Below, piece after piece: positions 1 through 54,140 of a DNA stretch of 54,140 bases. The stretch's first letter is position 1. Each line of letters begins with the position of its first letter. The stretch comes from Pseudomonas sp. GM78 (GTDB taxonomy: Bacteria; Pseudomonadota; Gammaproteobacteria; Pseudomonadales; Pseudomonadaceae). A model generated the notes under the pieces. It saw only the letters and a list, made by a program, of their open reading frames with translations, searched no databases and was not told the DNA's origin. The stretch is from positions 1 to 54,140 of the forward strand of contig NZ_AKJF01000206.1 in the NCBI RefSeq assembly GCF_000282475.1, written 5' to 3'. Made by a program: the position numbers and the translations under genes.

Positions 1-3000
1 ACCTGCGCCTGGTGCAGCAAGGCGCCGACACCTTGCTGCAATGGGACCGGGACGGCGCAGGCATCGCCACTAACGGTTGGCAGACCATCATCACGTTGCA
101 GAATACCGAGGCGAGCACGCTGACCAGTGAGAACTTTGCACCGGCCACCTCGCCGGAAGCCAGTTTGTTCAACCTGATCGCAGGGGGTACCGGCGACGAT
201 TCGCTAACCGGCTCGGCGTCGGCCGATCGCCTGCTGGGCGATGGCGGTAACGATACGTTGTCTGGCCTTGCAGGCGACGACCAGCTCAACGGCGGTGCCG
301 GCAATGATCGGCTCGACGGGGGAGCGGGCAACGACAGCGCTCGTTACAGCGCCGGCATGAACCAATACACCGTCACCTTCGACCCGCGTGGCTATCTGGT
401 GGTCGAGGCGGGTGCAGGAAGTGGCGAGGCGGGGCGAGACCGGATCGATGATGTCGAGCAACTGCGCTTTGCCGATGGCACGATCACGGTCAACGGTGCT
501 CCCGGGGGGGAGCATCTGATCAACACCACCACGGCCAGCGATCAGTATTATCCGAGTGTGGCCGCACTGGCTGACGGTGGGTATGTGGTGAGCTGGACGT
601 CCAGCGGCCAGGACGGCAGCGGGCAAGGCATCTACGCGCAGCGCTACGACGCCAGCGGCGCAGCGGTGGGTAACGAGGTACGGGTCAACACCACCACGGC
701 CAACGATCAGGTTTTTCCGAGTGTGGCGGGGCTAACTGACGGTGGGTATGTGGTGAGCTGGACGTCCAGCGTCCCGGGCGGCAGCGGCATCTACGCGCAG
801 CGCTACGACGCCAGCGGCGCAGCGGTGGGTGAAGAGGTACGAGTCAACACCACCACGGCGAACTTTGGTTCTTATGCGAGTGTGACGGCGCTGGCAGACG
901 GCGGCTATGTGGTGGGCTCAGAGTCCTACACCTTCGTTCGGAGCGAAGGTTTATTTTTAATAAGGGCTGACGTAAACATGCAGCGCTATGACGCAGCGGG
1001 CATGGCACAGGGTGGTGAAGTTCATGTCAACACCAGTACGGTCGACATCGATATTTTCAACAGTCCAAATGACATACAACCGATGGTAGCTGGACTCAGC
1101 GACGGTGGCTATGTGGTGATCTATAGCCCGATCGACAGCGGCTATAACCTCTACGCGCAGCGCTACGATGTCAACGGTGCAGCGGTGGGTGCTGAGGTGC
1201 TGGTCACAAGCAATACGCATCCGTTTCAGTCCGAGCCGGCGATCGCTGGGCTCAGCGACGGTGGCTATGTGGTGACCTTCAGCCAGTACGACAGCAGTTT
1301 TGACCTCTACACGCAGCGCTTCGATGCCAACGGTGCAGCGGTGGGTGGTAAGGTGCAGGTCAACAGCACTACGCAGTTCAATGGTTATGAGCCGGCGATT
1401 GCAACGCTCAGCGCCGGTGGCTATGTGGTGAGCTGGAGTGCCCACAATCAGGATGGCAGTGGCGCGGGCATCTACACGCAGCGCTACGATGTCAACGGCA
1501 CACCGGTGGGAGGCGAAGTGCTGGTCAACAGCACGACCGTCGGCTTTGAGCAGCAACCGAAGATCGCCACGCTCAGCGACGGTGGGTATGTGGTGAGCTG
1601 GGTGTCCAGCGGGCAGGACGGCAGCGGCACGGGTATCTACGCACAGCGCTTCGACGCCAGCGGCCAGGCGGTCGCCAACACGCTGACGCTTGTGGGCGAT
1701 GCTGGCGACAACCTAATCCGGCTGGGCAGCGGCGACGAGCGCATTGTCGCAGGCGCTGGCAACGATATCTTGTTCGGTGGAGAAGGCCACGACACGGCAC
1801 TGTATCTGGGTAACCAACACGACTTTGCCTTTGGTGTGCAGGGTCGAGATCAGATCAGCATCAATGATTTGAATGCTGATGACGGCAACGAAGGCCTCGA
1901 TGCATTGCATGACTTCGAAACGTTGCGGTTTGGCGATGGTGTACAGCTGCAGGTACTTCGCGGCGAGGTGCGGGTCAACAGCACCGCCCTCGGCTATCAG
2001 TTTGATCCGACTATCGCGGGGCTCAGCGACGGCCAGTATGTGGTGAGCTGGGTGTCCCTGGACCAAGACGGCAGCGGTGGAGGCATCTACGCGCAGCGCT
2101 ACGCTGCCAGCGGCGCGGCGGTGGGTGACGAGGTGCGGGTCAACAGCACCACGCTTGACTATCAGGCGGGACCGGCGATCGTCGCGCTCAACGACGGTGG
2201 GTACGTGGTGAACTGGACATCCTTCGGCCAGGACGGCAGCGGTGGAGGCATCTACGCGCAGCGCTACGACGCCGGCGGCGCAGCGGTGGGGAACGAGGTG
2301 CGGGTCAACAGCACCACGCTCGACAGTCAGCACGAACCCGCGATCACCGCACTCAGCGACGGCGGCTATGTGGTGAGCTGGACATCCAACGGCCAGGACG
2401 GCAGCAGCTGGGGCATCTACGCGCAGCGTTACGCTGCTGGCGGCGCTGCGGTGGGTGACGAGGTGCGGGTCAACACCACCACTATCGACAGCCAGCAAGA
2501 CCCCGCGATCACTGCTCTCAGCGACGGCGGCTATGTGGTGAGCTGGACATCCAACGGCCAGGACGGCAGCGGCTGGGGCATCTACGCGCAGCGCTACGCT
2601 GCCAGCGGTGCAGCGCTGGGTAACGAGGTGCGGGTCAACACCACCACGCTTGATCATCAGTATGATTCGGCGATCGCCGCTCTCAGCGACGGCGGCTATG
2701 TGGTGAGCTGGACTTCCAACAGCCAGGAAGGCAGTGGCGCGGACATCTACACACAGCGCTACGCTGCCGGCGGTGCGGCGCTGGGTGACGAAGTGAGAGT
2801 CAACAGCACCACGGTCGACCAGCAGGCTGAGCCGGCGATCAGCGGGCTTAGCGACGGCGGTTATGTGGTGAGCTGGGCGTCCCACAGCCAGGACGGCAGT
2901 GGCTGGGGCATCTACGCGCAGCGCTACGCTGCTGACGGCGCAGCGGTGGGTAATGAGGTGCGGGTCAGCAGCACCACGCTCGACAGTCAGCACGAACCCG

Positions 3001-3509
3001 CGATCACCGCACTCGGCGACGGCGGCTATCTGGTGAGCTGGACGTCCGACGGCCAGGACGGCAGCAGATCTGGTATCTACAGCCAACGCTACGACGCCAA
3101 CGGCAACCCTGTCGCCGACCATCTCGAATGGACCGGCGACGCCTCTGCCAACCTGATCCGCAGTACCGTCGAAACCGACTGGTTCAGCGGCGGCACCGGT
3201 GCCGATACCTTCCAGTTCGCCCAGTTGCCGGACGATCGTGCCGACCTGATCACCGACTTCACCCAGGGCAGTGACGCCTTGGCGCTCAACAGTGCACTTT
3301 TCAACCTGCAAGGCCAGACCGTCGCCGACACACTGGCCAACGTCAGCGGCGAGCAGCACGAGGCGGCGGGCGCGCACCTGGTGTTCAACCAGAATGACCA
3401 CACGCTCTATTACGATGCCGACGGCGCAGCCAACGACAATGCGGTCGCAGTGGTGACCCTGGTGGGTGTGACGACTCTGACGGCAAGTGATGTGCAGATG
3501 TTCGTCTAA
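1..3509 (+). CDS. RTX-type secreted repeat protein, 5' end outside the window
   Basis: The frame is open from the left edge with no stop; the GTG at 12 sits inside a typical RTX C-terminal motif ([13 protein letters not shown]), so the real start is upstream. About residues 55-110 of the visible part are glycine/aspartate nonapeptides ([15 protein letters not shown]), which in this family bind calcium after export. Fourteen repeats of about 55 residues follow, each with a DGGYVVSW core and an [14 protein letters not shown] tail; a second short RTX-like segment interrupts them after repeat 7. The last ~130 residues ([23 protein letters not shown]) resemble the serralysin-type C-terminal domain used as a type I secretion signal. 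The likely product is a very large exported adhesin or exoprotein. No catalytic domain is visible in this portion, and no secretion ABC/HlyD genes are in the window. Confidence 0.85.
508..3120 (+). repeat. Fourteen tandem ~165-bp coding repeats
   Basis: Each unit encodes roughly EVRVNSTT..., a [10 protein letters not shown] core, QDGSG and [14 protein letters not shown]. Units 1-7 lie before about 1680 and units 8-14 after about 1968; the gap encodes an RTX-like block. Units 8-14 are the most alike, which suggests recent expansion; units 3-5 are the most divergent. Repeats this similar at DNA level could change copy number by recombination. Confidence 0.85.
930..960 (+). other. Terminator-like hairpin inside a repeat of the RTX gene
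   Basis: ACCTTCG (930-936) and CGAAGGT (944-950) form a perfect 7-bp stem with a 7-nt loop, followed by an AT-rich T-tract (TTATTTTTAATAA). It lies in-frame in repeat 3, exactly where the usual [10 protein letters not shown] stretch is replaced by unrelated residues. It looks like an intrinsic terminator but is inside an open frame, so its role is unknown. Confidence 0.4.
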
Positions 3510-3515
3510 GGTGCC

Positions 3516-3548
3516 GGGGGCTGCAGGACAAACCCGTCCTCAACCCCC
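3516..3548. terminator. Possible hairpin between convergent genes
   Basis: GGGGG (3516-3520) can pair with CCCCC (3544-3548) and AGGAC (3525-3529) with GTCCT (3536-3540). It lies between the RTX stop and the end of the convergent LuxR gene and overlaps that gene's stop. No T-tract follows, so terminator function is weakly supported. Confidence 0.3.
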
Positions 3549-4646
3549 GATCAACCGGGTGAAGAGCTTGATCAGTTGCACCTGACCGGTGGTGCCGGTT
3601 TTGCGAAACAGTGCGCGCAGTTGGGTCCGCACAGTGTTGATGGAGACGCTCAGGCGCGCCGCGCAGTCTTTCAGGGGCAGCCCCTGGGCCAGCAGTTCGG
3701 CCAGTCGCAGTTCGGCTGGGCTGAGCTGGAAAAGCTCGGCCAGCAATGGGCTTGGCAAGCGATTTTCCAGCAGTGCCAGTAGCACCAAGGGTTTGTTGAA
3801 GTGACGGTTGTAGCCCGCGTCGGCGGGAACCGGAGTGACCAGCAATTCTTGTGATTGGGTAGTGTCGAGGCGTAGGCAGCCGGCCTGGCGCTTGCCGTCT
3901 TTACCCGCAGCACGGCGGATAAGTGTCCGCAGACGAGTGTCTTGAATCGTGCTGTGCAGATGGGCGAATTTTTCAAACAGCGGTGAACCACTCAGGCTCA
4001 TGTGCCGCGCGGCCTGATTGCAGTGCAGCACCTGGCCCTCGTCATCGAGCAGCCAGAGCGGCGTCGTGTGGTGGTCCAGCAACAGGTCGCGCTTGGCCAG
4101 GTCCTGTTCCAGGCAGTTGATCCTGGCAGACACTTTGACCGCCTTGAGCAAGTGCGGGGTGATTCGCTCCAGCAGCGCATAGTGCCAGGCAGAGGGGGAA
4201 GGCGCGCCGACCTGGTGGAGTACGGTCAGGTAGATGCCCGAATCGGTCTGCTCATCGAGTCTGACGCTGGCGACATGATGCAGGCCATGAGGAAGGTAGG
4301 GCGCCTGATCATTCGGATCGTGCAGGGCATGCTCACTCCCGAAATCGATGAGCGCCTTGCGCCAGGAGCCCAAGGAGTGGAAACCACTGAAATCCAGGCC
4401 CGGGGTAAGCTGCCAATGCAGGCTGTTGTAGCCGTTCAATCCTGCAGGGGTGCGCAGGTTGATGGTCGGAGCGGCTTGGGCGTCGCTCTTGTGGTGACTG
4501 GCGTAGAACAAAAAAACCTTCTGATGACCGCTGGCCTCGACCAGTCGCTCCAGCAAGGGCTGCCAGCTTGTTATACCCAGCGCAGACTCATAGCACAGGT
4601 CGACGAGTTCGTCGTACAGCCGCTGTTTGTGTCCTTGTTTCACCAT
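3540..4646 (-). CDS. LuxR-family transcriptional regulator
   Basis: This 368-residue protein ends in a LuxR-type helix-turn-helix (LSPAELRLAELLAQGLPL, then SVSINTVRTQLRALFRKTG) over about its last 60 residues. The N-terminal 300 residues show no receiver domain; a PAS-like stretch (PLWLLDDEGQVLHCNQAARH) lies about residues 195-215. I chose the ATG at 4646 because MVKQGHKQRLYDELVDLCYE is a typical start for this group; the open frame extends to an ATG at 4787, but those 47 residues look non-coding. It stands alone, convergent with the RTX gene. Whether it controls that gene cannot be told from sequence. Ligand unknown. Confidence 0.85.
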   Translation of the reverse strand: MVKQGHKQRLYDELVDLCYESALGITSWQPLLERLVEASGHQKVFLFYASHHKSDAQAAPTINLRTPAGLNGYNSLHWQLTPGLDFSGFHSLGSWRKALIDFGSEHALHDPNDQAPYLPHGLHHVASVRLDEQTDSGIYLTVLHQVGAPSPSAWHYALLERITPHLLKAVKVSARINCLEQDLAKRDLLLDHHTTPLWLLDDEGQVLHCNQAARHMSLSGSPLFEKFAHLHSTIQDTRLRTLIRRAAGKDGKRQAGCLRLDTTQSQELLVTPVPADAGYNRHFNKPLVLLALLENRLPSPLLAELFQLSPAELRLAELLAQGLPLKDCAARLSVSINTVRTQLRALFRKTGTTGQVQLIKLFTRLIGG

Positions 4647-5017
4647 GCTGAGTTGGCCTTTTGCCTTGAGGGAATACCTTGTAACGATGATGGCGTATTG
4701 CTTTATATATGGTTCAAGGTCGGCAGCTCTGCAATGCCGGTGGTCGGGATAGGAGCTGCGAGGAGATGAAAAACATGCATGCGACATGAGTGCGTTGTCA
4801 GCAGTTTCTTTTCAGGTGGAGCATAAATGCTTGCAACGAGTATCGATGTCCCGCGGGACAGTCACTGACAAGGCGACATTCGACGGTGGAAGACGGAATG
4901 CCAATTTAAATGACTGCTATTGGCCGATAGTTGCCCGAAGGGCAGCAACTGGCCGATGGCAGCCGGTTGCGAGGATCAACAGTCGCAGGGGACGAATCCC
5001 CCTGACTTTCGCCTTAC
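4647..5017. other. 371-bp intergenic region
   Basis: This must hold the LuxR promoter, reading left. AT-rich tracts near 4690-4715 could be promoter DNA, but I see no clear -35/-10 pair. An interspersed repeat copy lies at 4914-4950. A plus-strand open frame through the region (4786-5082) has neither family features nor a ribosome site. Confidence 0.5.
4914..4950. repeat. Interspersed intergenic repeat, copy 1
   Basis: It shares the ordered blocks GACTGCT, TTGGCCG, TGCC and CGAAGGGCAGCAA with 18271-18317. The two copies differ in spacing between blocks. Both sit in gene-free DNA, so this is a dispersed repeat and not coding sequence. Confidence 0.55.
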
Positions 5018-6133
5018 TTAATTCGCCACCGTCTCGCCATAAGCGGGATAGTCGGTATAGCCTTTGGTTGAGCTGCCGTTAACGCCATAAAAAGTAGTCC
5101 GATCCCCTTCAGCGATCGGCCAGCCGTTTTGCATCCGTTGGACCAGGTCGGGGTTGGAAATGAAGGGGCGGCCAAACGCGATCAGGTCCAGGTCGCCGGC
5201 TTCCAGTGCAGCCTCCGCCAGCTCCCGGTTGAAGCCTCCCGCAGCGATCAGCGTGCCTTGGTACGCTTGGCGAAACTGGTTGGCGAAGCCCTCGGGAATC
5301 GCTTCTGCGCCAATCGTCAGCTGATCACTCAAATGCACATACGCCAGGTCTCGGTCATTGAGTGCTGAGGCCAGGCTCAGCCAGGTCTCGGTTTCTTCGG
5401 CGTAGGGGTGCATGTCGAAAAGGCGACCAAACGGGGATAGTCGCACGCCCACTCGGGCACTGCCGATCGCTGTGGCCAGGGCATCGAGCGTTTCGAGCAG
5501 GAAGCGTTGGCGATTGGCGATGGAACCGCCGTAGGTGTCCTGGCGATTGTTCAATGCACCGTTGAGGAATTGCTCGAAGAGATAGCCGTTGGCGCCGTGC
5601 AATTCGATGCCGTCAAAGCCTGCCTCTATCGCTCGACGCGCGGCGCTCACGAAGTCAGCGGTAATGCGCTGGACTTCAGAGGTGCCCAATGCTCTCGGCA
5701 CGCTTGCTTGCACGGGGCCTGGCTGGCCTTTTTCAACCCACGCATAGGCATTCGAGTGGGCGGCAACGGTAGCCACCGACGACACCGGCGCGGCGCCTCC
5801 CGGCTGCAGTGAGACATGGGACATGCGCCCCACATGCCACAGCTGCGCGAAGATTCGCCCGCCTTTGGCGTGGACGGCATCAGTGACCCGGCGCCAGCCT
5901 TGGGTCTGTTCATTGCTATAGAGACCGGGGTTGAACAGGTAGCCACAGCCCTCGCGGGAAATCGGTATGCCTTCACTGATGATCAGCCCGGCAGAAGCTC
6001 GCTGGGCGTAGTAGAGCACAGTGTGTTCATCCGGAATGTCGTTCAGGGCGCGTGCCCGGGTCATGGGGGCCATGACCACGCGGTTGGCCAACCGGGTGCC
6101 GGCCAGATCATAGGATTTGAATAATGGGTTCAT
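5018..6133 (-). CDS. Old Yellow Enzyme-family alkene reductase
   Basis: A 371-residue FMN-dependent ene-reductase of the NemA/OYE class, which reduces activated C=C bonds of enones, maleimides or nitro-compounds with NAD(P)H. The N-terminus (LANRVVMAPMTRARA) is the usual first strand. The substrate pair H179 and N182 (ELHGANGYLFEQFLNG) is followed by the proton-donor Tyr184, and the FMN phosphate loop reads FGRPFISNPDL. Full length. The NTF2-like gene lies 36 bp upstream on the same strand and a LysR gene diverges beyond it, giving a small regulated ene-reduction unit. Natural substrate unknown. A second OYE lies at 33697-34794. Confidence 0.93.
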   Translation of the reverse strand: MNPLFKSYDLAGTRLANRVVMAPMTRARALNDIPDEHTVLYYAQRASAGLIISEGIPISREGCGYLFNPGLYSNEQTQGWRRVTDAVHAKGGRIFAQLWHVGRMSHVSLQPGGAAPVSSVATVAAHSNAYAWVEKGQPGPVQASVPRALGTSEVQRITADFVSAARRAIEAGFDGIELHGANGYLFEQFLNGALNNRQDTYGGSIANRQRFLLETLDALATAIGSARVGVRLSPFGRLFDMHPYAEETETWLSLASALNDRDLAYVHLSDQLTIGAEAIPEGFANQFRQAYQGTLIAAGGFNRELAEAALEAGDLDLIAFGRPFISNPDLVQRMQNGWPIAEGDRTTFYGVNGSSTKGYTDYPAYGETVAN

Positions 6134-6169
6134 CAGAAACTCTGCAAATGAGGGAGAAGAGGGGATGTA

Positions 6170-6715
6170 TCAGGACGGCAGAACCAGCCCGTTGCCCGGA
6201 TCGCCGCCGCCGACATCGGGTTCAGGCCACACCACATCCAGGCGGGTACGGCTGATCAGCCATTGACCATCCACCCGTCGATACTCATCGGCGTACAGCC
6301 CAACCAGCAGCAAAGGGTTCTGGCCCGGCGCCCGCTGGGTGGCGAAGTCGATCAAATAGCAACGGCCTTCGGCCCGGTCTTCATCAAGGATCTCGATCCA
6401 GTGATTCGACACCGCGTGCAGGAAGGGATACGCCCCACGTTGTTGCTGATCGAATGCCGAGAATGCTTCAGACAAGCCCTGCGCGATGGCGTCACGCCCC
6501 CGCCAGCCAGCGCGATCAACCTGGCAAATGGCGTCATCGGTAAACAACTGCGCGAGCGCATCCATCCGGTTGGCGTCGAGGTGATGGCAGTAGCGCAATC
6601 GCAGGTTCCTGATCGCTTCCAGCGTGAGCAATCGGTTCAAGTCGGTGTTCAGGGTGGCCTCCAGGGGAAGGTCGTTTAAAAGTGCGGCCACCTTAATCCA
6701 GTCTGCAAATTCCAT
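6170..6715 (-). CDS. NTF2/SnoaL-like protein
   Basis: This 181-residue protein has the SnoaL-type cone-fold opening: LEAIRNLRLRYCHHLDANRM, then LAQLFTDDAICQVD and GRDAIAQGL, and a later ISRTRLDVVWPEP strand. Relatives include small isomerases, dehydratases and ring-hydroxylating-dioxygenase small subunits, so the fold does not fix the reaction. It is the first gene of a two-gene operon with the OYE and is divergent from the LysR gene, 71 bp apart. That suggests it acts on the same, unidentified, substrate. Confidence 0.8.
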   Translation of the reverse strand: MEFADWIKVAALLNDLPLEATLNTDLNRLLTLEAIRNLRLRYCHHLDANRMDALAQLFTDDAICQVDRAGWRGRDAIAQGLSEAFSAFDQQQRGAYPFLHAVSNHWIEILDEDRAEGRCYLIDFATQRAPGQNPLLLVGLYADEYRRVDGQWLISRTRLDVVWPEPDVGGGDPGNGLVLPS

Positions 6716-6786
6716 TAATCCGTGAAAATTACGATCAGTTGATCCTCTAGGGATAGAATCAGGTTTTCATGTCAGTGGAGCCAGTG

Positions 6787-7713
6787 ATGGATTCCCTTCA
6801 ATTCGATGGCATCCCCGAGTTCATCCTGGCTGCGCAATGCGGGAGTTTCACGGCGGCTGCGTTGCAACTGGGTGTGACCAGTTCGGCGGTGGGCAAGAGC
6901 GTGACCCGGCTGGAAAAACGCCTCGGCACCAAGCTGCTGCATCGCACCACGCGCAAACTGAGCTTGACCAGCGAGGGGGAGATTTACCTCGCCAGTTGCT
7001 TGCGGGTGATGGACGAGTTGCGGGGCGTTGAAGGCAGCTTCCTCAACGGCGTTGCCGAACCGAAGGGACGTCTGCGGATTGATCTGCCGGCCGCCTTTGG
7101 ACGGCGGCATATCGCACCGATGCTGATTGCCCTGGCGCGGCAATACGCGCAACTGGACTTGACCCTGACCTTTGGTGAACGGACGGTCGACATGATCAAC
7201 GATGGCATTGATCTGGCGGTACGAATCGGCGATCTCAAGGATGATCCGGAGCTGGTGGCGCGCCGGCTCGGTGAGCAACACCTGGTGGTCTGTGCGGCGC
7301 CCGACTATTTGAGCCGATGCCCGCCGATCCGGCACCCGTCCGATTTGCTTGCGCGCGATTGCATCATTGCCTGGCGCAGGGGGCTGCGCATGACGTGGTT
7401 GCTGAGCAATGCCAAAGGCGAGGTGCAAGAGCAGGAAGTGCGAGTGCGCCATGAGTTCGGCGACGGTGACATGATGCTGCGCGCGACCCTGGATGGCTGC
7501 GGACTTTGCCAGTTGCCCACCTGGCTGGTTTCCGAACACTTGCGCAGCGGCGCATTGGTCACGGTCCTGGACGACCACGCGGGAGCAACCATGCCTATCC
7601 ACGTCATCTGGCCGCGCACGCGTTACCTCCAACCGAAGGTGAGAATGGTCGTCGATGCCTTGCTCGAGATGGCTCAAGAGCAAGTCGTCCTGTTCGGCGC
7701 AAGCCGGGATTGA
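6787..7713 (+). CDS. LysR-family regulator
   Basis: A 308-residue LysR regulator: N-terminal winged helix (FTAAALQLGVTSSAVGKSVT, RLEKRLGTKLLHRTTRKLSL) and a C-terminal periplasmic-binding-like effector domain. I prefer the ATG at 6787 because GGAG lies six bases before it; the ATG at 6769 would add six residues. It is divergent from the NTF2/OYE pair, the usual LysR arrangement, so it probably controls that operon and itself from the short shared region. Confidence 0.9.
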   Translation: MDSLQFDGIPEFILAAQCGSFTAAALQLGVTSSAVGKSVTRLEKRLGTKLLHRTTRKLSLTSEGEIYLASCLRVMDELRGVEGSFLNGVAEPKGRLRIDLPAAFGRRHIAPMLIALARQYAQLDLTLTFGERTVDMINDGIDLAVRIGDLKDDPELVARRLGEQHLVVCAAPDYLSRCPPIRHPSDLLARDCIIAWRRGLRMTWLLSNAKGEVQEQEVRVRHEFGDGDMMLRATLDGCGLCQLPTWLVSEHLRSGALVTVLDDHAGATMPIHVIWPRTRYLQPKVRMVVDALLEMAQEQVVLFGASRD

Positions 7714-7758
7714 TGTCGAACTGGCTGGCACCTGTTTCCAGGTGCCTTGTCCCTGTGG

Positions 7759-8781
7759 TTAAAGCCAGGCCTTGATTTGAGTGCAAACCGCTTGGGTTGA
7801 AATCCCGTAACGATCATGGAGTGTCGGCAGCGCCCCGGCATCGAGGAACGCGTCGGGCAGGGCGATCTGCCGGAAGGTGGGCGTGACGCCATTGCGCAGC
7901 AACACACCGGCCACTGCTTCGCCCAGCCCACCAATGATCGAGCTGTTCTCTGCGGTGACCACCAGGCGACTCGGTTTGCGGGCTTCGGCCAGAATGGTTT
8001 GCTCATCGAGCGGCTTGATCGTCGGCACGTGCAGCACGGCGACATCGACGCCGTCCGCTTGCAGCGCTTTGGCAGCCTCCAGTGCACGCATGGTCATCAG
8101 GCCGGTGGAGATGATCAGCACATCGTTGCCGGTACGCAGGGTCTTGGCTTTGCCGATCTCGAATTGGTAGCCGTACTCGTCCAGCACCAGCGGCACATTG
8201 CCGCGCAACAGGCGCATGTAGACCGGTCCCTGGTGCGCCGCGATGGCGGGCACGGCCTGTTCGATTTCCAGTGCGTCGCACGGGTCGACGATCATCAGGT
8301 TGGGCATGGCGCGGAAGATCGCCAGGTCGTCCGTGGCCTGGTGGCTGGGGCCGTAACCGGTAGTAAGACCGGGCAAGCCGCAGACGATCTTGACGTTGAG
8401 GTTCTCCTCGGCGATGGCCATGCAGATGAAGTCGTAGGCGCGGCGCGAAGCGAACACGGCGTAGGTGGTGGCAAAGGGCACGAAGCCTTCACGGGCCATC
8501 CCCGCTGCCGCACTCATCAGCAGCTGTTCGGCCATGCCCATTTGATAAAAGCGATCGGGATGGGCCTTGGCGAAGATGTGCAGGTCGGTGTACTTGGACA
8601 GGTCGGCGGACAGGCCGACGATATCTTTGCGCTGATCCGCCAGCGCGGCCAGTGCATGACCAAATGGCGCCGACTTGGTGGCTTGGCCCTCAGAGGCGAT
8701 CGAGGCGATCATCGCCGAAGTGGTCAGGCGTTTCTTGGCCGGCGTAACCGTGGAAGTCGGAGTGTTGGCTGCGTTGCTCAT
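7759..8781 (-). CDS. Transketolase-like, C-terminal subunit
   Basis: The 340-residue protein matches the pyrimidine-binding and C-terminal domains of transketolase. GMAEQ carries the glutamate that activates thiamine diphosphate (Glu85), and TGYGPSHQATDDLAIFRAMP is the conserved loop near the active site. It works as a heterodimer with the N-terminal subunit just upstream; its ATG overlaps that stop by 4 bp, indicating translational coupling. Split transketolases occur in specialised sugar pathways (apulose-4-phosphate and sulfoquinovose routes are known examples), so this is probably not the housekeeping enzyme. Substrate unknown. Confidence 0.9.
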   Translation of the reverse strand: MSNAANTPTSTVTPAKKRLTTSAMIASIASEGQATKSAPFGHALAALADQRKDIVGLSADLSKYTDLHIFAKAHPDRFYQMGMAEQLLMSAAAGMAREGFVPFATTYAVFASRRAYDFICMAIAEENLNVKIVCGLPGLTTGYGPSHQATDDLAIFRAMPNLMIVDPCDALEIEQAVPAIAAHQGPVYMRLLRGNVPLVLDEYGYQFEIGKAKTLRTGNDVLIISTGLMTMRALEAAKALQADGVDVAVLHVPTIKPLDEQTILAEARKPSRLVVTAENSSIIGGLGEAVAGVLLRNGVTPTFRQIALPDAFLDAGALPTLHDRYGISTQAVCTQIKAWL

Positions 8782-9626
8782 TGGTTGTTTCCTTCTTCAA
8801 GGTTGCTCAGTGCCAGGTCCCATTCGTGTTCTTCGACGCGGATGAAGTGGGTCTTTTCGCGGGTTTCCAGGAAGGGCACGCCCTTGCCCATTCTGGTGTC
8901 GCAGATGATCACGCGAGGTTGCGCGCCAGGGTGGTTACGCGCGGCATCGAACGCGGTGACCAGTGCCTCCAGATCATTGCCATCGACGCGCTGGGTGAAC
9001 CAGCCGAAGGCCTGCCAGCGATCGACGATGGGTTCGAACGAAAGGATCTCACTCGAATGACCATCGGCCTGCTGGTTGTTGACGTCGACGATGGCGATCA
9101 GGTTGTCCAGCTTCCAGTGCGATGCCGACATCACCGCTTCCCAGGTCGAGCCTTCGTTCAGTTCGCCGTCCGACAGCAGGTTGTAGACGAAGGAGGGTGA
9201 GCCTTTGCGCTTGAGGCCCAGGCAGGCACCGACGGCGATGCCCAGGCCCTGGCCGAGCGAACCGCCGGTGATCTCCATGCCCGGGGTGTAGGCGGCCATG
9301 CCCGACATCGGCAGGCGGCTGTCATCGGCGCCGTAGGTTTCCAGTTCGTCCAGCGGGATGATCTCGGCTTCGATCAGGGCCGCGTACAGGGCAATCGCGT
9401 AGTGACCGATCGACAGGTAGAAGCGATCGCGGGCTTCCCATTCCGGGTCTTCGGGCCGGTAGCTCAGGGCGTGGAAGTAGGACACGGCCAGCAGGTCGGC
9501 GGCGCCGAGAGCCTGGCCGACGTAGCCTTGCCCTTGAACCTGACCCATGCGCAGGGCGTGGCGGCGAATGTTGTGGGCGCGTTGCGCCAGCGTCGTGGAT
9601 GACGTGAATGCGGTTTGAGCAGTCAT
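8778..9626 (-). CDS. Transketolase-like, N-terminal (TPP-binding) subunit
   Basis: A 282-residue protein with the TPP-binding half of transketolase: RFYLSIGHYAIALYAAL, the GGSLGQGLGIAVG loop, and SDGELNEGSTWEA followed about 25 residues later by VDVNN. The classical GDG...NN motif therefore reads SDG...NN. The start at 9626 has TTGGAG upstream; the open frame runs further up but would overlap the MFS gene. It is third in a minus-strand operon SDR - MFS - TK-N - TK-C, 17 bp after the MFS stop. Confidence 0.9.
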   Translation of the reverse strand: MTAQTAFTSSTTLAQRAHNIRRHALRMGQVQGQGYVGQALGAADLLAVSYFHALSYRPEDPEWEARDRFYLSIGHYAIALYAALIEAEIIPLDELETYGADDSRLPMSGMAAYTPGMEITGGSLGQGLGIAVGACLGLKRKGSPSFVYNLLSDGELNEGSTWEAVMSASHWKLDNLIAIVDVNNQQADGHSSEILSFEPIVDRWQAFGWFTQRVDGNDLEALVTAFDAARNHPGAQPRVIICDTRMGKGVPFLETREKTHFIRVEEHEWDLALSNLEEGNNQ

Positions 9627-9643
9627 GGTGAAACTCCAATGAA

Positions 9644-10942
9644 TCAACGATTGACCGAGGCGGCGGGGATGCGCAGGACCAACGTGGCACCGAACAGCAG
9701 GACGCCGGTGATCAGGTACATGCCGATGGCGCTGGAGCCGGTCTGTGTGGTGACCCAGCCGATCAGATAGGGCGAGCAGAAGCCGGCGAGGTTGGCGAAG
9801 CTGTTGACCGCCGCGATGCCAGCGGCGGCGGACACGCCACCGAGCAGCGTGGTGGGCAGCATCCAGAACATCGATGTCGCGGAGAGAATTCCGGAAGCGG
9901 CCAGGCACAGACTGAGAATGGAGAGCAGTACATTCCCGCCCATCAGCGCCGCCAGGCTCAAACCGATGGCACCCGCGATCATCGGCACAATGAGGTGCCA
10001 GCGACGCTCACGGTGTTTGTCACCGCTGCGTCCGGCATACAGCATGGCCACGATTGCGCAGAGGTAGGGCAGGCTGGTCAGGAAACCGATGTGCAGCGGA
10101 TCGGAAACCCCCGCGTTACGCACCAGGGTTGGCAGCCAGAAGGTGAGGGCGTACTGGCCCATGACCACGCAGAAGTAGATCCCGGCCAGCAACCACAGAC
10201 GACGGTCGCGAATGAACTCACCCACTGAAGCATGGGTGACTTTCTGCTGGTCGTCCTCGGCCAGCTCACGGCTGATCAGTGCCTTTTCGTCATCATCCAG
10301 CCAACTGGCCTGATGCACGCCGTCCTTGAGATAGCTCAGCACCAGCAGCCCGATAAGCACCGTGGGCACTGCTTCCAGCACGAACATCCATTGCCAGCCG
10401 GCCCAACCGTGCATGCCGGCGAAGTGGTTCATGATCCAGCCCGAAAGCGGGCCGCCGACCATGCCCGACAGCGGGATGGCGATGAACCACAACACGGTCA
10501 TGCGCGCACGCCGGTAGGAGGGAAACCAGTAGGTCAGGTACAGCAGCAGACCCGGTGCCAGGCCGGCTTCGGCAACGCCGAGCAGGAAGCGCAGGGCGTA
10601 GAACTGCCAGGCGGTTTCGACGAAGGCGAACAGGGCGGAGACGATGCCCCAGGTGATCATGATGCGGGCGATCCAGACCCGCGCACCGACCTTGTGCAGG
10701 ATGATGTTGCTGGGCACTTCACAGAGGAAGTAGCCGATGAAGAACATGCCCGCGCCAAGTCCGTAGACGGTTTCGCTGAGCGCCAGGTCGTTCATCATTT
10801 GCAGCTTGGCAAAACCGACGTTGACCCGATCCAGGTAGGCGCACAGGTAGCACAGCATCAGGAACGGCATCAGGCGCCACGCAGTCTTGCGGTAGGCGTT
10901 GGAGCGCACGGTCGAAACCGCTTCGAGCGACAGGGTAGTCAT
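9644..10942 (-). CDS. MFS carrier, anion:cation symporter type
   Basis: This 432-residue protein should have twelve membrane spans. The opening (LMPFLMLCYLCAYLDRVNVGFAKL, positions about 24-47) and the GLGAGMFFIGYFLCEVPSN segment are hallmarks of the ACS family, which imports organic anions such as sugar acids and tartrate. The start at 10942 is preceded by AAGAG. It lies between the SDR and the transketolase subunits, so it probably imports the pathway substrate: a sugar acid or a small polyhydroxylated acid would fit. Confidence 0.88.
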   Translation of the reverse strand: MTTLSLEAVSTVRSNAYRKTAWRLMPFLMLCYLCAYLDRVNVGFAKLQMMNDLALSETVYGLGAGMFFIGYFLCEVPSNIILHKVGARVWIARIMITWGIVSALFAFVETAWQFYALRFLLGVAEAGLAPGLLLYLTYWFPSYRRARMTVLWFIAIPLSGMVGGPLSGWIMNHFAGMHGWAGWQWMFVLEAVPTVLIGLLVLSYLKDGVHQASWLDDDEKALISRELAEDDQQKVTHASVGEFIRDRRLWLLAGIYFCVVMGQYALTFWLPTLVRNAGVSDPLHIGFLTSLPYLCAIVAMLYAGRSGDKHRERRWHLIVPMIAGAIGLSLAALMGGNVLLSILSLCLAASGILSATSMFWMLPTTLLGGVSAAAGIAAVNSFANLAGFCSPYLIGWVTTQTGSSAIGMYLITGVLLFGATLVLRIPAASVNR

Positions 10943-11039
10943 GATGGTCTGATCTCTTGTTTTTATTGACCGCCAGGCTTGTGGCCCGGCTGCGTCGTCG
11001 ATCCAGAACCGCACGGGCCGCGAGGCCCGTCAGCTGTCA

Positions 11040-11789
11040 TCAGTGAATCAGCATGCCGCCGTTCACATCCAGGGTGATGCCGGTCAGGTAAGAGGATAGG
11101 TCGCTGGCCAGGAACAGCGCCGCGTTGGCCACATCCTGCGCCTCACCCAGGCGTCCGAGGGGGATGCCGTCGATGATCGCGTGGCGGCGTTCGTCCTGCA
11201 TCAGGCCGCCGGTGATATCGGTATGGATCAGGCCGGGGGCGATGGAGTTCACGCGCACCTTGTCCGGGCCCAGCTCGCGCGCCATGGCTTTGGCCAGGCC
11301 CAACACGCCGGCTTTGGCGGCGCTGTAGTGCGGGCCGCCGAAAATACCGCCGCCCCGTTGAGCGGAAACCGATGACATGCACACGATGCTGCCGGACGAC
11401 TGCTGGCGCATGACCGGGATCACCGCCTGGGACATCAGCAACGTACCGCGCAGGCTGACGTCCAGCACCTTGTCGTAATCCGCAGGGCGGATGTCCAGGG
11501 TCTTGAGGGGTTGGGTGATGCCGGCGTTGTTGATGAGGATGTCGATGCGACCGAAGTGCTCGATGATTGTCGCGACCGCCTGCTGCACCTGGGATTCGTC
11601 CGCGACGTTGGCGGCCAGGCCCAGATGGCCTTCGCCCAGGGAGGCCGCGGCATCGCGTGCGGCGGATTCGTCCAGATCGAGAATCACCACGCTGGCGCCC
11701 TGTTGCGCGAACGTGGTCGCGGTAGCGCGGCCGATGCCACGTGCGGACGCTGCACCGGTGATGATCGCGACTTTGCCTTGAAGAAGCAT
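11040..11789 (-). CDS. Short-chain dehydrogenase/reductase (FabG-like)
   Basis: A 249-residue classical SDR. The NAD(P) loop reads TGAASARGIGRA, NNAG is present, and the catalytic set is Ser139/140, Tyr155 and Lys159 (YSAAK). LDLD after the second strand favours NAD over NADP. The start at 11789 has GAGG nine bases upstream; the longer open frame to 11987 would overlap the promoter of the divergent LysR gene. First gene of the operon. Probable role: oxidising a hydroxyl of a sugar or sugar acid before transketolase cleavage (inference). Confidence 0.9.
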   Translation of the reverse strand: MLLQGKVAIITGAASARGIGRATATTFAQQGASVVILDLDESAARDAAASLGEGHLGLAANVADESQVQQAVATIIEHFGRIDILINNAGITQPLKTLDIRPADYDKVLDVSLRGTLLMSQAVIPVMRQQSSGSIVCMSSVSAQRGGGIFGGPHYSAAKAGVLGLAKAMARELGPDKVRVNSIAPGLIHTDITGGLMQDERRHAIIDGIPLGRLGEAQDVANAALFLASDLSSYLTGITLDVNGGMLIH

Positions 11790-11989
11790 GGAACAGTACC
11801 TCGGATGATTGTTTTTATGAGTCGATCCACCAGGAACCGATGACTCAGCTTGTTCTCCAGACTGCCCCTGAGCAATAACGCGAACGTCACTGGGTGCTGA
11901 AAAAAATTCAGCACTCGCCAGCGAAGTATCGGAATGATTGAATGGCGAAACGCCCGGTTTAAGTAACTTGCAGCGGAATAACCACAATC

Positions 11990-12904
11990 ATGCGCTCATC
12001 CGACGATGCACCTGTGATACTGCCACCCCTGAAAGCCATTCAGGCCTTCGAGCAGACAGCCCGTTTCGGCAATGTCGCTCGCGCCGCTGAATTGCTCGAC
12101 CTGACACCCTCGGCGGTCAGTCACCAGCTGGCCAAACTGGAGGCGATGATCGGGCGCCAGTTGTTTTTCCGGACCGCCAGGGGCGTGACCCTGACGCCGG
12201 TCGGCGAGCAATACCTGACGGAGGTTTCCGGCATCCTGCACAGCCTCGCCGTGGCCACCGAACGTGCCTCCAGCGACGTCAGCCTTGATTGCCTGCGGCT
12301 GCATTCATCACCCAGTTTCGGCCTGCTGTGGCTGATGCCGCGCCTTGAGCAGTTTCGCGAGAGCCACCCGGATATCCAGCTCAACCTTTCGTGTTCTTAT
12401 GAATCGCTGCACTTCAGCCGCGACAAGATCGACGTCGACATCCGCCATGGCATGCCCAATTGGCCGAGCTACGAAGTACGCACGATTCGCAATGAACGGA
12501 TTGCGGTCATGGCTTCCCCGAAGTTGCTGGAAAAACACCCGATCCGCAGCGCTGCGGATTTGCTCGACAGCCAGTTGATCCTGTCGGAGGCGACGCTGAT
12601 CAAGTGGCCACAGTTGTTCGCCCAGCACGGCGTCTCACGCCCGGAAAAACCCTACACCCTCAGCTTCGACCGTTCCTACATGACCCTGGAAGCCGCCAGT
12701 CACGGGCTTGGTTTTGCCCTCGAAAGTACCTTGCTGGCGCAGGACTATCTGGCACGTGGTGCATTGGTCGAGGTGGGACCTGCGTTGAGCGCGCCGATCA
12801 CCGCGCACCACCTGGTGTTTCCCCGCGCTCACTCGAACTTTCCCCGTGTCAGGCGTTTTCTGGAATGGATGCAAAAAGAGTTGGGGCATGACTTCAGCTA
12901 CTGA
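11990..12904 (+). CDS. LysR-family regulator, GcvA-like
   Basis: A 304-residue LysR protein. The opening LPPLKAIQAFEQTARFGNVA and the helix-turn-helix LLDLTPSAVSHQLAKLE place it in the GcvA/AmpR-like branch. It is divergent from the SDR-MFS-transketolase operon across 200 bp, so it is the likely local activator of that operon. It converges on the next LysR gene with a 7-bp gap. Confidence 0.9.
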   Translation: MRSSDDAPVILPPLKAIQAFEQTARFGNVARAAELLDLTPSAVSHQLAKLEAMIGRQLFFRTARGVTLTPVGEQYLTEVSGILHSLAVATERASSDVSLDCLRLHSSPSFGLLWLMPRLEQFRESHPDIQLNLSCSYESLHFSRDKIDVDIRHGMPNWPSYEVRTIRNERIAVMASPKLLEKHPIRSAADLLDSQLILSEATLIKWPQLFAQHGVSRPEKPYTLSFDRSYMTLEAASHGLGFALESTLLAQDYLARGALVEVGPALSAPITAHHLVFPRAHSNFPRVRRFLEWMQKELGHDFSY

Positions 12905-12911
12905 TTTTGCG

Positions 12912-13868
12912 CTACTTCATCATCAAGTCGGCCAGCTCCCGTTCGCGCTGGGAAACTTCCTCTTCCACCGCCCGCACTTCGCGCATGTAGGCCTCCACGG
13001 CGGGCGGCAGCGAGCGCTCCTTGAGCGAGATAAAACCGTAATGGGTGTGCGACGCCTGATCGTGGATGGGCAGCGGGACGATTTCACCCGCCAGCAACTC
13101 CCGCTCAAAGGTCGTCAACGTGCCGACGGCCAATGCATTGCTGTTCGCCGCGAATTGAACGATCTGCATGGGCACGTCAATTTCAATCGCCGGCACGAAA
13201 TCGCCGGTCACTGTGTCGTAGGCGCCGGCGCAGCCTGACGTCGCGCGTGACAGAAGGCCGGCCAGGCGGGACGGAATGCGCGACGCCACCCAAGGGTAAT
13301 CGAGTGCTTGCGCCCGCTTCAGGGAGCGTTGCGCAAGCAACGGATGGCCGGGCCGACAAAACAGGCGCCCCTGATGCTCACCCAACAGCTCGCAATTGAA
13401 TTCCTTTTCGCCTTGCAAGGCGCTGATTTCAGCGATCCCCAGATCCACCACACCGCTGGCGACCTGCTGCGCAACCTCTCGCCAACCGGCGACATGGGCC
13501 GTCACCTTGAGGTTCGGATGGCGGGTGTGCAACCGGGCAATGGCGCGGTAGCCGCTGATCACACTGGGGTAGGGCCCGAGGGCCACCTTGAGTGTACCGA
13601 TGTCGCCAACCGCCAGCAGGGCGATGTCCCGCCGAAGGTCCTCTTCGGCCATCAACAAGCGCTGGCTTTTGCCCTGCAGCACCTGACCGAACGCCGTCAG
13701 GCTCACGCCCTCGGTGCGTCGATCGAACAGCGTAACGCCAAGCTCCTGCTCCAGCAGCTGGATACTTTTACTGAGCGCCGGTTGCGAAACGCCCAGCGCT
13801 TTGGCGGCCTGACCAAAGTGTGCGTGTTCGATCAGCGCTAAAAACTGGCGTAGGCGGCGCGGGGTCAT
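12912..13868 (-). CDS. LysR-family regulator of the alkylsulfatase locus
   Basis: A 318-residue LysR protein: winged helix HAHFGQAAKALGVSQPALSK, then an effector domain and an unusual charged C-terminal tail (EEEVSQRERELADLMMK) that may form a short coiled coil. It is divergent from the secreted alkylsulfatase at 14014. In P. aeruginosa the sdsA1 sulfatase is likewise controlled by a neighbouring LysR regulator (SdsB1), so the same role is inferred here. Confidence 0.9.
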   Translation of the reverse strand: MTPRRLRQFLALIEHAHFGQAAKALGVSQPALSKSIQLLEQELGVTLFDRRTEGVSLTAFGQVLQGKSQRLLMAEEDLRRDIALLAVGDIGTLKVALGPYPSVISGYRAIARLHTRHPNLKVTAHVAGWREVAQQVASGVVDLGIAEISALQGEKEFNCELLGEHQGRLFCRPGHPLLAQRSLKRAQALDYPWVASRIPSRLAGLLSRATSGCAGAYDTVTGDFVPAIEIDVPMQIVQFAANSNALAVGTLTTFERELLAGEIVPLPIHDQASHTHYGFISLKERSLPPAVEAYMREVRAVEEEVSQRERELADLMMK

Positions 13869-13871
13869 GTC

Positions 13872-13887
13872 ATAACCTTTGTGTTAT
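13872..13887. promoter_or_regulatory. LysR-box-like inverted repeat
   Basis: ATAAC (13872-13876) and GTTAT (13883-13887) form an inverted repeat with a 6-bp centre, the usual size of a LysR half-site pair. It begins only 4 bp before the LysR start codon, a position suited to autorepression while also acting on the divergent sulfatase promoter. Confidence 0.5.
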
Positions 13888-14013
13888 CGATATTGAGCAA
13901 AACGGAATTTTTCGTAATCAAATGAATATGCTATTCCTTGCCGGGCGGGTCAAGACGAACAAGAGCAAACCCGCGCCATCAAAGGCATCGATACTCTGGC
14001 GAAGGAACATTTC

Positions 14014-16035
14014 ATGAACAACAAGACCCTCAGTTGCGCGCTGGCCGTCGCACTGTCCACGGGCTTCAACCCCAGCATTTTTGCTGCTCAGACAACTGCC
14101 GTGCCGGCCACGATTGAGCATTTCGATAACAAGGGCAAGTCGCCGTCTACGTACACCATCGAATATCAGAAGGGCGTGCGCGAGACGCTGCCTTTTGCAG
14201 ACAAACGCGATTTTGAAGAGGCCAAAAAAGGCTTCATCGCAGCCCCGACCTACAACAAGATCATGGGCGATGCGGGCAACGTCGCCTGGAACATGGGCAG
14301 CTACGATTTCCTGCTGGACGGCAAGGACTTCGACACGGTCAATCCTTCGCTGCAGCGCCAGGCCGTGCTCAACATGGCCTATGGTCTGTACGAGGTGGTG
14401 CCGGACCGGATCTATCAGATCCGCGGCTTTGACCTGGCCAACATCACGTTCATCAAGGGCGACACCGGCTGGATCGTTTTCGACACCCTGACCTCAAAGG
14501 AAACCGCCAGGGCGGCGCTGGCATTCATCAATGAAAAGCTGGGCAAGCGCCCGGTCGTGGCCGTGGTGATTTCCCACTCCCATGCGGACCACTTTGGCGG
14601 TGTCCGCGGCATCGTCGAAGAAGCGGACGTGCGCAGCGGCAAGGTCGCGCTGATCGCCCCCGTGGGTTTCATGGAGCATGCGGTCGCGGAAAACGTCTAC
14701 GCCGGCAATGCCATGAACCGCCGCGCATTCTTTCAATACGGCCTGCTGTTGCCACACAGTCCCTACGGTCATGTCGACATGGCGATCGGCAAAAACGCCG
14801 CGTCCGGCACCATGGGCCTGATTGAACCTAATCGATACATCGAAAAAGATTTCGAAAGCCTGACGATCGACGGCGTTCAAATGGACTTCCAGAACACGCC
14901 AGGCACCGAAGCACCGTCGGAAATGAATACCTGGTTCCCGCAATTCAAGGCGTTCTGGGCTGCCGAGAACATCACCGGCACCATCCACAACATCTACACC
15001 CTGCGCGGTGCTCTGGTGCGTGATCCGCTGGTGTGGTCGAAGAACATCAACAACGCCCTGTACCTCTACGGCCAGCAGGCGGATGTGATGCTCGCCGCAC
15101 ACAACTGGCCACGCTGGGGCAACGAACGGATCCAGGAAGTGATGCGCGCGCAACGCGATGCCTATGCCAACCTGAACAACGCCGTCCTGCACGCGGCGAA
15201 CCAGGGCGTCACCATCAACGAGATCCACAATGTCTACAAGTTGCCCGAGAGCTTGAAGAACAACTGGGCGACCCACAGCTATCACGGCTCGGAAGAACAC
15301 AACAGCCGCGCGGTGATCAACCGCTACCTGGGTTACTGGGATGCCAACCCGGCCACGCTGATGCCGCTGTCACCGAAGGATTCGGCACCGCTGTACGTCG
15401 AAATGATGGGCGGTGCGGAAAAGATCATGGCCAAGGGCAAGACCTTGTTCGACCAGGGCAAATACCGCGAAGCCTATGAAATTCTCAATAAGTTGGTGTA
15501 TGCGGAGCCGCAAAACACCCAGGCCAAGGACCTGCTGGCGGACGTCTATGAGCAGGTGGGCTATCAGAAGGAAAGTGCCGGCGTGCGCAACAGCTTCCTC
15601 GCGGCGGCCTATGAATTGCGCCACGGTATGCCCAAGGGCCTGGCACCGAAATCCAGCGGGCCGGACATTGTCCGCGCCATGAGCACAGAGCTGTGGCTCG
15701 AATACCTCGGCATCTGCCTGGATGGCAGCAAGGTGGCGGACCTGCATTTCGTCCTGAACCTCAAGACCCCGGACAATGGTGAACAGTTCGTGGTGGAGCT
15801 GAGCAATTCAACGCTGACCAGCATCAAGGGCCAGCAGGCAAAAAACGCCGACCTGACCCTCACCCTCGATCGCTCGGCGCTTGAAGGCGTGATGGCGAAG
15901 AAAGTCAGCCTCGATCAGCTGGTCGCGGACGGCAAGGCGACCTTTGAAGGCGATCGCAAACCGTTCGCCCAACTGATGGCCGCGATGACCCCGTTCACCC
16001 CGGACTTTGAACTGCTGCCGGGGACGAGGCAGTAA
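14014..16035 (+). CDS. Secreted alkylsulfatase (SdsA1/BDS1 type)
   Basis: A 673-residue metallo-beta-lactamase-fold alkylsulfatase. It has a signal peptide (residues 1-24, ending IFAA), the zinc motif H188-S-H190-A-D192-H193 followed by FGG, then a helical dimerisation domain (LYGQQADVMLAAHNWPRWGN) and a C-terminal SCP2-like lipid-binding domain (about 545-670, LHFVLNLKTPDNGEQF). The family cleaves the C-O or S-O bond of alkyl sulfates such as SDS, releasing alcohol and sulfate for growth. GAAGGA lies 7 bases before the ATG. No arylsulfatase formylglycine motif is present. Confidence 0.93.
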   Translation: MNNKTLSCALAVALSTGFNPSIFAAQTTAVPATIEHFDNKGKSPSTYTIEYQKGVRETLPFADKRDFEEAKKGFIAAPTYNKIMGDAGNVAWNMGSYDFLLDGKDFDTVNPSLQRQAVLNMAYGLYEVVPDRIYQIRGFDLANITFIKGDTGWIVFDTLTSKETARAALAFINEKLGKRPVVAVVISHSHADHFGGVRGIVEEADVRSGKVALIAPVGFMEHAVAENVYAGNAMNRRAFFQYGLLLPHSPYGHVDMAIGKNAASGTMGLIEPNRYIEKDFESLTIDGVQMDFQNTPGTEAPSEMNTWFPQFKAFWAAENITGTIHNIYTLRGALVRDPLVWSKNINNALYLYGQQADVMLAAHNWPRWGNERIQEVMRAQRDAYANLNNAVLHAANQGVTINEIHNVYKLPESLKNNWATHSYHGSEEHNSRAVINRYLGYWDANPATLMPLSPKDSAPLYVEMMGGAEKIMAKGKTLFDQGKYREAYEILNKLVYAEPQNTQAKDLLADVYEQVGYQKESAGVRNSFLAAAYELRHGMPKGLAPKSSGPDIVRAMSTELWLEYLGICLDGSKVADLHFVLNLKTPDNGEQFVVELSNSTLTSIKGQQAKNADLTLTLDRSALEGVMAKKVSLDQLVADGKATFEGDRKPFAQLMAAMTPFTPDFELLPGTRQ

Positions 16036-16074
16036 CTCCGATTGTGCGGCTGATCCTGGCAATGGACAGGTAGG

Positions 16075-16103
16075 CGGGCGCGTCTGTGGCTTGGACGCGC
16101 CCG
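16075..16103. terminator. Strong hairpin between convergent genes
   Basis: CGGGCGCGTC (16075-16084) and GACGCGCCCG (16094-16103) pair perfectly over 10 bp around a 9-nt loop. It lies 39 bp after the sulfatase stop and 33 bp before the end of the facing aminotransferase gene. There is no real T-tract, so it may end transcription inefficiently or protect 3' ends. Confidence 0.6.
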
Positions 16104-16136
16104 TCAATGTTCAGTGCCGTGGGCCGGCATGAAGGC

Positions 16137-17270
16137 TTAGTTAACCATCACCTCGTCCAGTGCCTGCTCAAGGGTGCTGACCGTGCGCTCGATATTGTGC
16201 AGCTTTTCGAGGCCGAACAGACCGATGCGGAAGGTCTGGAAGTCGGCCGGCTCGTCGCATTGCAACGGCACTCCGGCGGCAATCTGCAGGCCGTGGGCGA
16301 CAAATTTCTTGCCGCTCTTGATGTCGGCAACATCGGTGTAGCTCACCACGACGCCAGGGGCCTGAAAGCCGGCGGCGGCCACGCTCTTGATGCCTTTGCC
16401 GGTCAACATGGCGCGCACCCGATCGCCCAGCGCCTGCTGTTCGTCACGGACCTTGTCGAAACCGTAGGCTTGCGTCTCTTTCATCACCTCGTTGAACCGC
16501 GCGAGGGAATCGCAGGGCATGGTCGCATGGTAGGCATGTCCGCCCTGTTCGTAGGCCTGCATGATCTGCAGCCACTTTTTCAGGTCGCAGGCGAAGCTGC
16601 TGCTCTGCGTCTGCTCGATGCGCTCGAGGGCCAGGGCACTGAACATCACCAGGGCGCAGCAAGGGGAGGCGCTCCAGCCTTTCTGCGGTGCGCTGATCAG
16701 CAGGTCGACGGCGCATTTGTGCATGTCCACCCAAAGCGTGCCTGAGGCGATGCAGTCCAGCACGAACAGGCCACCCACCGCATGCACGGCGTCGCCGACG
16801 GCCCGCAGGTAGTCGTCGGGCAAGATAATCCCTGATGAGGTTTCCACGTGGGGGGCGAAGACAATCTGCGGCCTCGAAGCCTCGATGGCTGCCAGCACTT
16901 CATCTAGAGGGGGAGGGGCGTAGGCCGCCTGGCGACCCGTGTCGACCGGTCGGGCTTTCAGCACCGTAGTGGCCGCCGGGATGTTGCCCATCTCAAGGAT
17001 CTGGCTCCAGCGATAACTGAACCAGCCGTTGCGTATCACCAGGCATTGCTGGTTGGTAGCAAACTGTCGCGCCACCGCCTCCATGCCGAATGTGCCGCTG
17101 CCCGGCACCACCGCAACACCCTGGGCGTTGTAGACCTGTTTCAGGGTCCTGGAAATGTTCTTCATCACGCCTTGAAACGACTGCGACATGTGGTTGAGCG
17201 AGCGGTCGGTGTAGACCACCGAGTACTCGACCAGCCCGTCGGGATCGATGCTGGGATACAACTTTGACAT
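16137..17270 (-). CDS. Class V aminotransferase (alanine-glyoxylate type)
   Basis: This 377-residue PLP enzyme is of the alanine/serine-glyoxylate aminotransferase class. GSGTFGMEAVAR (about 57-68) is the cofactor phosphate loop, LDCIASGTLWVDMH (171-184) carries the PLP-contacting Asp, and Lys197 in SAPQKGWSASP is the Schiff-base lysine. The start at 17270 has AAAGGAG seven bases upstream. It is a single gene, so the amino donor cannot be read from context; aminoethylphosphonate or purine-derived glyoxylate routes are alternatives. Confidence 0.88.
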   Translation of the reverse strand: MSKLYPSIDPDGLVEYSVVYTDRSLNHMSQSFQGVMKNISRTLKQVYNAQGVAVVPGSGTFGMEAVARQFATNQQCLVIRNGWFSYRWSQILEMGNIPAATTVLKARPVDTGRQAAYAPPPLDEVLAAIEASRPQIVFAPHVETSSGIILPDDYLRAVGDAVHAVGGLFVLDCIASGTLWVDMHKCAVDLLISAPQKGWSASPCCALVMFSALALERIEQTQSSSFACDLKKWLQIMQAYEQGGHAYHATMPCDSLARFNEVMKETQAYGFDKVRDEQQALGDRVRAMLTGKGIKSVAAAGFQAPGVVVSYTDVADIKSGKKFVAHGLQIAAGVPLQCDEPADFQTFRIGLFGLEKLHNIERTVSTLEQALDEVMVN

Positions 17271-17281
17271 GGAGTGACTCC

Positions 17282-17320
17282 TTTGGCAGAGATGTTTGGC
17301 AGAGATGTTTGGCACAGATG
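17282..17320. repeat. Three 13-bp direct repeats before the aminotransferase
   Basis: TTTGGCAGAGATG occurs at 17282-17294 and 17295-17307, and once more with one change (TTTGGCACAGATG) at 17308-17320. The array abuts the ribosome binding site of the aminotransferase gene, inside its 5' leader. Confidence 0.8.
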
Positions 17321-17518
17321 TCCGTGGTATCGACCGTGCCCTAAGCCTTGGCAAATGACAAGATTGCCCGGAGAAAACAACCCATGGCTATCAGGCTGAA
17401 TCCTCTCACATGTATTCGCGACTAGAATTTCACTGCCGGCTCTTCCAGGGCCGAGAGTCAGATTTCAACCGCGCAGCGACAGGTCTCCGAGTGTTGTTCC
17501 GGTCTACGGGAAACATCT

Positions 17519-18217
17519 ATGACAAATCCGCCAGATAAAGCCGAATCCGACGAGGATTTAGGTCAGATGGTCATAGGGCGAGGGCCCTGCACCCATCTAT
17601 TGCTGCTCTTGCTGGGATTGATCCTCCTGTTTCCCTTTCTCGAGGAAGGTATAGCTGCTCGTACGTTGCTCGGCATTCTGTTTTCAATCGTGCTGCTCGT
17701 GGGCGCTTTCGCCACCCGGCAGACGCGGCGGGGGTTCATCCTCAAACTGGGCCTGGCGTTGCTGGGGGTTGGCCTTCAATGGGCGGCGTTGTGGGCTGGA
17801 AGCACCACGATGCTTTTCTGTGTCGGGATCGTTTATGCGGCATCTCTTGCCGTCTCGTTCATCGGAGTGCTTCGCTATATTCTCAAACGCGGGCCCATTA
17901 CCGCCGACAAGCTGCATGGCGCGCTGGCGGGTTACATCATGCTGGCCTTCGTCTGGTCCTTCGTCTATGCCCTGGTCGAGATCTCCAGCGCTGGCTCATT
18001 CGGCCCTGCCCACCTCGACTTCGGACAGCCCGGCACTTTCTTCAAACTGATCTATTTCAGCCTCACGACGCTCACGACCACAGGTTTCGGTGACGTTCTC
18101 CCGTTGACTAACCACGCCCGCTCACTGGTGATGGTTGAAGAGTTTTCAGGGGTTTTTTACGTTGGCGTGGTGATCGCGCGGCTTGCCGGTCTTTATCCGT
18201 CGAATCAGATCCAGTGA
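17519..18217 (+). CDS. Ion-channel protein with potassium-type pore
   Basis: A 232-residue membrane protein with about six hydrophobic segments (near 25-40, 47-63, 68-90, 94-120, 135-160, 200-225). The pore loop between the last two reads TLTTTGFGDVLP, a variant of the TVGYGD selectivity filter, so it belongs to the two-helix ion channel family. Gly-Phe-Gly in place of Gly-Tyr-Gly is tolerated in known potassium channels. There is no RCK/TrkA nucleotide-binding domain. Single gene; physiological role unknown. Confidence 0.85.
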   Translation: MTNPPDKAESDEDLGQMVIGRGPCTHLLLLLLGLILLFPFLEEGIAARTLLGILFSIVLLVGAFATRQTRRGFILKLGLALLGVGLQWAALWAGSTTMLFCVGIVYAASLAVSFIGVLRYILKRGPITADKLHGALAGYIMLAFVWSFVYALVEISSAGSFGPAHLDFGQPGTFFKLIYFSLTTLTTTGFGDVLPLTNHARSLVMVEEFSGVFYVGVVIARLAGLYPSNQIQ

Positions 18218-18270
18218 CTCTCGATTTGCCTGGGGCATCTTCGGGCATTAGTGATTGGGTGGTCTGCGAC

Positions 18271-18317
18271 CGACTGCTTTTGGCCGTTTTCTGCCTGTCA
18301 CGAAGGGCAGCAAACGA
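18271..18317. repeat. Interspersed intergenic repeat, copy 2
   Basis: This is the second copy of the element at 4914-4950, sharing GACTGCT, TTGGCCG, TGCC and the 13-mer CGAAGGGCAGCAA (18301-18313) in the same order. It lies between the ion channel and the end of the GFA-family gene. Confidence 0.55.
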
Positions 18318-18327
18318 CCCATCTCAG

Positions 18328-18729
18328 TCATTTAGCCTGCGGCCACCGATCCTGAATCTCATACCACGACGCCTTGGATTCAACTTCGATATGTCGCTGT
18401 GTCTCGGACTTGAAAGACGTGTCCAGGGTGCCCAGCGCTATGGATATCCAGTCGGCGTATTGCCCTTGGCTTTTTGACCAGAACAACGATGAACCGCATT
18501 GGCTGCAAAACTGCCGAAGTACTGATTCGGAAGAGTTGTAAGCCGTGATCTGCCCTGCACCTTCGATGAGATGCAGGTCAGTGCGGGGCACGCTTGCGTA
18601 GCTGGCAAACGCGGCCCCATGGCCTTTGCGACATTGGCTGCAATGGCAATGCGAAAGTGCTTTGGGGCGTGATTTGAGTTCGTACCTGACGGTGCGGCAG
18701 AGACAGCTGCCTTGGAGCGTGCCGGTCAT
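18328..18729 (-). CDS. GFA-family (CENP-V fold) zinc protein
   Basis: A 133-residue protein of the GFA/CENP-V domain family. The zinc cysteines are visible as GSCLC (residues 8-12), CHCSQCRKGHG (about 29-39) and FCSQCGSSLFW (about 74-84). The founding member was reported to aid glutathione adduct formation with formaldehyde, but most members have no proven activity. No glutathione or formaldehyde genes are nearby. Single gene. Confidence 0.88.
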   Translation of the reverse strand: MTGTLQGSCLCRTVRYELKSRPKALSHCHCSQCRKGHGAAFASYASVPRTDLHLIEGAGQITAYNSSESVLRQFCSQCGSSLFWSKSQGQYADWISIALGTLDTSFKSETQRHIEVESKASWYEIQDRWPQAK

Positions 18730-18998
18730 TGTGTGTGCAGCCTGATAAGAAGGACTGGCAATTTAAACGGGGTGCAGGTGCGGTGTCGAATGACGGCTTC
18801 TGGTTTTATGACCTTTTTACTGCCTGGAAATTGTGTGTAGGACGTGTGCGCTTATCCGTTAAACATCACCCGAGAGTGCTTGTTTAAAGGCTCCTACAGT
18901 TACCGGATGAAAGCCACAAAACCTTGCGCCGCTGCCTACGGTTACGCCAGAATCCGCCGGCTTGTGCGCCTTGGGGGTCATCGGTAACTTGATTCGCG

Positions 18999-19215
18999 TC
19001 ACTGCCCATCAGTGATCGGGTTTAGCAGCCTGTGGTCAATCGAAGCTCATCTGCATCCAGAGAGTCAGGTCATTTTATGCCTGCACTTTATGGTAGCTGT
19101 GCGCAGGGCGCCCTCGGGCGCGCCGGTTTCGGTTCTCCCCGGTCTGCTAACCTGCGCACGGCTGCCACCCATCGTTTAGCAGCGATTCGGTGACGGCTCC
19201 AATTGTTGGAGAATC
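18999..19215 (+). ncRNA. Probable structured RNA leader upstream of the DUF6124 gene
   Basis: Several stems can be read by eye: a 6-bp hairpin TCACTG/CAGTGA (18999-19004 with 19010-19015); a 17-bp stem between 19091-19107 and 19151-19167 with two G-U pairs (core GTGCGCAGG/CCTGCGCAC); and an internal GCGCC/GGCGC hairpin (19108-19121). CTGCTAA (19144-19150), inside the loop of the long stem, is complementary to TTAGCAG both at 19022-19028 and at 19176-19182, so two mutually exclusive pseudoknots are possible. The last partner lies about 25 nt before the GGAG of the downstream gene. The 490-bp gap 18730-19219 also holds two short open frames, 18907-18987 (26 codons) and 19077-19193 (38 codons), the second coinciding with the structure. 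Boundaries are approximate. Confidence 0.5.
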
Positions 19216-19219
19216 GAAT

Positions 19220-19576
19220 ATGTTCAAAGTCACACCCAATCCCCCGGACACCGATCCCGCATCCCCCTACGAACCCGATTCAAAAAAGCTCAACGAGGCT
19301 GCCGAACGTGCCCTCAATTACCATTTCCCCTCGACGGCCGATATCAAGGCCACCCCACGAACGCCCAGCACTTTGTTTGCCGTGAACCCGCAAGCCACGA
19401 CCGAAACGCTGGTGGTGTACCTGGTCGAAACCTTGGCCTCGGTGGATGTGATGGTTCATCAGTTGGTCGATCATCTGGACGGTGGCGATCGCCATGCGCT
19501 GCTGGGTATTTCCAACAGCATCATGCTGGCGGAGATCACCGCGAACCGGGTGCTGGATCGGATTGATCCGCGCTGA
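19220..19576 (+). CDS. DUF6124-family protein
   Basis: A 118-residue acidic, soluble protein of a family I recognise only from Pseudomonas; function unknown. The N-terminal third is proline-rich (NPPDTDPASPYEPDSKKL), followed by a helical C-terminal half (TETLVVYLVETLASVDVMVH, QLVDHLDGGDRHALLGIS). GGAG eight bases upstream fixes the ATG at 19220; the frame itself opens at 19190. It follows the structured leader and is followed by a REP array. No neighbour explains its job. Confidence 0.8.
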   Translation: MFKVTPNPPDTDPASPYEPDSKKLNEAAERALNYHFPSTADIKATPRTPSTLFAVNPQATTETLVVYLVETLASVDVMVHQLVDHLDGGDRHALLGISNSIMLAEITANRVLDRIDPR

Positions 19577-19593
19577 AAGATCGTACCGAGGAC

Positions 19594-19858
19594 CTGTAGG
19601 AGCGAGCCTGCTCGCGAAAAACGTCCAGGCAACGGGCTCATCCAGATGGCCCGCGTTATCGTTGACGTCCATCGCGAGCAGGCTCGCTCCCACAGGGGGA
19701 GCGCGTTCATCCAGACGGCCCGCGTCATCGTTGACGTCCATCGCGAGCAGGCTCGCTCCCACACGGGAGTGCGATCATTCAGACGGATCGCGTCATCGTT
19801 GACGTCCATCGCGAGCAGGCTCGCTCCTACAGGGGTAATGCGTTCATTCAGGCGGGGG
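19594..19858. repeat. REP array: one inverted and three tandem ~69-bp units
   Basis: An inverted REP (GTAGGAGCGAGCCTGCTCGCG, about 19596-19616) is followed by three tandem copies starting at 19652, 19721 and 19789. Each reads CGCGT(T/C)ATCGTTGACGTCC, ATCGCGAGCAGGCTCGCTCC and CACAGG. The periods are 69 and 68 bp. The array fills the gap between the convergent DUF6124 and phaC genes; such elements are mobilised in trans by REP-associated transposases and can protect mRNA ends. Confidence 0.9.
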
Positions 19859-19863
19859 CAGTC

Positions 19864-21657
19864 TCAACGCTCCATGACATAGGTGCCAGGGGCGGGGCAG
19901 AGGGTCGGGTACTTGCGCGAGCCTTGCTTCTTCGGCGCCGGCAGCTGTTCGCCCGAGCGCTGCCCGATCCATTCGCGCCAATGCGGCCACCAGCTGCCTT
20001 GCTGGCGCTCACCGGCGTTCTGTAGCCAGGTTTGCGGGGTCTCCTCAGAGGCAGGCGCGGCGTAGTAGAACGACTTGGGATTGCCCGGCGGGTTCACCAG
20101 GCTCTGCAGGTGGCCGGCGTTGGACAGCACGTAGGTGGCGTCTTCGCCAAACAGCCGGGCGGTGCCGTAGCAGCCCTGCCAGGGGGTGATGTGGTCGGTG
20201 GTGCCGCCCACCACATAAGCGCCCACTTTTACCTGGGTCATGTCGATTGACTCGCCGGCAATCTCCAGGGTGTTCGGGTTGCTGTAGGGGTTCTGCTGGA
20301 CCAGGTCGAGGTAGTCGGCGTGCAGCTGGGCGGGCAGTCGCGTGGTGTCGTCGTTCCAGGCCAGGATGTCGAAGGCCGGCGGCTTGTTGCCCAGCAGGTA
20401 GTTGTTGACCCAGTAGTTCCAGATCAGGTCGTTGGGCCGCATCCAGGCGAACATGCGGGCCATGCCCTGGCCGCTCAGCACGCCTTTGCGCCGGGAACTG
20501 GCCTTGGCTGCACGCAGGGCGGACGGGGTGGTGAACAGCCCCAGGGTGGTGTCGTCCAGCGCCGAGGGCATGTCGAGTACGCACACCGCCCAGCTGGTAT
20601 TGGCCACCTTGTGGCCTTCGCCACGGGCCGCCAGCCAGCCGAGGTAGGCCGCCATGGTGATGCCGCCCGAGCAGGAGCCCCACATGTTCACATCCGGGCT
20701 GCCGGTGATCTTGCGCGCCACGTCCACGGCCTGGTCGAGGCACAGCGCGTATTCGGACAAGCCCCAGTCGCGGTGCTCTCGGGTGGGGTTGCGCCAGCTG
20801 ATGACGAAGAGGGTCACGCCGCTGTCTTGAATCCACTTGATCAGGCTTTTTTCCGGCGACAGGTCGATGGCGTAGTACTTATTGATTTGCGGCGGCGACA
20901 TCACCAGGGGCCGGGCATAGACATTTTCGGTGGTGGGCGAGAACTGCAGCAGCTCGAACATCTCGTTGCGAAACACCACTTGGCCCTTGGCCGTGGCGAT
21001 GTTTTCGCCCACCGTGAACGGCGTGCTGTCGACCTGTCTCGGCAGCCCACGGTTGTGCAGCATATCCTCGCCGAATTGGCGGATGCCCCTGGCCAGGCTC
21101 ATGCCACCGGTGTCCACCAGCTTGCGCAGCGCCGCCGGATTGGTCAGCGGTGAGTTGCTCGGTGCCACGGCATCGGCCAGCAGCGTTGCGACGAATCGGG
21201 CCCGGCTCTTTTCCAGCGGGGCAAGGTCGGTGGATTCGATGAAGCGGGTCAGTTCACTCTGGCCGGCCAGGTAGCTCTGCAGCAGCGCGTGCAGGAAGGC
21301 GTTGGATTGCCAGGCCGGATCGGCGAAGCGCTTGTCCTTCGGGTCCGGCGCGATGCTGGAGTTGCCGCGGACGATGCCGCGCAGCGACTTCAGGTAGCCA
21401 CCCAGATGAGCGCCAGCCTTGAGCGGCGACTTGCCCACGGCCTTGACCAGGTAACCGGCAGAGCTCGCCAGGTCCGCCGCACGCACGCTGACCAGCGGAT
21501 TGGCTGCCAGGGTCTGGTTGGCAGCCGTGCCGATCAGCTCTTGTTGCTGGGTGTCGCCCGGAAGATCGCCATCCTTGCGGGTGCGACGTTTTCGGGCGGT
21601 TGCCGGGGGACGCTGGGCGGGGGTTACGGACTCGGTCGTTCGGGTGGATCTGCTCAT
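19864..21657 (-). CDS. phaC: Class II poly(3-hydroxyalkanoate) synthase, orphan copy
   Basis: A 597-residue polymerase that joins medium-chain (R)-3-hydroxyacyl-CoA into PHA granules. The lipase-like box WGSCSGG places the nucleophile at Cys329, with Asp488 (GTTDHITPW) and His516 (LSNAGHLQSLVNPPGNP) completing the triad. FAWMRPNDLIWNYWVNNYLL and the ending PGTYVMER are class II hallmarks. It is about 35 residues longer than PhaC1/PhaC2 because of a basic, Ser/Thr/Pro-rich N-terminal tail (ARKRRTRKDG). It is not in the usual phaC1-Z-C2-D-F-I order: no depolymerase, phasin or phaD is adjacent. It is therefore an extra synthase, possibly with different specificity. Confidence 0.93.
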   Translation of the reverse strand: MSRSTRTTESVTPAQRPPATARKRRTRKDGDLPGDTQQQELIGTAANQTLAANPLVSVRAADLASSAGYLVKAVGKSPLKAGAHLGGYLKSLRGIVRGNSSIAPDPKDKRFADPAWQSNAFLHALLQSYLAGQSELTRFIESTDLAPLEKSRARFVATLLADAVAPSNSPLTNPAALRKLVDTGGMSLARGIRQFGEDMLHNRGLPRQVDSTPFTVGENIATAKGQVVFRNEMFELLQFSPTTENVYARPLVMSPPQINKYYAIDLSPEKSLIKWIQDSGVTLFVISWRNPTREHRDWGLSEYALCLDQAVDVARKITGSPDVNMWGSCSGGITMAAYLGWLAARGEGHKVANTSWAVCVLDMPSALDDTTLGLFTTPSALRAAKASSRRKGVLSGQGMARMFAWMRPNDLIWNYWVNNYLLGNKPPAFDILAWNDDTTRLPAQLHADYLDLVQQNPYSNPNTLEIAGESIDMTQVKVGAYVVGGTTDHITPWQGCYGTARLFGEDATYVLSNAGHLQSLVNPPGNPKSFYYAAPASEETPQTWLQNAGERQQGSWWPHWREWIGQRSGEQLPAPKKQGSRKYPTLCPAPGTYVMER

Positions 21658-22054
21658 GACGGTTCTCGTGTTTCCGGGTGCTGGGCCCGGTTGTTATTTT
21701 GTTCCGACTCTAGGCTGTAGCAGGGGGCGGCCACCTCGCATTGCACGACAGCGATTTTTCATTTCATGACAAGGGGCATCGGGCGCCGACGAGTTGAGCG
21801 GATGGCTTGCGGGAAAGGTGGTGGCTACGAAAATGCGTCGCGGTGTTATTTTCATAAGCTTTGGCAGTTGGTTTTTTTCTTACCGGTGGCTGTCAGCAAT
21901 ATCTTTTGCGCCCGGGGCAAATACCCCGGCTGGCAAGCGGATGAACTACGCTGCAAACACAACCCCGCAGATCGAAGAAACAGTGCGCAAGGAATCCAGC
22001 TGACCCTTCTTCGGGATCCGGCATCCCTGATCGCCACCACCCGGAGCACGCTCC
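21658..22054. other. 397-bp intergenic region
   Basis: This holds the phaC promoter (reading left) and the phospholipase D promoter (reading right). A 56-codon open frame at 21833-22003 starts MRRGVIFISFGSWFFSYRW and could encode a small membrane peptide, but it has no clear ribosome site and no recognised family. I see no hairpin with a T-tract and no repeat. Confidence 0.4.
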
Positions 22055-23629
22055 GTGAGAATCAAACAGCCCCCGCTTGCGCTTCTGTTGATCGCCTTGC
22101 TGTTTGGTGGCTGCACGACACTCAATGTCCCTCACGAACCCAGTCAAGCCTTGCCCGCGAGCGATTCGGCGTTCGGTCGTTCCATCCAGGCCCAGGTAGC
22201 CCCGCATCAGGGCCAATCAGGCTTTCGCTTGCTATCGGACAGTGCCGAGGCTTTCACCGCCCGCGCCGAGCTGATTCGCAACGCCCAAAGCAGCCTCGAC
22301 TTGCAGTATTACATCGTCCACGACGGCATCAGTACGCGGATCCTGGTGAGCGAGCTGCTCGACGCCGCCGACCGCGGAGTCCGCGTGCGGATTCTGCTCG
22401 ATGACACCACCAGCGATGACCTGGACAAGATTATCGCGACGCTGGCGGCGCACCCGCGGATGCAGATCCGCGTGTTCAATCCGCTGCACCTGGGCCGCAG
22501 CACCGTCGTGACGCGAACCATGGGCCGACTGTTCAACTTGTCGCGGCAACACCGGCGCATGCACAACAAACTGTGGCTGGTGGACAACAGCGTGGCCATC
22601 GTCGGAGGGCGCAATCTGGGGGACGAGTATTTCGATGCCGAGCCGAACAAGAATTTCACCGACATCGACATGCTCAGTGTCGGCCCGGTTGCCGAGCAGT
22701 TGGGGCATAGTTTTGACCAGTACTGGAACAGCGCCTTGAGCAAGCCGATCGAGCAATTTCTCTCGTTCAGGCCGACCACCAGGGACCTGGAAAATACCCG
22801 GACCCGGCTGGACGAATCCCTGGAGGAAACGCGCAAACAGAATCATGCCCTCTACCAACAGTTGATGACCTACACCACTCACCCACGCATGGAAGTCTGG
22901 CGGCGGGAGCTGATCTGGGCCTGGAACACGGCGATGTGGGATGCCCCGAGCAAGGTCTTGTCGAAGGGCGAACCCGGCGCGCACCTGCTGTTGACCACCC
23001 AGTTGGCCCCCGAGCTTGATGGGGTCACCAAGGAGCTGATCATGGTGTCGGCCTACATGGTGCCGGGCCAACCGGGGGTGCTGTACTTGACTAATCGTGC
23101 CGACGCCGGCGTGTCGATCCGCCTGCTGACCAACTCACTGGAAGCCACCGATGTGCCCGCCGCGCACGGTGGTTACGGCCCTTATCGCAAAACCCTGCTG
23201 GAGCATGGCGTGCAGTTGTACGAGTTACGCCGCCAGTCCGGCGACAATGACGACAGCGACAGCGGACCGCGTCTGTTTCACAGCGGATCCTCCAACAGTT
23301 CCGACTCCAGCCTGCACAGCAAGGCGATGATTTTCGACCAGCAGAAAGCGTTTATCGGCTCGTTCAATTTCGACTCGCGCTCATTATTGTGGAACACCGA
23401 AGTCGGGGTGCTGGTGGACAATCCGCAACTCGCCGCACGGGTGCGCGAACTGGCCCTGGAGGGGATGGCACCGCCTCTCAGCTACCATGTCCTGCTGGAA
23501 AAGAATCAGGTGGTCTGGGTCACCGAGGATGACGGCAAACAGCATACGTTGACCGAGGAGCCGGGGAGTTGGTGGCGACACTTCAATTCGTGGCTCAGCA
23601 GCACGATCGGGCTGGAGAAAATGTTATAG
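22055..23629 (+). CDS. Phospholipase D-family lipoprotein
   Basis: A 524-residue protein starting at GTG, with a lipoprotein signal (ALLLIALLFGGC, lipid-modified Cys20). Two HKD motifs are complete: H170-K172-D177 (HNKLWLVD, then GGRNLGDEY) and H421-K423-D428 (HSKAMIFD, then GSFNFDSRS). This is the layout of cardiolipin-synthase-like and phosphatidyltransferase PLD enzymes; relatives of this lipoprotein type are often annotated as PLD-like only. It should face the periplasm from a membrane anchor. A GGAG is about eight bases before the GTG. Substrate not readable. Confidence 0.9.
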   Translation: MRIKQPPLALLLIALLFGGCTTLNVPHEPSQALPASDSAFGRSIQAQVAPHQGQSGFRLLSDSAEAFTARAELIRNAQSSLDLQYYIVHDGISTRILVSELLDAADRGVRVRILLDDTTSDDLDKIIATLAAHPRMQIRVFNPLHLGRSTVVTRTMGRLFNLSRQHRRMHNKLWLVDNSVAIVGGRNLGDEYFDAEPNKNFTDIDMLSVGPVAEQLGHSFDQYWNSALSKPIEQFLSFRPTTRDLENTRTRLDESLEETRKQNHALYQQLMTYTTHPRMEVWRRELIWAWNTAMWDAPSKVLSKGEPGAHLLLTTQLAPELDGVTKELIMVSAYMVPGQPGVLYLTNRADAGVSIRLLTNSLEATDVPAAHGGYGPYRKTLLEHGVQLYELRRQSGDNDDSDSGPRLFHSGSSNSSDSSLHSKAMIFDQQKAFIGSFNFDSRSLLWNTEVGVLVDNPQLAARVRELALEGMAPPLSYHVLLEKNQVVWVTEDDGKQHTLTEEPGSWWRHFNSWLSSTIGLEKML

Positions 23630-23672
23630 GGCGAGATCTCCATTCATTTCACTTTCAGGGCCAGGGTGAATC

Positions 23673-24071
23673 ATGCGGATGTGGACAGGCGGCACCGCGC
23701 GGCTTATCAGCCAATTGATGATGGCTGCGTGTATCAGCCTCATCGCAATCGTCACTCATGTGCAGGCTCAAGCCACACCTCAAGCCACTCAATAGATAAA
23801 AGGCTTGCTGGACTTTGTCGAACACAGTGAGTGTCAGTTTGTGCGCAACGGCAGCGAATACCCGGGTCCGCGCGCTCGGGCGCATCTGGAAAAGAAACTG
23901 AATTATCTCGAAGGCAAGCACCTGGTGAACAGCGCAGAAGACTTTATCGATCTTGCTGCCACTAAAAGCAGTGTGAGTGGCCGCGCCTATGAGGTGCGCT
24001 GTCCAGAAGGTGTAGAACCGGCAAGCACCTGGTTGAAGAGGGAACTGGAGAGGCAACGGCAACTTCATTGA
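23673..24071 (+). pseudogene. DUF5329-family secreted protein interrupted by one TAG
   Basis: From the ATG at 23673 (AGGGTG upstream) a 40-codon signal peptide (MMAACISLIAIVTHVQAQA) leads directly, in the same frame, into the TAG at 23793-23795. It then continues as a full DUF5329 domain (LLDFVEHSECQFVRNGSEYP, SAEDFIDLAATKSS, YEVRCPEG) to the stop at 24069-24071. One base change (CAG or GAG to TAG) explains it; no frameshift is present. Either the gene is dead, or the protein starts inside at TTG 23805 without its signal, or the stop is read through. The domain is otherwise intact, so the change looks recent. Confidence 0.8.
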
Positions 24072-24216
24072 TATTGTCTCAAGTCTGATAACAGCCAGGA
24101 TGGCAATGGGCTTTTTCACTTACATAATGTGAAGCGTATTGACCCAACCAAGATGTCACCTACCTGTGCCAAAACTTCAAAGCAGGTGTGATTTATTAGC
24201 TATATCCATCAATTCT

Positions 24217-24288
24217 CGTCGGGTTTCTAATTTGCGGACGGTGAACTCCAACGCTCTCATTGTTTTGGAGTCGCCTGCAAACCCGACG
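24217..24288. promoter_or_regulatory. Nested inverted repeats upstream of the MFS gene
   Basis: CGTCGGGTTT (24217-24226) and AAACCCGACG (24279-24288) are a perfect 10-bp inverted repeat. Inside it, ACTCCAA (24245-24251) and TTGGAGT (24265-24271) form a perfect 7-bp one. The outer arms are 62 bp apart start to start, close to six helical turns. The structure ends 68 bp before the MFS ATG, in a 285-bp gene-free stretch. It could be an operator pair, a leader RNA or a small repeat element. Confidence 0.45.
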
Positions 24289-24356
24289 TTGCGAATGCTC
24301 TGCGCTGATCAATTGTCGGGGAACAATAAAAAGAAAACTCAGCGGGAGATATTCCT

Positions 24357-25745
24357 ATGGGCCTCGCTCAAGAAAAAGCAGCTGTTATTCCGTCGTTCAC
24401 CCGGGTTTCCAAAGGTGCAGGAACAGCCTCGTGGGGCGCAATGGCGTTGCTCTGGCTGGTCTACGCCATGGACGCCAACTCACGCCAGATGTTCTTTATG
24501 GTATTGCCTTCGATCACCAGCGAATTCAAAACCAGTGCAGAGATGACAGGCCTGCTCGCGGCGTTTATCACCATCGCAACATCGTTGATCGCTGTGCCTT
24601 GCATGATCTGGGCTGACAAGGGCGGGCAAGGTTGGATGAGGAAGTACCGGCACCTGCCAATCGTGATTGCCTACACGCTTTTTACCTTTCTGACCGGGTT
24701 GAATTTCCTGACCGGTTCACTTGGAGTGCTGGTGGCGTTGCAGGTGATTTCACACGCCTTTGGTGGTGCCGGTGAGGCCATCGAAGTCACGTCGTTGTCC
24801 GAGTGGTGGTCTCGCGAAAGGCGAGGGTTTGCGTTGGGTCTGCATCACACTGGCTATCCGTGGGGGACGTTGATCGGTGGTCTGGCGATCAGTGCATTGC
24901 TGAACGCCTACGGTCCGGAGAACTGGCGCCTGGCCTTCCTGCTGTTTCCGGTGCCAATGATCATCATCTTTTCCATCTACTGGTGGTTCTGCACGAAAAA
25001 GCGCTATGAGTCGTTTGTCGATCACGTGCGTGAGGTTGGGGAAACCGTTCCGGCGTTGAGTGCAGCCCAGGGGGTAGTGGCGCCACCCGAAGGTGCCTTT
25101 CGCTCGGCGATGCGCAATCCGAACATCAGCACCATCGCATTGGTCTCGATGCTCGCCATCGTCGGTTATTTCGGGATCAGTTTCTGGCTGCCGCAGTACC
25201 TGGCCTTCGTGGCGCATTACAACTTCGCCGAGGCCGCGGCGTATTCCGTGTTGTTCACCATCACCGGTGGCATCGGGCAAATCGTCTGGGGTTGGATCTC
25301 TGACCGCATGGGCCGCAAGCTTTGCCTGATGATTGTTTTCGCCTGGCTGGCGATTGGCATGTACCTCTTCCAGTTCACGTCCTTGAGCCTGACATGGCTG
25401 GTCTGCATTCAGTTGTTCGCCGGTTTTGCGATGAACGCGCCTTATACCTTGCTGTATGCGATCGCCTTCGATTCAGCCAAACCCGGTACATCCGGCATCG
25501 CCGGCTCGATTGTCAACGTGGGCATCTACGCCGGCGGCTTCGGGCCTTTTGTGATCGGCATGTTCATTGGTGCAGGCGGCGGTTTCGATCAGGTGGCGGG
25601 TTACAACTACGCGCTGTATTTCATTTCCGGATTGATGATCGTCGCTGCGTTTGTCACAGCCTTTTTTACCCGGGAAACCACCGGCTGGTTCCTCAAGCAC
25701 GACCGGGCGCTGGTGTCCAAGGCGTCCTGCAACATGGCCGGTTGA
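24357..25745 (+). CDS. MFS carrier (probably aromatic or organic acid)
   Basis: A 462-residue transporter with about twelve membrane spans. YAMDANSRQMFFMVLPSI is the first-helix signature, EWWSRERRGFALGLHHTGYP the conserved loop after the fifth span, and WISDRMGRKLCLM (about 312-324) the second A-type loop. GGGAG lies before the ATG. It is the first gene of a probable unit with the alpha/beta hydrolase and cupin dioxygenase downstream, so an aromatic ketone or acid is a reasonable guess for its cargo. Confidence 0.88.
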   Translation: MGLAQEKAAVIPSFTRVSKGAGTASWGAMALLWLVYAMDANSRQMFFMVLPSITSEFKTSAEMTGLLAAFITIATSLIAVPCMIWADKGGQGWMRKYRHLPIVIAYTLFTFLTGLNFLTGSLGVLVALQVISHAFGGAGEAIEVTSLSEWWSRERRGFALGLHHTGYPWGTLIGGLAISALLNAYGPENWRLAFLLFPVPMIIIFSIYWWFCTKKRYESFVDHVREVGETVPALSAAQGVVAPPEGAFRSAMRNPNISTIALVSMLAIVGYFGISFWLPQYLAFVAHYNFAEAAAYSVLFTITGGIGQIVWGWISDRMGRKLCLMIVFAWLAIGMYLFQFTSLSLTWLVCIQLFAGFAMNAPYTLLYAIAFDSAKPGTSGIAGSIVNVGIYAGGFGPFVIGMFIGAGGGFDQVAGYNYALYFISGLMIVAAFVTAFFTRETTGWFLKHDRALVSKASCNMAG

Positions 25746-25829
25746 GGCTGTCGTTGCGACTGAAAAAAACCTACCTGCAACCATTAAAAAAATTCCCTCG
25801 CGGGGATGTCCAGCGTCAGGAGAATCAAC

Positions 25830-26666
25830 ATGCAACACATCAACCATTCACACGGCAACCACATTCAGGTCAACGGCACGACACTATGGGTCGAAGACAC
25901 CGGTGAAGCCGACCTGCCAGTCGTTCTGTGCCTCCATTCCTGCTTTCTCGACGGGACCATGTTCGATGGCCTGGTCGAGGCCGCCGCTGGCAAGTTTCGG
26001 GTCATACGGCCCGACTTCAGGGGGCAGGGTAAAAGTGCCCTGGAGGATGTCGATATCATCACCATGGATCAATGTGCGGACGACATGGAAGCGCTGATTG
26101 AAAGGATGGAACTCGACTCGATCAATGTCATGGCCCAGTCCATGGGCGGCGATGTCGCGTTCAGGCTGATTGCGCGGCGCCAGGAACTGTTCCGCTCACT
26201 GGTGGTTGCAGGGTCCTCGGCCTGCGGCGAGCCGCCCGAGCAAGGCGCGCGCTTTGCGCAATGGGTGGTCGATGCAGGTCAGCAGGGTTTCGTCGGTGAG
26301 ATTCTCGACATGACCATGGAAGTGATGTTCGGCAAGACCACGCGCCACAACCCTGAAAAACAAGAATTGATCGCTTACTGGCGCGACCGGATCGAAGCGC
26401 TGCCGAAAACCCTGCGCCCGGCGATGAAAGGGGTGATGCACCGTGAGAGCTCGGTTGAGCTGTTGTCGTCGATCAATATTCCGGTGCTGATCATCAATGG
26501 AGAAGAGGACATGCCACGGCCGCCGGCGTGGTCCGATGAAATGAAGCGGGAGCTGCAGAATTCGAAGCTGATGCGGCTAAGCGGGATCGGGCACAGCCCG
26601 ACGCTGGAGGCGCCTGAGTGGGTGCTGCCAGCAATCATCGACTTCTATTCAAATCCACGCGTTTGA
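25830..26666 (+). CDS. Alpha/beta hydrolase
   Basis: A 278-residue single-domain hydrolase. The nucleophile elbow is AQSMGG (Ser104), the acid Asp227 (INGEEDMPRP) and the base His255 (GIGHSPTLEAPEW). FRGQGKS after the second strand is typical of enol-lactonase/C-C hydrolase relatives such as 3-oxoadipate enol-lactonase. AGGAG sits eight bases before the ATG. It lies 84 bp after the MFS stop. Function within an aromatic-ketone or ester pathway is inferred from context. Confidence 0.88.
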   Translation: MQHINHSHGNHIQVNGTTLWVEDTGEADLPVVLCLHSCFLDGTMFDGLVEAAAGKFRVIRPDFRGQGKSALEDVDIITMDQCADDMEALIERMELDSINVMAQSMGGDVAFRLIARRQELFRSLVVAGSSACGEPPEQGARFAQWVVDAGQQGFVGEILDMTMEVMFGKTTRHNPEKQELIAYWRDRIEALPKTLRPAMKGVMHRESSVELLSSINIPVLIINGEEDMPRPPAWSDEMKRELQNSKLMRLSGIGHSPTLEAPEWVLPAIIDFYSNPRV

Positions 26667-26711
26667 AAGAATGGCTCGTGGCTGATTGCCCAACAAACGA
26701 ATGCTCTCCCT

Positions 26712-26812
26712 TGTCGGCGCGAGCAAGCTCGCGATGAACTCGTGAGCACCGCGTTTAACCAGAAAGCACGCGTTATCGTTAACGACCATCGCGAGCATGC
26801 TCGCTCCTACAG
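26712..26812. repeat. REP pair
   Basis: GCGAGCAAGCTCGCGA (26719-26734) and TCGCGAGCATGCTCGCTCC (26789-26807, followed by TACAG) are two REP palindromes in the gap between the hydrolase and cupin genes. The second is preceded by CGCGTTATCGTTAACG, the same flank found in the array at 19652, so they belong to one family. Confidence 0.85.
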
Positions 26813-26948
26813 TTATGACCAGACGTCACATCTGGTGTGATCAGGTAGCTATTTTCGTCGATAGATCAGTCACCTAACCTTTCAACCAGCCACCGTTCAG
26901 GCGCGATTGCGATGCTGTGAACGCTTTGAAAAACCGAGAGGCCTAAAA

Positions 26949-27485
26949 ATGAATTCCCCCGTGAAGCCTGATGAATCAGCCATTGCCTACCAACTACCGC
27001 AAGTCCCGTTCATGACCCCGGACATGGTTCACCCCGGCGTGATGACCCAATGGCTGGAAGACGATGAGCTGTGGGTGCCAGTGACCAAAACCGTTTCCTT
27101 CAAACCGCTTCTGCTCAACACCTCGGGCGGGTACTACATCAACCTGTTGCGTGTGCGTCAGTCCGGTGTGCTGTCGCGTCACCGCCACACCGGCGGCGTG
27201 CATGCTATCGTGCTCAAGGGCCGCTGGCATTACCTGGAACATGACTGGATTGCGGAAGAAGGCTCTTTCGCCTACGAGCCACCCGGTGAGACCCATACCC
27301 TGTTCGTCCCCGAAGAAGTTGAAGAAATGATCACCTGGTTTCACGTGCAGGGTGGCTACACCTACGTCGATCCCCTGGGCGTCGCGGTGGGTTACGAGGA
27401 CGTGTTCACCAAGCTTGAAAGCGCTCGCGTTCACTACAAGACCCTGGGCTTGCCAGACGACTATATTGAACAGTTCATCAGGTAA
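26949..27485 (+). CDS. Cupin dioxygenase, 2,4'-dihydroxyacetophenone-dioxygenase-like
   Basis: A 178-residue single-cupin protein. The metal site is visible as H78-R-H80 (SRHRHTGGVH) and H116 (PPGETHTLFVP); the C-terminal half ends with a conserved helix (YKTLGLPDDYIEQFI). The known family member cleaves 2,4'-dihydroxyacetophenone to 4-hydroxybenzoate and formate with non-haem iron. AGAGG precedes the ATG at 26949. It is followed by a strong terminator and a LysR gene, and preceded by a hydrolase and carrier. 4-Hydroxybenzoate would feed protocatechuate cleavage (pcaHG at 50673-52007), but the link is inference. Confidence 0.82.
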   Translation: MNSPVKPDESAIAYQLPQVPFMTPDMVHPGVMTQWLEDDELWVPVTKTVSFKPLLLNTSGGYYINLLRVRQSGVLSRHRHTGGVHAIVLKGRWHYLEHDWIAEEGSFAYEPPGETHTLFVPEEVEEMITWFHVQGGYTYVDPLGVAVGYEDVFTKLESARVHYKTLGLPDDYIEQFIR

Positions 27486-27500
27486 TCCGAACGCTGACGA

Positions 27501-27524
27501 AAAACGCGCTTCGGCGCGTTTTCT
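27501..27524 (+). terminator. Intrinsic terminator after the cupin gene
   Basis: AAAACGCGC (27501-27509), the tetraloop TTCG and GCGCGTTTT (27514-27522) form a perfect 9-bp stem ending in T residues, 15 bp after the cupin stop. The A-rich left arm means it could work in both directions. Confidence 0.9.
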
Positions 27525-27542
27525 CATGACCCAGGACCGACA

Positions 27543-28448
27543 ATGGACAACTACTCCCAGCTGCTCGCGTTTATCTGGTCCACCGAATGCGGAAGCTTCT
27601 CGGCGGCGGCCCGGGTTCATAACATCACGCCCTCGGCCGTGAGCAAGTTGATCACGCGCCTGGAAGACAGGCTGCAGGTTCGGTTGTTCCAAAGAGGCTC
27701 GCGCCTGCTGACGCTGACCGAAGAGGGCGCCGCGTACCTGCTCAGCGCCAAGGCCGTTGTTGATGCCATGAACGAGGCTGATTCCCTGGCCGAAGGCCTG
27801 CCTTCCAGGGTCAGCGGTACCCTGCGAATCCACACCATGACCACCTTTGCCAAGCACCAGATCGTGCCTTGGTTGCCCGAGTTCCTGGATCTGTATCCAT
27901 CGTTGGATGTGGAAATTCAGTTAGGGGCGCAGTTCGTGGATCACTTTGAACAGGGACTCGATATCGCCATCCACAGTGGAGTGCTGCCGAGCTCTTCACG
28001 TATCGCCAAGCGGATTGGGGAATGTGAGTGGCTTGTTTGTGCTTCTCCCGCTTATCTGGCGGAACATGGTGTCCCCACTGTTCCGTCCGACCTGTTGAAT
28101 CACCGCTGTTTCAATTTCAGCTTTGTCAGCCCATGGAGCAAATGGGCATTTGTGCAGGAAGGAGAGGGGGTATCCGTGCCCGTGACGCCCAGTGCATCGT
28201 TCACTCAAGGTGATTTACTGCGGGACATGGCTCTATCGGGTGCGGGCGTGGTCAAGCTGGCCGACTTCCACATTGGGCCAGACATCAGGGCGGGCACGCT
28301 TGTGCCTCTTCTGGAGGCCTTCAAGTCGGGGATCATTGAACCGGTGTATTTGTTGTACTCGGACAGAAAACACCTCAGTCCACGTATTCGGGTGTTCATC
28401 GAGTTCTTCTGTGAAAAGTGGCGGCGCAATCCCTGGAAGGTCACTTGA
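27543..28448 (+). CDS. LysR-family regulator
   Basis: A 301-residue LysR protein: winged helix WSTECGSFSAAARVHNITPS then AVSKLITRLEDRLQVRLFQR, and an effector-binding domain. AGGA precedes the ATG. It follows the cupin gene in the same direction but beyond a strong terminator, so it is probably transcribed separately. It is the likeliest regulator of the MFS-hydrolase-cupin unit. Confidence 0.9.
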   Translation: MDNYSQLLAFIWSTECGSFSAAARVHNITPSAVSKLITRLEDRLQVRLFQRGSRLLTLTEEGAAYLLSAKAVVDAMNEADSLAEGLPSRVSGTLRIHTMTTFAKHQIVPWLPEFLDLYPSLDVEIQLGAQFVDHFEQGLDIAIHSGVLPSSSRIAKRIGECEWLVCASPAYLAEHGVPTVPSDLLNHRCFNFSFVSPWSKWAFVQEGEGVSVPVTPSASFTQGDLLRDMALSGAGVVKLADFHIGPDIRAGTLVPLLEAFKSGIIEPVYLLYSDRKHLSPRIRVFIEFFCEKWRRNPWKVT

Positions 28449-28635
28449 AGGAAGCTCCAGAGCACCTGCGTGGCGGCGCACCGCACAAGTGCGGATACAG
28501 GTCGCCATCTATCTGCTTTTACACCATTGCACTGGCCCCTGAAGTGGATAACAACTAAACCCAAACAAATGTGCAATCGATTTCCAGCGCCATTGATCAT
28601 CACTTGTTTGCGGTACGATCGAGAGAGATCAGATC

Positions 28636-31491
28636 ATGAACGACGTGTTCGTATTCGGACCGTTCTGCTTGTATCCAGGCATTCGTATTTTGCGAAAGGA
28701 TGGCGTAGACGTCGTGCTGGGAAGCCGGGCCTTCGACATCCTGACAGCACTGGTAGCGTGCAATGGCAAAGTTCTGAGCCGTCGGGAGTTGATCGCCGCC
28801 GCCTGGCCTGATCTGGTCGTTGGAGAGTCCAATGTACGTGTGCAGATCGCCAACGTTCGGCATGCGCTCGGGTGCGGTCTCGACGGCGCTCGTTACATCG
28901 CCAGTGTGGCGGGACGTGGGTACTGTTTTGTAGCAGCGGTAGAGCATATCGAAGGCAATAACCCGTTGCCTTCGGGGCAGGACGTGGCAATGCAATCGCT
29001 TATTGCACAAGTTCCAGAAATGACCGTGGTGCTTTCGCACATCCCCGTACCGTTTAAAGGCGCAGTCGGGCGCGAGGGTTGCATTGCCGAGCTTTCGCAG
29101 CTGATCTCGGACTGCCGGTTGGTCACACTGGTAGGTGCCGGCGGAGCGGGGAAGACCACATTGGCTGTTCTCGTTGCGCATACCCTCGATGCTTTTGGTG
29201 ACGGGATTTTTTTCGTGGACCTTAGCACCGTGGATCGCGGCGAGCGGGTCCTCGAAGCGCTTGCCTTGGCGGTTGGCTACCGACCCTCAGGTGCAGATCT
29301 GTTTCCCGAACTTTTGGAAGTACTTTCGGTAAAGAAGACTTTGATCATTCTCGACAATTGCGAGCATGTGATTGCTGCTGTAGCCGATATTTGCCTGCTT
29401 ATTCTGGATGCGACCGACAATGTGTCCTTCTTGAATACAAGCCGAGAGGCTCTGCGGGTCAAAGACGAGTTCGTCTATCGGCTACGCCCCTTGGCCTGCC
29501 CTCCTGAGGCCGAGCATCTTACTGCCAATCAGGCAATTGTCTGGCCTGCCATTCGGTTGTTCATTGAGCGGGCAAAGGAAAGCGGGGCCCGAGAACAACT
29601 CAGCGATGACGATGCCCTCGTTGTAGCTGCTCTGTGTCGTCGTCTGGATGGAAACCCCCACTCGATAGGATTACTTGCCAGCCAAGTGGGTGCATACGGA
29701 GTTCGGGGTGTTGCCAATCTGCTCGCGAACCGGTTTGCCCTGCACTGGCAAGGTCGTCGCGATGCCTGTCCCAGGCATCAGACGGTCGAGGCCATGATCG
29801 ACTGGAGCAACAATCTGCTCACCCCGCGCGATCGGGGGATTCTCTACAGACTTTCAGTGTTCTGCGGGAGATTTTCGGTCGCAGATGCTGTAGCTGTGGT
29901 GGCGGACGATCATGCCGACACTTTCGAAGTGGAGGAGGCCATCAGAGATCTGGTGGGCAAGTCGCTGGTCGCCATCCATTCGCAGGAGAGCGAAACCTAT
30001 ATCAGACTGCATGAGACGACCAAGGCGTACGCGGCTAACCGGTTAGCCAGGCTGCACATAACCGACAAGATCGCACTCAGGCATGCCTTGTACTACGCGC
30101 AGCAACTACGGACTTTTGAGTTTGTTCAGTCCGCAACCACCAACAGCACTGCCTTTCGCATGCCGGAAATCGATAATGTACGTGCGGCGCTGGAGTGGTC
30201 CTTTACGACAGGGCAAGATCCTGGCCTGGCAGCGCAATTAAGCAGCCTGGCAGCGCCACTTTTCCTGGCGCTTGGCCTTCTCATGGAGTGTAAGCGTTGC
30301 TGCGAGCGTGCCCTGGGAATGCTGCCGCACCACCTCTGTTCGACGAAGCTCGAACTGGGCCTTCTTGAGACACTGGCCATCACGTACTACAGCGGAGGTG
30401 AGTACGGCGGTGAAATGACGGGGACTGTGGAACGCGGTCTGGCGTTGGCACGGCGCTTGGATGACAGCCACTCGACGTTTCATTTTCTTGCGGGCCTTCA
30501 TTTGGTCTTGATGGCAACTGGCAGGTTTCGGGAGTCGCTGGTCGTCAGTGAGCAGTATGCCATTGCCGCGCGCGATCATGGAGGACCAAGTGAGAAGGTG
30601 ATCGCTTGTTGGATGGAGGGTTCATCCTGGCATTTCTCGGGTGAACAATTGGCGGCCGATGAGCACTACCTTTCTGGTATCGATCTCGTTGCCCAGAATG
30701 TGTTGCGCCCACTGCGTTACTTTGAGAGCAAAGAGAAAACCATTGCCAGCCTCGGTAGGGCGCGTGTCAAGTGGATTCGGGGGATGCCGGTACAGGCGTT
30801 GCAATTGGCGCATAGCGCTATCAGCGATAGCAGGGTTCATCCGGATTCGTTCTGCCTCTGTGCGACGCTCTGTTTCCCGATCCTTCTCACCAACGACGAG
30901 TCAGACTTCGCCGAGCGCCTCATTCAGGAGTTGGAGAACGTCGCCCAAGACTACAAAGTTGGGGTGCGCCATCAGGTCATCCATTTCTTGAAAGGCTTGC
31001 TATCGCTGAATCAGAGCGGCTTCCTGGTTGCCATTGAGCATCTTCAGCAGTGCCTGGCGAACCTGCCGCCACCGACGCTCAGCTTTGTGAGAATGGATGC
31101 ACTGCAGGCACTGGCCGAAGCGCTAAGTGCAAGTGGAGATCAGCCAGGCGCATTGGCCGCGATCAAAGAGGCGATCGATCTGGCACATGAGACAAGGGGC
31201 CTATTCAGCTTTGCAGACCTGTTGAAAACCAAGGCCGAAGTGATCATGGCCTTTGAACAGGCTGGATCTGAAGAGGTCGAGGGCTTGCTGTCCCAGGCAT
31301 TGGGCTGTGCCCGGGAACAGCACGCGTTGGGTTGGGAGTTGCGAGTAGCCCTTGTCATGTTTCGAACCAGATTCTCCCTGAGTAAGAGCAGGGAAGCCAG
31401 GGATGCGCTGGAGAGCGTCTTTTGTCGATTCACGGAAGGGTTCGAAACGCACGATTTGAAAGCGTCGGCACAGGCACTTCAGCTCAACTGA
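28636..31491 (+). CDS. Winged-helix/ATPase/TPR-like regulator (AfsR-like build)
   Basis: A 951-residue regulator. Residues about 1-97 form an OmpR/PhoB-type winged helix (SRAFDILTALVACNGKVLSR, then VRVQIANVRHAL and RGYCFVA). A STAND-type NTPase follows: Walker A GAGGAGKTT (Lys173), Walker B TLIILDNCEHV (Asp240), and the sensor NTSREAL. The C-terminal half (about 490-951) is helical and repeat-like. Such proteins are ATP-dependent switches that bind DNA when an inducer is sensed by the C-terminal part. It is the first gene of a same-strand run with the SDR, esterase and OYE, which it probably activates. Inducer unknown. Confidence 0.9.
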   Translation: MNDVFVFGPFCLYPGIRILRKDGVDVVLGSRAFDILTALVACNGKVLSRRELIAAAWPDLVVGESNVRVQIANVRHALGCGLDGARYIASVAGRGYCFVAAVEHIEGNNPLPSGQDVAMQSLIAQVPEMTVVLSHIPVPFKGAVGREGCIAELSQLISDCRLVTLVGAGGAGKTTLAVLVAHTLDAFGDGIFFVDLSTVDRGERVLEALALAVGYRPSGADLFPELLEVLSVKKTLIILDNCEHVIAAVADICLLILDATDNVSFLNTSREALRVKDEFVYRLRPLACPPEAEHLTANQAIVWPAIRLFIERAKESGAREQLSDDDALVVAALCRRLDGNPHSIGLLASQVGAYGVRGVANLLANRFALHWQGRRDACPRHQTVEAMIDWSNNLLTPRDRGILYRLSVFCGRFSVADAVAVVADDHADTFEVEEAIRDLVGKSLVAIHSQESETYIRLHETTKAYAANRLARLHITDKIALRHALYYAQQLRTFEFVQSATTNSTAFRMPEIDNVRAALEWSFTTGQDPGLAAQLSSLAAPLFLALGLLMECKRCCERALGMLPHHLCSTKLELGLLETLAITYYSGGEYGGEMTGTVERGLALARRLDDSHSTFHFLAGLHLVLMATGRFRESLVVSEQYAIAARDHGGPSEKVIACWMEGSSWHFSGEQLAADEHYLSGIDLVAQNVLRPLRYFESKEKTIASLGRARVKWIRGMPVQALQLAHSAISDSRVHPDSFCLCATLCFPILLTNDESDFAERLIQELENVAQDYKVGVRHQVIHFLKGLLSLNQSGFLVAIEHLQQCLANLPPPTLSFVRMDALQALAEALSASGDQPGALAAIKEAIDLAHETRGLFSFADLLKTKAEVIMAFEQAGSEEVEGLLSQALGCAREQHALGWELRVALVMFRTRFSLSKSREARDALESVFCRFTEGFETHDLKASAQALQLN

Positions 31492-31732
31492 GTGTGATCT
31501 GCCGCCATGTTCACCGCAATTGACAACGTTTAACCGTCTGCACGACCAGGCCAGCGCTAAGGTGGCGGTGCTGATGTGCATAGAGCATCGACTGCTTTTC
31601 GCTGTGCCTCTACCCGGGCGTTCTTCTGGCTCGTTCATGAGATGAGGAGCCTGCGTGAGCAGGTCGCTGTCTTCCTGCGCATCAAGCCACCGGGATTTCC
31701 CACAACGCGTGATGTACAGAAGGGTTTACGTT

Positions 31733-32452
31733 ATGAGACTGCAAAACAAAGTGGTACTGGTCACTGGCGCTGCCAGCGGTATTGGCTACTCCGTCACGGA
31801 GCTGTTCGCGAAAGAGGGAGCCACGGTGTTTGCCAGTGATATTGCTGCTCCTGCAAGCCCCTATAGCGAAGATGTCGAGGTCCTGAAGCTTGACGTCACG
31901 AGCGAAGAGGACTGGTCGTCGGCGGTCGCGGTGATCATCGCTAAACATGGTCGTCTTGATGTGCTGATCAACAATGCCGGGATCATTGCCTACGAACGGC
32001 TGGACGAGCTGGAGATGAAGGAATGGATGCAGATGATCGCGGTCGATCAGACGGGCGTCTTTCTCGGTATGCGCGAGGCGGTCCGGGTGATGCGAAAACA
32101 GGGGGCGGGGTCGATCGTCAACATCTCGTCGATTTGGGGCAGTGCGGCCGTTGCCGGTGCCCACGCCTACCACGCTGTAAAAGGTGCGGTACGTACCATG
32201 TCGAAAAACGCTGCGCTGACTTATGCGACCGAAGGGGTCCGGGTCAACTCGGTGCATCCCGGTTTTATCGATACGCCGCTTACCCAGGCGCAAGCACCTG
32301 ACCTTAACGATCTGGTCATCGAATCGACGCCGATGAAACGAGCAGGCAAACCCATCGAGATTGCCTACGGCTGCCTGTACCTGGCCTCTGATGAGTCGCT
32401 CTACGTCACGGGTACGGAGCTGGTTATCGATGGTGGTTACCTGGCGCAATAG
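31733..32452 (+). CDS. Short-chain dehydrogenase/reductase
   Basis: A 239-residue classical SDR with TGAASGIG (11-18), NNAG (80-83), Ser132/133 (NISSIWG), Tyr146 and Lys150 (YHAVK). FASDI after the second strand suggests NAD use. AAGGG lies upstream of the ATG at 31733; an in-frame ATG further up lacks a ribosome site. It sits 241 bp after the large regulator. It probably interconverts an alcohol and a ketone in the same route as the esterase and OYE. Confidence 0.9.
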   Translation: MRLQNKVVLVTGAASGIGYSVTELFAKEGATVFASDIAAPASPYSEDVEVLKLDVTSEEDWSSAVAVIIAKHGRLDVLINNAGIIAYERLDELEMKEWMQMIAVDQTGVFLGMREAVRVMRKQGAGSIVNISSIWGSAAVAGAHAYHAVKGAVRTMSKNAALTYATEGVRVNSVHPGFIDTPLTQAQAPDLNDLVIESTPMKRAGKPIEIAYGCLYLASDESLYVTGTELVIDGGYLAQ

Positions 32453-32613
32453 CCGGGGTTGACTCTAACGGGCGCCAGTTGATCGCGGTGGGGGAAAGCG
32501 CCACTCGATCAGTTCAATGCCATGCGCCACTTCTTCGTTTGATCCGGTCGTGAGGCTTCAACAGTCCTTCGCGACTGGTTCGACAACTGTGAACAAGACC
32601 CTTGAGGTTACCT

Positions 32614-33549
32614 ATGATTATTAGCCCGATAGTTCAGGAACGTATCGTTGCATGGAATACCGCATCATTAGCCTTCGGCCCTTTGTTGCGCGGCGAGGCT
32701 GGGTGTTGGGAGACAGCCCGGCGTAACTATGTCGAGGTGCTCGCAGCTCATCCAACCCCTGAAGGTGTAACGATAGAGACGATCGATATGGGCGGTGTTG
32801 CCGCGACGCTCGTCTCGCCAGCGGAGGTCGAAGAAGGCAGGGTGCTGCTTTACATCCATGGCGGTGGGTATGTCGCGGGCAGCCCCGATGGTTATCACGG
32901 TCTGGCAGGGCATTACGCCAAGCTGTTGAGGGCGACGGTTTACATGCCCGATTATCGTCTCGCACCAGAGCACCCGTTTCCCGCCGCGATCGAAGACACA
33001 CTGGCGTCTTACCTTTGGCTGCTGGAGCAGGGCACATCGCCGCGAAAAATCGCATTTTCGGGTGATTCTGCGGGTGGGGCCATGGTGGTATCGGTGATGG
33101 TTGCGGCACGCAATGCCGGGCTGCCGCTTCCGGTCGCCGGAGTAGCCCTTTCTCCTTGGGCCAATCTTGAACATGGCGGCTCATCGATGCTGACCCGTGA
33201 TGGAGTGGACCCCACCGTGAACTTGGCGGGCCTGAACTTGATGGCCAAGGCATTTTTGCAGGGAGCGTTGAAAAACGATCCGGATGCGTCCCCGGTCTTT
33301 GCAGATGTGCGTGGGTTGCCACCGATACTGGTGCACATCGGGGAGAGTGAAGTCATGTTGAGTGATGCGATTCGATTGGCTGCGCACCTGGCAGAGAATC
33401 GCGTTCGCGTGACGCTGGAAGTCTGGCCGGAAATGTTTCATGTCTGGCACCTGTTCGCAGCGATTCTCCCGCAAGGAATGAAGGCCCTCAAAGGTGCAGC
33501 AGCATTCATCGATGAGGCATTCAAGGAGAGGATGCTTGACCACGTTTAA
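32614..33549 (+). CDS. Hormone-sensitive-lipase-family esterase
   Basis: A 311-residue carboxylesterase. HGGG (82-85) is the oxyanion-hole motif, GDSAGG places the nucleophile at Ser152, and the catalytic His lies in FHVWH near the C-terminus. The acid region reads IGESEVMLSDA. YRLAPEHPFPAA is a further family mark. GAGG is seven bases before the ATG; an upstream TTG at 32602 is less likely. Middle gene of the SDR - esterase - OYE run; it would open an ester or lactone. Confidence 0.9.
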   Translation: MIISPIVQERIVAWNTASLAFGPLLRGEAGCWETARRNYVEVLAAHPTPEGVTIETIDMGGVAATLVSPAEVEEGRVLLYIHGGGYVAGSPDGYHGLAGHYAKLLRATVYMPDYRLAPEHPFPAAIEDTLASYLWLLEQGTSPRKIAFSGDSAGGAMVVSVMVAARNAGLPLPVAGVALSPWANLEHGGSSMLTRDGVDPTVNLAGLNLMAKAFLQGALKNDPDASPVFADVRGLPPILVHIGESEVMLSDAIRLAAHLAENRVRVTLEVWPEMFHVWHLFAAILPQGMKALKGAAAFIDEAFKERMLDHV

Positions 33550-33696
33550 CCGCGTTTAACACCCCATTTTCCGTCACCCCTGTAACGTTTTGGAACCCGC
33601 TCCTGACACTTGTTTGCGAGTGGTGCCTGGGCTGCACACCTGGCTTGTTTCGTCGGTGTTTCGCAGCCTGTTACTTGAAACCTGGAGTCAAAACGT

Positions 33697-34794
33697 ATGT
33701 CCGTCAACCAACGATCCGATCTTTTTTCTCCTCTGTCGATCGGCGCAATCAAAGTCGCCAACCGTGTCGCCATGGCGCCGTTGACACGCTCCCGGGCGAC
33801 GATGGAGGGTGTGCACACGCAACTGGCGGTTGAGTACTACCGGCAGCGGGCAAGTGCAGGTCTTATCATCTCGGAGGCCACTAACATTTCACGGCAGGGC
33901 CGTGGTTATGCCTTTACGCCAAGCATCTATACAGCGGAGCACGTAGCGGCCTGGCATCAAGTCACTGATGCGGTGCATGAGGCGGGAGGCAAGATCGTGT
34001 GCCAGTTGTGGCATGTCGGTCGAATGTCCCATGTGAGCCTGCAAGAGAACGGTAACGCCCCCGTTGCACCCTCGGCAATACAGGCCGGGGAGGTGGTTTT
34101 CCTTGAGTCGCAAACATTGGGCGCACCGTCGATGCCCCGTGCACTGCGGACCGAAGAAATTGCATTGATCCTGGAGGATTACCAGCACGCTGCACGTTGT
34201 GCGCTGGAGGCTGGTTTTGATGGCGTCGAGGTGCACTCGGCCAACTGCTACCTGCTTGAGCAGTTCATTCGCGACAGCACTAACGTGCGTACTGACCAGT
34301 ACGGTGGCTCGGTGGAAAATCGCATTCGATTCCCCCTCGAAGTTGTACAGGCCGTTTCGCAGATTTGGGGCGCGGACCGTGTTGGCGTGAGACTGTCGCC
34401 GATCACGCGTGCTGTCGGCGATACGCCGCTGGACAGCGATCCACAGGCGACCTATGGCTATTTTGCCGAACAGCTCGGGCGACTGGGTTTGGCTTATCTT
34501 CACTGCGTGGAAGGCCAAACCCGAGGCGAAAATGAGGCTGACGCCTTTGACTTCAAAGCGCTGCATGCGGCGTATGGTGGTCGTTACATCGCCAACAACA
34601 GCTACGACCGCCAGATGGCCCTTGACGCTGTTGCCACTGGCCACGCCGACATGGTGGCCTTCGGACGTCACTTTATCAGTAATCCTGATCTGGTCGAACG
34701 GCTGCAACTCAATGCGCCGCTCGCGGAATCGGACCGCGATACCTATTACGGTGGTGACGCGGCAGGGTACACCGATTACCCAAGCCTCTCCTGA
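33697..34794 (+). CDS. Old Yellow Enzyme-family alkene reductase (second copy)
   Basis: A 365-residue FMN ene-reductase with the substrate pair H180 and N183 (VEVHSANCYLLEQFI) and Tyr185 as proton donor. The FMN loop reads FGRHFISNPDL, and the N-terminal strand is VANRVAMAPLTRSRA. It shares the family fold with the OYE at 5018-6133 but differs throughout, so it is an independent paralogue. It closes the SDR - esterase - OYE run, which together could reduce and open an unsaturated cyclic ketone, terpenoid or lactone (inference). Confidence 0.93.
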   Translation: MSVNQRSDLFSPLSIGAIKVANRVAMAPLTRSRATMEGVHTQLAVEYYRQRASAGLIISEATNISRQGRGYAFTPSIYTAEHVAAWHQVTDAVHEAGGKIVCQLWHVGRMSHVSLQENGNAPVAPSAIQAGEVVFLESQTLGAPSMPRALRTEEIALILEDYQHAARCALEAGFDGVEVHSANCYLLEQFIRDSTNVRTDQYGGSVENRIRFPLEVVQAVSQIWGADRVGVRLSPITRAVGDTPLDSDPQATYGYFAEQLGRLGLAYLHCVEGQTRGENEADAFDFKALHAAYGGRYIANNSYDRQMALDAVATGHADMVAFGRHFISNPDLVERLQLNAPLAESDRDTYYGGDAAGYTDYPSLS

Positions 34795-34940
34795 AAGAAA
34801 CTCTATCGCCAGGGATGAAGGAAACAGCCCCTGAATAGACCTGATGGCCGGGGTGTCTTTGCCGATGTCGATGGCGGGAGCACTGAGACGCTCGCAACGC
34901 AGGCTGATCGACCCAGGTTCGAGTCGATCAGCAGGCACCA

Positions 34941-35459
34941 TCAGAACGCCCAGTCCCGGGCTTGAACAAGCCGGCAGAAGGGCCCTGCCAGGGTCGCGTT
35001 GTGATGGGCGATAACGGCCTCAGCCTTGAGGGTCGGGGTATCAGGGCAGGTATGGCCGTCGGCGATCAGCACTGCATCGAAACCCGAGTCGCGGGCGGCG
35101 CGGGTCGTGCTGTCGACACAGTATTGGGTTTTCATGCCGGTGATGACTACACCTTCACAACCGCGCTCACGCAACTGTGCCGCGAGGTGGGTCTGGGCGA
35201 AGGCATTGGGGCGGGTTTTCTCGAAGATCACTTCGTCACCTTGCAACGCCAGTTCCTGGACAAGTTCTGTGAGGGGGCTGCCTGACTCGATAGGCGAGCC
35301 CGCGGGGCCGATGTGACGGGCAAGAAAGATCGGCGCGCCCGCCTCATGGGCGTTACTCATCAGGCGCTTCAAGGTGCCCACGAGCGCTTCGCTGCGCCAC
35401 GGTTTCTCCGGGCCGTGCACAAGCCCTACCTGCATGTCGAGAATCAGAAGTGCGTACAT
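34941..35459 (-). CDS. Isochorismatase-family cysteine hydrolase
   Basis: A 172-residue hydrolase with the triad Asp8 (LLILDMQVG), Lys81 (FEKTRPNAF) and Cys114 (TGMKTQYCVDSTTRAA). This places it with nicotinamidase/N-carbamoylase-like amidohydrolases, not true isochorismatases of enterobactin synthesis. AAGGAA is upstream of the ATG. It converges on the OYE gene and stands alone; substrate unknown. Confidence 0.9.
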   Translation of the reverse strand: MYALLILDMQVGLVHGPEKPWRSEALVGTLKRLMSNAHEAGAPIFLARHIGPAGSPIESGSPLTELVQELALQGDEVIFEKTRPNAFAQTHLAAQLRERGCEGVVITGMKTQYCVDSTTRAARDSGFDAVLIADGHTCPDTPTLKAEAVIAHHNATLAGPFCRLVQARDWAF

Positions 35460-35495
35460 GGAGCGTTTCCTTACGTTTGAGCCAGCGCCGAGGGG

Positions 35496-35532
35496 GCAAA
35501 AAAAAGACCCGGTCCATTGCTGGCGGGTCTTT
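35496..35532 (-). terminator. Intrinsic terminator of the porin-udh-lactonase operon
   Basis: Read on the minus strand, AAAGACCCG (35532-35524) and CGGGTCTTT (35511-35503) make a 9-bp stem with a 12-nt loop followed by a U-tract (the run of A residues at 35498-35505). It lies 144 bp past the lactonase stop and just before the cysteine hydrolase start. Confidence 0.85.
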
Positions 35533-35675
35533 GAGTTTTCGGTTTTTTCAGCTCACGAAAACGTTTACGACCCGCCGATGGCGGTCGTGGTGTTCGTGGT
35601 CGATTTGATGCGCAATGGAGTCATGCCCTAGACCTTATCTTTCGTGCGTTGGTCATGCAAGTGAACAAGCCTGGT

Positions 35676-36569
35676 TCAGGCCCGTGCCAGCGGTTCAGGC
35701 AGGCCCTTCACCCCGGGATTCAAGGCGAATACACCTCCGGCCAGCGGCTGGTCGGTCAGGTCGATGCCCTGGGGACGGATCGAGGTGACGAACAACGTAT
35801 CCAGCTGTGGGCCGCCAAAGGCGCACATGGTCGGTTTTTTCACCGGCAGGTGCAGTGCGCGATCCAGTTTGCCTTCGGGGGTGAAGCGCAGCACCTGTCC
35901 GGCATCGATCGCACAGATCCAGTAGCAGCCCTCGGCATCCACGGCGGCACCATCCGGGCGGCCCGGGTGCTGGTTCATGTCGACGAACACTCTGCGGTTG
36001 TGCGGTGTGCCGCTGTCGATGTCGTAGTCGAAGGCCCAGATCAATTGCACGCCGGGATGCGAATCCGAGAGGTACATAGTCTTGCCGTCCGGGCTGAAGG
36101 CCATGCCGTTGGGGACGGTCAGGCCTTCCAGGCGAGCGTGCAAGGGTTGTATCGAGCCACCGGCTTGCGGGTCGTAACGGTAGAGTGCGCCAACCGTATC
36201 GGCGCCCATGCCGGGGTGCATGGTGCCGGCCCAGAAGCGGCCCTGGCGGTCGCAGCGTCCGTCATTGAAACGCATGTTGTCGCGGGCATGTTCGACGCTG
36301 GCGCATTTTGTTGCGCGCAGGCGCCCATCCGCCTGGGGGGTCAGCTGGAAGATCCCGCTTTCTTGTGCGCCCAGCCAATGGCCTTGCGGGCTGCGGGCGA
36401 TGCACGCGAGCATTTCCTCGGCCTGCCAGGAGTGGGTCTGGCCGTCGAGCTGCCAGCGGTGCAAGCGGCCGGCGGGGATGTCCACCCAGTAGAGTGCGTT
36501 TTCCTGTGGCTGCCATATCGGGCTTTCGCCGGTGGCGTTGCGGGCGTCGATGATGAGTTCTGCGGTCAT
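35676..36569 (-). CDS. SMP-30/gluconolactonase-family lactonase, probably aldarolactonase
   Basis: A 297-residue six-bladed propeller. The metal ligand Glu15 is in TGESPIW; NDGRCDRQGRFWAGTM and PNGMAFSPDGKTMYLSDS carry the other conserved Asn/Asp ligands. It is directly downstream of uronate dehydrogenase (50 bp), whose product is a galactaro- or glucaro-1,5-lactone. In other pseudomonads SMP-30 proteins in this position hydrolyse that lactone (named UxuL), and the same role is inferred here. Third gene of the porin - udh - lactonase operon. Confidence 0.85.
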   Translation of the reverse strand: MTAELIIDARNATGESPIWQPQENALYWVDIPAGRLHRWQLDGQTHSWQAEEMLACIARSPQGHWLGAQESGIFQLTPQADGRLRATKCASVEHARDNMRFNDGRCDRQGRFWAGTMHPGMGADTVGALYRYDPQAGGSIQPLHARLEGLTVPNGMAFSPDGKTMYLSDSHPGVQLIWAFDYDIDSGTPHNRRVFVDMNQHPGRPDGAAVDAEGCYWICAIDAGQVLRFTPEGKLDRALHLPVKKPTMCAFGGPQLDTLFVTSIRPQGIDLTDQPLAGGVFALNPGVKGLPEPLARA

Positions 36570-36619
36570 GGGTCGGTTCCGGATTCAGGGGCCGGCGTTG
36601 CCGGCTGTGGGGACAGGGT

Positions 36620-37450
36620 TCAGTCGCCGAAAGGGCCGGCCGCCGTGAACGCGCCCCCTTGCAGCCGGGCGTTGGGATCGTCCGTCGCAGGCTTGGGCTG
36701 TTGCTCCATCTGCGCGCGGAAACGCTCGGAGCTGTCCTGCGGGTTGAAGCCCAGGTGCGCCGCGAAACGGTTGTTCCACCACAGGTCGCGGTTCGCCGAA
36801 ACGCCATAGACCACGGTGTGGCCAACGTTCTCGGCGAGCAACGCACGTTCCACCAGGTGCGCCAGGTCGGCGTAGCTCAGCCAGGTGGACAGCATGCGCA
36901 GGTTGCGTGGCTCGGGGAACGAGGAGCCAATGCGCAAGCTCACGGTCTCGATGCCGTAGCGATGGAAATAGAAGGTCGCAAGGTCTTCGCCATAGGACTT
37001 GGACAGCCCGTAGTAGCAGTCCGGGCGGCGCGGGGAATGCGCGTCCAGTTGCTGGTCCTGCGGATAGAAGCCGGTGACGTGGTTGGAGCTGGCGAAAACC
37101 ACGCGCTTGATCCCGTGTTTGCGCGCGGCCTCATAGACATGAAACGTACCGCGGATGTTGGCCTCGAGAATCTCCTCGAACGCACGCTCGGTGGAGATCC
37201 CGCCCAGGTGCACGATGGCATCCACTTCGTTGGCAAGCGCCAGGACCCCGGCCTTGTCCGCCAGGTTGCAGCTGATCACCTCTTCATGCTCGCCAGCGGG
37301 TGGCGCCATCTCGCTGATATCGCTGGCGCGTACGACATTGGCGTGCGCCTGCAACGCTTCGCGCAAAATCTGCCCAAGCCCGCCGGCGGCGCCGGTCAGC
37401 AGCAGGCGGTTGAAGGGCTTGTTCGCAGTGGAGGAGGGAGATGTCGTCAT
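36620..37450 (-). CDS. udh: Uronate dehydrogenase
   Basis: A 276-residue NAD-dependent extended SDR that oxidises galacturonate or glucuronate to the aldaro-1,5-lactone. LLLTGAAGGLGQ is the NAD loop, and the catalytic YxxxK is Tyr147-Lys151 (DCYYGLSKSYGED). ASSNHVTGFYP and LRIGSSFPEPRNLRMLSTWL are distinctive of bacterial uronate dehydrogenases; length matches the family. The ATG at 37450 gives that length, while the open frame runs on to 37498. It lies between the KdgM-type porin and the lactonase, marking the oxidative (aldarate) uronate route and not the isomerase route. Confidence 0.92.
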   Translation of the reverse strand: MTTSPSSTANKPFNRLLLTGAAGGLGQILREALQAHANVVRASDISEMAPPAGEHEEVISCNLADKAGVLALANEVDAIVHLGGISTERAFEEILEANIRGTFHVYEAARKHGIKRVVFASSNHVTGFYPQDQQLDAHSPRRPDCYYGLSKSYGEDLATFYFHRYGIETVSLRIGSSFPEPRNLRMLSTWLSYADLAHLVERALLAENVGHTVVYGVSANRDLWWNNRFAAHLGFNPQDSSERFRAQMEQQPKPATDDPNARLQGGAFTAAGPFGD

Positions 37451-37525
37451 GGCGGGTGCGTCTCTAATGGGATTTTTGTCGTGGACCTTGCGGGGCAACC
37501 CTGGCGGCTGCCCGGCGGTGGGGCA

Positions 37526-38251
37526 TTACATGAACGTGTACTTGATCCCCAGGCGCCAGCGGCCCTGGCGGTCGTCGGTGTAGGCGTTGACCTTGATGTC
37601 GCCCACTTCCATGAACGGGGCCCACTGCTTGTTGATCTTGTACTTGATGATCAGGTTTTGCTCGTAGTCGCTCTTCTTGTTGTCGTAGCGGATGTAGTCG
37701 GTGTCGAAGTAGATGTACTGGTACTCGAACGCCCACGGGCCTTGGGGGGTGTAGCCGAGCCAGCCTTCGAAGCGGGTAGTGTTCTGGTTGTCCTTGGCGC
37801 GGTCGCTGTAGCTGTGGTCGATCTGGTCGCGGTCCAGGCTCTTCGCATCGAGACGCAGGCGCGTGGCGACGTACCAGGTGTCGGAGATCTTGTAGTTGTA
37901 TTTCAGGCCGAACTTGTACGTGGTGGCGTCCTTGGAGCTGTCCACCTGGAATGACGGCGTCAGCGTCGACTTGGGGCTCAACTTGAAGTTGTAGTCCACG
38001 GTGAGCTCATGGCCGTTGTTGACCATGTTGTCGTAGGCGACGTCTTCGCGATCGCCTGCCGTCTTGTATTTGATCTCGGCTGCAAAACCCAGGCCGCTGT
38101 CCATCCGGTAATTAAGTTTCACCCGGTCGGAGTGGATGCTGTCGTCTTCGGTGTAACCGTGACGGTAATCGATACTGGCCGAGTCTGCGCAGGCATAAAA
38201 AGACCAGCCGAGGGTGCTGACAGCAATGAGATTGCGGAGTGATTTGTTCAT
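37526..38251 (-). CDS. KdgM-family oligogalacturonate porin
   Basis: A 241-residue outer-membrane beta-barrel. After a signal peptide (about residues 1-23) the sequence is alternating amphipathic strands rich in Tyr, Asp and Lys (IDYRHGYTEDDSIHSDRVKL, YKFGLKYNYKISDTWYVATR) and ends in a barrel-closing strand (LGIKYTFM). KdgM porins are small monomeric channels for anionic oligogalacturonides. First gene of the operon with udh; divergent from the plus-strand pectin operon across a 353-bp operator region. Confidence 0.87.
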   Translation of the reverse strand: MNKSLRNLIAVSTLGWSFYACADSASIDYRHGYTEDDSIHSDRVKLNYRMDSGLGFAAEIKYKTAGDREDVAYDNMVNNGHELTVDYNFKLSPKSTLTPSFQVDSSKDATTYKFGLKYNYKISDTWYVATRLRLDAKSLDRDQIDHSYSDRAKDNQNTTRFEGWLGYTPQGPWAFEYQYIYFDTDYIRYDNKKSDYEQNLIIKYKINKQWAPFMEVGDIKVNAYTDDRQGRWRLGIKYTFM

Positions 38252-38355
38252 GCGATCTTCTTTTTTGTTTTTGTCGAGGTCGTTATGAGGCGGGTCGTGG
38301 CTGTGAAATCCGGTGCGGCGGGGTGGGAGCTCCCTGGTGAATTTCGGCATAAGTT

Positions 38356-38368
38356 ATCGTACAACATT
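38356..38368. promoter_or_regulatory. Operator-like site 1 (mirror of site 3)
   Basis: ATCGTACAACATT is the exact reverse complement of site 3 at 38527-38539. It lies 105 bp upstream of the KdgM ATG. The ACAA/TTGT halves are the kind of sequence recognised by FCD-type GntR repressors, two of which are encoded at 49098-50652. Confidence 0.55.
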
Positions 38369-38393
38369 CAGGTCGTCTACGGTTTCTTCAAAT

Positions 38394-38406
38394 GTTGTCG
38401 GACAAC
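38394..38406. promoter_or_regulatory. Operator-like palindrome, site 2
   Basis: GTTGTCGGACAAC is a perfect 6-1-6 palindrome of the TTGTC/GACAA type typical of FadR/UxuR-branch GntR regulators. It is preceded by AAT, so its left half (AATGTTGT) also matches site 3. It lies between the porin operon and the ABC operon. Confidence 0.6.
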
Positions 38407-38468
38407 TCGGTACGATCGCTCTAAAATGGGCTTTATAGAGGATTGATCGGCAATGAAATGATGTCTAA

Positions 38469-38482
38469 GTGATGATAATCAC
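38469..38482. promoter_or_regulatory. Palindrome in the divergent region
   Basis: GTGAT and ATCAC flank a GATA centre (5-4-5). It differs from the TTGT/ACAA sites and could be bound by another regulator. No established consensus is matched with confidence. Confidence 0.3.
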
Positions 38483-38526
38483 CCTGAAAAAGCGTCTTTT
38501 TTAAAGTTTTCAAGAGGGCCTTTTCA

Positions 38527-38539
38527 AATGTTGTACGAT
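38527..38539. promoter_or_regulatory. Operator-like site 3
   Basis: AATGTTGTACGAT is the exact inverse of site 1 and lies 66 bp upstream of the enolase-superfamily gene, where repressor binding would block the ABC operon promoter. Sites 1 and 3 are 171 bp apart and in opposite orientation, one near each operon. Confidence 0.55.
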
Positions 38540-38604
38540 GACGTAGGATCACCTCCAGAGCGTGACTCACCCGCCACAAATCAAACAAGAAGGCTCAGAC
38601 GTCC

Positions 38605-39759
38605 ATGATCATCACTGCTGTAAACGTCCAGGTTTTTTCCTACCCCACACGCCGCGCTGTCGACAGCGCCGGCCATGCCCACCCGGGCGACGTTGCCCAG
38701 GCCCAGATGGCCTTGCTGCGCATCAGGACCGAATGCGGTAACGAAGGCTTCGCACTGGGTGCGCCCGAGCTCATTCGCCCTTATGTGCTGGACGGTTTCG
38801 TGCGCAAAGTGCTGGTGGGCGCCAATGCCTTTGATCGCGAGAAGATCTGGCACGACCTGGCGCACTGGCAGCGCGGCAGCGCCAGCCAGTTGACCGATCG
38901 TGCCCTGGCGCTGGTCGAGCAGGCCCTGTGGGACTGGGCCGGACGCAAGCTGAACGTGCCGGTGCACAAGCTGATCGGCGGTTACCGCGACAAGGTGCCT
39001 GCGTACGGTTCGACCATGTGCGGTGACGAGCTGGCGGGCGGTTTGTCGACCCCGGAGGAGTACGGCCGTTTCGCCGAGACCCTGGTCAAGCGCGGCTACA
39101 AGGCAATCAAGCTGCACACCTGGATGCCGCCGGTGTCGTTCGCACCCAGCGTGAGCATGGATATCAAGGCGTGCGCGGCGGTGCGCGAGGCGGTCGGCCC
39201 GGACATCGCGCTGATGATCGATGGTTATCACTGGTACAGCCGCACCGAAGCACTGACCATCGGCCGCGCCCTGGAGAAGCTGGATTTCGCCTGGTTCGAA
39301 GAGCCGATGATGGAAGACTCTGCCGAATCCTATGCCTGGTTGTCCGCTCAGCTGGACATTCCGGTGCTGGGCCCGGAAAGCCTGGGCGGCAAGCACCTGA
39401 GCCGGGCCAGCTGGGTGAAGAACGATGTCTGTGACATCTTGCGCGCCGGTGTCGCCGGGGTCGGCGGGATTGCACCGTGCCTGAAAGTCGCGCACATGGC
39501 CGAGTCGTTCGGCATGAATTGCGAGATCCACGGCAACGGCGCGGCCAACCTGGCGGTGGTCGGCGCGATCAAGAACTGCACCTGGTACGAGCGCGGCCTG
39601 TTGCACCCGTTCCTCAACTACGACGAGGTGCCGGCATACCTCAAGCGCCTGGTCGACCCAATGGATGAAGACGGCTTCGTGCACCTGTCGGACCTGCCAG
39701 GCCTGGGCGAGGAGATCGACTTCGACTACGTCGAGACCAACACGCTGCACAACTACTGA
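38605..39759 (+). CDS. Enolase-superfamily sugar-acid enzyme (mandelate racemase subgroup)
   Basis: A 384-residue enolase-superfamily protein. Metal ligands are Asp206 (MIDGYHWY), Glu232 (FEEPM) and Glu258 (GPES); the His309-Asp277 dyad (EIHGNG, CDILRAG) marks the mandelate racemase subgroup. The usual Lys-x-Lys base pair reads Lys169-Leu-His171 (IKLHTW). Family members dehydrate sugar acids or isomerise aldarolactones. In this cluster the best candidates are galactarate dehydration or galactarolactone ring opening; sequence alone does not decide. First gene of the plus-strand operon, with AAGAAGG upstream. Confidence 0.85.
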   Translation: MIITAVNVQVFSYPTRRAVDSAGHAHPGDVAQAQMALLRIRTECGNEGFALGAPELIRPYVLDGFVRKVLVGANAFDREKIWHDLAHWQRGSASQLTDRALALVEQALWDWAGRKLNVPVHKLIGGYRDKVPAYGSTMCGDELAGGLSTPEEYGRFAETLVKRGYKAIKLHTWMPPVSFAPSVSMDIKACAAVREAVGPDIALMIDGYHWYSRTEALTIGRALEKLDFAWFEEPMMEDSAESYAWLSAQLDIPVLGPESLGGKHLSRASWVKNDVCDILRAGVAGVGGIAPCLKVAHMAESFGMNCEIHGNGAANLAVVGAIKNCTWYERGLLHPFLNYDEVPAYLKRLVDPMDEDGFVHLSDLPGLGEEIDFDYVETNTLHNY

Positions 39760-39768
39760 TTCGTGCAT

Positions 39769-39794
39769 GGCGGCACGCGTCATGGCGTGCCGCC
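39769..39794 (+). other. Intergenic hairpin before the first binding-protein gene
   Basis: GGCGGCACGC (39769-39778) and GCGTGCCGCC (39785-39794) form a perfect 10-bp stem with a 6-nt loop, 9 bp after the preceding stop. There is no T-tract, so it is unlikely to be a strong terminator; it may stabilise or help process the operon mRNA. Confidence 0.6.
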
Positions 39795-39828
39795 CGAGAG
39801 TCCAATAACTATAAAAAGGCTATCTCAC

Positions 39829-41439
39829 ATGAGCGTTCTCCCCAAACTCTGGGCGGGGGTCTTTGCCGCATCGCTGGCGCTGACCTCGGTCTCTGCTGCA
39901 TTCGCCAAGACCCCGGCCGACCAGTTGATCGTCGGCATGAGCATGATCAACCTGCTGTCCCTCGACCCGGCGGCTGCCACCGGGCTGGATGTCTCGGAGA
40001 TCAACGCCAACCTGTACGACATGCTGCTGGTGCAGGATGTGCGGCAACCGGACCGGCTGGTACCGGCCCTGGCCGAAAGCTGGCAGGTCAGCGCTGATCG
40101 CAAGACCCTGACCTTCAACTTGCGCAAGGGCGTGACGTTCCAGTCTGGCAATCCACTCGGCGCCGAAGACGTCGCCTGGTCACTGCAACGGGTTCTCAAG
40201 CTCAACCTGGCCCTGGCCTCGACCTGGAAGGCCTACGGTTTTACCGCTGGCAACGTCGACCAGTACCTGCGCGCCACCGACGAGCACACCTTCGTCGTCG
40301 AACTGCCGCGCCCGACCGATCCGATGCTGATCCTCAATACCCTGGCGACCTCGCCCAGCGCATTCATCCTCGACCGCAAAGTGGTGCAGCAGCATCAGAA
40401 GGGCAATGACATGGGCGGCGCCTGGCTGGTTACCCACGCTGCCGGCAGCGGTCCGTTCATCCTCAATGACTGGCGCGCCAACGACGTGATCCTGATGACC
40501 CGCTTCGACGGTTACTGGGGTGGCCCGGCCAGGCTCAAGCGCATCGTCATGCGCAACATGACCGAATCGCAGTCACTGCGCCTGATGGTCGAGCGCGGTG
40601 ACCTGGACCTGGCCAAGGGCATGTCCGCGCCGGATATCGAAGCGCTGGAGAAGTCCGACAAGGTGCGTACCCAGACCGTGCAGCGCGGCACCCTTTATTA
40701 CGTGGCCCTGAACGTCAAGCAAAAGCCCTTTGACGACGCCCGCGTACGCCGGGCGGTGCGTTCGCTGATCGACTATCAGGGCATCAACCAGACCGTGATG
40801 CCGCACTACGGCCAGCTCAACCAGCGGCCACTGCCGCTGGGCTTGCCGGCGCGCCTGGACGATCCGGGCTACACCCTGAACGTGGCCGAGGCGAAACAGC
40901 TGCTGAGCGACGCCGGCTACCCCGAAGGCTTCAAGACCACTATCCGCGTGCTCACCGAGCCGCCGTTCATCAACATTGCCTCCAGCCTGCAATCGACCTT
41001 GGCCCAAGCCGGCATCCAGGCCACCATCGTGACCGGCACCGGCAACCAGATCTACGGCGCCATGCGTGAGCGCAGTTTCGACATGCTGGTCGGGCGCGGT
41101 GGTGGCGGTGCTGAGCGGCATCCGCATTCGAGCCTGCGCACCCTGGTGTACAACCCGGACAACCGCGACGAAGCCAAGCTGAGCAACTTCCAGGGCTGGC
41201 GCACGTCGTTCTACAGCCCCGAGTTGAACAGCCTGATCGAACAGGCCGAAGTCGAGCCGGACAAGGCGCGGCAACTGGCGCAGTACCAGCAGATCCAGAC
41301 CACCCTGGATGCGCAGGTGGGGGCGATCCTGCCCGTCTCGCAAATGACCGACACCGTGGTGCTGTACAACGATGTCCGGGATTACCAGGGCCACACCGCG
41401 GCCACCACCCCTTACAAGGACGTCTACAAGTCGCGTTGA
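39829..41439 (+). CDS. ABC importer binding protein 1 (SBP family 5)
   Basis: A 536-residue periplasmic binding protein of the dipeptide/nickel/oligosaccharide class, with a signal peptide (residues 1-26, cut after AFA). LRKGVTFQSGNPLGAEDVAW is the family motif. It is the same length as the second binding protein at 42598 and very similar throughout (both begin KTPADQLIVGMSM after the signal). A short distinguishing insert is VGRGGGGAERHPHSSLRTL. AAAAGG lies before the ATG, in a leader shared with the second copy (AACTATAAAAAG). Likely ligand: an oligogalacturonide or galacturonate, by context. Confidence 0.92.
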   Translation: MSVLPKLWAGVFAASLALTSVSAAFAKTPADQLIVGMSMINLLSLDPAAATGLDVSEINANLYDMLLVQDVRQPDRLVPALAESWQVSADRKTLTFNLRKGVTFQSGNPLGAEDVAWSLQRVLKLNLALASTWKAYGFTAGNVDQYLRATDEHTFVVELPRPTDPMLILNTLATSPSAFILDRKVVQQHQKGNDMGGAWLVTHAAGSGPFILNDWRANDVILMTRFDGYWGGPARLKRIVMRNMTESQSLRLMVERGDLDLAKGMSAPDIEALEKSDKVRTQTVQRGTLYYVALNVKQKPFDDARVRRAVRSLIDYQGINQTVMPHYGQLNQRPLPLGLPARLDDPGYTLNVAEAKQLLSDAGYPEGFKTTIRVLTEPPFINIASSLQSTLAQAGIQATIVTGTGNQIYGAMRERSFDMLVGRGGGGAERHPHSSLRTLVYNPDNRDEAKLSNFQGWRTSFYSPELNSLIEQAEVEPDKARQLAQYQQIQTTLDAQVGAILPVSQMTDTVVLYNDVRDYQGHTAATTPYKDVYKSR

Positions 41440-41443
41440 GCGG

Positions 41444-41467
41444 GTGAGGGGCGTGCGCGTCCCTCAC
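41444..41467 (+). other. Hairpin after binding protein 1
   Basis: GTGAGGG (41444-41450) pairs with CCCTCAC (41461-41467) and the inner GCG with CGT, giving a 10-bp stem with a TGCG loop. It starts 5 bp past the stop codon. Such structures after binding-protein genes often raise their mRNA level over downstream permease genes. Confidence 0.6.
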
Positions 41468-41505
41468 GCTTCGGTGCTTGGTGAACGCTTTTTCAGGAGC
41501 CTGAT

Positions 41506-42543
41506 ATGTTTCTTTCGACTGCCTCTGTGCTGGGCGCCCGCGTGTCCGGCACGGCCCGCCGGGCCAGCACCGTCCTGGTGACTCTGCTGGGCCTGCTGGC
41601 GCTGACCTTCTTCATTGGTCGGGTGATGCCGCTGGACCCGGTGCTGGCCGTGGTCGGTCCGGACGCCGACAGCACCACCTACGACCAGGTGTACCGGGCC
41701 ATGGGCCTGGACAAACCGATCTGGACCCAGTTCGGCCTGTACCTCGATGACCTGCTGCACGGTGATTTCGGCAACGCGCTACTGACCGGCCACCCGGTGC
41801 TCGAAGACATCAAGCGGGTGTTCCCGGCGACCATCGAACTGGCGACCCTGGCGATCCTGTTCGGCATCCTCATCGGCTTGCCGCTGGGTGTGGTTGCCGC
41901 CAGCAACCAGGGCCGCCTGGGTGATCATGTGGCACGGGTGATCACCCTGTTCGGTTACTCCACGCCGATTTTCTGGGTCGGCATGATGGGCCTGCTGGTG
42001 TTCTATGCCTGGCTGGGCTGGGCGGGCGGGGCAGGGCGCATCGACCTGGCCTACGACGGCATGGTGCCGGACGTCACCGGCCTGCTGTTGATCGACACGG
42101 CGCTGGCGCGTGACTGGGAAGCCTTTGCCAGCGCACTGCGGCACATCGTCCTGCCGGGGCTGATCCTCGGCCTGAACTCGGTCGCCTACATCAGCCGCAT
42201 GACCCGCAGCTTCATGCTCGAACAGCTGTCCCAGGAATACATCATCACCGCGCGGGTCAAGGGCCTGTCGCGGCGCCAGGTGGTCTGGGGGCATGCGTTT
42301 CGCAACATCCTCGTGCAGTTGCTCACGGTGGTCGCCCTGGCCTACGGCTCGCTGCTCGAAGGTGCGGTGCTGATCGAGACGGTGTTCGCCTGGCCCGGCT
42401 TTGGCCAGTACCTCACCAGCAGCCTGATGCTCGGTGACATGAATGCGGTGATGGGGTGCGTGCTGGTGATCGGCCTGATCTTCGTCGCCCTCAACCTGGT
42501 CAGCGACGCCCTGTACAAAGTGTTCGATCCCCGGACCCGCTGA
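41506..42543 (+). CDS. ABC importer permease (DppB-like)
   Basis: A 345-residue inner-membrane permease with about six spans. The EAA-like loop YIITARVKGLSRRQVVWGHA (about 245-264), which contacts the ATPases, is clear, as is the family opening LALTFFIGRVMPLDPV. AGGAG lies before the ATG. It lies between the two binding-protein genes and pairs with the DppC-like subunit at 44272. Confidence 0.93.
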   Translation: MFLSTASVLGARVSGTARRASTVLVTLLGLLALTFFIGRVMPLDPVLAVVGPDADSTTYDQVYRAMGLDKPIWTQFGLYLDDLLHGDFGNALLTGHPVLEDIKRVFPATIELATLAILFGILIGLPLGVVAASNQGRLGDHVARVITLFGYSTPIFWVGMMGLLVFYAWLGWAGGAGRIDLAYDGMVPDVTGLLLIDTALARDWEAFASALRHIVLPGLILGLNSVAYISRMTRSFMLEQLSQEYIITARVKGLSRRQVVWGHAFRNILVQLLTVVALAYGSLLEGAVLIETVFAWPGFGQYLTSSLMLGDMNAVMGCVLVIGLIFVALNLVSDALYKVFDPRTR

Positions 42544-42597
42544 GCCGCCCAGGCCTGCGTGAGCACAGTAAACAACTATAAAAAGAAGGATGCCCAC

Positions 42598-44208
42598 ATG
42601 AACACTGTATTGCCGACCCTGCGCATGAGCCTGCTGGGCGCGATCATGGCGCTGAGTCCGATCGCCGCGGTGCAGGCCAAGACCCCTGCCGATCAGTTGA
42701 TCGTCGGCATGAGCATGGTCAACCTGTTCTCCATCGACCCGGCCAACGCGCCGGGCCTGGATGCCTCCGGGGTCAATGCCAACCTCTACGACACGCTGGT
42801 CAAGCGCGACCACGGCAACCCGGAAAAACACCTGCCGCAGCTGGCTGAACGCTGGGAGGTGAGCGAAGACGGCAAGCAGATCACCTTCCACCTGCGCAAC
42901 GGCGTGAAGTTCCACTCTGGCAACGCCCTCACCGCCGAAGACGTGGCGTGGTCGCTGTACCGGGTGATGAAACTCAACTTCGGCCTGGCCACCACCTGGA
43001 AGGCCTACGGCTACAGCGTCGACAACATCCAGGGGCTGATCCGCGCCACCGATGCGCAAACCCTGGTAGTCGACCTGCCACAGCCGACCGACCCATTGCT
43101 GGTGATCGACTCGCTGGCGATTTCGCCCAGCGCCGTGGTGGTCGATCGACAGGAAGCCTTGAAGCACGAGAAGAACGGCGACCTGGGCGCTGCCTGGCTG
43201 GTCACTCACGAAGCTGGCAGCGGCCCGTTCACCCTGAGCAAATGGAGCGCCAACGATTCGCTGGTGATGAGCCGTTTCGATGATTACTGGGCTGGGCCGG
43301 CCAAGATGAAGCGGGTGCTGGTGCGCCACATGACCGAGTCGCAATCGCTGCGCCTGATGCTCGAACGCGGTGACCTGGACCTGGTCTACGGCATGGCCGC
43401 GCCCGACATCAAGGCCATCGAGCACTCCGACAAGCTGCAGGTGCAGTCGCTGCAACGCGGCACGATGTATTACGTGGCGATGAGCATGAAACAGCCCGAA
43501 TTCGCCAACCAGAAAGTCCGCGAAGCGGTGCGTAACCTGATCGACTACCAGGGCCTGGACGAACAGGTGATGCCGCATTACGGCAAGCTCAACCAGCAGC
43601 CGATGCAGCTGGGCCTGGAGGCGCGCCTGCCAGACCCAGGCTACAAAATGGACGTGGCCAAGGCCAAGGCGCTGCTGGCCGAGGCCGGCTACCCCCAAGG
43701 TTTCAGCACCACCATTCGCACCCTGTCCGAGCCGCCCTTCATCGACATTGCCGCGCGCATGCAGTCGACCCTGGCCGAAGGCGGGATCAAGGCCAGCATC
43801 GTCACCGGCACCGGCAACCAGGTGTATGGCGCCATGCGCGCGCGCAACTTCGAGATGATCGTGGCGCGCGGTGCCGAGCGCTACCCGCACCCGTACTTCA
43901 GCCTGCGCACGTTCATCTACAACCCGGACAACGGTGACGCCGCCGGCTTGCCCAACTTCCAGGGCTGGCGGGCGTCGTTCTTCAATCGCCAGCTCAATGA
44001 GCTGATCGACCAGGTCGGTGTCGAGCGCGACGCAGGCAAGCGCCTGAGCCTCTACCACCAGGCGCAGAAGCTGTACGACGAGCAGGTCGGCCCGATCATG
44101 ATGATCTCGCAGATGACCGACACTGCCGTGAGCGCGGTGGACGTCAAGGGCTTCGTCGACGATGACGCCGAGGCGACCCGTTACCTGGGTGTCTACAAGC
44201 AACGCTGA
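42598..44208 (+). CDS. ABC importer binding protein 2 (paralogue of the first)
   Basis: A 536-residue paralogue of the binding protein at 39829: signal peptide (1-25, ending VQA), KTPADQLIVGMSMVNLFSID, the family motif LRNGVKFHSGNALTAEDVAW, and the same MTESQSLRLM and TGTGNQVYGAMR segments. The start at 42598 is set by AAGAAGGA; upstream GTG is not needed. The leader repeats AACTATAAAAAG from the first copy, so leader and gene were duplicated together. The two probably differ in ligand range. Confidence 0.92.
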   Translation: MNTVLPTLRMSLLGAIMALSPIAAVQAKTPADQLIVGMSMVNLFSIDPANAPGLDASGVNANLYDTLVKRDHGNPEKHLPQLAERWEVSEDGKQITFHLRNGVKFHSGNALTAEDVAWSLYRVMKLNFGLATTWKAYGYSVDNIQGLIRATDAQTLVVDLPQPTDPLLVIDSLAISPSAVVVDRQEALKHEKNGDLGAAWLVTHEAGSGPFTLSKWSANDSLVMSRFDDYWAGPAKMKRVLVRHMTESQSLRLMLERGDLDLVYGMAAPDIKAIEHSDKLQVQSLQRGTMYYVAMSMKQPEFANQKVREAVRNLIDYQGLDEQVMPHYGKLNQQPMQLGLEARLPDPGYKMDVAKAKALLAEAGYPQGFSTTIRTLSEPPFIDIAARMQSTLAEGGIKASIVTGTGNQVYGAMRARNFEMIVARGAERYPHPYFSLRTFIYNPDNGDAAGLPNFQGWRASFFNRQLNELIDQVGVERDAGKRLSLYHQAQKLYDEQVGPIMMISQMTDTAVSAVDVKGFVDDDAEATRYLGVYKQR

Positions 44209-44214
44209 ACACCG

Positions 44215-44240
44215 CCGGGAGGCGTCTGCGGACGTCCCGG
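44215..44240 (+). other. Hairpin after binding protein 2
   Basis: CCGGGA (44215-44220) pairs with TCCCGG (44235-44240) and CGTC (44223-44226) with GACG (44231-44234), with a TGCG loop and a 2-nt bulge. It has the same loop and the same position after a stop as the hairpin at 41444. Confidence 0.6.
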
Positions 44241-44271
44241 GTGGCCATGATTTCACATCGAGAGCATGCCG

Positions 44272-45189
44272 ATGATTGCCAACCTGTCTTCTACCGAATC
44301 AACCGCCGGGCGGCCGGCCGACAAGACGCCCGCCTCCAGCCTCGACGCGCTGTACAAAAGCAGCCTGCGGGTGCTGCGTCACCTGTTGCGCAACCCGATG
44401 ACCCTGGCCGGGGTGCTGGTGGCCTTGCTGCTCATGGTGGTGGCCGCCTTCGCGCCCTGGATCGCCACCCACGACCCGGTGGTGCAGAACCTCGCCAACG
44501 CCCTGCAGGCCCCCGGCGCCGCGCACTGGTTCGGCACCGACGAATACGGCCGCGACATCTTCAGCCGGTTGGTCTACGGCTCACGCATCACCCTGTACAT
44601 CATTGCCCTGGTGACGATTATCGTCGGCCCGATCGGGCTGTTCATCGGCACCGTCTCGGGCTATTTCGGCGGCATCGTCGACACGGTGTTCATGCGCATC
44701 ACCGACATCTTCATCTCGTTCCCGAGCCTGGTGCTGGCCCTGGCGTTCATCGCAGCCCTTGGCCCTGGCCTGGAGCATGCCGTGGTCGCTATCGCGCTGA
44801 CTTCATGGCCACCGATCGCACGCCTGGCCCGGGCCGAGACCCTGTCGCTGCGCAAGGCCGACTTCGTCGTGGCGGTGGAGCTGCAGGGGGCGTCCTCGAG
44901 CCGCATCATCCTGCGCCACATCGTGCCCATGTGCCTGTCGTCGGTGATCATCCGCCTGACCATGAACATGGCCGGCATCATTCTCACCGCCGCGGCCCTG
45001 GGCTTCCTCGGCCTGGGCGCGCAGGCGCCGCTGCCGGAGTGGGGCGCGATGATCTCCACCGGCCGGCGCTACATGCTCGAGTGCTGGTGGCTGGTCGCGG
45101 TACCGGGTGCGGCAATCATGCTGGTGAGCCTGGCGTTCAACCTGTTGGGCGATGGCCTGCGGGACATTCTCGATCCGCGTAGCGAGTAA
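44272..45189 (+). CDS. ABC importer permease (DppC-like)
   Basis: A roughly 305-residue permease with about six spans; the opening YKSSLRVLRHLLRNPMTLAG and the motif WFGTDEYGRDIFSRLVYGSR are typical of DppC/NikC. The EAA loop is FVVAVELQGASSSRIILRH. GAGAG fits the ATG at 44272 better than the one at 44266. It partners the DppB-like subunit; the gene order binding protein - permease - binding protein - permease is unusual. Confidence 0.92.
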   Translation: MIANLSSTESTAGRPADKTPASSLDALYKSSLRVLRHLLRNPMTLAGVLVALLLMVVAAFAPWIATHDPVVQNLANALQAPGAAHWFGTDEYGRDIFSRLVYGSRITLYIIALVTIIVGPIGLFIGTVSGYFGGIVDTVFMRITDIFISFPSLVLALAFIAALGPGLEHAVVAIALTSWPPIARLARAETLSLRKADFVVAVELQGASSSRIILRHIVPMCLSSVIIRLTMNMAGIILTAAALGFLGLGAQAPLPEWGAMISTGRRYMLECWWLVAVPGAAIMLVSLAFNLLGDGLRDILDPRSE

Positions 45190-45200
45190 CTGGAGGCTTT

Positions 45201-46040
45201 ATGTCGACGCTCAAACTCAATGTCGATTCGCTCAATGTGCGCTTCGTCAACGGCAAGAAAGAAATGCACGCGGTGCGCGATGTGTCGTTCACCCTGGGCC
45301 GCGAAAAGCTCGCCATTGTCGGCGAGTCCGGCTCGGGCAAGTCCACCGTCGGGCGCAGCTTGCTCAAGCTGCACCCGGCGAGCACGCAGATCAGCGCCAA
45401 GGCCATGCAGTTCGGCGAAGTCGACCTGCTCGGCGCCAGCGAAAAGGCCATGCAGAAGATCCGTGGCCAGCGCATCTCGATGATCATGCAAGACCCCAAG
45501 TACTCGCTCAACCCGGTGGTCAAGGTCGGCGACCAGATCGCCGAGGCTTACCTGGCGCACCACAAGGCCAGCCGCAGTGAAGCCCGCGACCGGGTGCTGC
45601 TGATGCTGGAAAAGGTCCACATCCGCGACCCGCAGCGCGTCTACAACCTGTATCCCCATGAAGTCAGCGGCGGCATGGGCCAGCGCATCATGATCGCCAT
45701 GATGGTGATCACCAACCCTGAAGTGATCATCGCCGATGAGCCGACTTCGGCGCTCGATGTGTCGGTGCGCCAGCAAGTGCTCAACGTGCTCGAAGAGCTG
45801 GTGGTCGAGCAGCAGATGGGGCTGATCTTCGTCAGCCACGACCTCAACCTGGTGCGCAACTACTGCGACCGCGTGCTGGTGATGTACGCAGGAAGAGTGG
45901 TCGAGTCACTTGCCGCCTGCGACCTGCAGTACGCCGAACACCCCTACACCCGTGGCCTGCTGGCAGCCTTGCCGAGCATGGACAACCGCCGCCCGCGCTT
46001 GCCGGTGTTGCAACGCGACCCACTCTGGCTCACCTGCTGA
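45201..46040 (+). CDS. ABC importer ATPase 1 (DppD/NikD-like)
   Basis: A 279-residue ATPase: Walker A GESGSGKST (about 48-56), signature SGGMGQR, Walker B VIIADEPTSALD and switch His in FVSHDLNL. It lacks the ~50-residue C-terminal cysteine-rich extension of true oligopeptide ATPases, as in NikD-type subunits. GGAG precedes the ATG, 11 bp after dppC-like. Confidence 0.93.
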   Translation: MSTLKLNVDSLNVRFVNGKKEMHAVRDVSFTLGREKLAIVGESGSGKSTVGRSLLKLHPASTQISAKAMQFGEVDLLGASEKAMQKIRGQRISMIMQDPKYSLNPVVKVGDQIAEAYLAHHKASRSEARDRVLLMLEKVHIRDPQRVYNLYPHEVSGGMGQRIMIAMMVITNPEVIIADEPTSALDVSVRQQVLNVLEELVVEQQMGLIFVSHDLNLVRNYCDRVLVMYAGRVVESLAACDLQYAEHPYTRGLLAALPSMDNRRPRLPVLQRDPLWLTC

Positions 46041-46050
46041 GGTAATTGAC

Positions 46051-46827
46051 ATGTCCATGATCCAGGCACAATCGCTGAACCTGAGCTTCGGCATCGGCCC
46101 TGCGCTCAACCAGGTGCTGCACGACGTCAACCTGAGTGTCGAGGATGGCGAGTCGTTCGGCCTGGTGGGCGAGTCGGGTTCCGGCAAGACCACCGTGCTG
46201 CGCTGCCTGGCCGGCCAGTACCGGCACTGGAGCGGAGCGCTGAGCATTGCCGGCGTACCGCTGCAGCACAAGATCCCCAAGGAGCACTTTCGCAAGGTGC
46301 AGATGGTCTTCCAGGACCCGTACGGCTCGCTGCATCCGCGCCATACCATCGACACCGCGTTGCGCGAGCCGCTGACCATCCACGGGATGGACGAGCGTGA
46401 CGACCGCATCAACGACATCCTGCTCAAGGTCGGCCTCAACGACAGCTTCCGCTATCGCTATCCGCACCAGTTGTCCGGCGGCCAGCGTCAGCGCGTGGCG
46501 ATTGCAAGGGCGCTGATTCTCCAGCCGCGGGTGTTGCTGCTGGATGAGCCGACCTCGGCCCTCGACGTTTCGGTGCAGGCCGAGATTCTCAACCTGCTGG
46601 CGGATCTGCGTCAGCGCGAGAAGCTCACCTACCTGATGGTGACCCACGACCTCGGCGTGGTCAGCCATCTGTGCGACAAGGTCGCGGTGATGCAGCAGGG
46701 ACGGATTGTCGAGCGCCTGGACAGCCAGGCGTTGAGTCAGGACCTGGCTCGTCACGAATACACCCGCATGCTGGTGCAGGCCAGTCGCGATTTCAGTGCC
46801 GAGTCGCCGCGGGTTGCGACGGTCTGA
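46051..46827 (+). CDS. ABC importer ATPase 2 (DppF/NikE-like)
   Basis: A 258-residue ATPase with Walker A GESGSGKTT, the Q-loop MVFQDPYGSLHPRH, signature LSGGQRQR and Walker B VLLLDEPTSALD. The start at 46051 follows GAGG, 10 bp after the first ATPase. With that subunit it powers the importer. It is shorter than DppF and ends without an oligopeptide-binding tail. Confidence 0.93.
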   Translation: MSMIQAQSLNLSFGIGPALNQVLHDVNLSVEDGESFGLVGESGSGKTTVLRCLAGQYRHWSGALSIAGVPLQHKIPKEHFRKVQMVFQDPYGSLHPRHTIDTALREPLTIHGMDERDDRINDILLKVGLNDSFRYRYPHQLSGGQRQRVAIARALILQPRVLLLDEPTSALDVSVQAEILNLLADLRQREKLTYLMVTHDLGVVSHLCDKVAVMQQGRIVERLDSQALSQDLARHEYTRMLVQASRDFSAESPRVATV

Positions 46828-46856
46828 ACCCTGCGTTTTCACTCAAGGAATTCAAC

Positions 46857-47225
46857 ATGCCCCATTGCATTATCGATTGCCCGGCAGCCCTCGCCCGGCG
46901 AGTCGGCGAACAGAAGTTGCTGGCCGCCGTGCACGACGCCATCGACGCCAGCGGCTTGTTCAAGCCTGGCGATATCAAGGCGCGCCTGAACAGCTTCGAG
47001 CATTACCGCTGCGGTGCCACCCAGGATGATTTTGTCCACGTGGCGCTGTACCTGTTCGCCGGGCGCAGCGCTGAACAACGGCGCAGCCTCGCGTCAGCGA
47101 CCATGGCGGCGCTGGTCGCCTTGTTGCCAGAGGTCGAGGCGTTGTCCATGGACGTGCGGGAAATGCCGCGGGAAACCTTCGTCAATCGCAGCCAATACCT
47201 CGAACAGGCTGCGCTGGCGATCTGA
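46857..47225 (+). CDS. CHMI-type tautomerase
   Basis: A 122-residue protein of the 5-carboxymethyl-2-hydroxymuconate isomerase branch of the tautomerase superfamily. After Met removal it begins with Pro (PHCIIDCP), the catalytic base of this superfamily; FVHVALYLFAGRSAEQR matches the central strand and helix. AAGGAA lies seven bases upstream. It lies between the importer ATPases and the polygalacturonase, with no homoprotocatechuate genes nearby, so an aromatic role is doubtful. It may interconvert enol/keto forms of a uronate product (inference). Confidence 0.78.
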   Translation: MPHCIIDCPAALARRVGEQKLLAAVHDAIDASGLFKPGDIKARLNSFEHYRCGATQDDFVHVALYLFAGRSAEQRRSLASATMAALVALLPEVEALSMDVREMPRETFVNRSQYLEQAALAI

Positions 47226-47264
47226 GCCTGTTGGTTCAGGTGCACACACAAGGAAAACCAGAAC

Positions 47265-49088
47265 ATGCCGTATGCGAGTCCTGCCGTTGCTTCAAACCGT
47301 CACCCTTTGGCGCAGTCGGTACTGGCTGTCCTGGCCGTGGGCTGCAGTCTGCCGCTCTGGGCATTGGAGGCGCCCGCCAGGGTCCAGGTGCCGACCCTGG
47401 CGTATGACGACCAGCAGATTATTTTGGTATGGGAGAAGCCGGCAGGGCATGCTGCTATCGCCGATTACCATGTGTACGCCAATGGCAAGCTGCTGGGTGG
47501 CGCCAACGCCAACAATGCCCGAGTGTCGCCGGCCAGGCCTTACATCGACAGGTTCTACGATCAGGACACCCGGCACTTCCATCACCGCATCGCCATCCAC
47601 AGTTTCACCGCGCTTGGCCTTGCGCCCGACACCGAATACCGTTTCACGGTGCGTTCGGTGGGAAGCGACGGCAAGGAGTCGGCTGATAGTCCGGCGGTGG
47701 TCCAGCGCACCACCGCCGTGCCAGCGCTATTCGATGTAAGAGAGCAGGGTGCCAAGGGCGATGGCAGCACGCTGGACACCGCCGCGATCCAGCGCGCCAT
47801 CGATGCCTGCACCCCGGGTTGCAAGGTGTTGTTGCCGGCCGGCACATACAAGAGCGGCGCGCTGTACCTCAAGAGCAACATGACCCTCGAGATCGCCGAG
47901 GGTGCGACCTTGCTTGGCTCCGAGCGTGCCGAGGACTACCCGCGTGATGGTTATGTCCAGTACCCGTATTCCACCACCGTGCGCCCGGCCTCGCTGATCA
48001 ACGCTTTACCCCGTGACCCGCGCAAGCACCAGGCTTTCGAGAACATCCGCATCGTCGGCAAGGGCACCCTCGACGGCAATGGCTGGAAGCGCCAGGCCGA
48101 CGCTATCGACGAACGCGGCCAGCCGTTGCCGGTCTATGTGCCGAGCGACAACACGCGATACATGCACGATGGTGTGCTGGCCAAGGCTCAGGTAGAACGC
48201 GCGGTGGCCGAAGGCATGAACGTCAAGGACGCCTATGGACAGATGCGCTCGTCGCTGATCACCCTGCGCGATGTGACGAACGTCTTCTACGGTGGCTTCA
48301 CGGTACTCAACCCCGCTTACCACGGCATCATGAACCTGGAAAACCACAACGTGGTGCTGGCCAATATCACGCACAAGACCTTTGATGCCAATAACGGTGA
48401 CGGTGTCGAATTCGCCAACAGCCGCGGCGCGATGGTGTTCAACAACTTCTTCGACACCGGCGATGATTGCGTCAACTTCGCAGCCGGCACTGGCGCCGAA
48501 GCGACGCAGCAAAAGCCTCAGGAAGACGCCTGGATCTTCAACAACTTTTTCCGCAAAGGCCACGGCATGGTCGTCGCCGGCAGTCATACCGGGGCGTGGA
48601 TCCAGGACATCCTGGCCGAGGACAACGTTTCCGACGGCACCGATGCCGGTCTGCGTATGAAGAGCACCAACTTCATGGGCGGCGGGGCGCGCAACGTCAC
48701 CTTCCGTGATTCGGCGATTCGCAATACGCTCAAGCAGGCCTTCATCTTCACCCTTGATTACAACGATCCGAATGCCAAGCTCGACTACAGGAGATCGACC
48801 CTGGCAGGGCAGTTCCGCGATATCCGGGTCAGTGATGTGAGTGTGGAGAACGCCGGGATGGCGGCGATCGAAGTCAAGGGTGATAGCCAGCACAGCGCCT
48901 TTCATCAAGGCCTGGCCTTTGAGCGGGTACGCTTCAGCGGGCCGGCCGGCGTGAAGATCGATGGCTTGAAGGATTCGCGATTTGACACTGTTCGCTTCAG
49001 TGAAGCCGGGGATGCCAATCCATGGCAGGTGAGCGGTAGCCAGGGGCTGGCCTTCCATGAGGTGGAGCCCGCGCCGCCCGCTCAATAG
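47265..49088 (+). CDS. GH28 exo-polygalacturonase-like enzyme
   Basis: A 607-residue secreted enzyme: signal peptide (about 1-35), a fibronectin-III-like domain (about 40-155, ending DGKESADSPAVV), then a GH28 beta-helix. All GH28 active-site groups are present: NNGDG (Asp379), DTGDD (Asp400/Asp401), GHG (His433) and RMK (Arg464-Lys466). The FN3-plus-GH28 build resembles exo-poly-alpha-galacturonosidases that release digalacturonate from chain ends. Last gene of the plus-strand operon, 39 bp after the tautomerase. It supplies the substrate for the porin, importer and Udh. Confidence 0.92.
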   Translation: MPYASPAVASNRHPLAQSVLAVLAVGCSLPLWALEAPARVQVPTLAYDDQQIILVWEKPAGHAAIADYHVYANGKLLGGANANNARVSPARPYIDRFYDQDTRHFHHRIAIHSFTALGLAPDTEYRFTVRSVGSDGKESADSPAVVQRTTAVPALFDVREQGAKGDGSTLDTAAIQRAIDACTPGCKVLLPAGTYKSGALYLKSNMTLEIAEGATLLGSERAEDYPRDGYVQYPYSTTVRPASLINALPRDPRKHQAFENIRIVGKGTLDGNGWKRQADAIDERGQPLPVYVPSDNTRYMHDGVLAKAQVERAVAEGMNVKDAYGQMRSSLITLRDVTNVFYGGFTVLNPAYHGIMNLENHNVVLANITHKTFDANNGDGVEFANSRGAMVFNNFFDTGDDCVNFAAGTGAEATQQKPQEDAWIFNNFFRKGHGMVVAGSHTGAWIQDILAEDNVSDGTDAGLRMKSTNFMGGGARNVTFRDSAIRNTLKQAFIFTLDYNDPNAKLDYRRSTLAGQFRDIRVSDVSVENAGMAAIEVKGDSQHSAFHQGLAFERVRFSGPAGVKIDGLKDSRFDTVRFSEAGDANPWQVSGSQGLAFHEVEPAPPAQ

Positions 49089-49097
49089 CCGGTAGCG

Positions 49098-49841
49098 TTA
49101 TTCGTTGTAGAACGCCTGGCGTTGTTGCGCTTCACGCAGGCGCATGCGGCTGTTGCTCAAGTGCAGGTACATGGCCGCACGCGCCGCATCCACCTGGCGA
49201 CTGGCGATGGCGTCGAAGATCTGCTGATGCTCGCTGTTGATGCCCTGCAGGTAGGTGCTGCGATTGCTTTGGCCGGTATAGGCGGAGTTCATCCGGGTGC
49301 GCGGGATCAGCTTGGTACCCAGGTGCTTCATGATGTCTATCAGGTAGGGATTGCCGCTGGCCTTGGCGATTTTCAGATGGAACTGGAAATCGGCGTTGAT
49401 GGTGCTGCCGGATTTTTCCGGACCTTGCAGCAACGCGTGCAAGGCTTGCTCCAGCTCCTCGAGTGCCTGCGGTGTGGCACGTTCGGCGGCCATGCCGGCG
49501 GCCTGCACTTCCAGGCTCAGGCGAAACTGCAACAGGTCGAGCACTTCCGACAGTTCAACAATCGTCGGCGGCCCCAGGGTGAATCCTTCGGGGGCCGGCA
49601 TGTCTTTGACGAAGGTACCGACCCCGTGACGGGTTTCGACCAGGCCCGCCGCCTGCATGCGCGACAGCGCTTCGCGAACCACTGAGCGACTGACCCCTTC
49701 GGCCGCCATGATATGCGCTTCGGTAGGCAGCTTTTCGCCACGCTTGAGCTCGCCTTCACGCATGCGCCGGGCAAAGCGTTCAACCAGTGATTCGGCCATT
49801 CGGCGCGGTTTGTTTTGGGCTGCAGAGGAGGAATCCGACAT
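49098..49841 (-). CDS. GntR-family regulator, FadR/FCD branch (1)
   Basis: A 247-residue repressor: winged helix LPTEAHIMAAEGVSRSVVRE, ALSRMQAAGLVETRHGVGTF, then the all-helical FCD ligand domain with metal-binding His in FQFHLKIAKASGN. The start at 49841 excludes the extra upstream frame that would overlap the divergent gene. It converges on the polygalacturonase and is divergent from a paralogue. FCD regulators commonly sense sugar acids; uronates or aldarates fit here. Confidence 0.9.
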   Translation of the reverse strand: MSDSSSAAQNKPRRMAESLVERFARRMREGELKRGEKLPTEAHIMAAEGVSRSVVREALSRMQAAGLVETRHGVGTFVKDMPAPEGFTLGPPTIVELSEVLDLLQFRLSLEVQAAGMAAERATPQALEELEQALHALLQGPEKSGSTINADFQFHLKIAKASGNPYLIDIMKHLGTKLIPRTRMNSAYTGQSNRSTYLQGINSEHQQIFDAIASRQVDAARAAMYLHLSNSRMRLREAQQRQAFYNE

Positions 49842-49868
49842 CGTCTTGCTCTTGGCTGATCGGCGGGC

Positions 49869-49905
49869 ATTATAGTGCGTTTTGAGCCAAGGCTGCGGGT
49901 ATAAT
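49869..49905. promoter_or_regulatory. Two facing -10 boxes between the GntR genes
   Basis: A perfect TATAAT lies at 49900-49905 on the plus strand and another at 49869-49874 on the minus strand. Each is a few tens of bases before its GntR start codon. The -35 regions overlap and are weak. An imperfect palindrome, CATCGTCTGGTATG (49911-49924), follows the plus box and could be a GntR operator. Confidence 0.55.
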
Positions 49906-49938
49906 GACGCCATCGTCTGGTATGAAAGGATTTGTTAC

Positions 49939-50652
49939 ATGGTGAGCGCTGCCCCTGATCGACGCCTGAACCTGGCCCAGCAACTGGTGCTTGATCTGTC
50001 GCGCAAAATTCTCGCCGGCGAGCTGCCAGCGGGGACCAAGCTCCCTACCGAACAAGTCATCACCCAGGAGCGCGGCGTCAGCCGGACCGTGGTTCGCGAA
50101 GCCTTGTCGCGACTGCAGGCAGAGGGGCTGGTAGAGACCCGGCGTGGCATCGGCACCTTCGTTGTCGACACCATCCGGCCCGGCGACTTCCAGGGTAACC
50201 AGCATGAAAAGGGCAGCGCCTACGACGCGGTGGCGATCATCGAGCTGCGCTTGAGCCTGGAGGTGGAGGCCGCCGCCATCGCTGCGCAATGCGCAACCCC
50301 CAGCCAGTTGTTGGCCATGCGTTACGCACTGGATGAGGCCCACGCGCTGGATCCGGCCAATGAGCAAAGTACGCGCCTGGACTTCGAGTTCCACCTGCAG
50401 ATTGCCCAGTGCACCGCGAACGGTTTCTTCATCGATGCCATGACCCACCTGGGCAGCATGCTGCTGTCTGCCACGCAGCAGCCCACCCCGGCGGTGACGG
50501 AGCCACTGCGCAGCTTGCAGGTACGTGAGCGCGAACAGATCTACGCCGCGGTGGCGCGCCAGGACGTCGAAGCCGCACGCGCGGCCATGCGCCTGCACCT
50601 GACCAATGGCTTGCACCGCGCGCGTAGCGTCGTTCAGTCAGCCGCTGAATAA
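49939..50652 (+). CDS. GntR-family regulator, FadR/FCD branch (2)
   Basis: A 237-residue FCD regulator: winged helix LPTEQVITQERGVSRTVVRE, ALSRLQAEGLVETRRGIGTF, and the ligand domain with His in FEFHLQIAQCTANG. AAAGGA precedes the ATG at 49939. It is clearly related to the divergent neighbour, so the pair may have arisen by duplication. It converges on pcaG. One or both probably bind the TTGT/ACAA sites at 38356-38539. Confidence 0.9.
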   Translation: MVSAAPDRRLNLAQQLVLDLSRKILAGELPAGTKLPTEQVITQERGVSRTVVREALSRLQAEGLVETRRGIGTFVVDTIRPGDFQGNQHEKGSAYDAVAIIELRLSLEVEAAAIAAQCATPSQLLAMRYALDEAHALDPANEQSTRLDFEFHLQIAQCTANGFFIDAMTHLGSMLLSATQQPTPAVTEPLRSLQVREREQIYAAVARQDVEAARAAMRLHLTNGLHRARSVVQSAAE

Positions 50653-50672
50653 CGGCTCTGCGTACCGCGTCC

Positions 50673-51275
50673 TCAGAAGTCGAAGAACACGGTTTCCGCT
50701 TCACCTTGAAGATGAATATCGAAGCGGTACGCCAGCTTGCCGTCCACCGTGCAGCGCCGGGCGACCAGGGATTCACGGCGATGGGGCTGTTCGATCAGGT
50801 TCAACACCGGATCTGCGGCATTCGCCTCGGGTTCGTCGTCGAAGTACAGGCGGGTGTGCAGGTGAATGTTGATGCCCCGGGCAAACAGCGCCACGTTGAT
50901 ATGTGCTGCCATGGTCACGCCCGAGGCGTTTTTCAGCCGGCCGGGCTTGACGGTCTTGATCGTCCATTCACCGGTATCGGTGGTCGCGGTGCGGCCAAAG
51001 CAATTGAAGGGTTTTTCCAGGTCGAACGCGCTGTCGTAGACGCCGTCGTGGTTGGCCTGCCAGCACTCCAGGAACGCGTCGCGAATCAAGTGGCCGTTGC
51101 CGTCATACACGTGACCCAACACTAGAATGTGCTCGCCTGGCGCACCAGGCCTGGCCATCTCGTTCCAGATTTCCTGCTCGCGCGGCGCGTTGCCGGCGGC
51201 CTCCAGCGCCAGGCCGATGTGCACATAAGGGCCGGCGGTTTGCGACGGGGTTTCAGGCAGAAGTTGAACGGGCAT
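50673..51275 (-). CDS. pcaG: Protocatechuate 3,4-dioxygenase, alpha subunit
   Basis: A 200-residue subunit (LLPETPSQTAGPYVHIGLAL opening, VMTMAAHINV-type region AAHINVALFARGINIHLHTR). It pairs with PcaH to cleave protocatechuate between its hydroxyls, giving 3-carboxymuconate. GAGGAG lies before the ATG, 12 bp after the pcaH stop. Both subunits share one mRNA; the alpha chain lacks the iron ligands. Confidence 0.93.
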   Translation of the reverse strand: MPVQLLPETPSQTAGPYVHIGLALEAAGNAPREQEIWNEMARPGAPGEHILVLGHVYDGNGHLIRDAFLECWQANHDGVYDSAFDLEKPFNCFGRTATTDTGEWTIKTVKPGRLKNASGVTMAAHINVALFARGINIHLHTRLYFDDEPEANAADPVLNLIEQPHRRESLVARRCTVDGKLAYRFDIHLQGEAETVFFDF

Positions 51276-51287
51276 ACGCAGGCCTCC

Positions 51288-52007
51288 TCAGCAGTTTTCG
51301 AAGTGGGTCTTGCGCTGGCCGCGCAGGACGATATCAAAACGATAAGCCAGGCAATCCATAGGATTGGCCATGCCCATGTCCAGCCGTGCGATCAAGCTCT
51401 GCACCGCGTCCGGGTTGGCGATCGACTTGACGATCGGGCACATGGGGATGAGCGGATCACCTTCGAAATACAGCTGGGTAATCAAGCGCGTGGCAATCGA
51501 CGGGCCACTGATGGAGACGTGGATATGCGCAGGGCGCCAATCGTTGGGACCGTTGCGCCATGGGTAGGGGCCAGGCTTGACGGTGCGGAAGCTGTAGTTG
51601 CCATCGCGGTCGGTCAACGCACGGCCAACGCCGCCGAAGTTCGGGTCGAGGGGGGCCAGGTAACTGTCCTTCTTGTGGCGGTAACGACCACCGGCATTGG
51701 CTTGCCACATCTCCACCAGGGTGTGGGGAATCGGCTTGCCGTACTGATCGCAAACCCGGCCGGCGACGATGATGCGCTCGCCAATGGGCAGGCCGCCGTG
51801 ATTGAAGTTCAACAGCAGGTCGTTGTCATGGCGCCCCATCTGCAGATGGGAAAAATCCGGGCCGCTGGTCTCGGATGCAGACTGGGGGATGCTCACCAGT
51901 GCCTGGCGGGGAGAGCGCAGGATCGAAGTCTTGTAGTCAGGCGTCAGGGCTTTTGGATGCCAATTACGGTCACGAATGACGAAGCGGCTGTCGTGCGCAT
52001 CAGACAT
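51288..52007 (-). CDS. pcaH: Protocatechuate 3,4-dioxygenase, beta subunit
   Basis: A 239-residue catalytic subunit. The iron ligands are two Tyr ([20 protein letters not shown] region) and two His ([20 protein letters not shown]). TAGGAAAA precedes the ATG at 52007. It lies 127 bp downstream of the pcaQ stop on the same strand. It is the entry to the beta-ketoadipate pathway; the later pca genes are not in this window. Confidence 0.94.
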
Positions 52008-52122
52008 GTCGTTTTTCCTATTGTTATGGTGGGACGAAGGCAATCACTGGAGTTGGCAGCGACTGGTAGCCCAGTGTCCTCTTGTACGGCCCACCGTAAA
52101 ATTGAAAAAATCGACCTTATGC

Positions 52123-52138
52123 ATATCCAGATGGTTAT
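52123..52138. promoter_or_regulatory. Candidate PcaQ binding site
   Basis: ATATCC-AGAT-GGTTAT matches the ATAACC-N4-GGTTAT form described for PcaQ in rhizobia with a single change. It is about 116 bp upstream of the pcaH start and overlaps the last codons of pcaQ, suitable for activating pcaHG. Confidence 0.6.
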
Positions 52139-53064
52139 GGATACTGGCCTTCGCGATACTCCTGCCCGACCTCGCGCAGTGCCTCCACGCACCACTGCGC
52201 CGCCGGTGTCACCGGCAACGCAGGATTGGTGCACAGCCCCACGGAGCCACCCGGCTCACGCATGCCCAGGTCCAGTTCGACCAGCTCACCTTGGCGCAAG
52301 TCCTGCCTGACCGCGTCGAAAGGGGCGACCCAGATGGCCTGGCTGCACAGCACGTAGCGCCGACTCAGGGCCACCGACAGGGTTTCCAGGCGTTGGCGTG
52401 ACGGCGTTATCCCGTGCTGCACGAACAGGCTGTCGGCGAATTTGCGGATCGTGGTTCCCGCCGAGGGCAATACCAGTGGATAGTCTTCGAGGTTTTTCTG
52501 CCCCGTCGGATCGGCGAGCACCGGATGGCCGCTGCGGACCACCAGGGTCATGGATTCGCTGTACAGGTGCTCGAACGCCAACCCGAGGATCAGTGGGCTG
52601 TCGGTCATGCGGCCGACCACCAGGTCCAGCTCGCCTACGCGCAGTCGGGACAGTAAATAGGCACTCGGGCCGGTCACGATACTGACCACCAGCGCCGGGT
52701 GACGGTCGTGCAGACGGCGGACCACTTCAGGTACCAACAGGCTTTCGACGGTGGACAGCACGCCGAGCTGCACGGTAATCGGTTCATGCACACCCGAGCG
52801 CAAACTGTTGACCCCGTCGCGCAGCGATTGCACGCTCGGGCCCGCATATCGCAGGAAGGCCACGCCGGCCTCGGTCAGCGTCGAGCCTTTTTTGCCCCGT
52901 TCGAACAGCCTGGTATCGAGCAGGGTTTCCAGTTCCTTCAGGGTCTTGGACAGCGCCGGCTGGCTGATCGCCAATTTGTCGCAGGCACGCGCCAGGCTGC
53001 CCTGGCGTGCCACCTCGAGAAAACACAGCAGATGACGGAATTTGATTCGGTTATCGATGTTCAA
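52135..53064 (-). CDS. pcaQ: PcaQ, LysR-family activator of pca genes
   Basis: A 309-residue LysR regulator with the PcaQ-type opening NIDNRIKFRHLLCFLEVARQ and helix-turn-helix KLAISQPALSKTLKELE. In other proteobacteria PcaQ activates pcaHG in response to beta-carboxymuconate-type intermediates. Alignment by eye points to a TTG start at 53064; the open frame runs to 53187 but would overlap the end of vapC by 86 bp. No good ribosome site is present before the TTG. Only 37 bp separate it from the vapC stop, so its native promoter may have been replaced. Confidence 0.88.
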   Translation of the reverse strand: MNIDNRIKFRHLLCFLEVARQGSLARACDKLAISQPALSKTLKELETLLDTRLFERGKKGSTLTEAGVAFLRYAGPSVQSLRDGVNSLRSGVHEPITVQLGVLSTVESLLVPEVVRRLHDRHPALVVSIVTGPSAYLLSRLRVGELDLVVGRMTDSPLILGLAFEHLYSESMTLVVRSGHPVLADPTGQKNLEDYPLVLPSAGTTIRKFADSLFVQHGITPSRQRLETLSVALSRRYVLCSQAIWVAPFDAVRQDLRQGELVELDLGMREPGGSVGLCTNPALPVTPAAQWCVEALREVGQEYREGQYP

Positions 53065-53088
53065 TCGGGGGGCTCTGCCGTCGTGTTT

Positions 53089-53104
53089 TGGCCAATATTG
53101 GTCA
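53089..53104. promoter_or_regulatory. Palindrome between vapC and pcaQ
   Basis: TGGCCAATATTGGTCA is palindromic except for one pair (10-bp perfect core CCAATATTGG). It lies 25 bp upstream of the pcaQ TTG and covers the vapC stop codon. It may be an autoregulatory LysR site (T-N11-A spacing) or a junction scar. Confidence 0.4.
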
Positions 53105-53515
53105 GTGAACCCAATCTTCGTAAGACAGACCGGGAACGCGGCTGAATTCACGCACATTGTTGGTGACCAGCACACAACCTGAAGCAATCGCGTGTCCTGC
53201 TATAGCCGTATCATTCTCACCTATTACCGACCCTGCGTCGGTGAGTCGGCTCTTCACCTCTATCGTCGCGTCAACGGCGGTCTGACCCCACGGCAAGATT
53301 TCATCCAGACGCTTCACAAATTCATCAACCAGCATTTTGTGCTTGGGCGATGCTTTTTTACCGATTTGGCCGTAACGCATTTCTGCATAGGTGATTGCAG
53401 AAATTACGATCCGATTATTCTGCGCGACCTCTGCGGCTAATCGCTGCAGAACGGAAACCGGGTGCTCGCGCATGATGAAAGAGCAAATGCAGGTATCCAG
53501 CATGTACGTCGTCAC
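53102..53515 (-). CDS. vapC: VapC toxin (PIN-domain ribonuclease)
   Basis: A 137-residue PIN-domain endoribonuclease. Acidic residues Asp7 (MLDTCICSFIM), Glu45 (TYAEMRYG) and Asp102 (GENDTAIAGHA) form the magnesium site, and VTNNVREFSRVPGL is the usual C-terminal motif. Relatives of this VapC/MvpA type cut initiator tRNA. Its ATG overlaps the antitoxin stop by 4 bp (ATGA). It ends just before pcaQ. Confidence 0.93.
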   Translation of the reverse strand: MTTYMLDTCICSFIMREHPVSVLQRLAAEVAQNNRIVISAITYAEMRYGQIGKKASPKHKMLVDEFVKRLDEILPWGQTAVDATIEVKSRLTDAGSVIGENDTAIAGHAIASGCVLVTNNVREFSRVPGLSYEDWVH

Positions 53516-53742
53516 AGATTGAACCTGCCTTCATCGCTGATAACGCTTGGACGCTCTTGTAGAAAGTCCTCATCAGCCTTGGGCAATTCAGCCAGTGACA
53601 ACCAGCTCGGGCGAACAGGACGCAGGGTTATGGTGTCGCCGCTGCGGGTAATTTCCAGCTCCCCGACACCTTCATAAGCCATGTCAGTGGGAAGGCGAAT
53701 TGCCTGATTCTTACCGTTCTTGAAAATTGAGACCGTGCGCAT
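53512..53742 (-). CDS. vapB: VapB antitoxin (AbrB-type)
   Basis: A 76-residue antitoxin: N-terminal SpoVT/AbrB swapped-hairpin DNA-binding domain (VSIFKNGKNQAIRLPTDM, GVGELEITRSGDTITLRP) and a C-terminal toxin-wrapping tail (LPKADEDFLQERP). It neutralises VapC and represses the operon with it. First gene of the pair, with a clear promoter and operator upstream. Confidence 0.92.
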   Translation of the reverse strand: MRTVSIFKNGKNQAIRLPTDMAYEGVGELEITRSGDTITLRPVRPSWLSLAELPKADEDFLQERPSVISDEGRFNL

Positions 53743-53774
53743 GACGTCACTCCTGCCGATTGACTGACAGGTGC

Positions 53775-53811
53775 AATATAGTCATGCGCGCAGGCATATG
53801 CAAGGCATATG
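53775..53811 (-). promoter_or_regulatory. vapBC promoter with CATATG operator repeats
   Basis: On the minus strand TTGCAT (53803-53798) and TATATT (53780-53775) are separated by exactly 17 bp, a good sigma-70 promoter. Two copies of GGCATATG (53793-53800 and 53804-53811), each centred on the palindrome CATATG, overlap the -35 and are the likely VapBC operator. Confidence 0.75.
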
Positions 53812-53830
53812 TTTGCTCTCACTTGATGAC

Positions 53831-53908
53831 GAGCTGCACGGTAATCGGCACATGCACACCCGAGCGCAAACTGTTGACCCCGTCGCGCAGTGATTGCACG
53901 CTCGGCCC
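53831..53908 (-). pseudogene. Duplicated 78-bp fragment of pcaQ
   Basis: This stretch matches 52764-52842 (about codons 75-101 of pcaQ) in the same orientation with three substitutions and a small indel at the end. The homology stops sharply at both sides; the right junction is followed by a T6-G8 run (53914-53927). It cannot encode a functional protein. With full pcaQ on the other side of vapBC, it shows that a pcaQ copy was broken or duplicated here. Confidence 0.9.
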
Positions 53909-53971
53909 GGCCATTTTTTGGGGGGGGCATATCCATTGCTGCGGTAACGGCGGCTTATGGTTTCGCCCTTA

Positions 53972-54074
53972 CTGTAGGAGCGAGCATGCTCGCGATGGAG
54001 GTCAACGATGGCGCGGGGAGCCTGATACACCGTGGTGCTCTCAAGTTTTTCGCGAGCATGCTCGCTCCTACAGG
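53972..54074. repeat. Inverted REP pair (BIME-like)
   Basis: GTAGGAGCGAGCATGCTCGC (53974-53993) and GCGAGCATGCTCGCTCCTAC (54052-54071) are exact mirror copies about 58 bp apart. They belong to the same family as 19594-19858 and 26712-26812. Beyond them to the window edge I see no gene. Confidence 0.9.
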
Positions 54075-54140
54075 GGTCGCCGCGATGGGCCATCCCTGGC
54101 CCAGCGCGGCTAAACCGGCGTCCTGCCGGTTTCCCCACTG

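Follow-up and report, generated by a model that had tools for sequence, protein, structure and literature searches.

Gene content and layout of the island

The stretch of Pseudomonas sp. GM78 DNA analysed here (54,140 nucleotides, referred to as the window) carries at positions 35676..50652 an island of genes whose families were identified by Pfam, NCBIfam and PDB sequence searches. These searches confirmed the genes listed in a preliminary description of the island (an SMP-30 protein, a uronate dehydrogenase, a KdgM porin, an enolase-superfamily enzyme, two SBP_bac_5 proteins, a GH28 protein and two FCD-GntR regulators) as well as its layout, in which the lactonase, udh and porin genes lie on the minus strand, the genes from enolase to GH28 lie on the plus strand and a divergent gntR pair occupies the far end.

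The minus-strand operon codes for an SMP-30/gluconolactonase-family protein (35676..36569; PF08450, 285 bits), which adjoins udh and is by this context a probable uronolactonase of the UxuL type, for the uronate dehydrogenase Udh (36620..37450; start set by eye, ORF open to 37498) and for a KdgM-family oligogalacturonate porin (37526..38251; PF06178, 160 bits against a cut-off of 22; start by eye, ORF open to 38350). Udh scored 307 bits to 6mfh and 263 bits to 3rft, both solved uronate dehydrogenases, which identifies it as the Udh of the oxidative hexuronate pathway. On the plus strand, the enolase-superfamily enzyme (38605..39759) is a probable acid-sugar dehydratase of the 1rvk/4hcd clade. 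Its assignment to the galactarolactone cycloisomerase Gci was rejected, as it scored 106 bits to 4ggb, which we take to be Gci, compared to 609 bits to both 1rvk and 4hcd. The latter entries presumably bear a glucarate dehydratase title, on which we did not rely.

The genes that follow on the plus strand code for a peptide-class ABC importer with two substrate-binding proteins: SBP1 (39829..41439; PF00496, 271 bits; start by eye, ORF open from 39763), permease 1 (41506..42543, an ORF 62-70% identical to annotated ABC permeases of eight plasmid loci), SBP2 (42598..44208; PF00496, 262 bits; start by eye, ORF open from 42559), placed by a tree as a duplicate of SBP1, permease 2 (44266..45189, an ORF 63-71% identical to annotated permeases of the same eight loci), an ATPase of the OppD/DppD class (45201..46040), whose matches to OppD-, GsiA- and DppD-type NCBIfam models all fell below the cut-offs, and a second ATPase (46051..46827; PF00005, 122 bits; start by eye). 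The ATPase matches and the permease identities agree with the earlier call of an importer. Both binding proteins matched PF00496 only and hence fall outside the TogB family, which belongs to an ABC class other than SBP_bac_5; their matches to the NikA and DppA NCBIfam models were far below the cut-off. Position 408 of DppA, checked to be Asp and presumably the residue that binds the peptide amine, corresponds to Ala in SBP1, to Ala or Arg in SBP2 depending on the alignment, and to Met, Val or Gln in the eight plasmid-locus relatives.

The plus-strand operon ends with the only GH28 gene of this genome (47265..49088; PF00295, 68 bits), whose product begins with a signal-peptide-like N-terminus judged by eye and has an FN3 match of 24 bits, marginally under the cut-off of 25. 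Residues 30-593 aligned over near full length with 31-597 of 2uve (689 bits), revealing homology to YeGH28/PehX. Digalacturonate is given as the major product of YeGH28 in PMC8839585. The island enzyme is predicted to form digalacturonate too, and to be exported. Beyond it lie two genes for FadR-type GntR regulators, one on the minus strand (49098..49841; PF07729, 106 bits; PF00392, 64 bits; start by eye, ORF open to 49913) and one on the plus strand (49939..50652; PF00392, 73 bits; PF07729, 71 bits; start by eye, ORF open from 49882).

Conservation of the island and occurrence of its parts

The block of porin, enolase, two SBP, two permease, two ATPase and GH28 genes was kept in 20 of 20 loci taken around GH28, which is more than chance. 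The sample comes from the 35 genomes whose GH28 is at least 72% identical; it includes one genome of the same species and omits the three at 73-74%. In 7 of the 20 islands kdgD lies inside the operon. A search with SBP2 yielded 53 loci, in which we found permease 1 (53), enolase (52), SBP1 (52), SBP2 (51), porin (50), GH28 (45), Udh (42) and the SMP-30 protein (22). Two of the 45 GH28 matches were distant, one being 52% identical and the other a 27% identical stretch that was dropped over a stop-codon error (L103); one further locus with a split SBP2 (L092) was left out of alignment A3. Seven loci of the straminea group have the island without GH28 and without Udh. Among soil strains, P. capeferrum WCS358 is one in which the island is present.

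The enolase and the importer also occur together without the pectin genes. All eight plasmid loci that were opened (from Klebsiella, Rahnella, Agrobacterium, Sinorhizobium, Palleronia, Salipiger, Rhizobium and Paracoccus) code for the enolase and the peptide-class ABC importer and lack GH28, KdgM and Udh; kdgD adjoins these genes in one of the eight, and a gene for a GDSL or dienelactone-type hydrolase adjoins the enolase gene in four. The older unit thus seems to be the enolase with the peptide-class importer, and the original substrate of the importer therefore need not be a galacturonide. KdgM and SBP2 co-occur in Pseudomonas and in none of the eight plasmid loci. By the tree, in which its stem measures 0.40 changes per column compared to 0.098 for SBP1, SBP2 is a long-branched Pseudomonas duplicate occurring together with KdgM.

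Uronate genes elsewhere in the genome and a shared upstream motif

The island had been described as self-contained, a term that we reject because homologues of KdgD, GarD and monomer transporters, together with a probable semialdehyde dehydrogenase, are encoded elsewhere in the genome. Two KdgD homologues are 87% and 78% identical to the KdgD of one relative, which was scanned and passed TIGR03249 (436 bits, cut-off 374). The gene beside kdgD on C66 is a candidate for α-ketoglutaric semialdehyde dehydrogenase, its best model being NF042993 at 532 bits against a cut-off of 770. A second Udh, 69% identical to the island copy, is accompanied by TRAP transporter genes, and the genome also codes for a second SMP-30 protein and for an MFS protein that shares 55% identity with ExuT of E. 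coli. GarD and GudD each scored over the cut-off, and each has an MFS gene in its unit, that of GarD exceeding the TIGR00893 cut-off and that of GudD being assigned by eye. Ten positions separate 46 distinct island Udh copies (window excluded) from 12 second copies, a signal that was set aside as too weak; just one of them, 126 (Thr versus Ile), lies close to the SSNH motif.

The statement that no lyase, KduI/KduD or UxaC-type gene is present proved true within the island. Among the 35 genomes, UxaC was not found (0/35, with the control matched in 7 of 14), nor was PL22 (0/35); PL2 was likewise found in 0 of 35, but that search matched no control genome either. PL1 is absent from the GM78 genome and present in 19 of the 35. 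The KduI family matched in 18 of the 35, GM78 included; for the other 17 the match is at family level only, and that of GM78 was rejected as KduI since it is IolB by TIGR04378 (310 bits, cut-off 205).

Each of the two divergent operons has a near-palindromic motif, GTTGTACGATRAC, facing it. The motif search placed an operator-like site on the porin side (GTTGTACGATAAC, 38353..38365, minus strand), a palindromic one (GTTGTCGGACAAC, 38394..38406) and one on the enolase side (GTTGTACGATGAC, 38530..38542, plus strand); TTGTNNNACAA, the core of the palindromic site, was missing from the 43 other promoter regions compared. At one mismatch or fewer, the 52 loci used out of the 53 (L052, a short contig with no enolase, was dropped) contained in total 87 sites in the 21,840 bases before enolase compared to 51 in the other 1,077,801 bases, and 50 of these 51 lie at most 190 bases from the start of kdgD or gntR. 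The motif was absent in nine of the 52 loci (seven of the straminea group, Serratia and Dactylopiibacterium), and at two mismatches or fewer it showed no enrichment in the window (7 sites versus 5.2 expected).

Exact motif sites were found in six of six genomes upstream of kdgD, in six of six upstream of the OprD-like porin gene that opens another uronate operon, Udh-TRAP (the downstream check covered the porin gene alone in five of these genomes), and in three of six upstream of an ExuT homologue; in GM78 itself, kdgD, the second Udh-TRAP operon and the ExuT homologue all carry the island motif upstream. Counted over whole genomes, the motif is outnumbered by its reversed control in each of the six (10 versus 21 in GM78). 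Of 52 exact places in these genomes, 47 were assessed by downstream gene, leaving out the four in the GM78 island and one palindrome counted twice. Twenty-six are followed by an island gene, by kdgD or gntR, or by a gene for an OprD-like porin or an ExuT-like protein, a tally that excludes weak downstream matches (a 31% MFS and a 27% lactonase match in G279), and 21 precede no uronate or gntR gene. The support for the motif is solely one of position, and the related loci are not independent of each other. The motif may act as an operator to which a regulator would bind, and the gene cluster is probably jointly regulated as well as conserved. Bouvier et al. 2018 reportedly describe a regulon of the GntR-family protein GguR that brings together the Udh, TRAP, KdgD and GarD genes of hexuronate and aldarate use.

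A proposed route for pectin fragments and its rivals

The cluster looks suited to the uptake and oxidation of small pectin pieces, with an importer class unlike that of the best-studied pectin importer. With the oxidative hexuronate pathway of Pseudomonas and Agrobacterium (Udh, UxuL or Gli/Gci, KdgD and KGSA dehydrogenase), it has in common the island Udh and SMP-30 proteins, the KdgD homologues of the genome and the failure to find UxaC; the island differs in adding an exo-polygalacturonase, a KdgM porin and a peptide-class ABC importer, and in having a 1rvk-clade enolase in place of Gci. Dpp/Opp/Nik-class importers, including AgaA and the agrocinopine protein AccA (both sequence matches), share the SBP_bac_5 proteins, two permeases and two ATPases, whereas the island lacks the amine-binding Asp of DppA, has two SBP genes per operon and is linked to acid-sugar enzymes. 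Transporters of this class are known for peptides and nickel, and in the island one of them is paired with pectin genes. The KdgM-family porin and the YeGH28-type GH28 are common to the island and the enterobacterial oligogalacturonide system, which in Serratia oryzae comprises KdgM, TogMNAB, PehX/YeGH28, Ogl and KduI/KduD according to PMC6831795. In contrast to that system, the island has a peptide-class importer instead of TogMNAB and an oxidative instead of an isomerase route, and no Ogl (PL22) was found.

The oxidative route is already known for Pseudomonas (PMC6353982 and PMC9007349), and in P. putida the lactonase PP_1170 and the Udh PP_1171 matter for growth on uronates (PMC9007349). 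Among the matches listed from the open-licence literature, no title or abstract opening named a peptide-class galacturonide importer in Pseudomonas. An oxidative route fed by an Opp/Dpp-class importer, as first put forward, is still the best reading, and the absence of the DppA Asp from both binding proteins is in keeping with it. Self-containment, by contrast, does not hold, and the oldest visible link of the importer is to the enolase and not to the pectin genes.

Given the observed gene families, conservation, motif positions, SBP duplication and further set of uronate genes in GM78, we think it rather likely that the island extends the oxidative hexuronate/aldarate genes of Pseudomonas by a module for scavenging oligogalacturonides, with substrates and an order of steps that we infer. 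Short oligogalacturonides would cross the outer membrane through the island KdgM-family porin and be trimmed, chiefly to digalacturonate, by the exported YeGH28-type exo-polygalacturonase. The (di)galacturonide would be imported by the ABC transporter with its two binding proteins, and Udh, the SMP-30 lactonase and the enolase-superfamily dehydratase would yield 5-dehydro-4-deoxyglucarate, which KdgD and the semialdehyde dehydrogenase encoded elsewhere would convert to 2-oxoglutarate; one motif would tie together the island, kdgD and the second uronate loci. Oligogalacturonides are also plant alarm signals, and their capture by plant- or soil-living Pseudomonas would therefore matter for plant colonisation.

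The plasmid loci lend themselves to another reading, possible though doubtful, in which the importer and enolase handle aldarates or their conjugates (galactarate, glucarate, esters) and the part of GH28, KdgM and Udh is just to supply the same regulon with galacturonate. The enolase-importer pair without these three genes in all eight loci, the adjacent kdgD in one and the neighbouring hydrolase in four speak for it, whereas the GarD and GudD units of GM78, each with its own MFS gene, and the pairing of KdgM with SBP2 in Pseudomonas but in none of the eight argue against it. That the importer carries galacturonate monomers freed outside by GH28 appears quite improbable: the same genome's TRAP and ExuT-type monomer transporter genes have the same motif upstream, monomers would presumably not require a KdgM porin, and YeGH28 yields mainly dimer (PMC8839585). 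This reading does accommodate the monomeric substrates of Udh and lactonase in the known cases (PMC6353982 and PMC9007349) and the gap in the scavenging scheme, in which no known enzyme to split an imported dimer was found inside the cell (PL22 and PL2 searched in 35 genomes, PL1 and GH28 in GM78). Import of peptides or nickel by an ABC transporter placed here by accident would fit the Pfam SBP_bac_5 assignment and the NikA and DppA matches, which lie far under the cut-off. We hold it to be highly improbable, given the importer's presence in all 20 islands taken around GH28 and beside the enolase in all eight plasmid loci, the shared motif and the absence of the DppA Asp408.

An extension of the scavenging scheme, which we consider unlikely, would have the enolase-superfamily enzyme itself split galacturonides inside the cell. 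Gci expels a lactone oxygen and dehydratases expel hydroxide; by analogy, the enzyme could take the C5 proton beside the reducing-end carboxylate and expel the C4-O-linked galacturonate, giving galacturonate and the KdgD substrate. Its substrate would be digalacturonate after the island Udh had oxidised the reducing end and the lactonase had opened it, or alternatively oligogalacturonides that plant enzymes had oxidised beforehand, and neither a PL22 lyase nor a glycosidase would therefore be needed. If true, this would explain why another set is present here despite the second Udh, the second SMP-30 protein, GarD and GudD, and why the enolase and the importer stay linked in loci that have no Udh.

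One gene had been overlooked, an ORF at 46857..47225 on the plus strand coding for a CHMI-family (tautomerase) protein (PF02962, 48 bits). Among 298 genomes, 22 have a copy of at least 72% identity, which by coordinates adjoins the GH28 gene in every case, and copies of 40-47% identity lie at 12 other places in these genomes. The gene neighbourhoods of the latter, viewed at six of ten fetched places, gave no clue to a role; by eye, several of these copies lie near glycine-cleavage genes.

Gene content and conservation of the island

The 7.3-Mb genome of Pseudomonas sp. GM78 comprises 235 contigs, of which the window is one entire contig, its kin being Pseudomonas. ORF and family searches bore out the genes that the preliminary description had listed at 35676-50652: an SMP-30 protein, a uronate dehydrogenase (Udh) and a KdgM porin on the − strand; an enolase-superfamily enzyme, the binding protein SBP1, a permease, the duplicate binding protein SBP2, a second permease, two ATPases and a GH28 polygalacturonase on the + strand, in this order; and, after GH28, two divergent FadR-type GntR genes. 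That description lacked a CHMI-family gene (PF02962, 46857-47225, + strand), which lies between the ATPases and GH28. The island GH28 is the single PF00295 match in the genome. A protocatechuate 3,4-dioxygenase-type pair with a LysR regulator (50673-53187) adjoins the island; among the 20 loci compared below, the pair is present only in the same-species genome. At 28636-31491, adjoining a LysR gene, is encoded a 951-aa protein that combines a DNA-binding domain of the response-regulator type with an AAA/NB-ARC domain.

The island is real and conserved. Among 298 genomes of the genus, 35 have a GH28 relative that is at least 72% identical across a long stretch, and 88 give some GH28 match, those beyond the 35 being weak or short. 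We took the surroundings of GH28 from 20 of the 35 genomes, one of the same species and none from the three with 73-74% identity. The porin, the enolase, both binding proteins, both permeases, both ATPases and GH28 are kept in all 20 loci, Udh in 17 and KdgD in seven; Udh lies just beyond the stretch taken in genomes G073 and G071, and G165 has its sole good Udh at another place in the genome. In 22 of 298 genomes there is a CHMI copy at least 72% identical, which by coordinates directly adjoins the GH28 gene in 22/22; the Pro following the start Met is kept in all 29 distinct aligned copies. Four of the 20 loci include a chemoreceptor gene within the island, and the one scanned is an MCP with sCache_2, a candidate sensor of pectin products. 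It sits between the ATPase and CHMI/GH28 genes (L040:10315-11928; also L041, L035 and L037).

An SBP2 alignment, a probe that reaches no further than close relatives, picked out 53 loci when run against named genomes; they are labelled Pseudomonas (50), Serratia, Dactylopiibacterium and a MAG labelled Paucimonas (one each). Permease 1 is present in all 53, permease 2, the ATPases, the enolase and SBP1 in 52 each, SBP2 in 51, the porin and a GntR gene in 50 each, GH28 in 45 (including one 52% and one 27% identical), Udh in 42, CHMI in 26, the lactonase in 22 and KdgD in 16; locus L052 is cut, lying on a 6.3-kb contig. The seven straminea-group loci (L087, L088, L089, L093, L095, L101 and L104) have the enolase, ABC, porin and gntR genes and neither GH28 nor Udh within the stretch; these genomes carry GH28 elsewhere in six of seven cases and Udh (66-68% identical) in all seven. 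The locus of Serratia sp. Ag1 (L102:8792-18933) holds the enolase, one binding protein, ABC genes, a DAO-family oxidoreductase and the 52% GH28 on the opposite strand; the top Udh match in that genome is just 30%.

Origin of the enolase-ABC cassette and SBP2

Forty records carry the enolase, and we opened eight plasmid loci among them (Klebsiella, Rahnella, Agrobacterium, Sinorhizobium, Palleronia, Salipiger, Rhizobium and Paracoccus). All eight have the enolase (65-72% identity) with the ABC genes, and none has GH28, KdgM or Udh within about 20 kb; kdgD is added in one, and a GDSL or dienelactone-type hydrolase in four. Each has one such binding protein, closer to SBP1 than to SBP2 in 8/8. 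A tree of 27 rows with a very long DppA outgroup fully supports SBP2 as the sister of Pseudomonas SBP1; the stem measures 0.40 changes per column for SBP2 and 0.098 for SBP1. Fifty of the 53 loci have both SBP2 and the KdgM porin (L052 being cut), and both are absent from the Serratia, Dactylopiibacterium and eight plasmid loci. The island thus seems to be an acid-sugar cassette refitted for pectin oligomers.

As aligned, neither SBP1, SBP2 nor any of the eight plasmid-locus relatives retains the Asp with which DppA binds the amine group of its peptide; the SBP2 residue at this position is ambiguous, Ala in one alignment and Arg in another. Among solved structures, the top match of SBP2 is the peptide-ABC binding protein 8upi (132 bits), and 59 sequences reached E 1e-10, including AgaA and the agrocinopine-binding AccA.

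Oligomer use and the fate of digalacturonate

We consider it rather probable that KdgM admits oligogalacturonides, GH28 trims them and the ABC importer takes up (di)galacturonide for oxidation through Udh, lactonase, enolase and KdgD. The main argument is that the genome has a separate gene set for monomers, which suggests that the island serves oligomers. Contig C85 carries an OprD-like porin, Udh2 (69% identical to the island Udh), a second SMP-30 gene, a TRAP transporter (DctP above cut-off) and an aldose-epimerase-like gene. C66 carries a GntR gene, a KdgD homologue (78%), an aldehyde dehydrogenase (it fits the KGSA dehydrogenase model best, with a score below cut-off), an MFS transporter (above the TIGR00893 cut-off) and GarD (TIGR03248, 962 bits), and C129 a KdgD homologue (87%), an MFS transporter and an aldehyde dehydrogenase (both by eye) and GudD (TIGR03247, 872 bits); genes of these three contigs given without a score were named by eye. 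C7 encodes an MFS protein that shares 55% identity with E. coli ExuT.

Among solved structures, Udh matches 6mfh (307 bits) and 3rft (263 bits), and the enolase-superfamily enzyme matches 1rvk/4hcd (609 bits) and 4ggb, which we take to be Gci (106 bits). Residues 30-593 of GH28 match the Yersinia exo-polygalacturonase 2uve (689 bits). An excerpt of PMC8839585 gives digalacturonate as the main YeGH28 product, and one of PMC10059216 sets dimer-releasing against monomer-releasing classes.

The weak step of oligogalacturonide use is the intracellular fate of digalacturonate: the searches gave no PL22, no PL2 (with the control genomes likewise silent) and just one GH28. PL22 and UxaC each had no match in any of the 35 GH28 genomes. 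PL1, with no match in the GM78 genome, is present in 19 of the 35 (21 of all 44 searched); KduI matches, at family level, occur in 18 of the 35, the GM78 match being IolB. Either GH28 yields monomers, or another enzyme splits the dimer, or, which is unlikely, the enolase-superfamily enzyme does so by beta-elimination.

The promoter motif and its candidate regulator

The island is probably co-regulated. A palindrome in the divergent promoter is located between two motif sites, GTTGTACGATAAC (38353-38365, − strand) and GTTGTACGATGAC (38530-38542, + strand). If one mismatch is tolerated, the 420 bases preceding the enolase hold 87 sites across 52 related loci, versus 51 in the other 1,077,801 bases; 50 of these 51 lie at most 190 bases from a kdgD or gntR start. 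Both orientations occur in 39 loci, and nine loci (the seven of the straminea group, Serratia and Dactylopiibacterium) have no site. Since this promoter was the source of the pattern and related loci are not independent, other genes offer a fairer test. The exact motif precedes kdgD and the OprD-like porin orthologue in 6/6 genomes each, the GM78 porin heading the Udh-TRAP operon, and an ExuT homologue in 3/6; 26 of 47 checked exact sites precede such genes and 21 do not. In all six genomes the motif is outnumbered by its reversed control pattern (10 versus 21 in GM78), and the motif evidence is therefore one of position only.

Genomes G062, G279 and G216 have an island-adjoining GntR gene 67-69% identical to that of the GM78 kdgD locus, whose product is a candidate regulator for the motif. 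We take the motif-linked gene set to resemble the GguR regulon (Bouvier et al. 2018).
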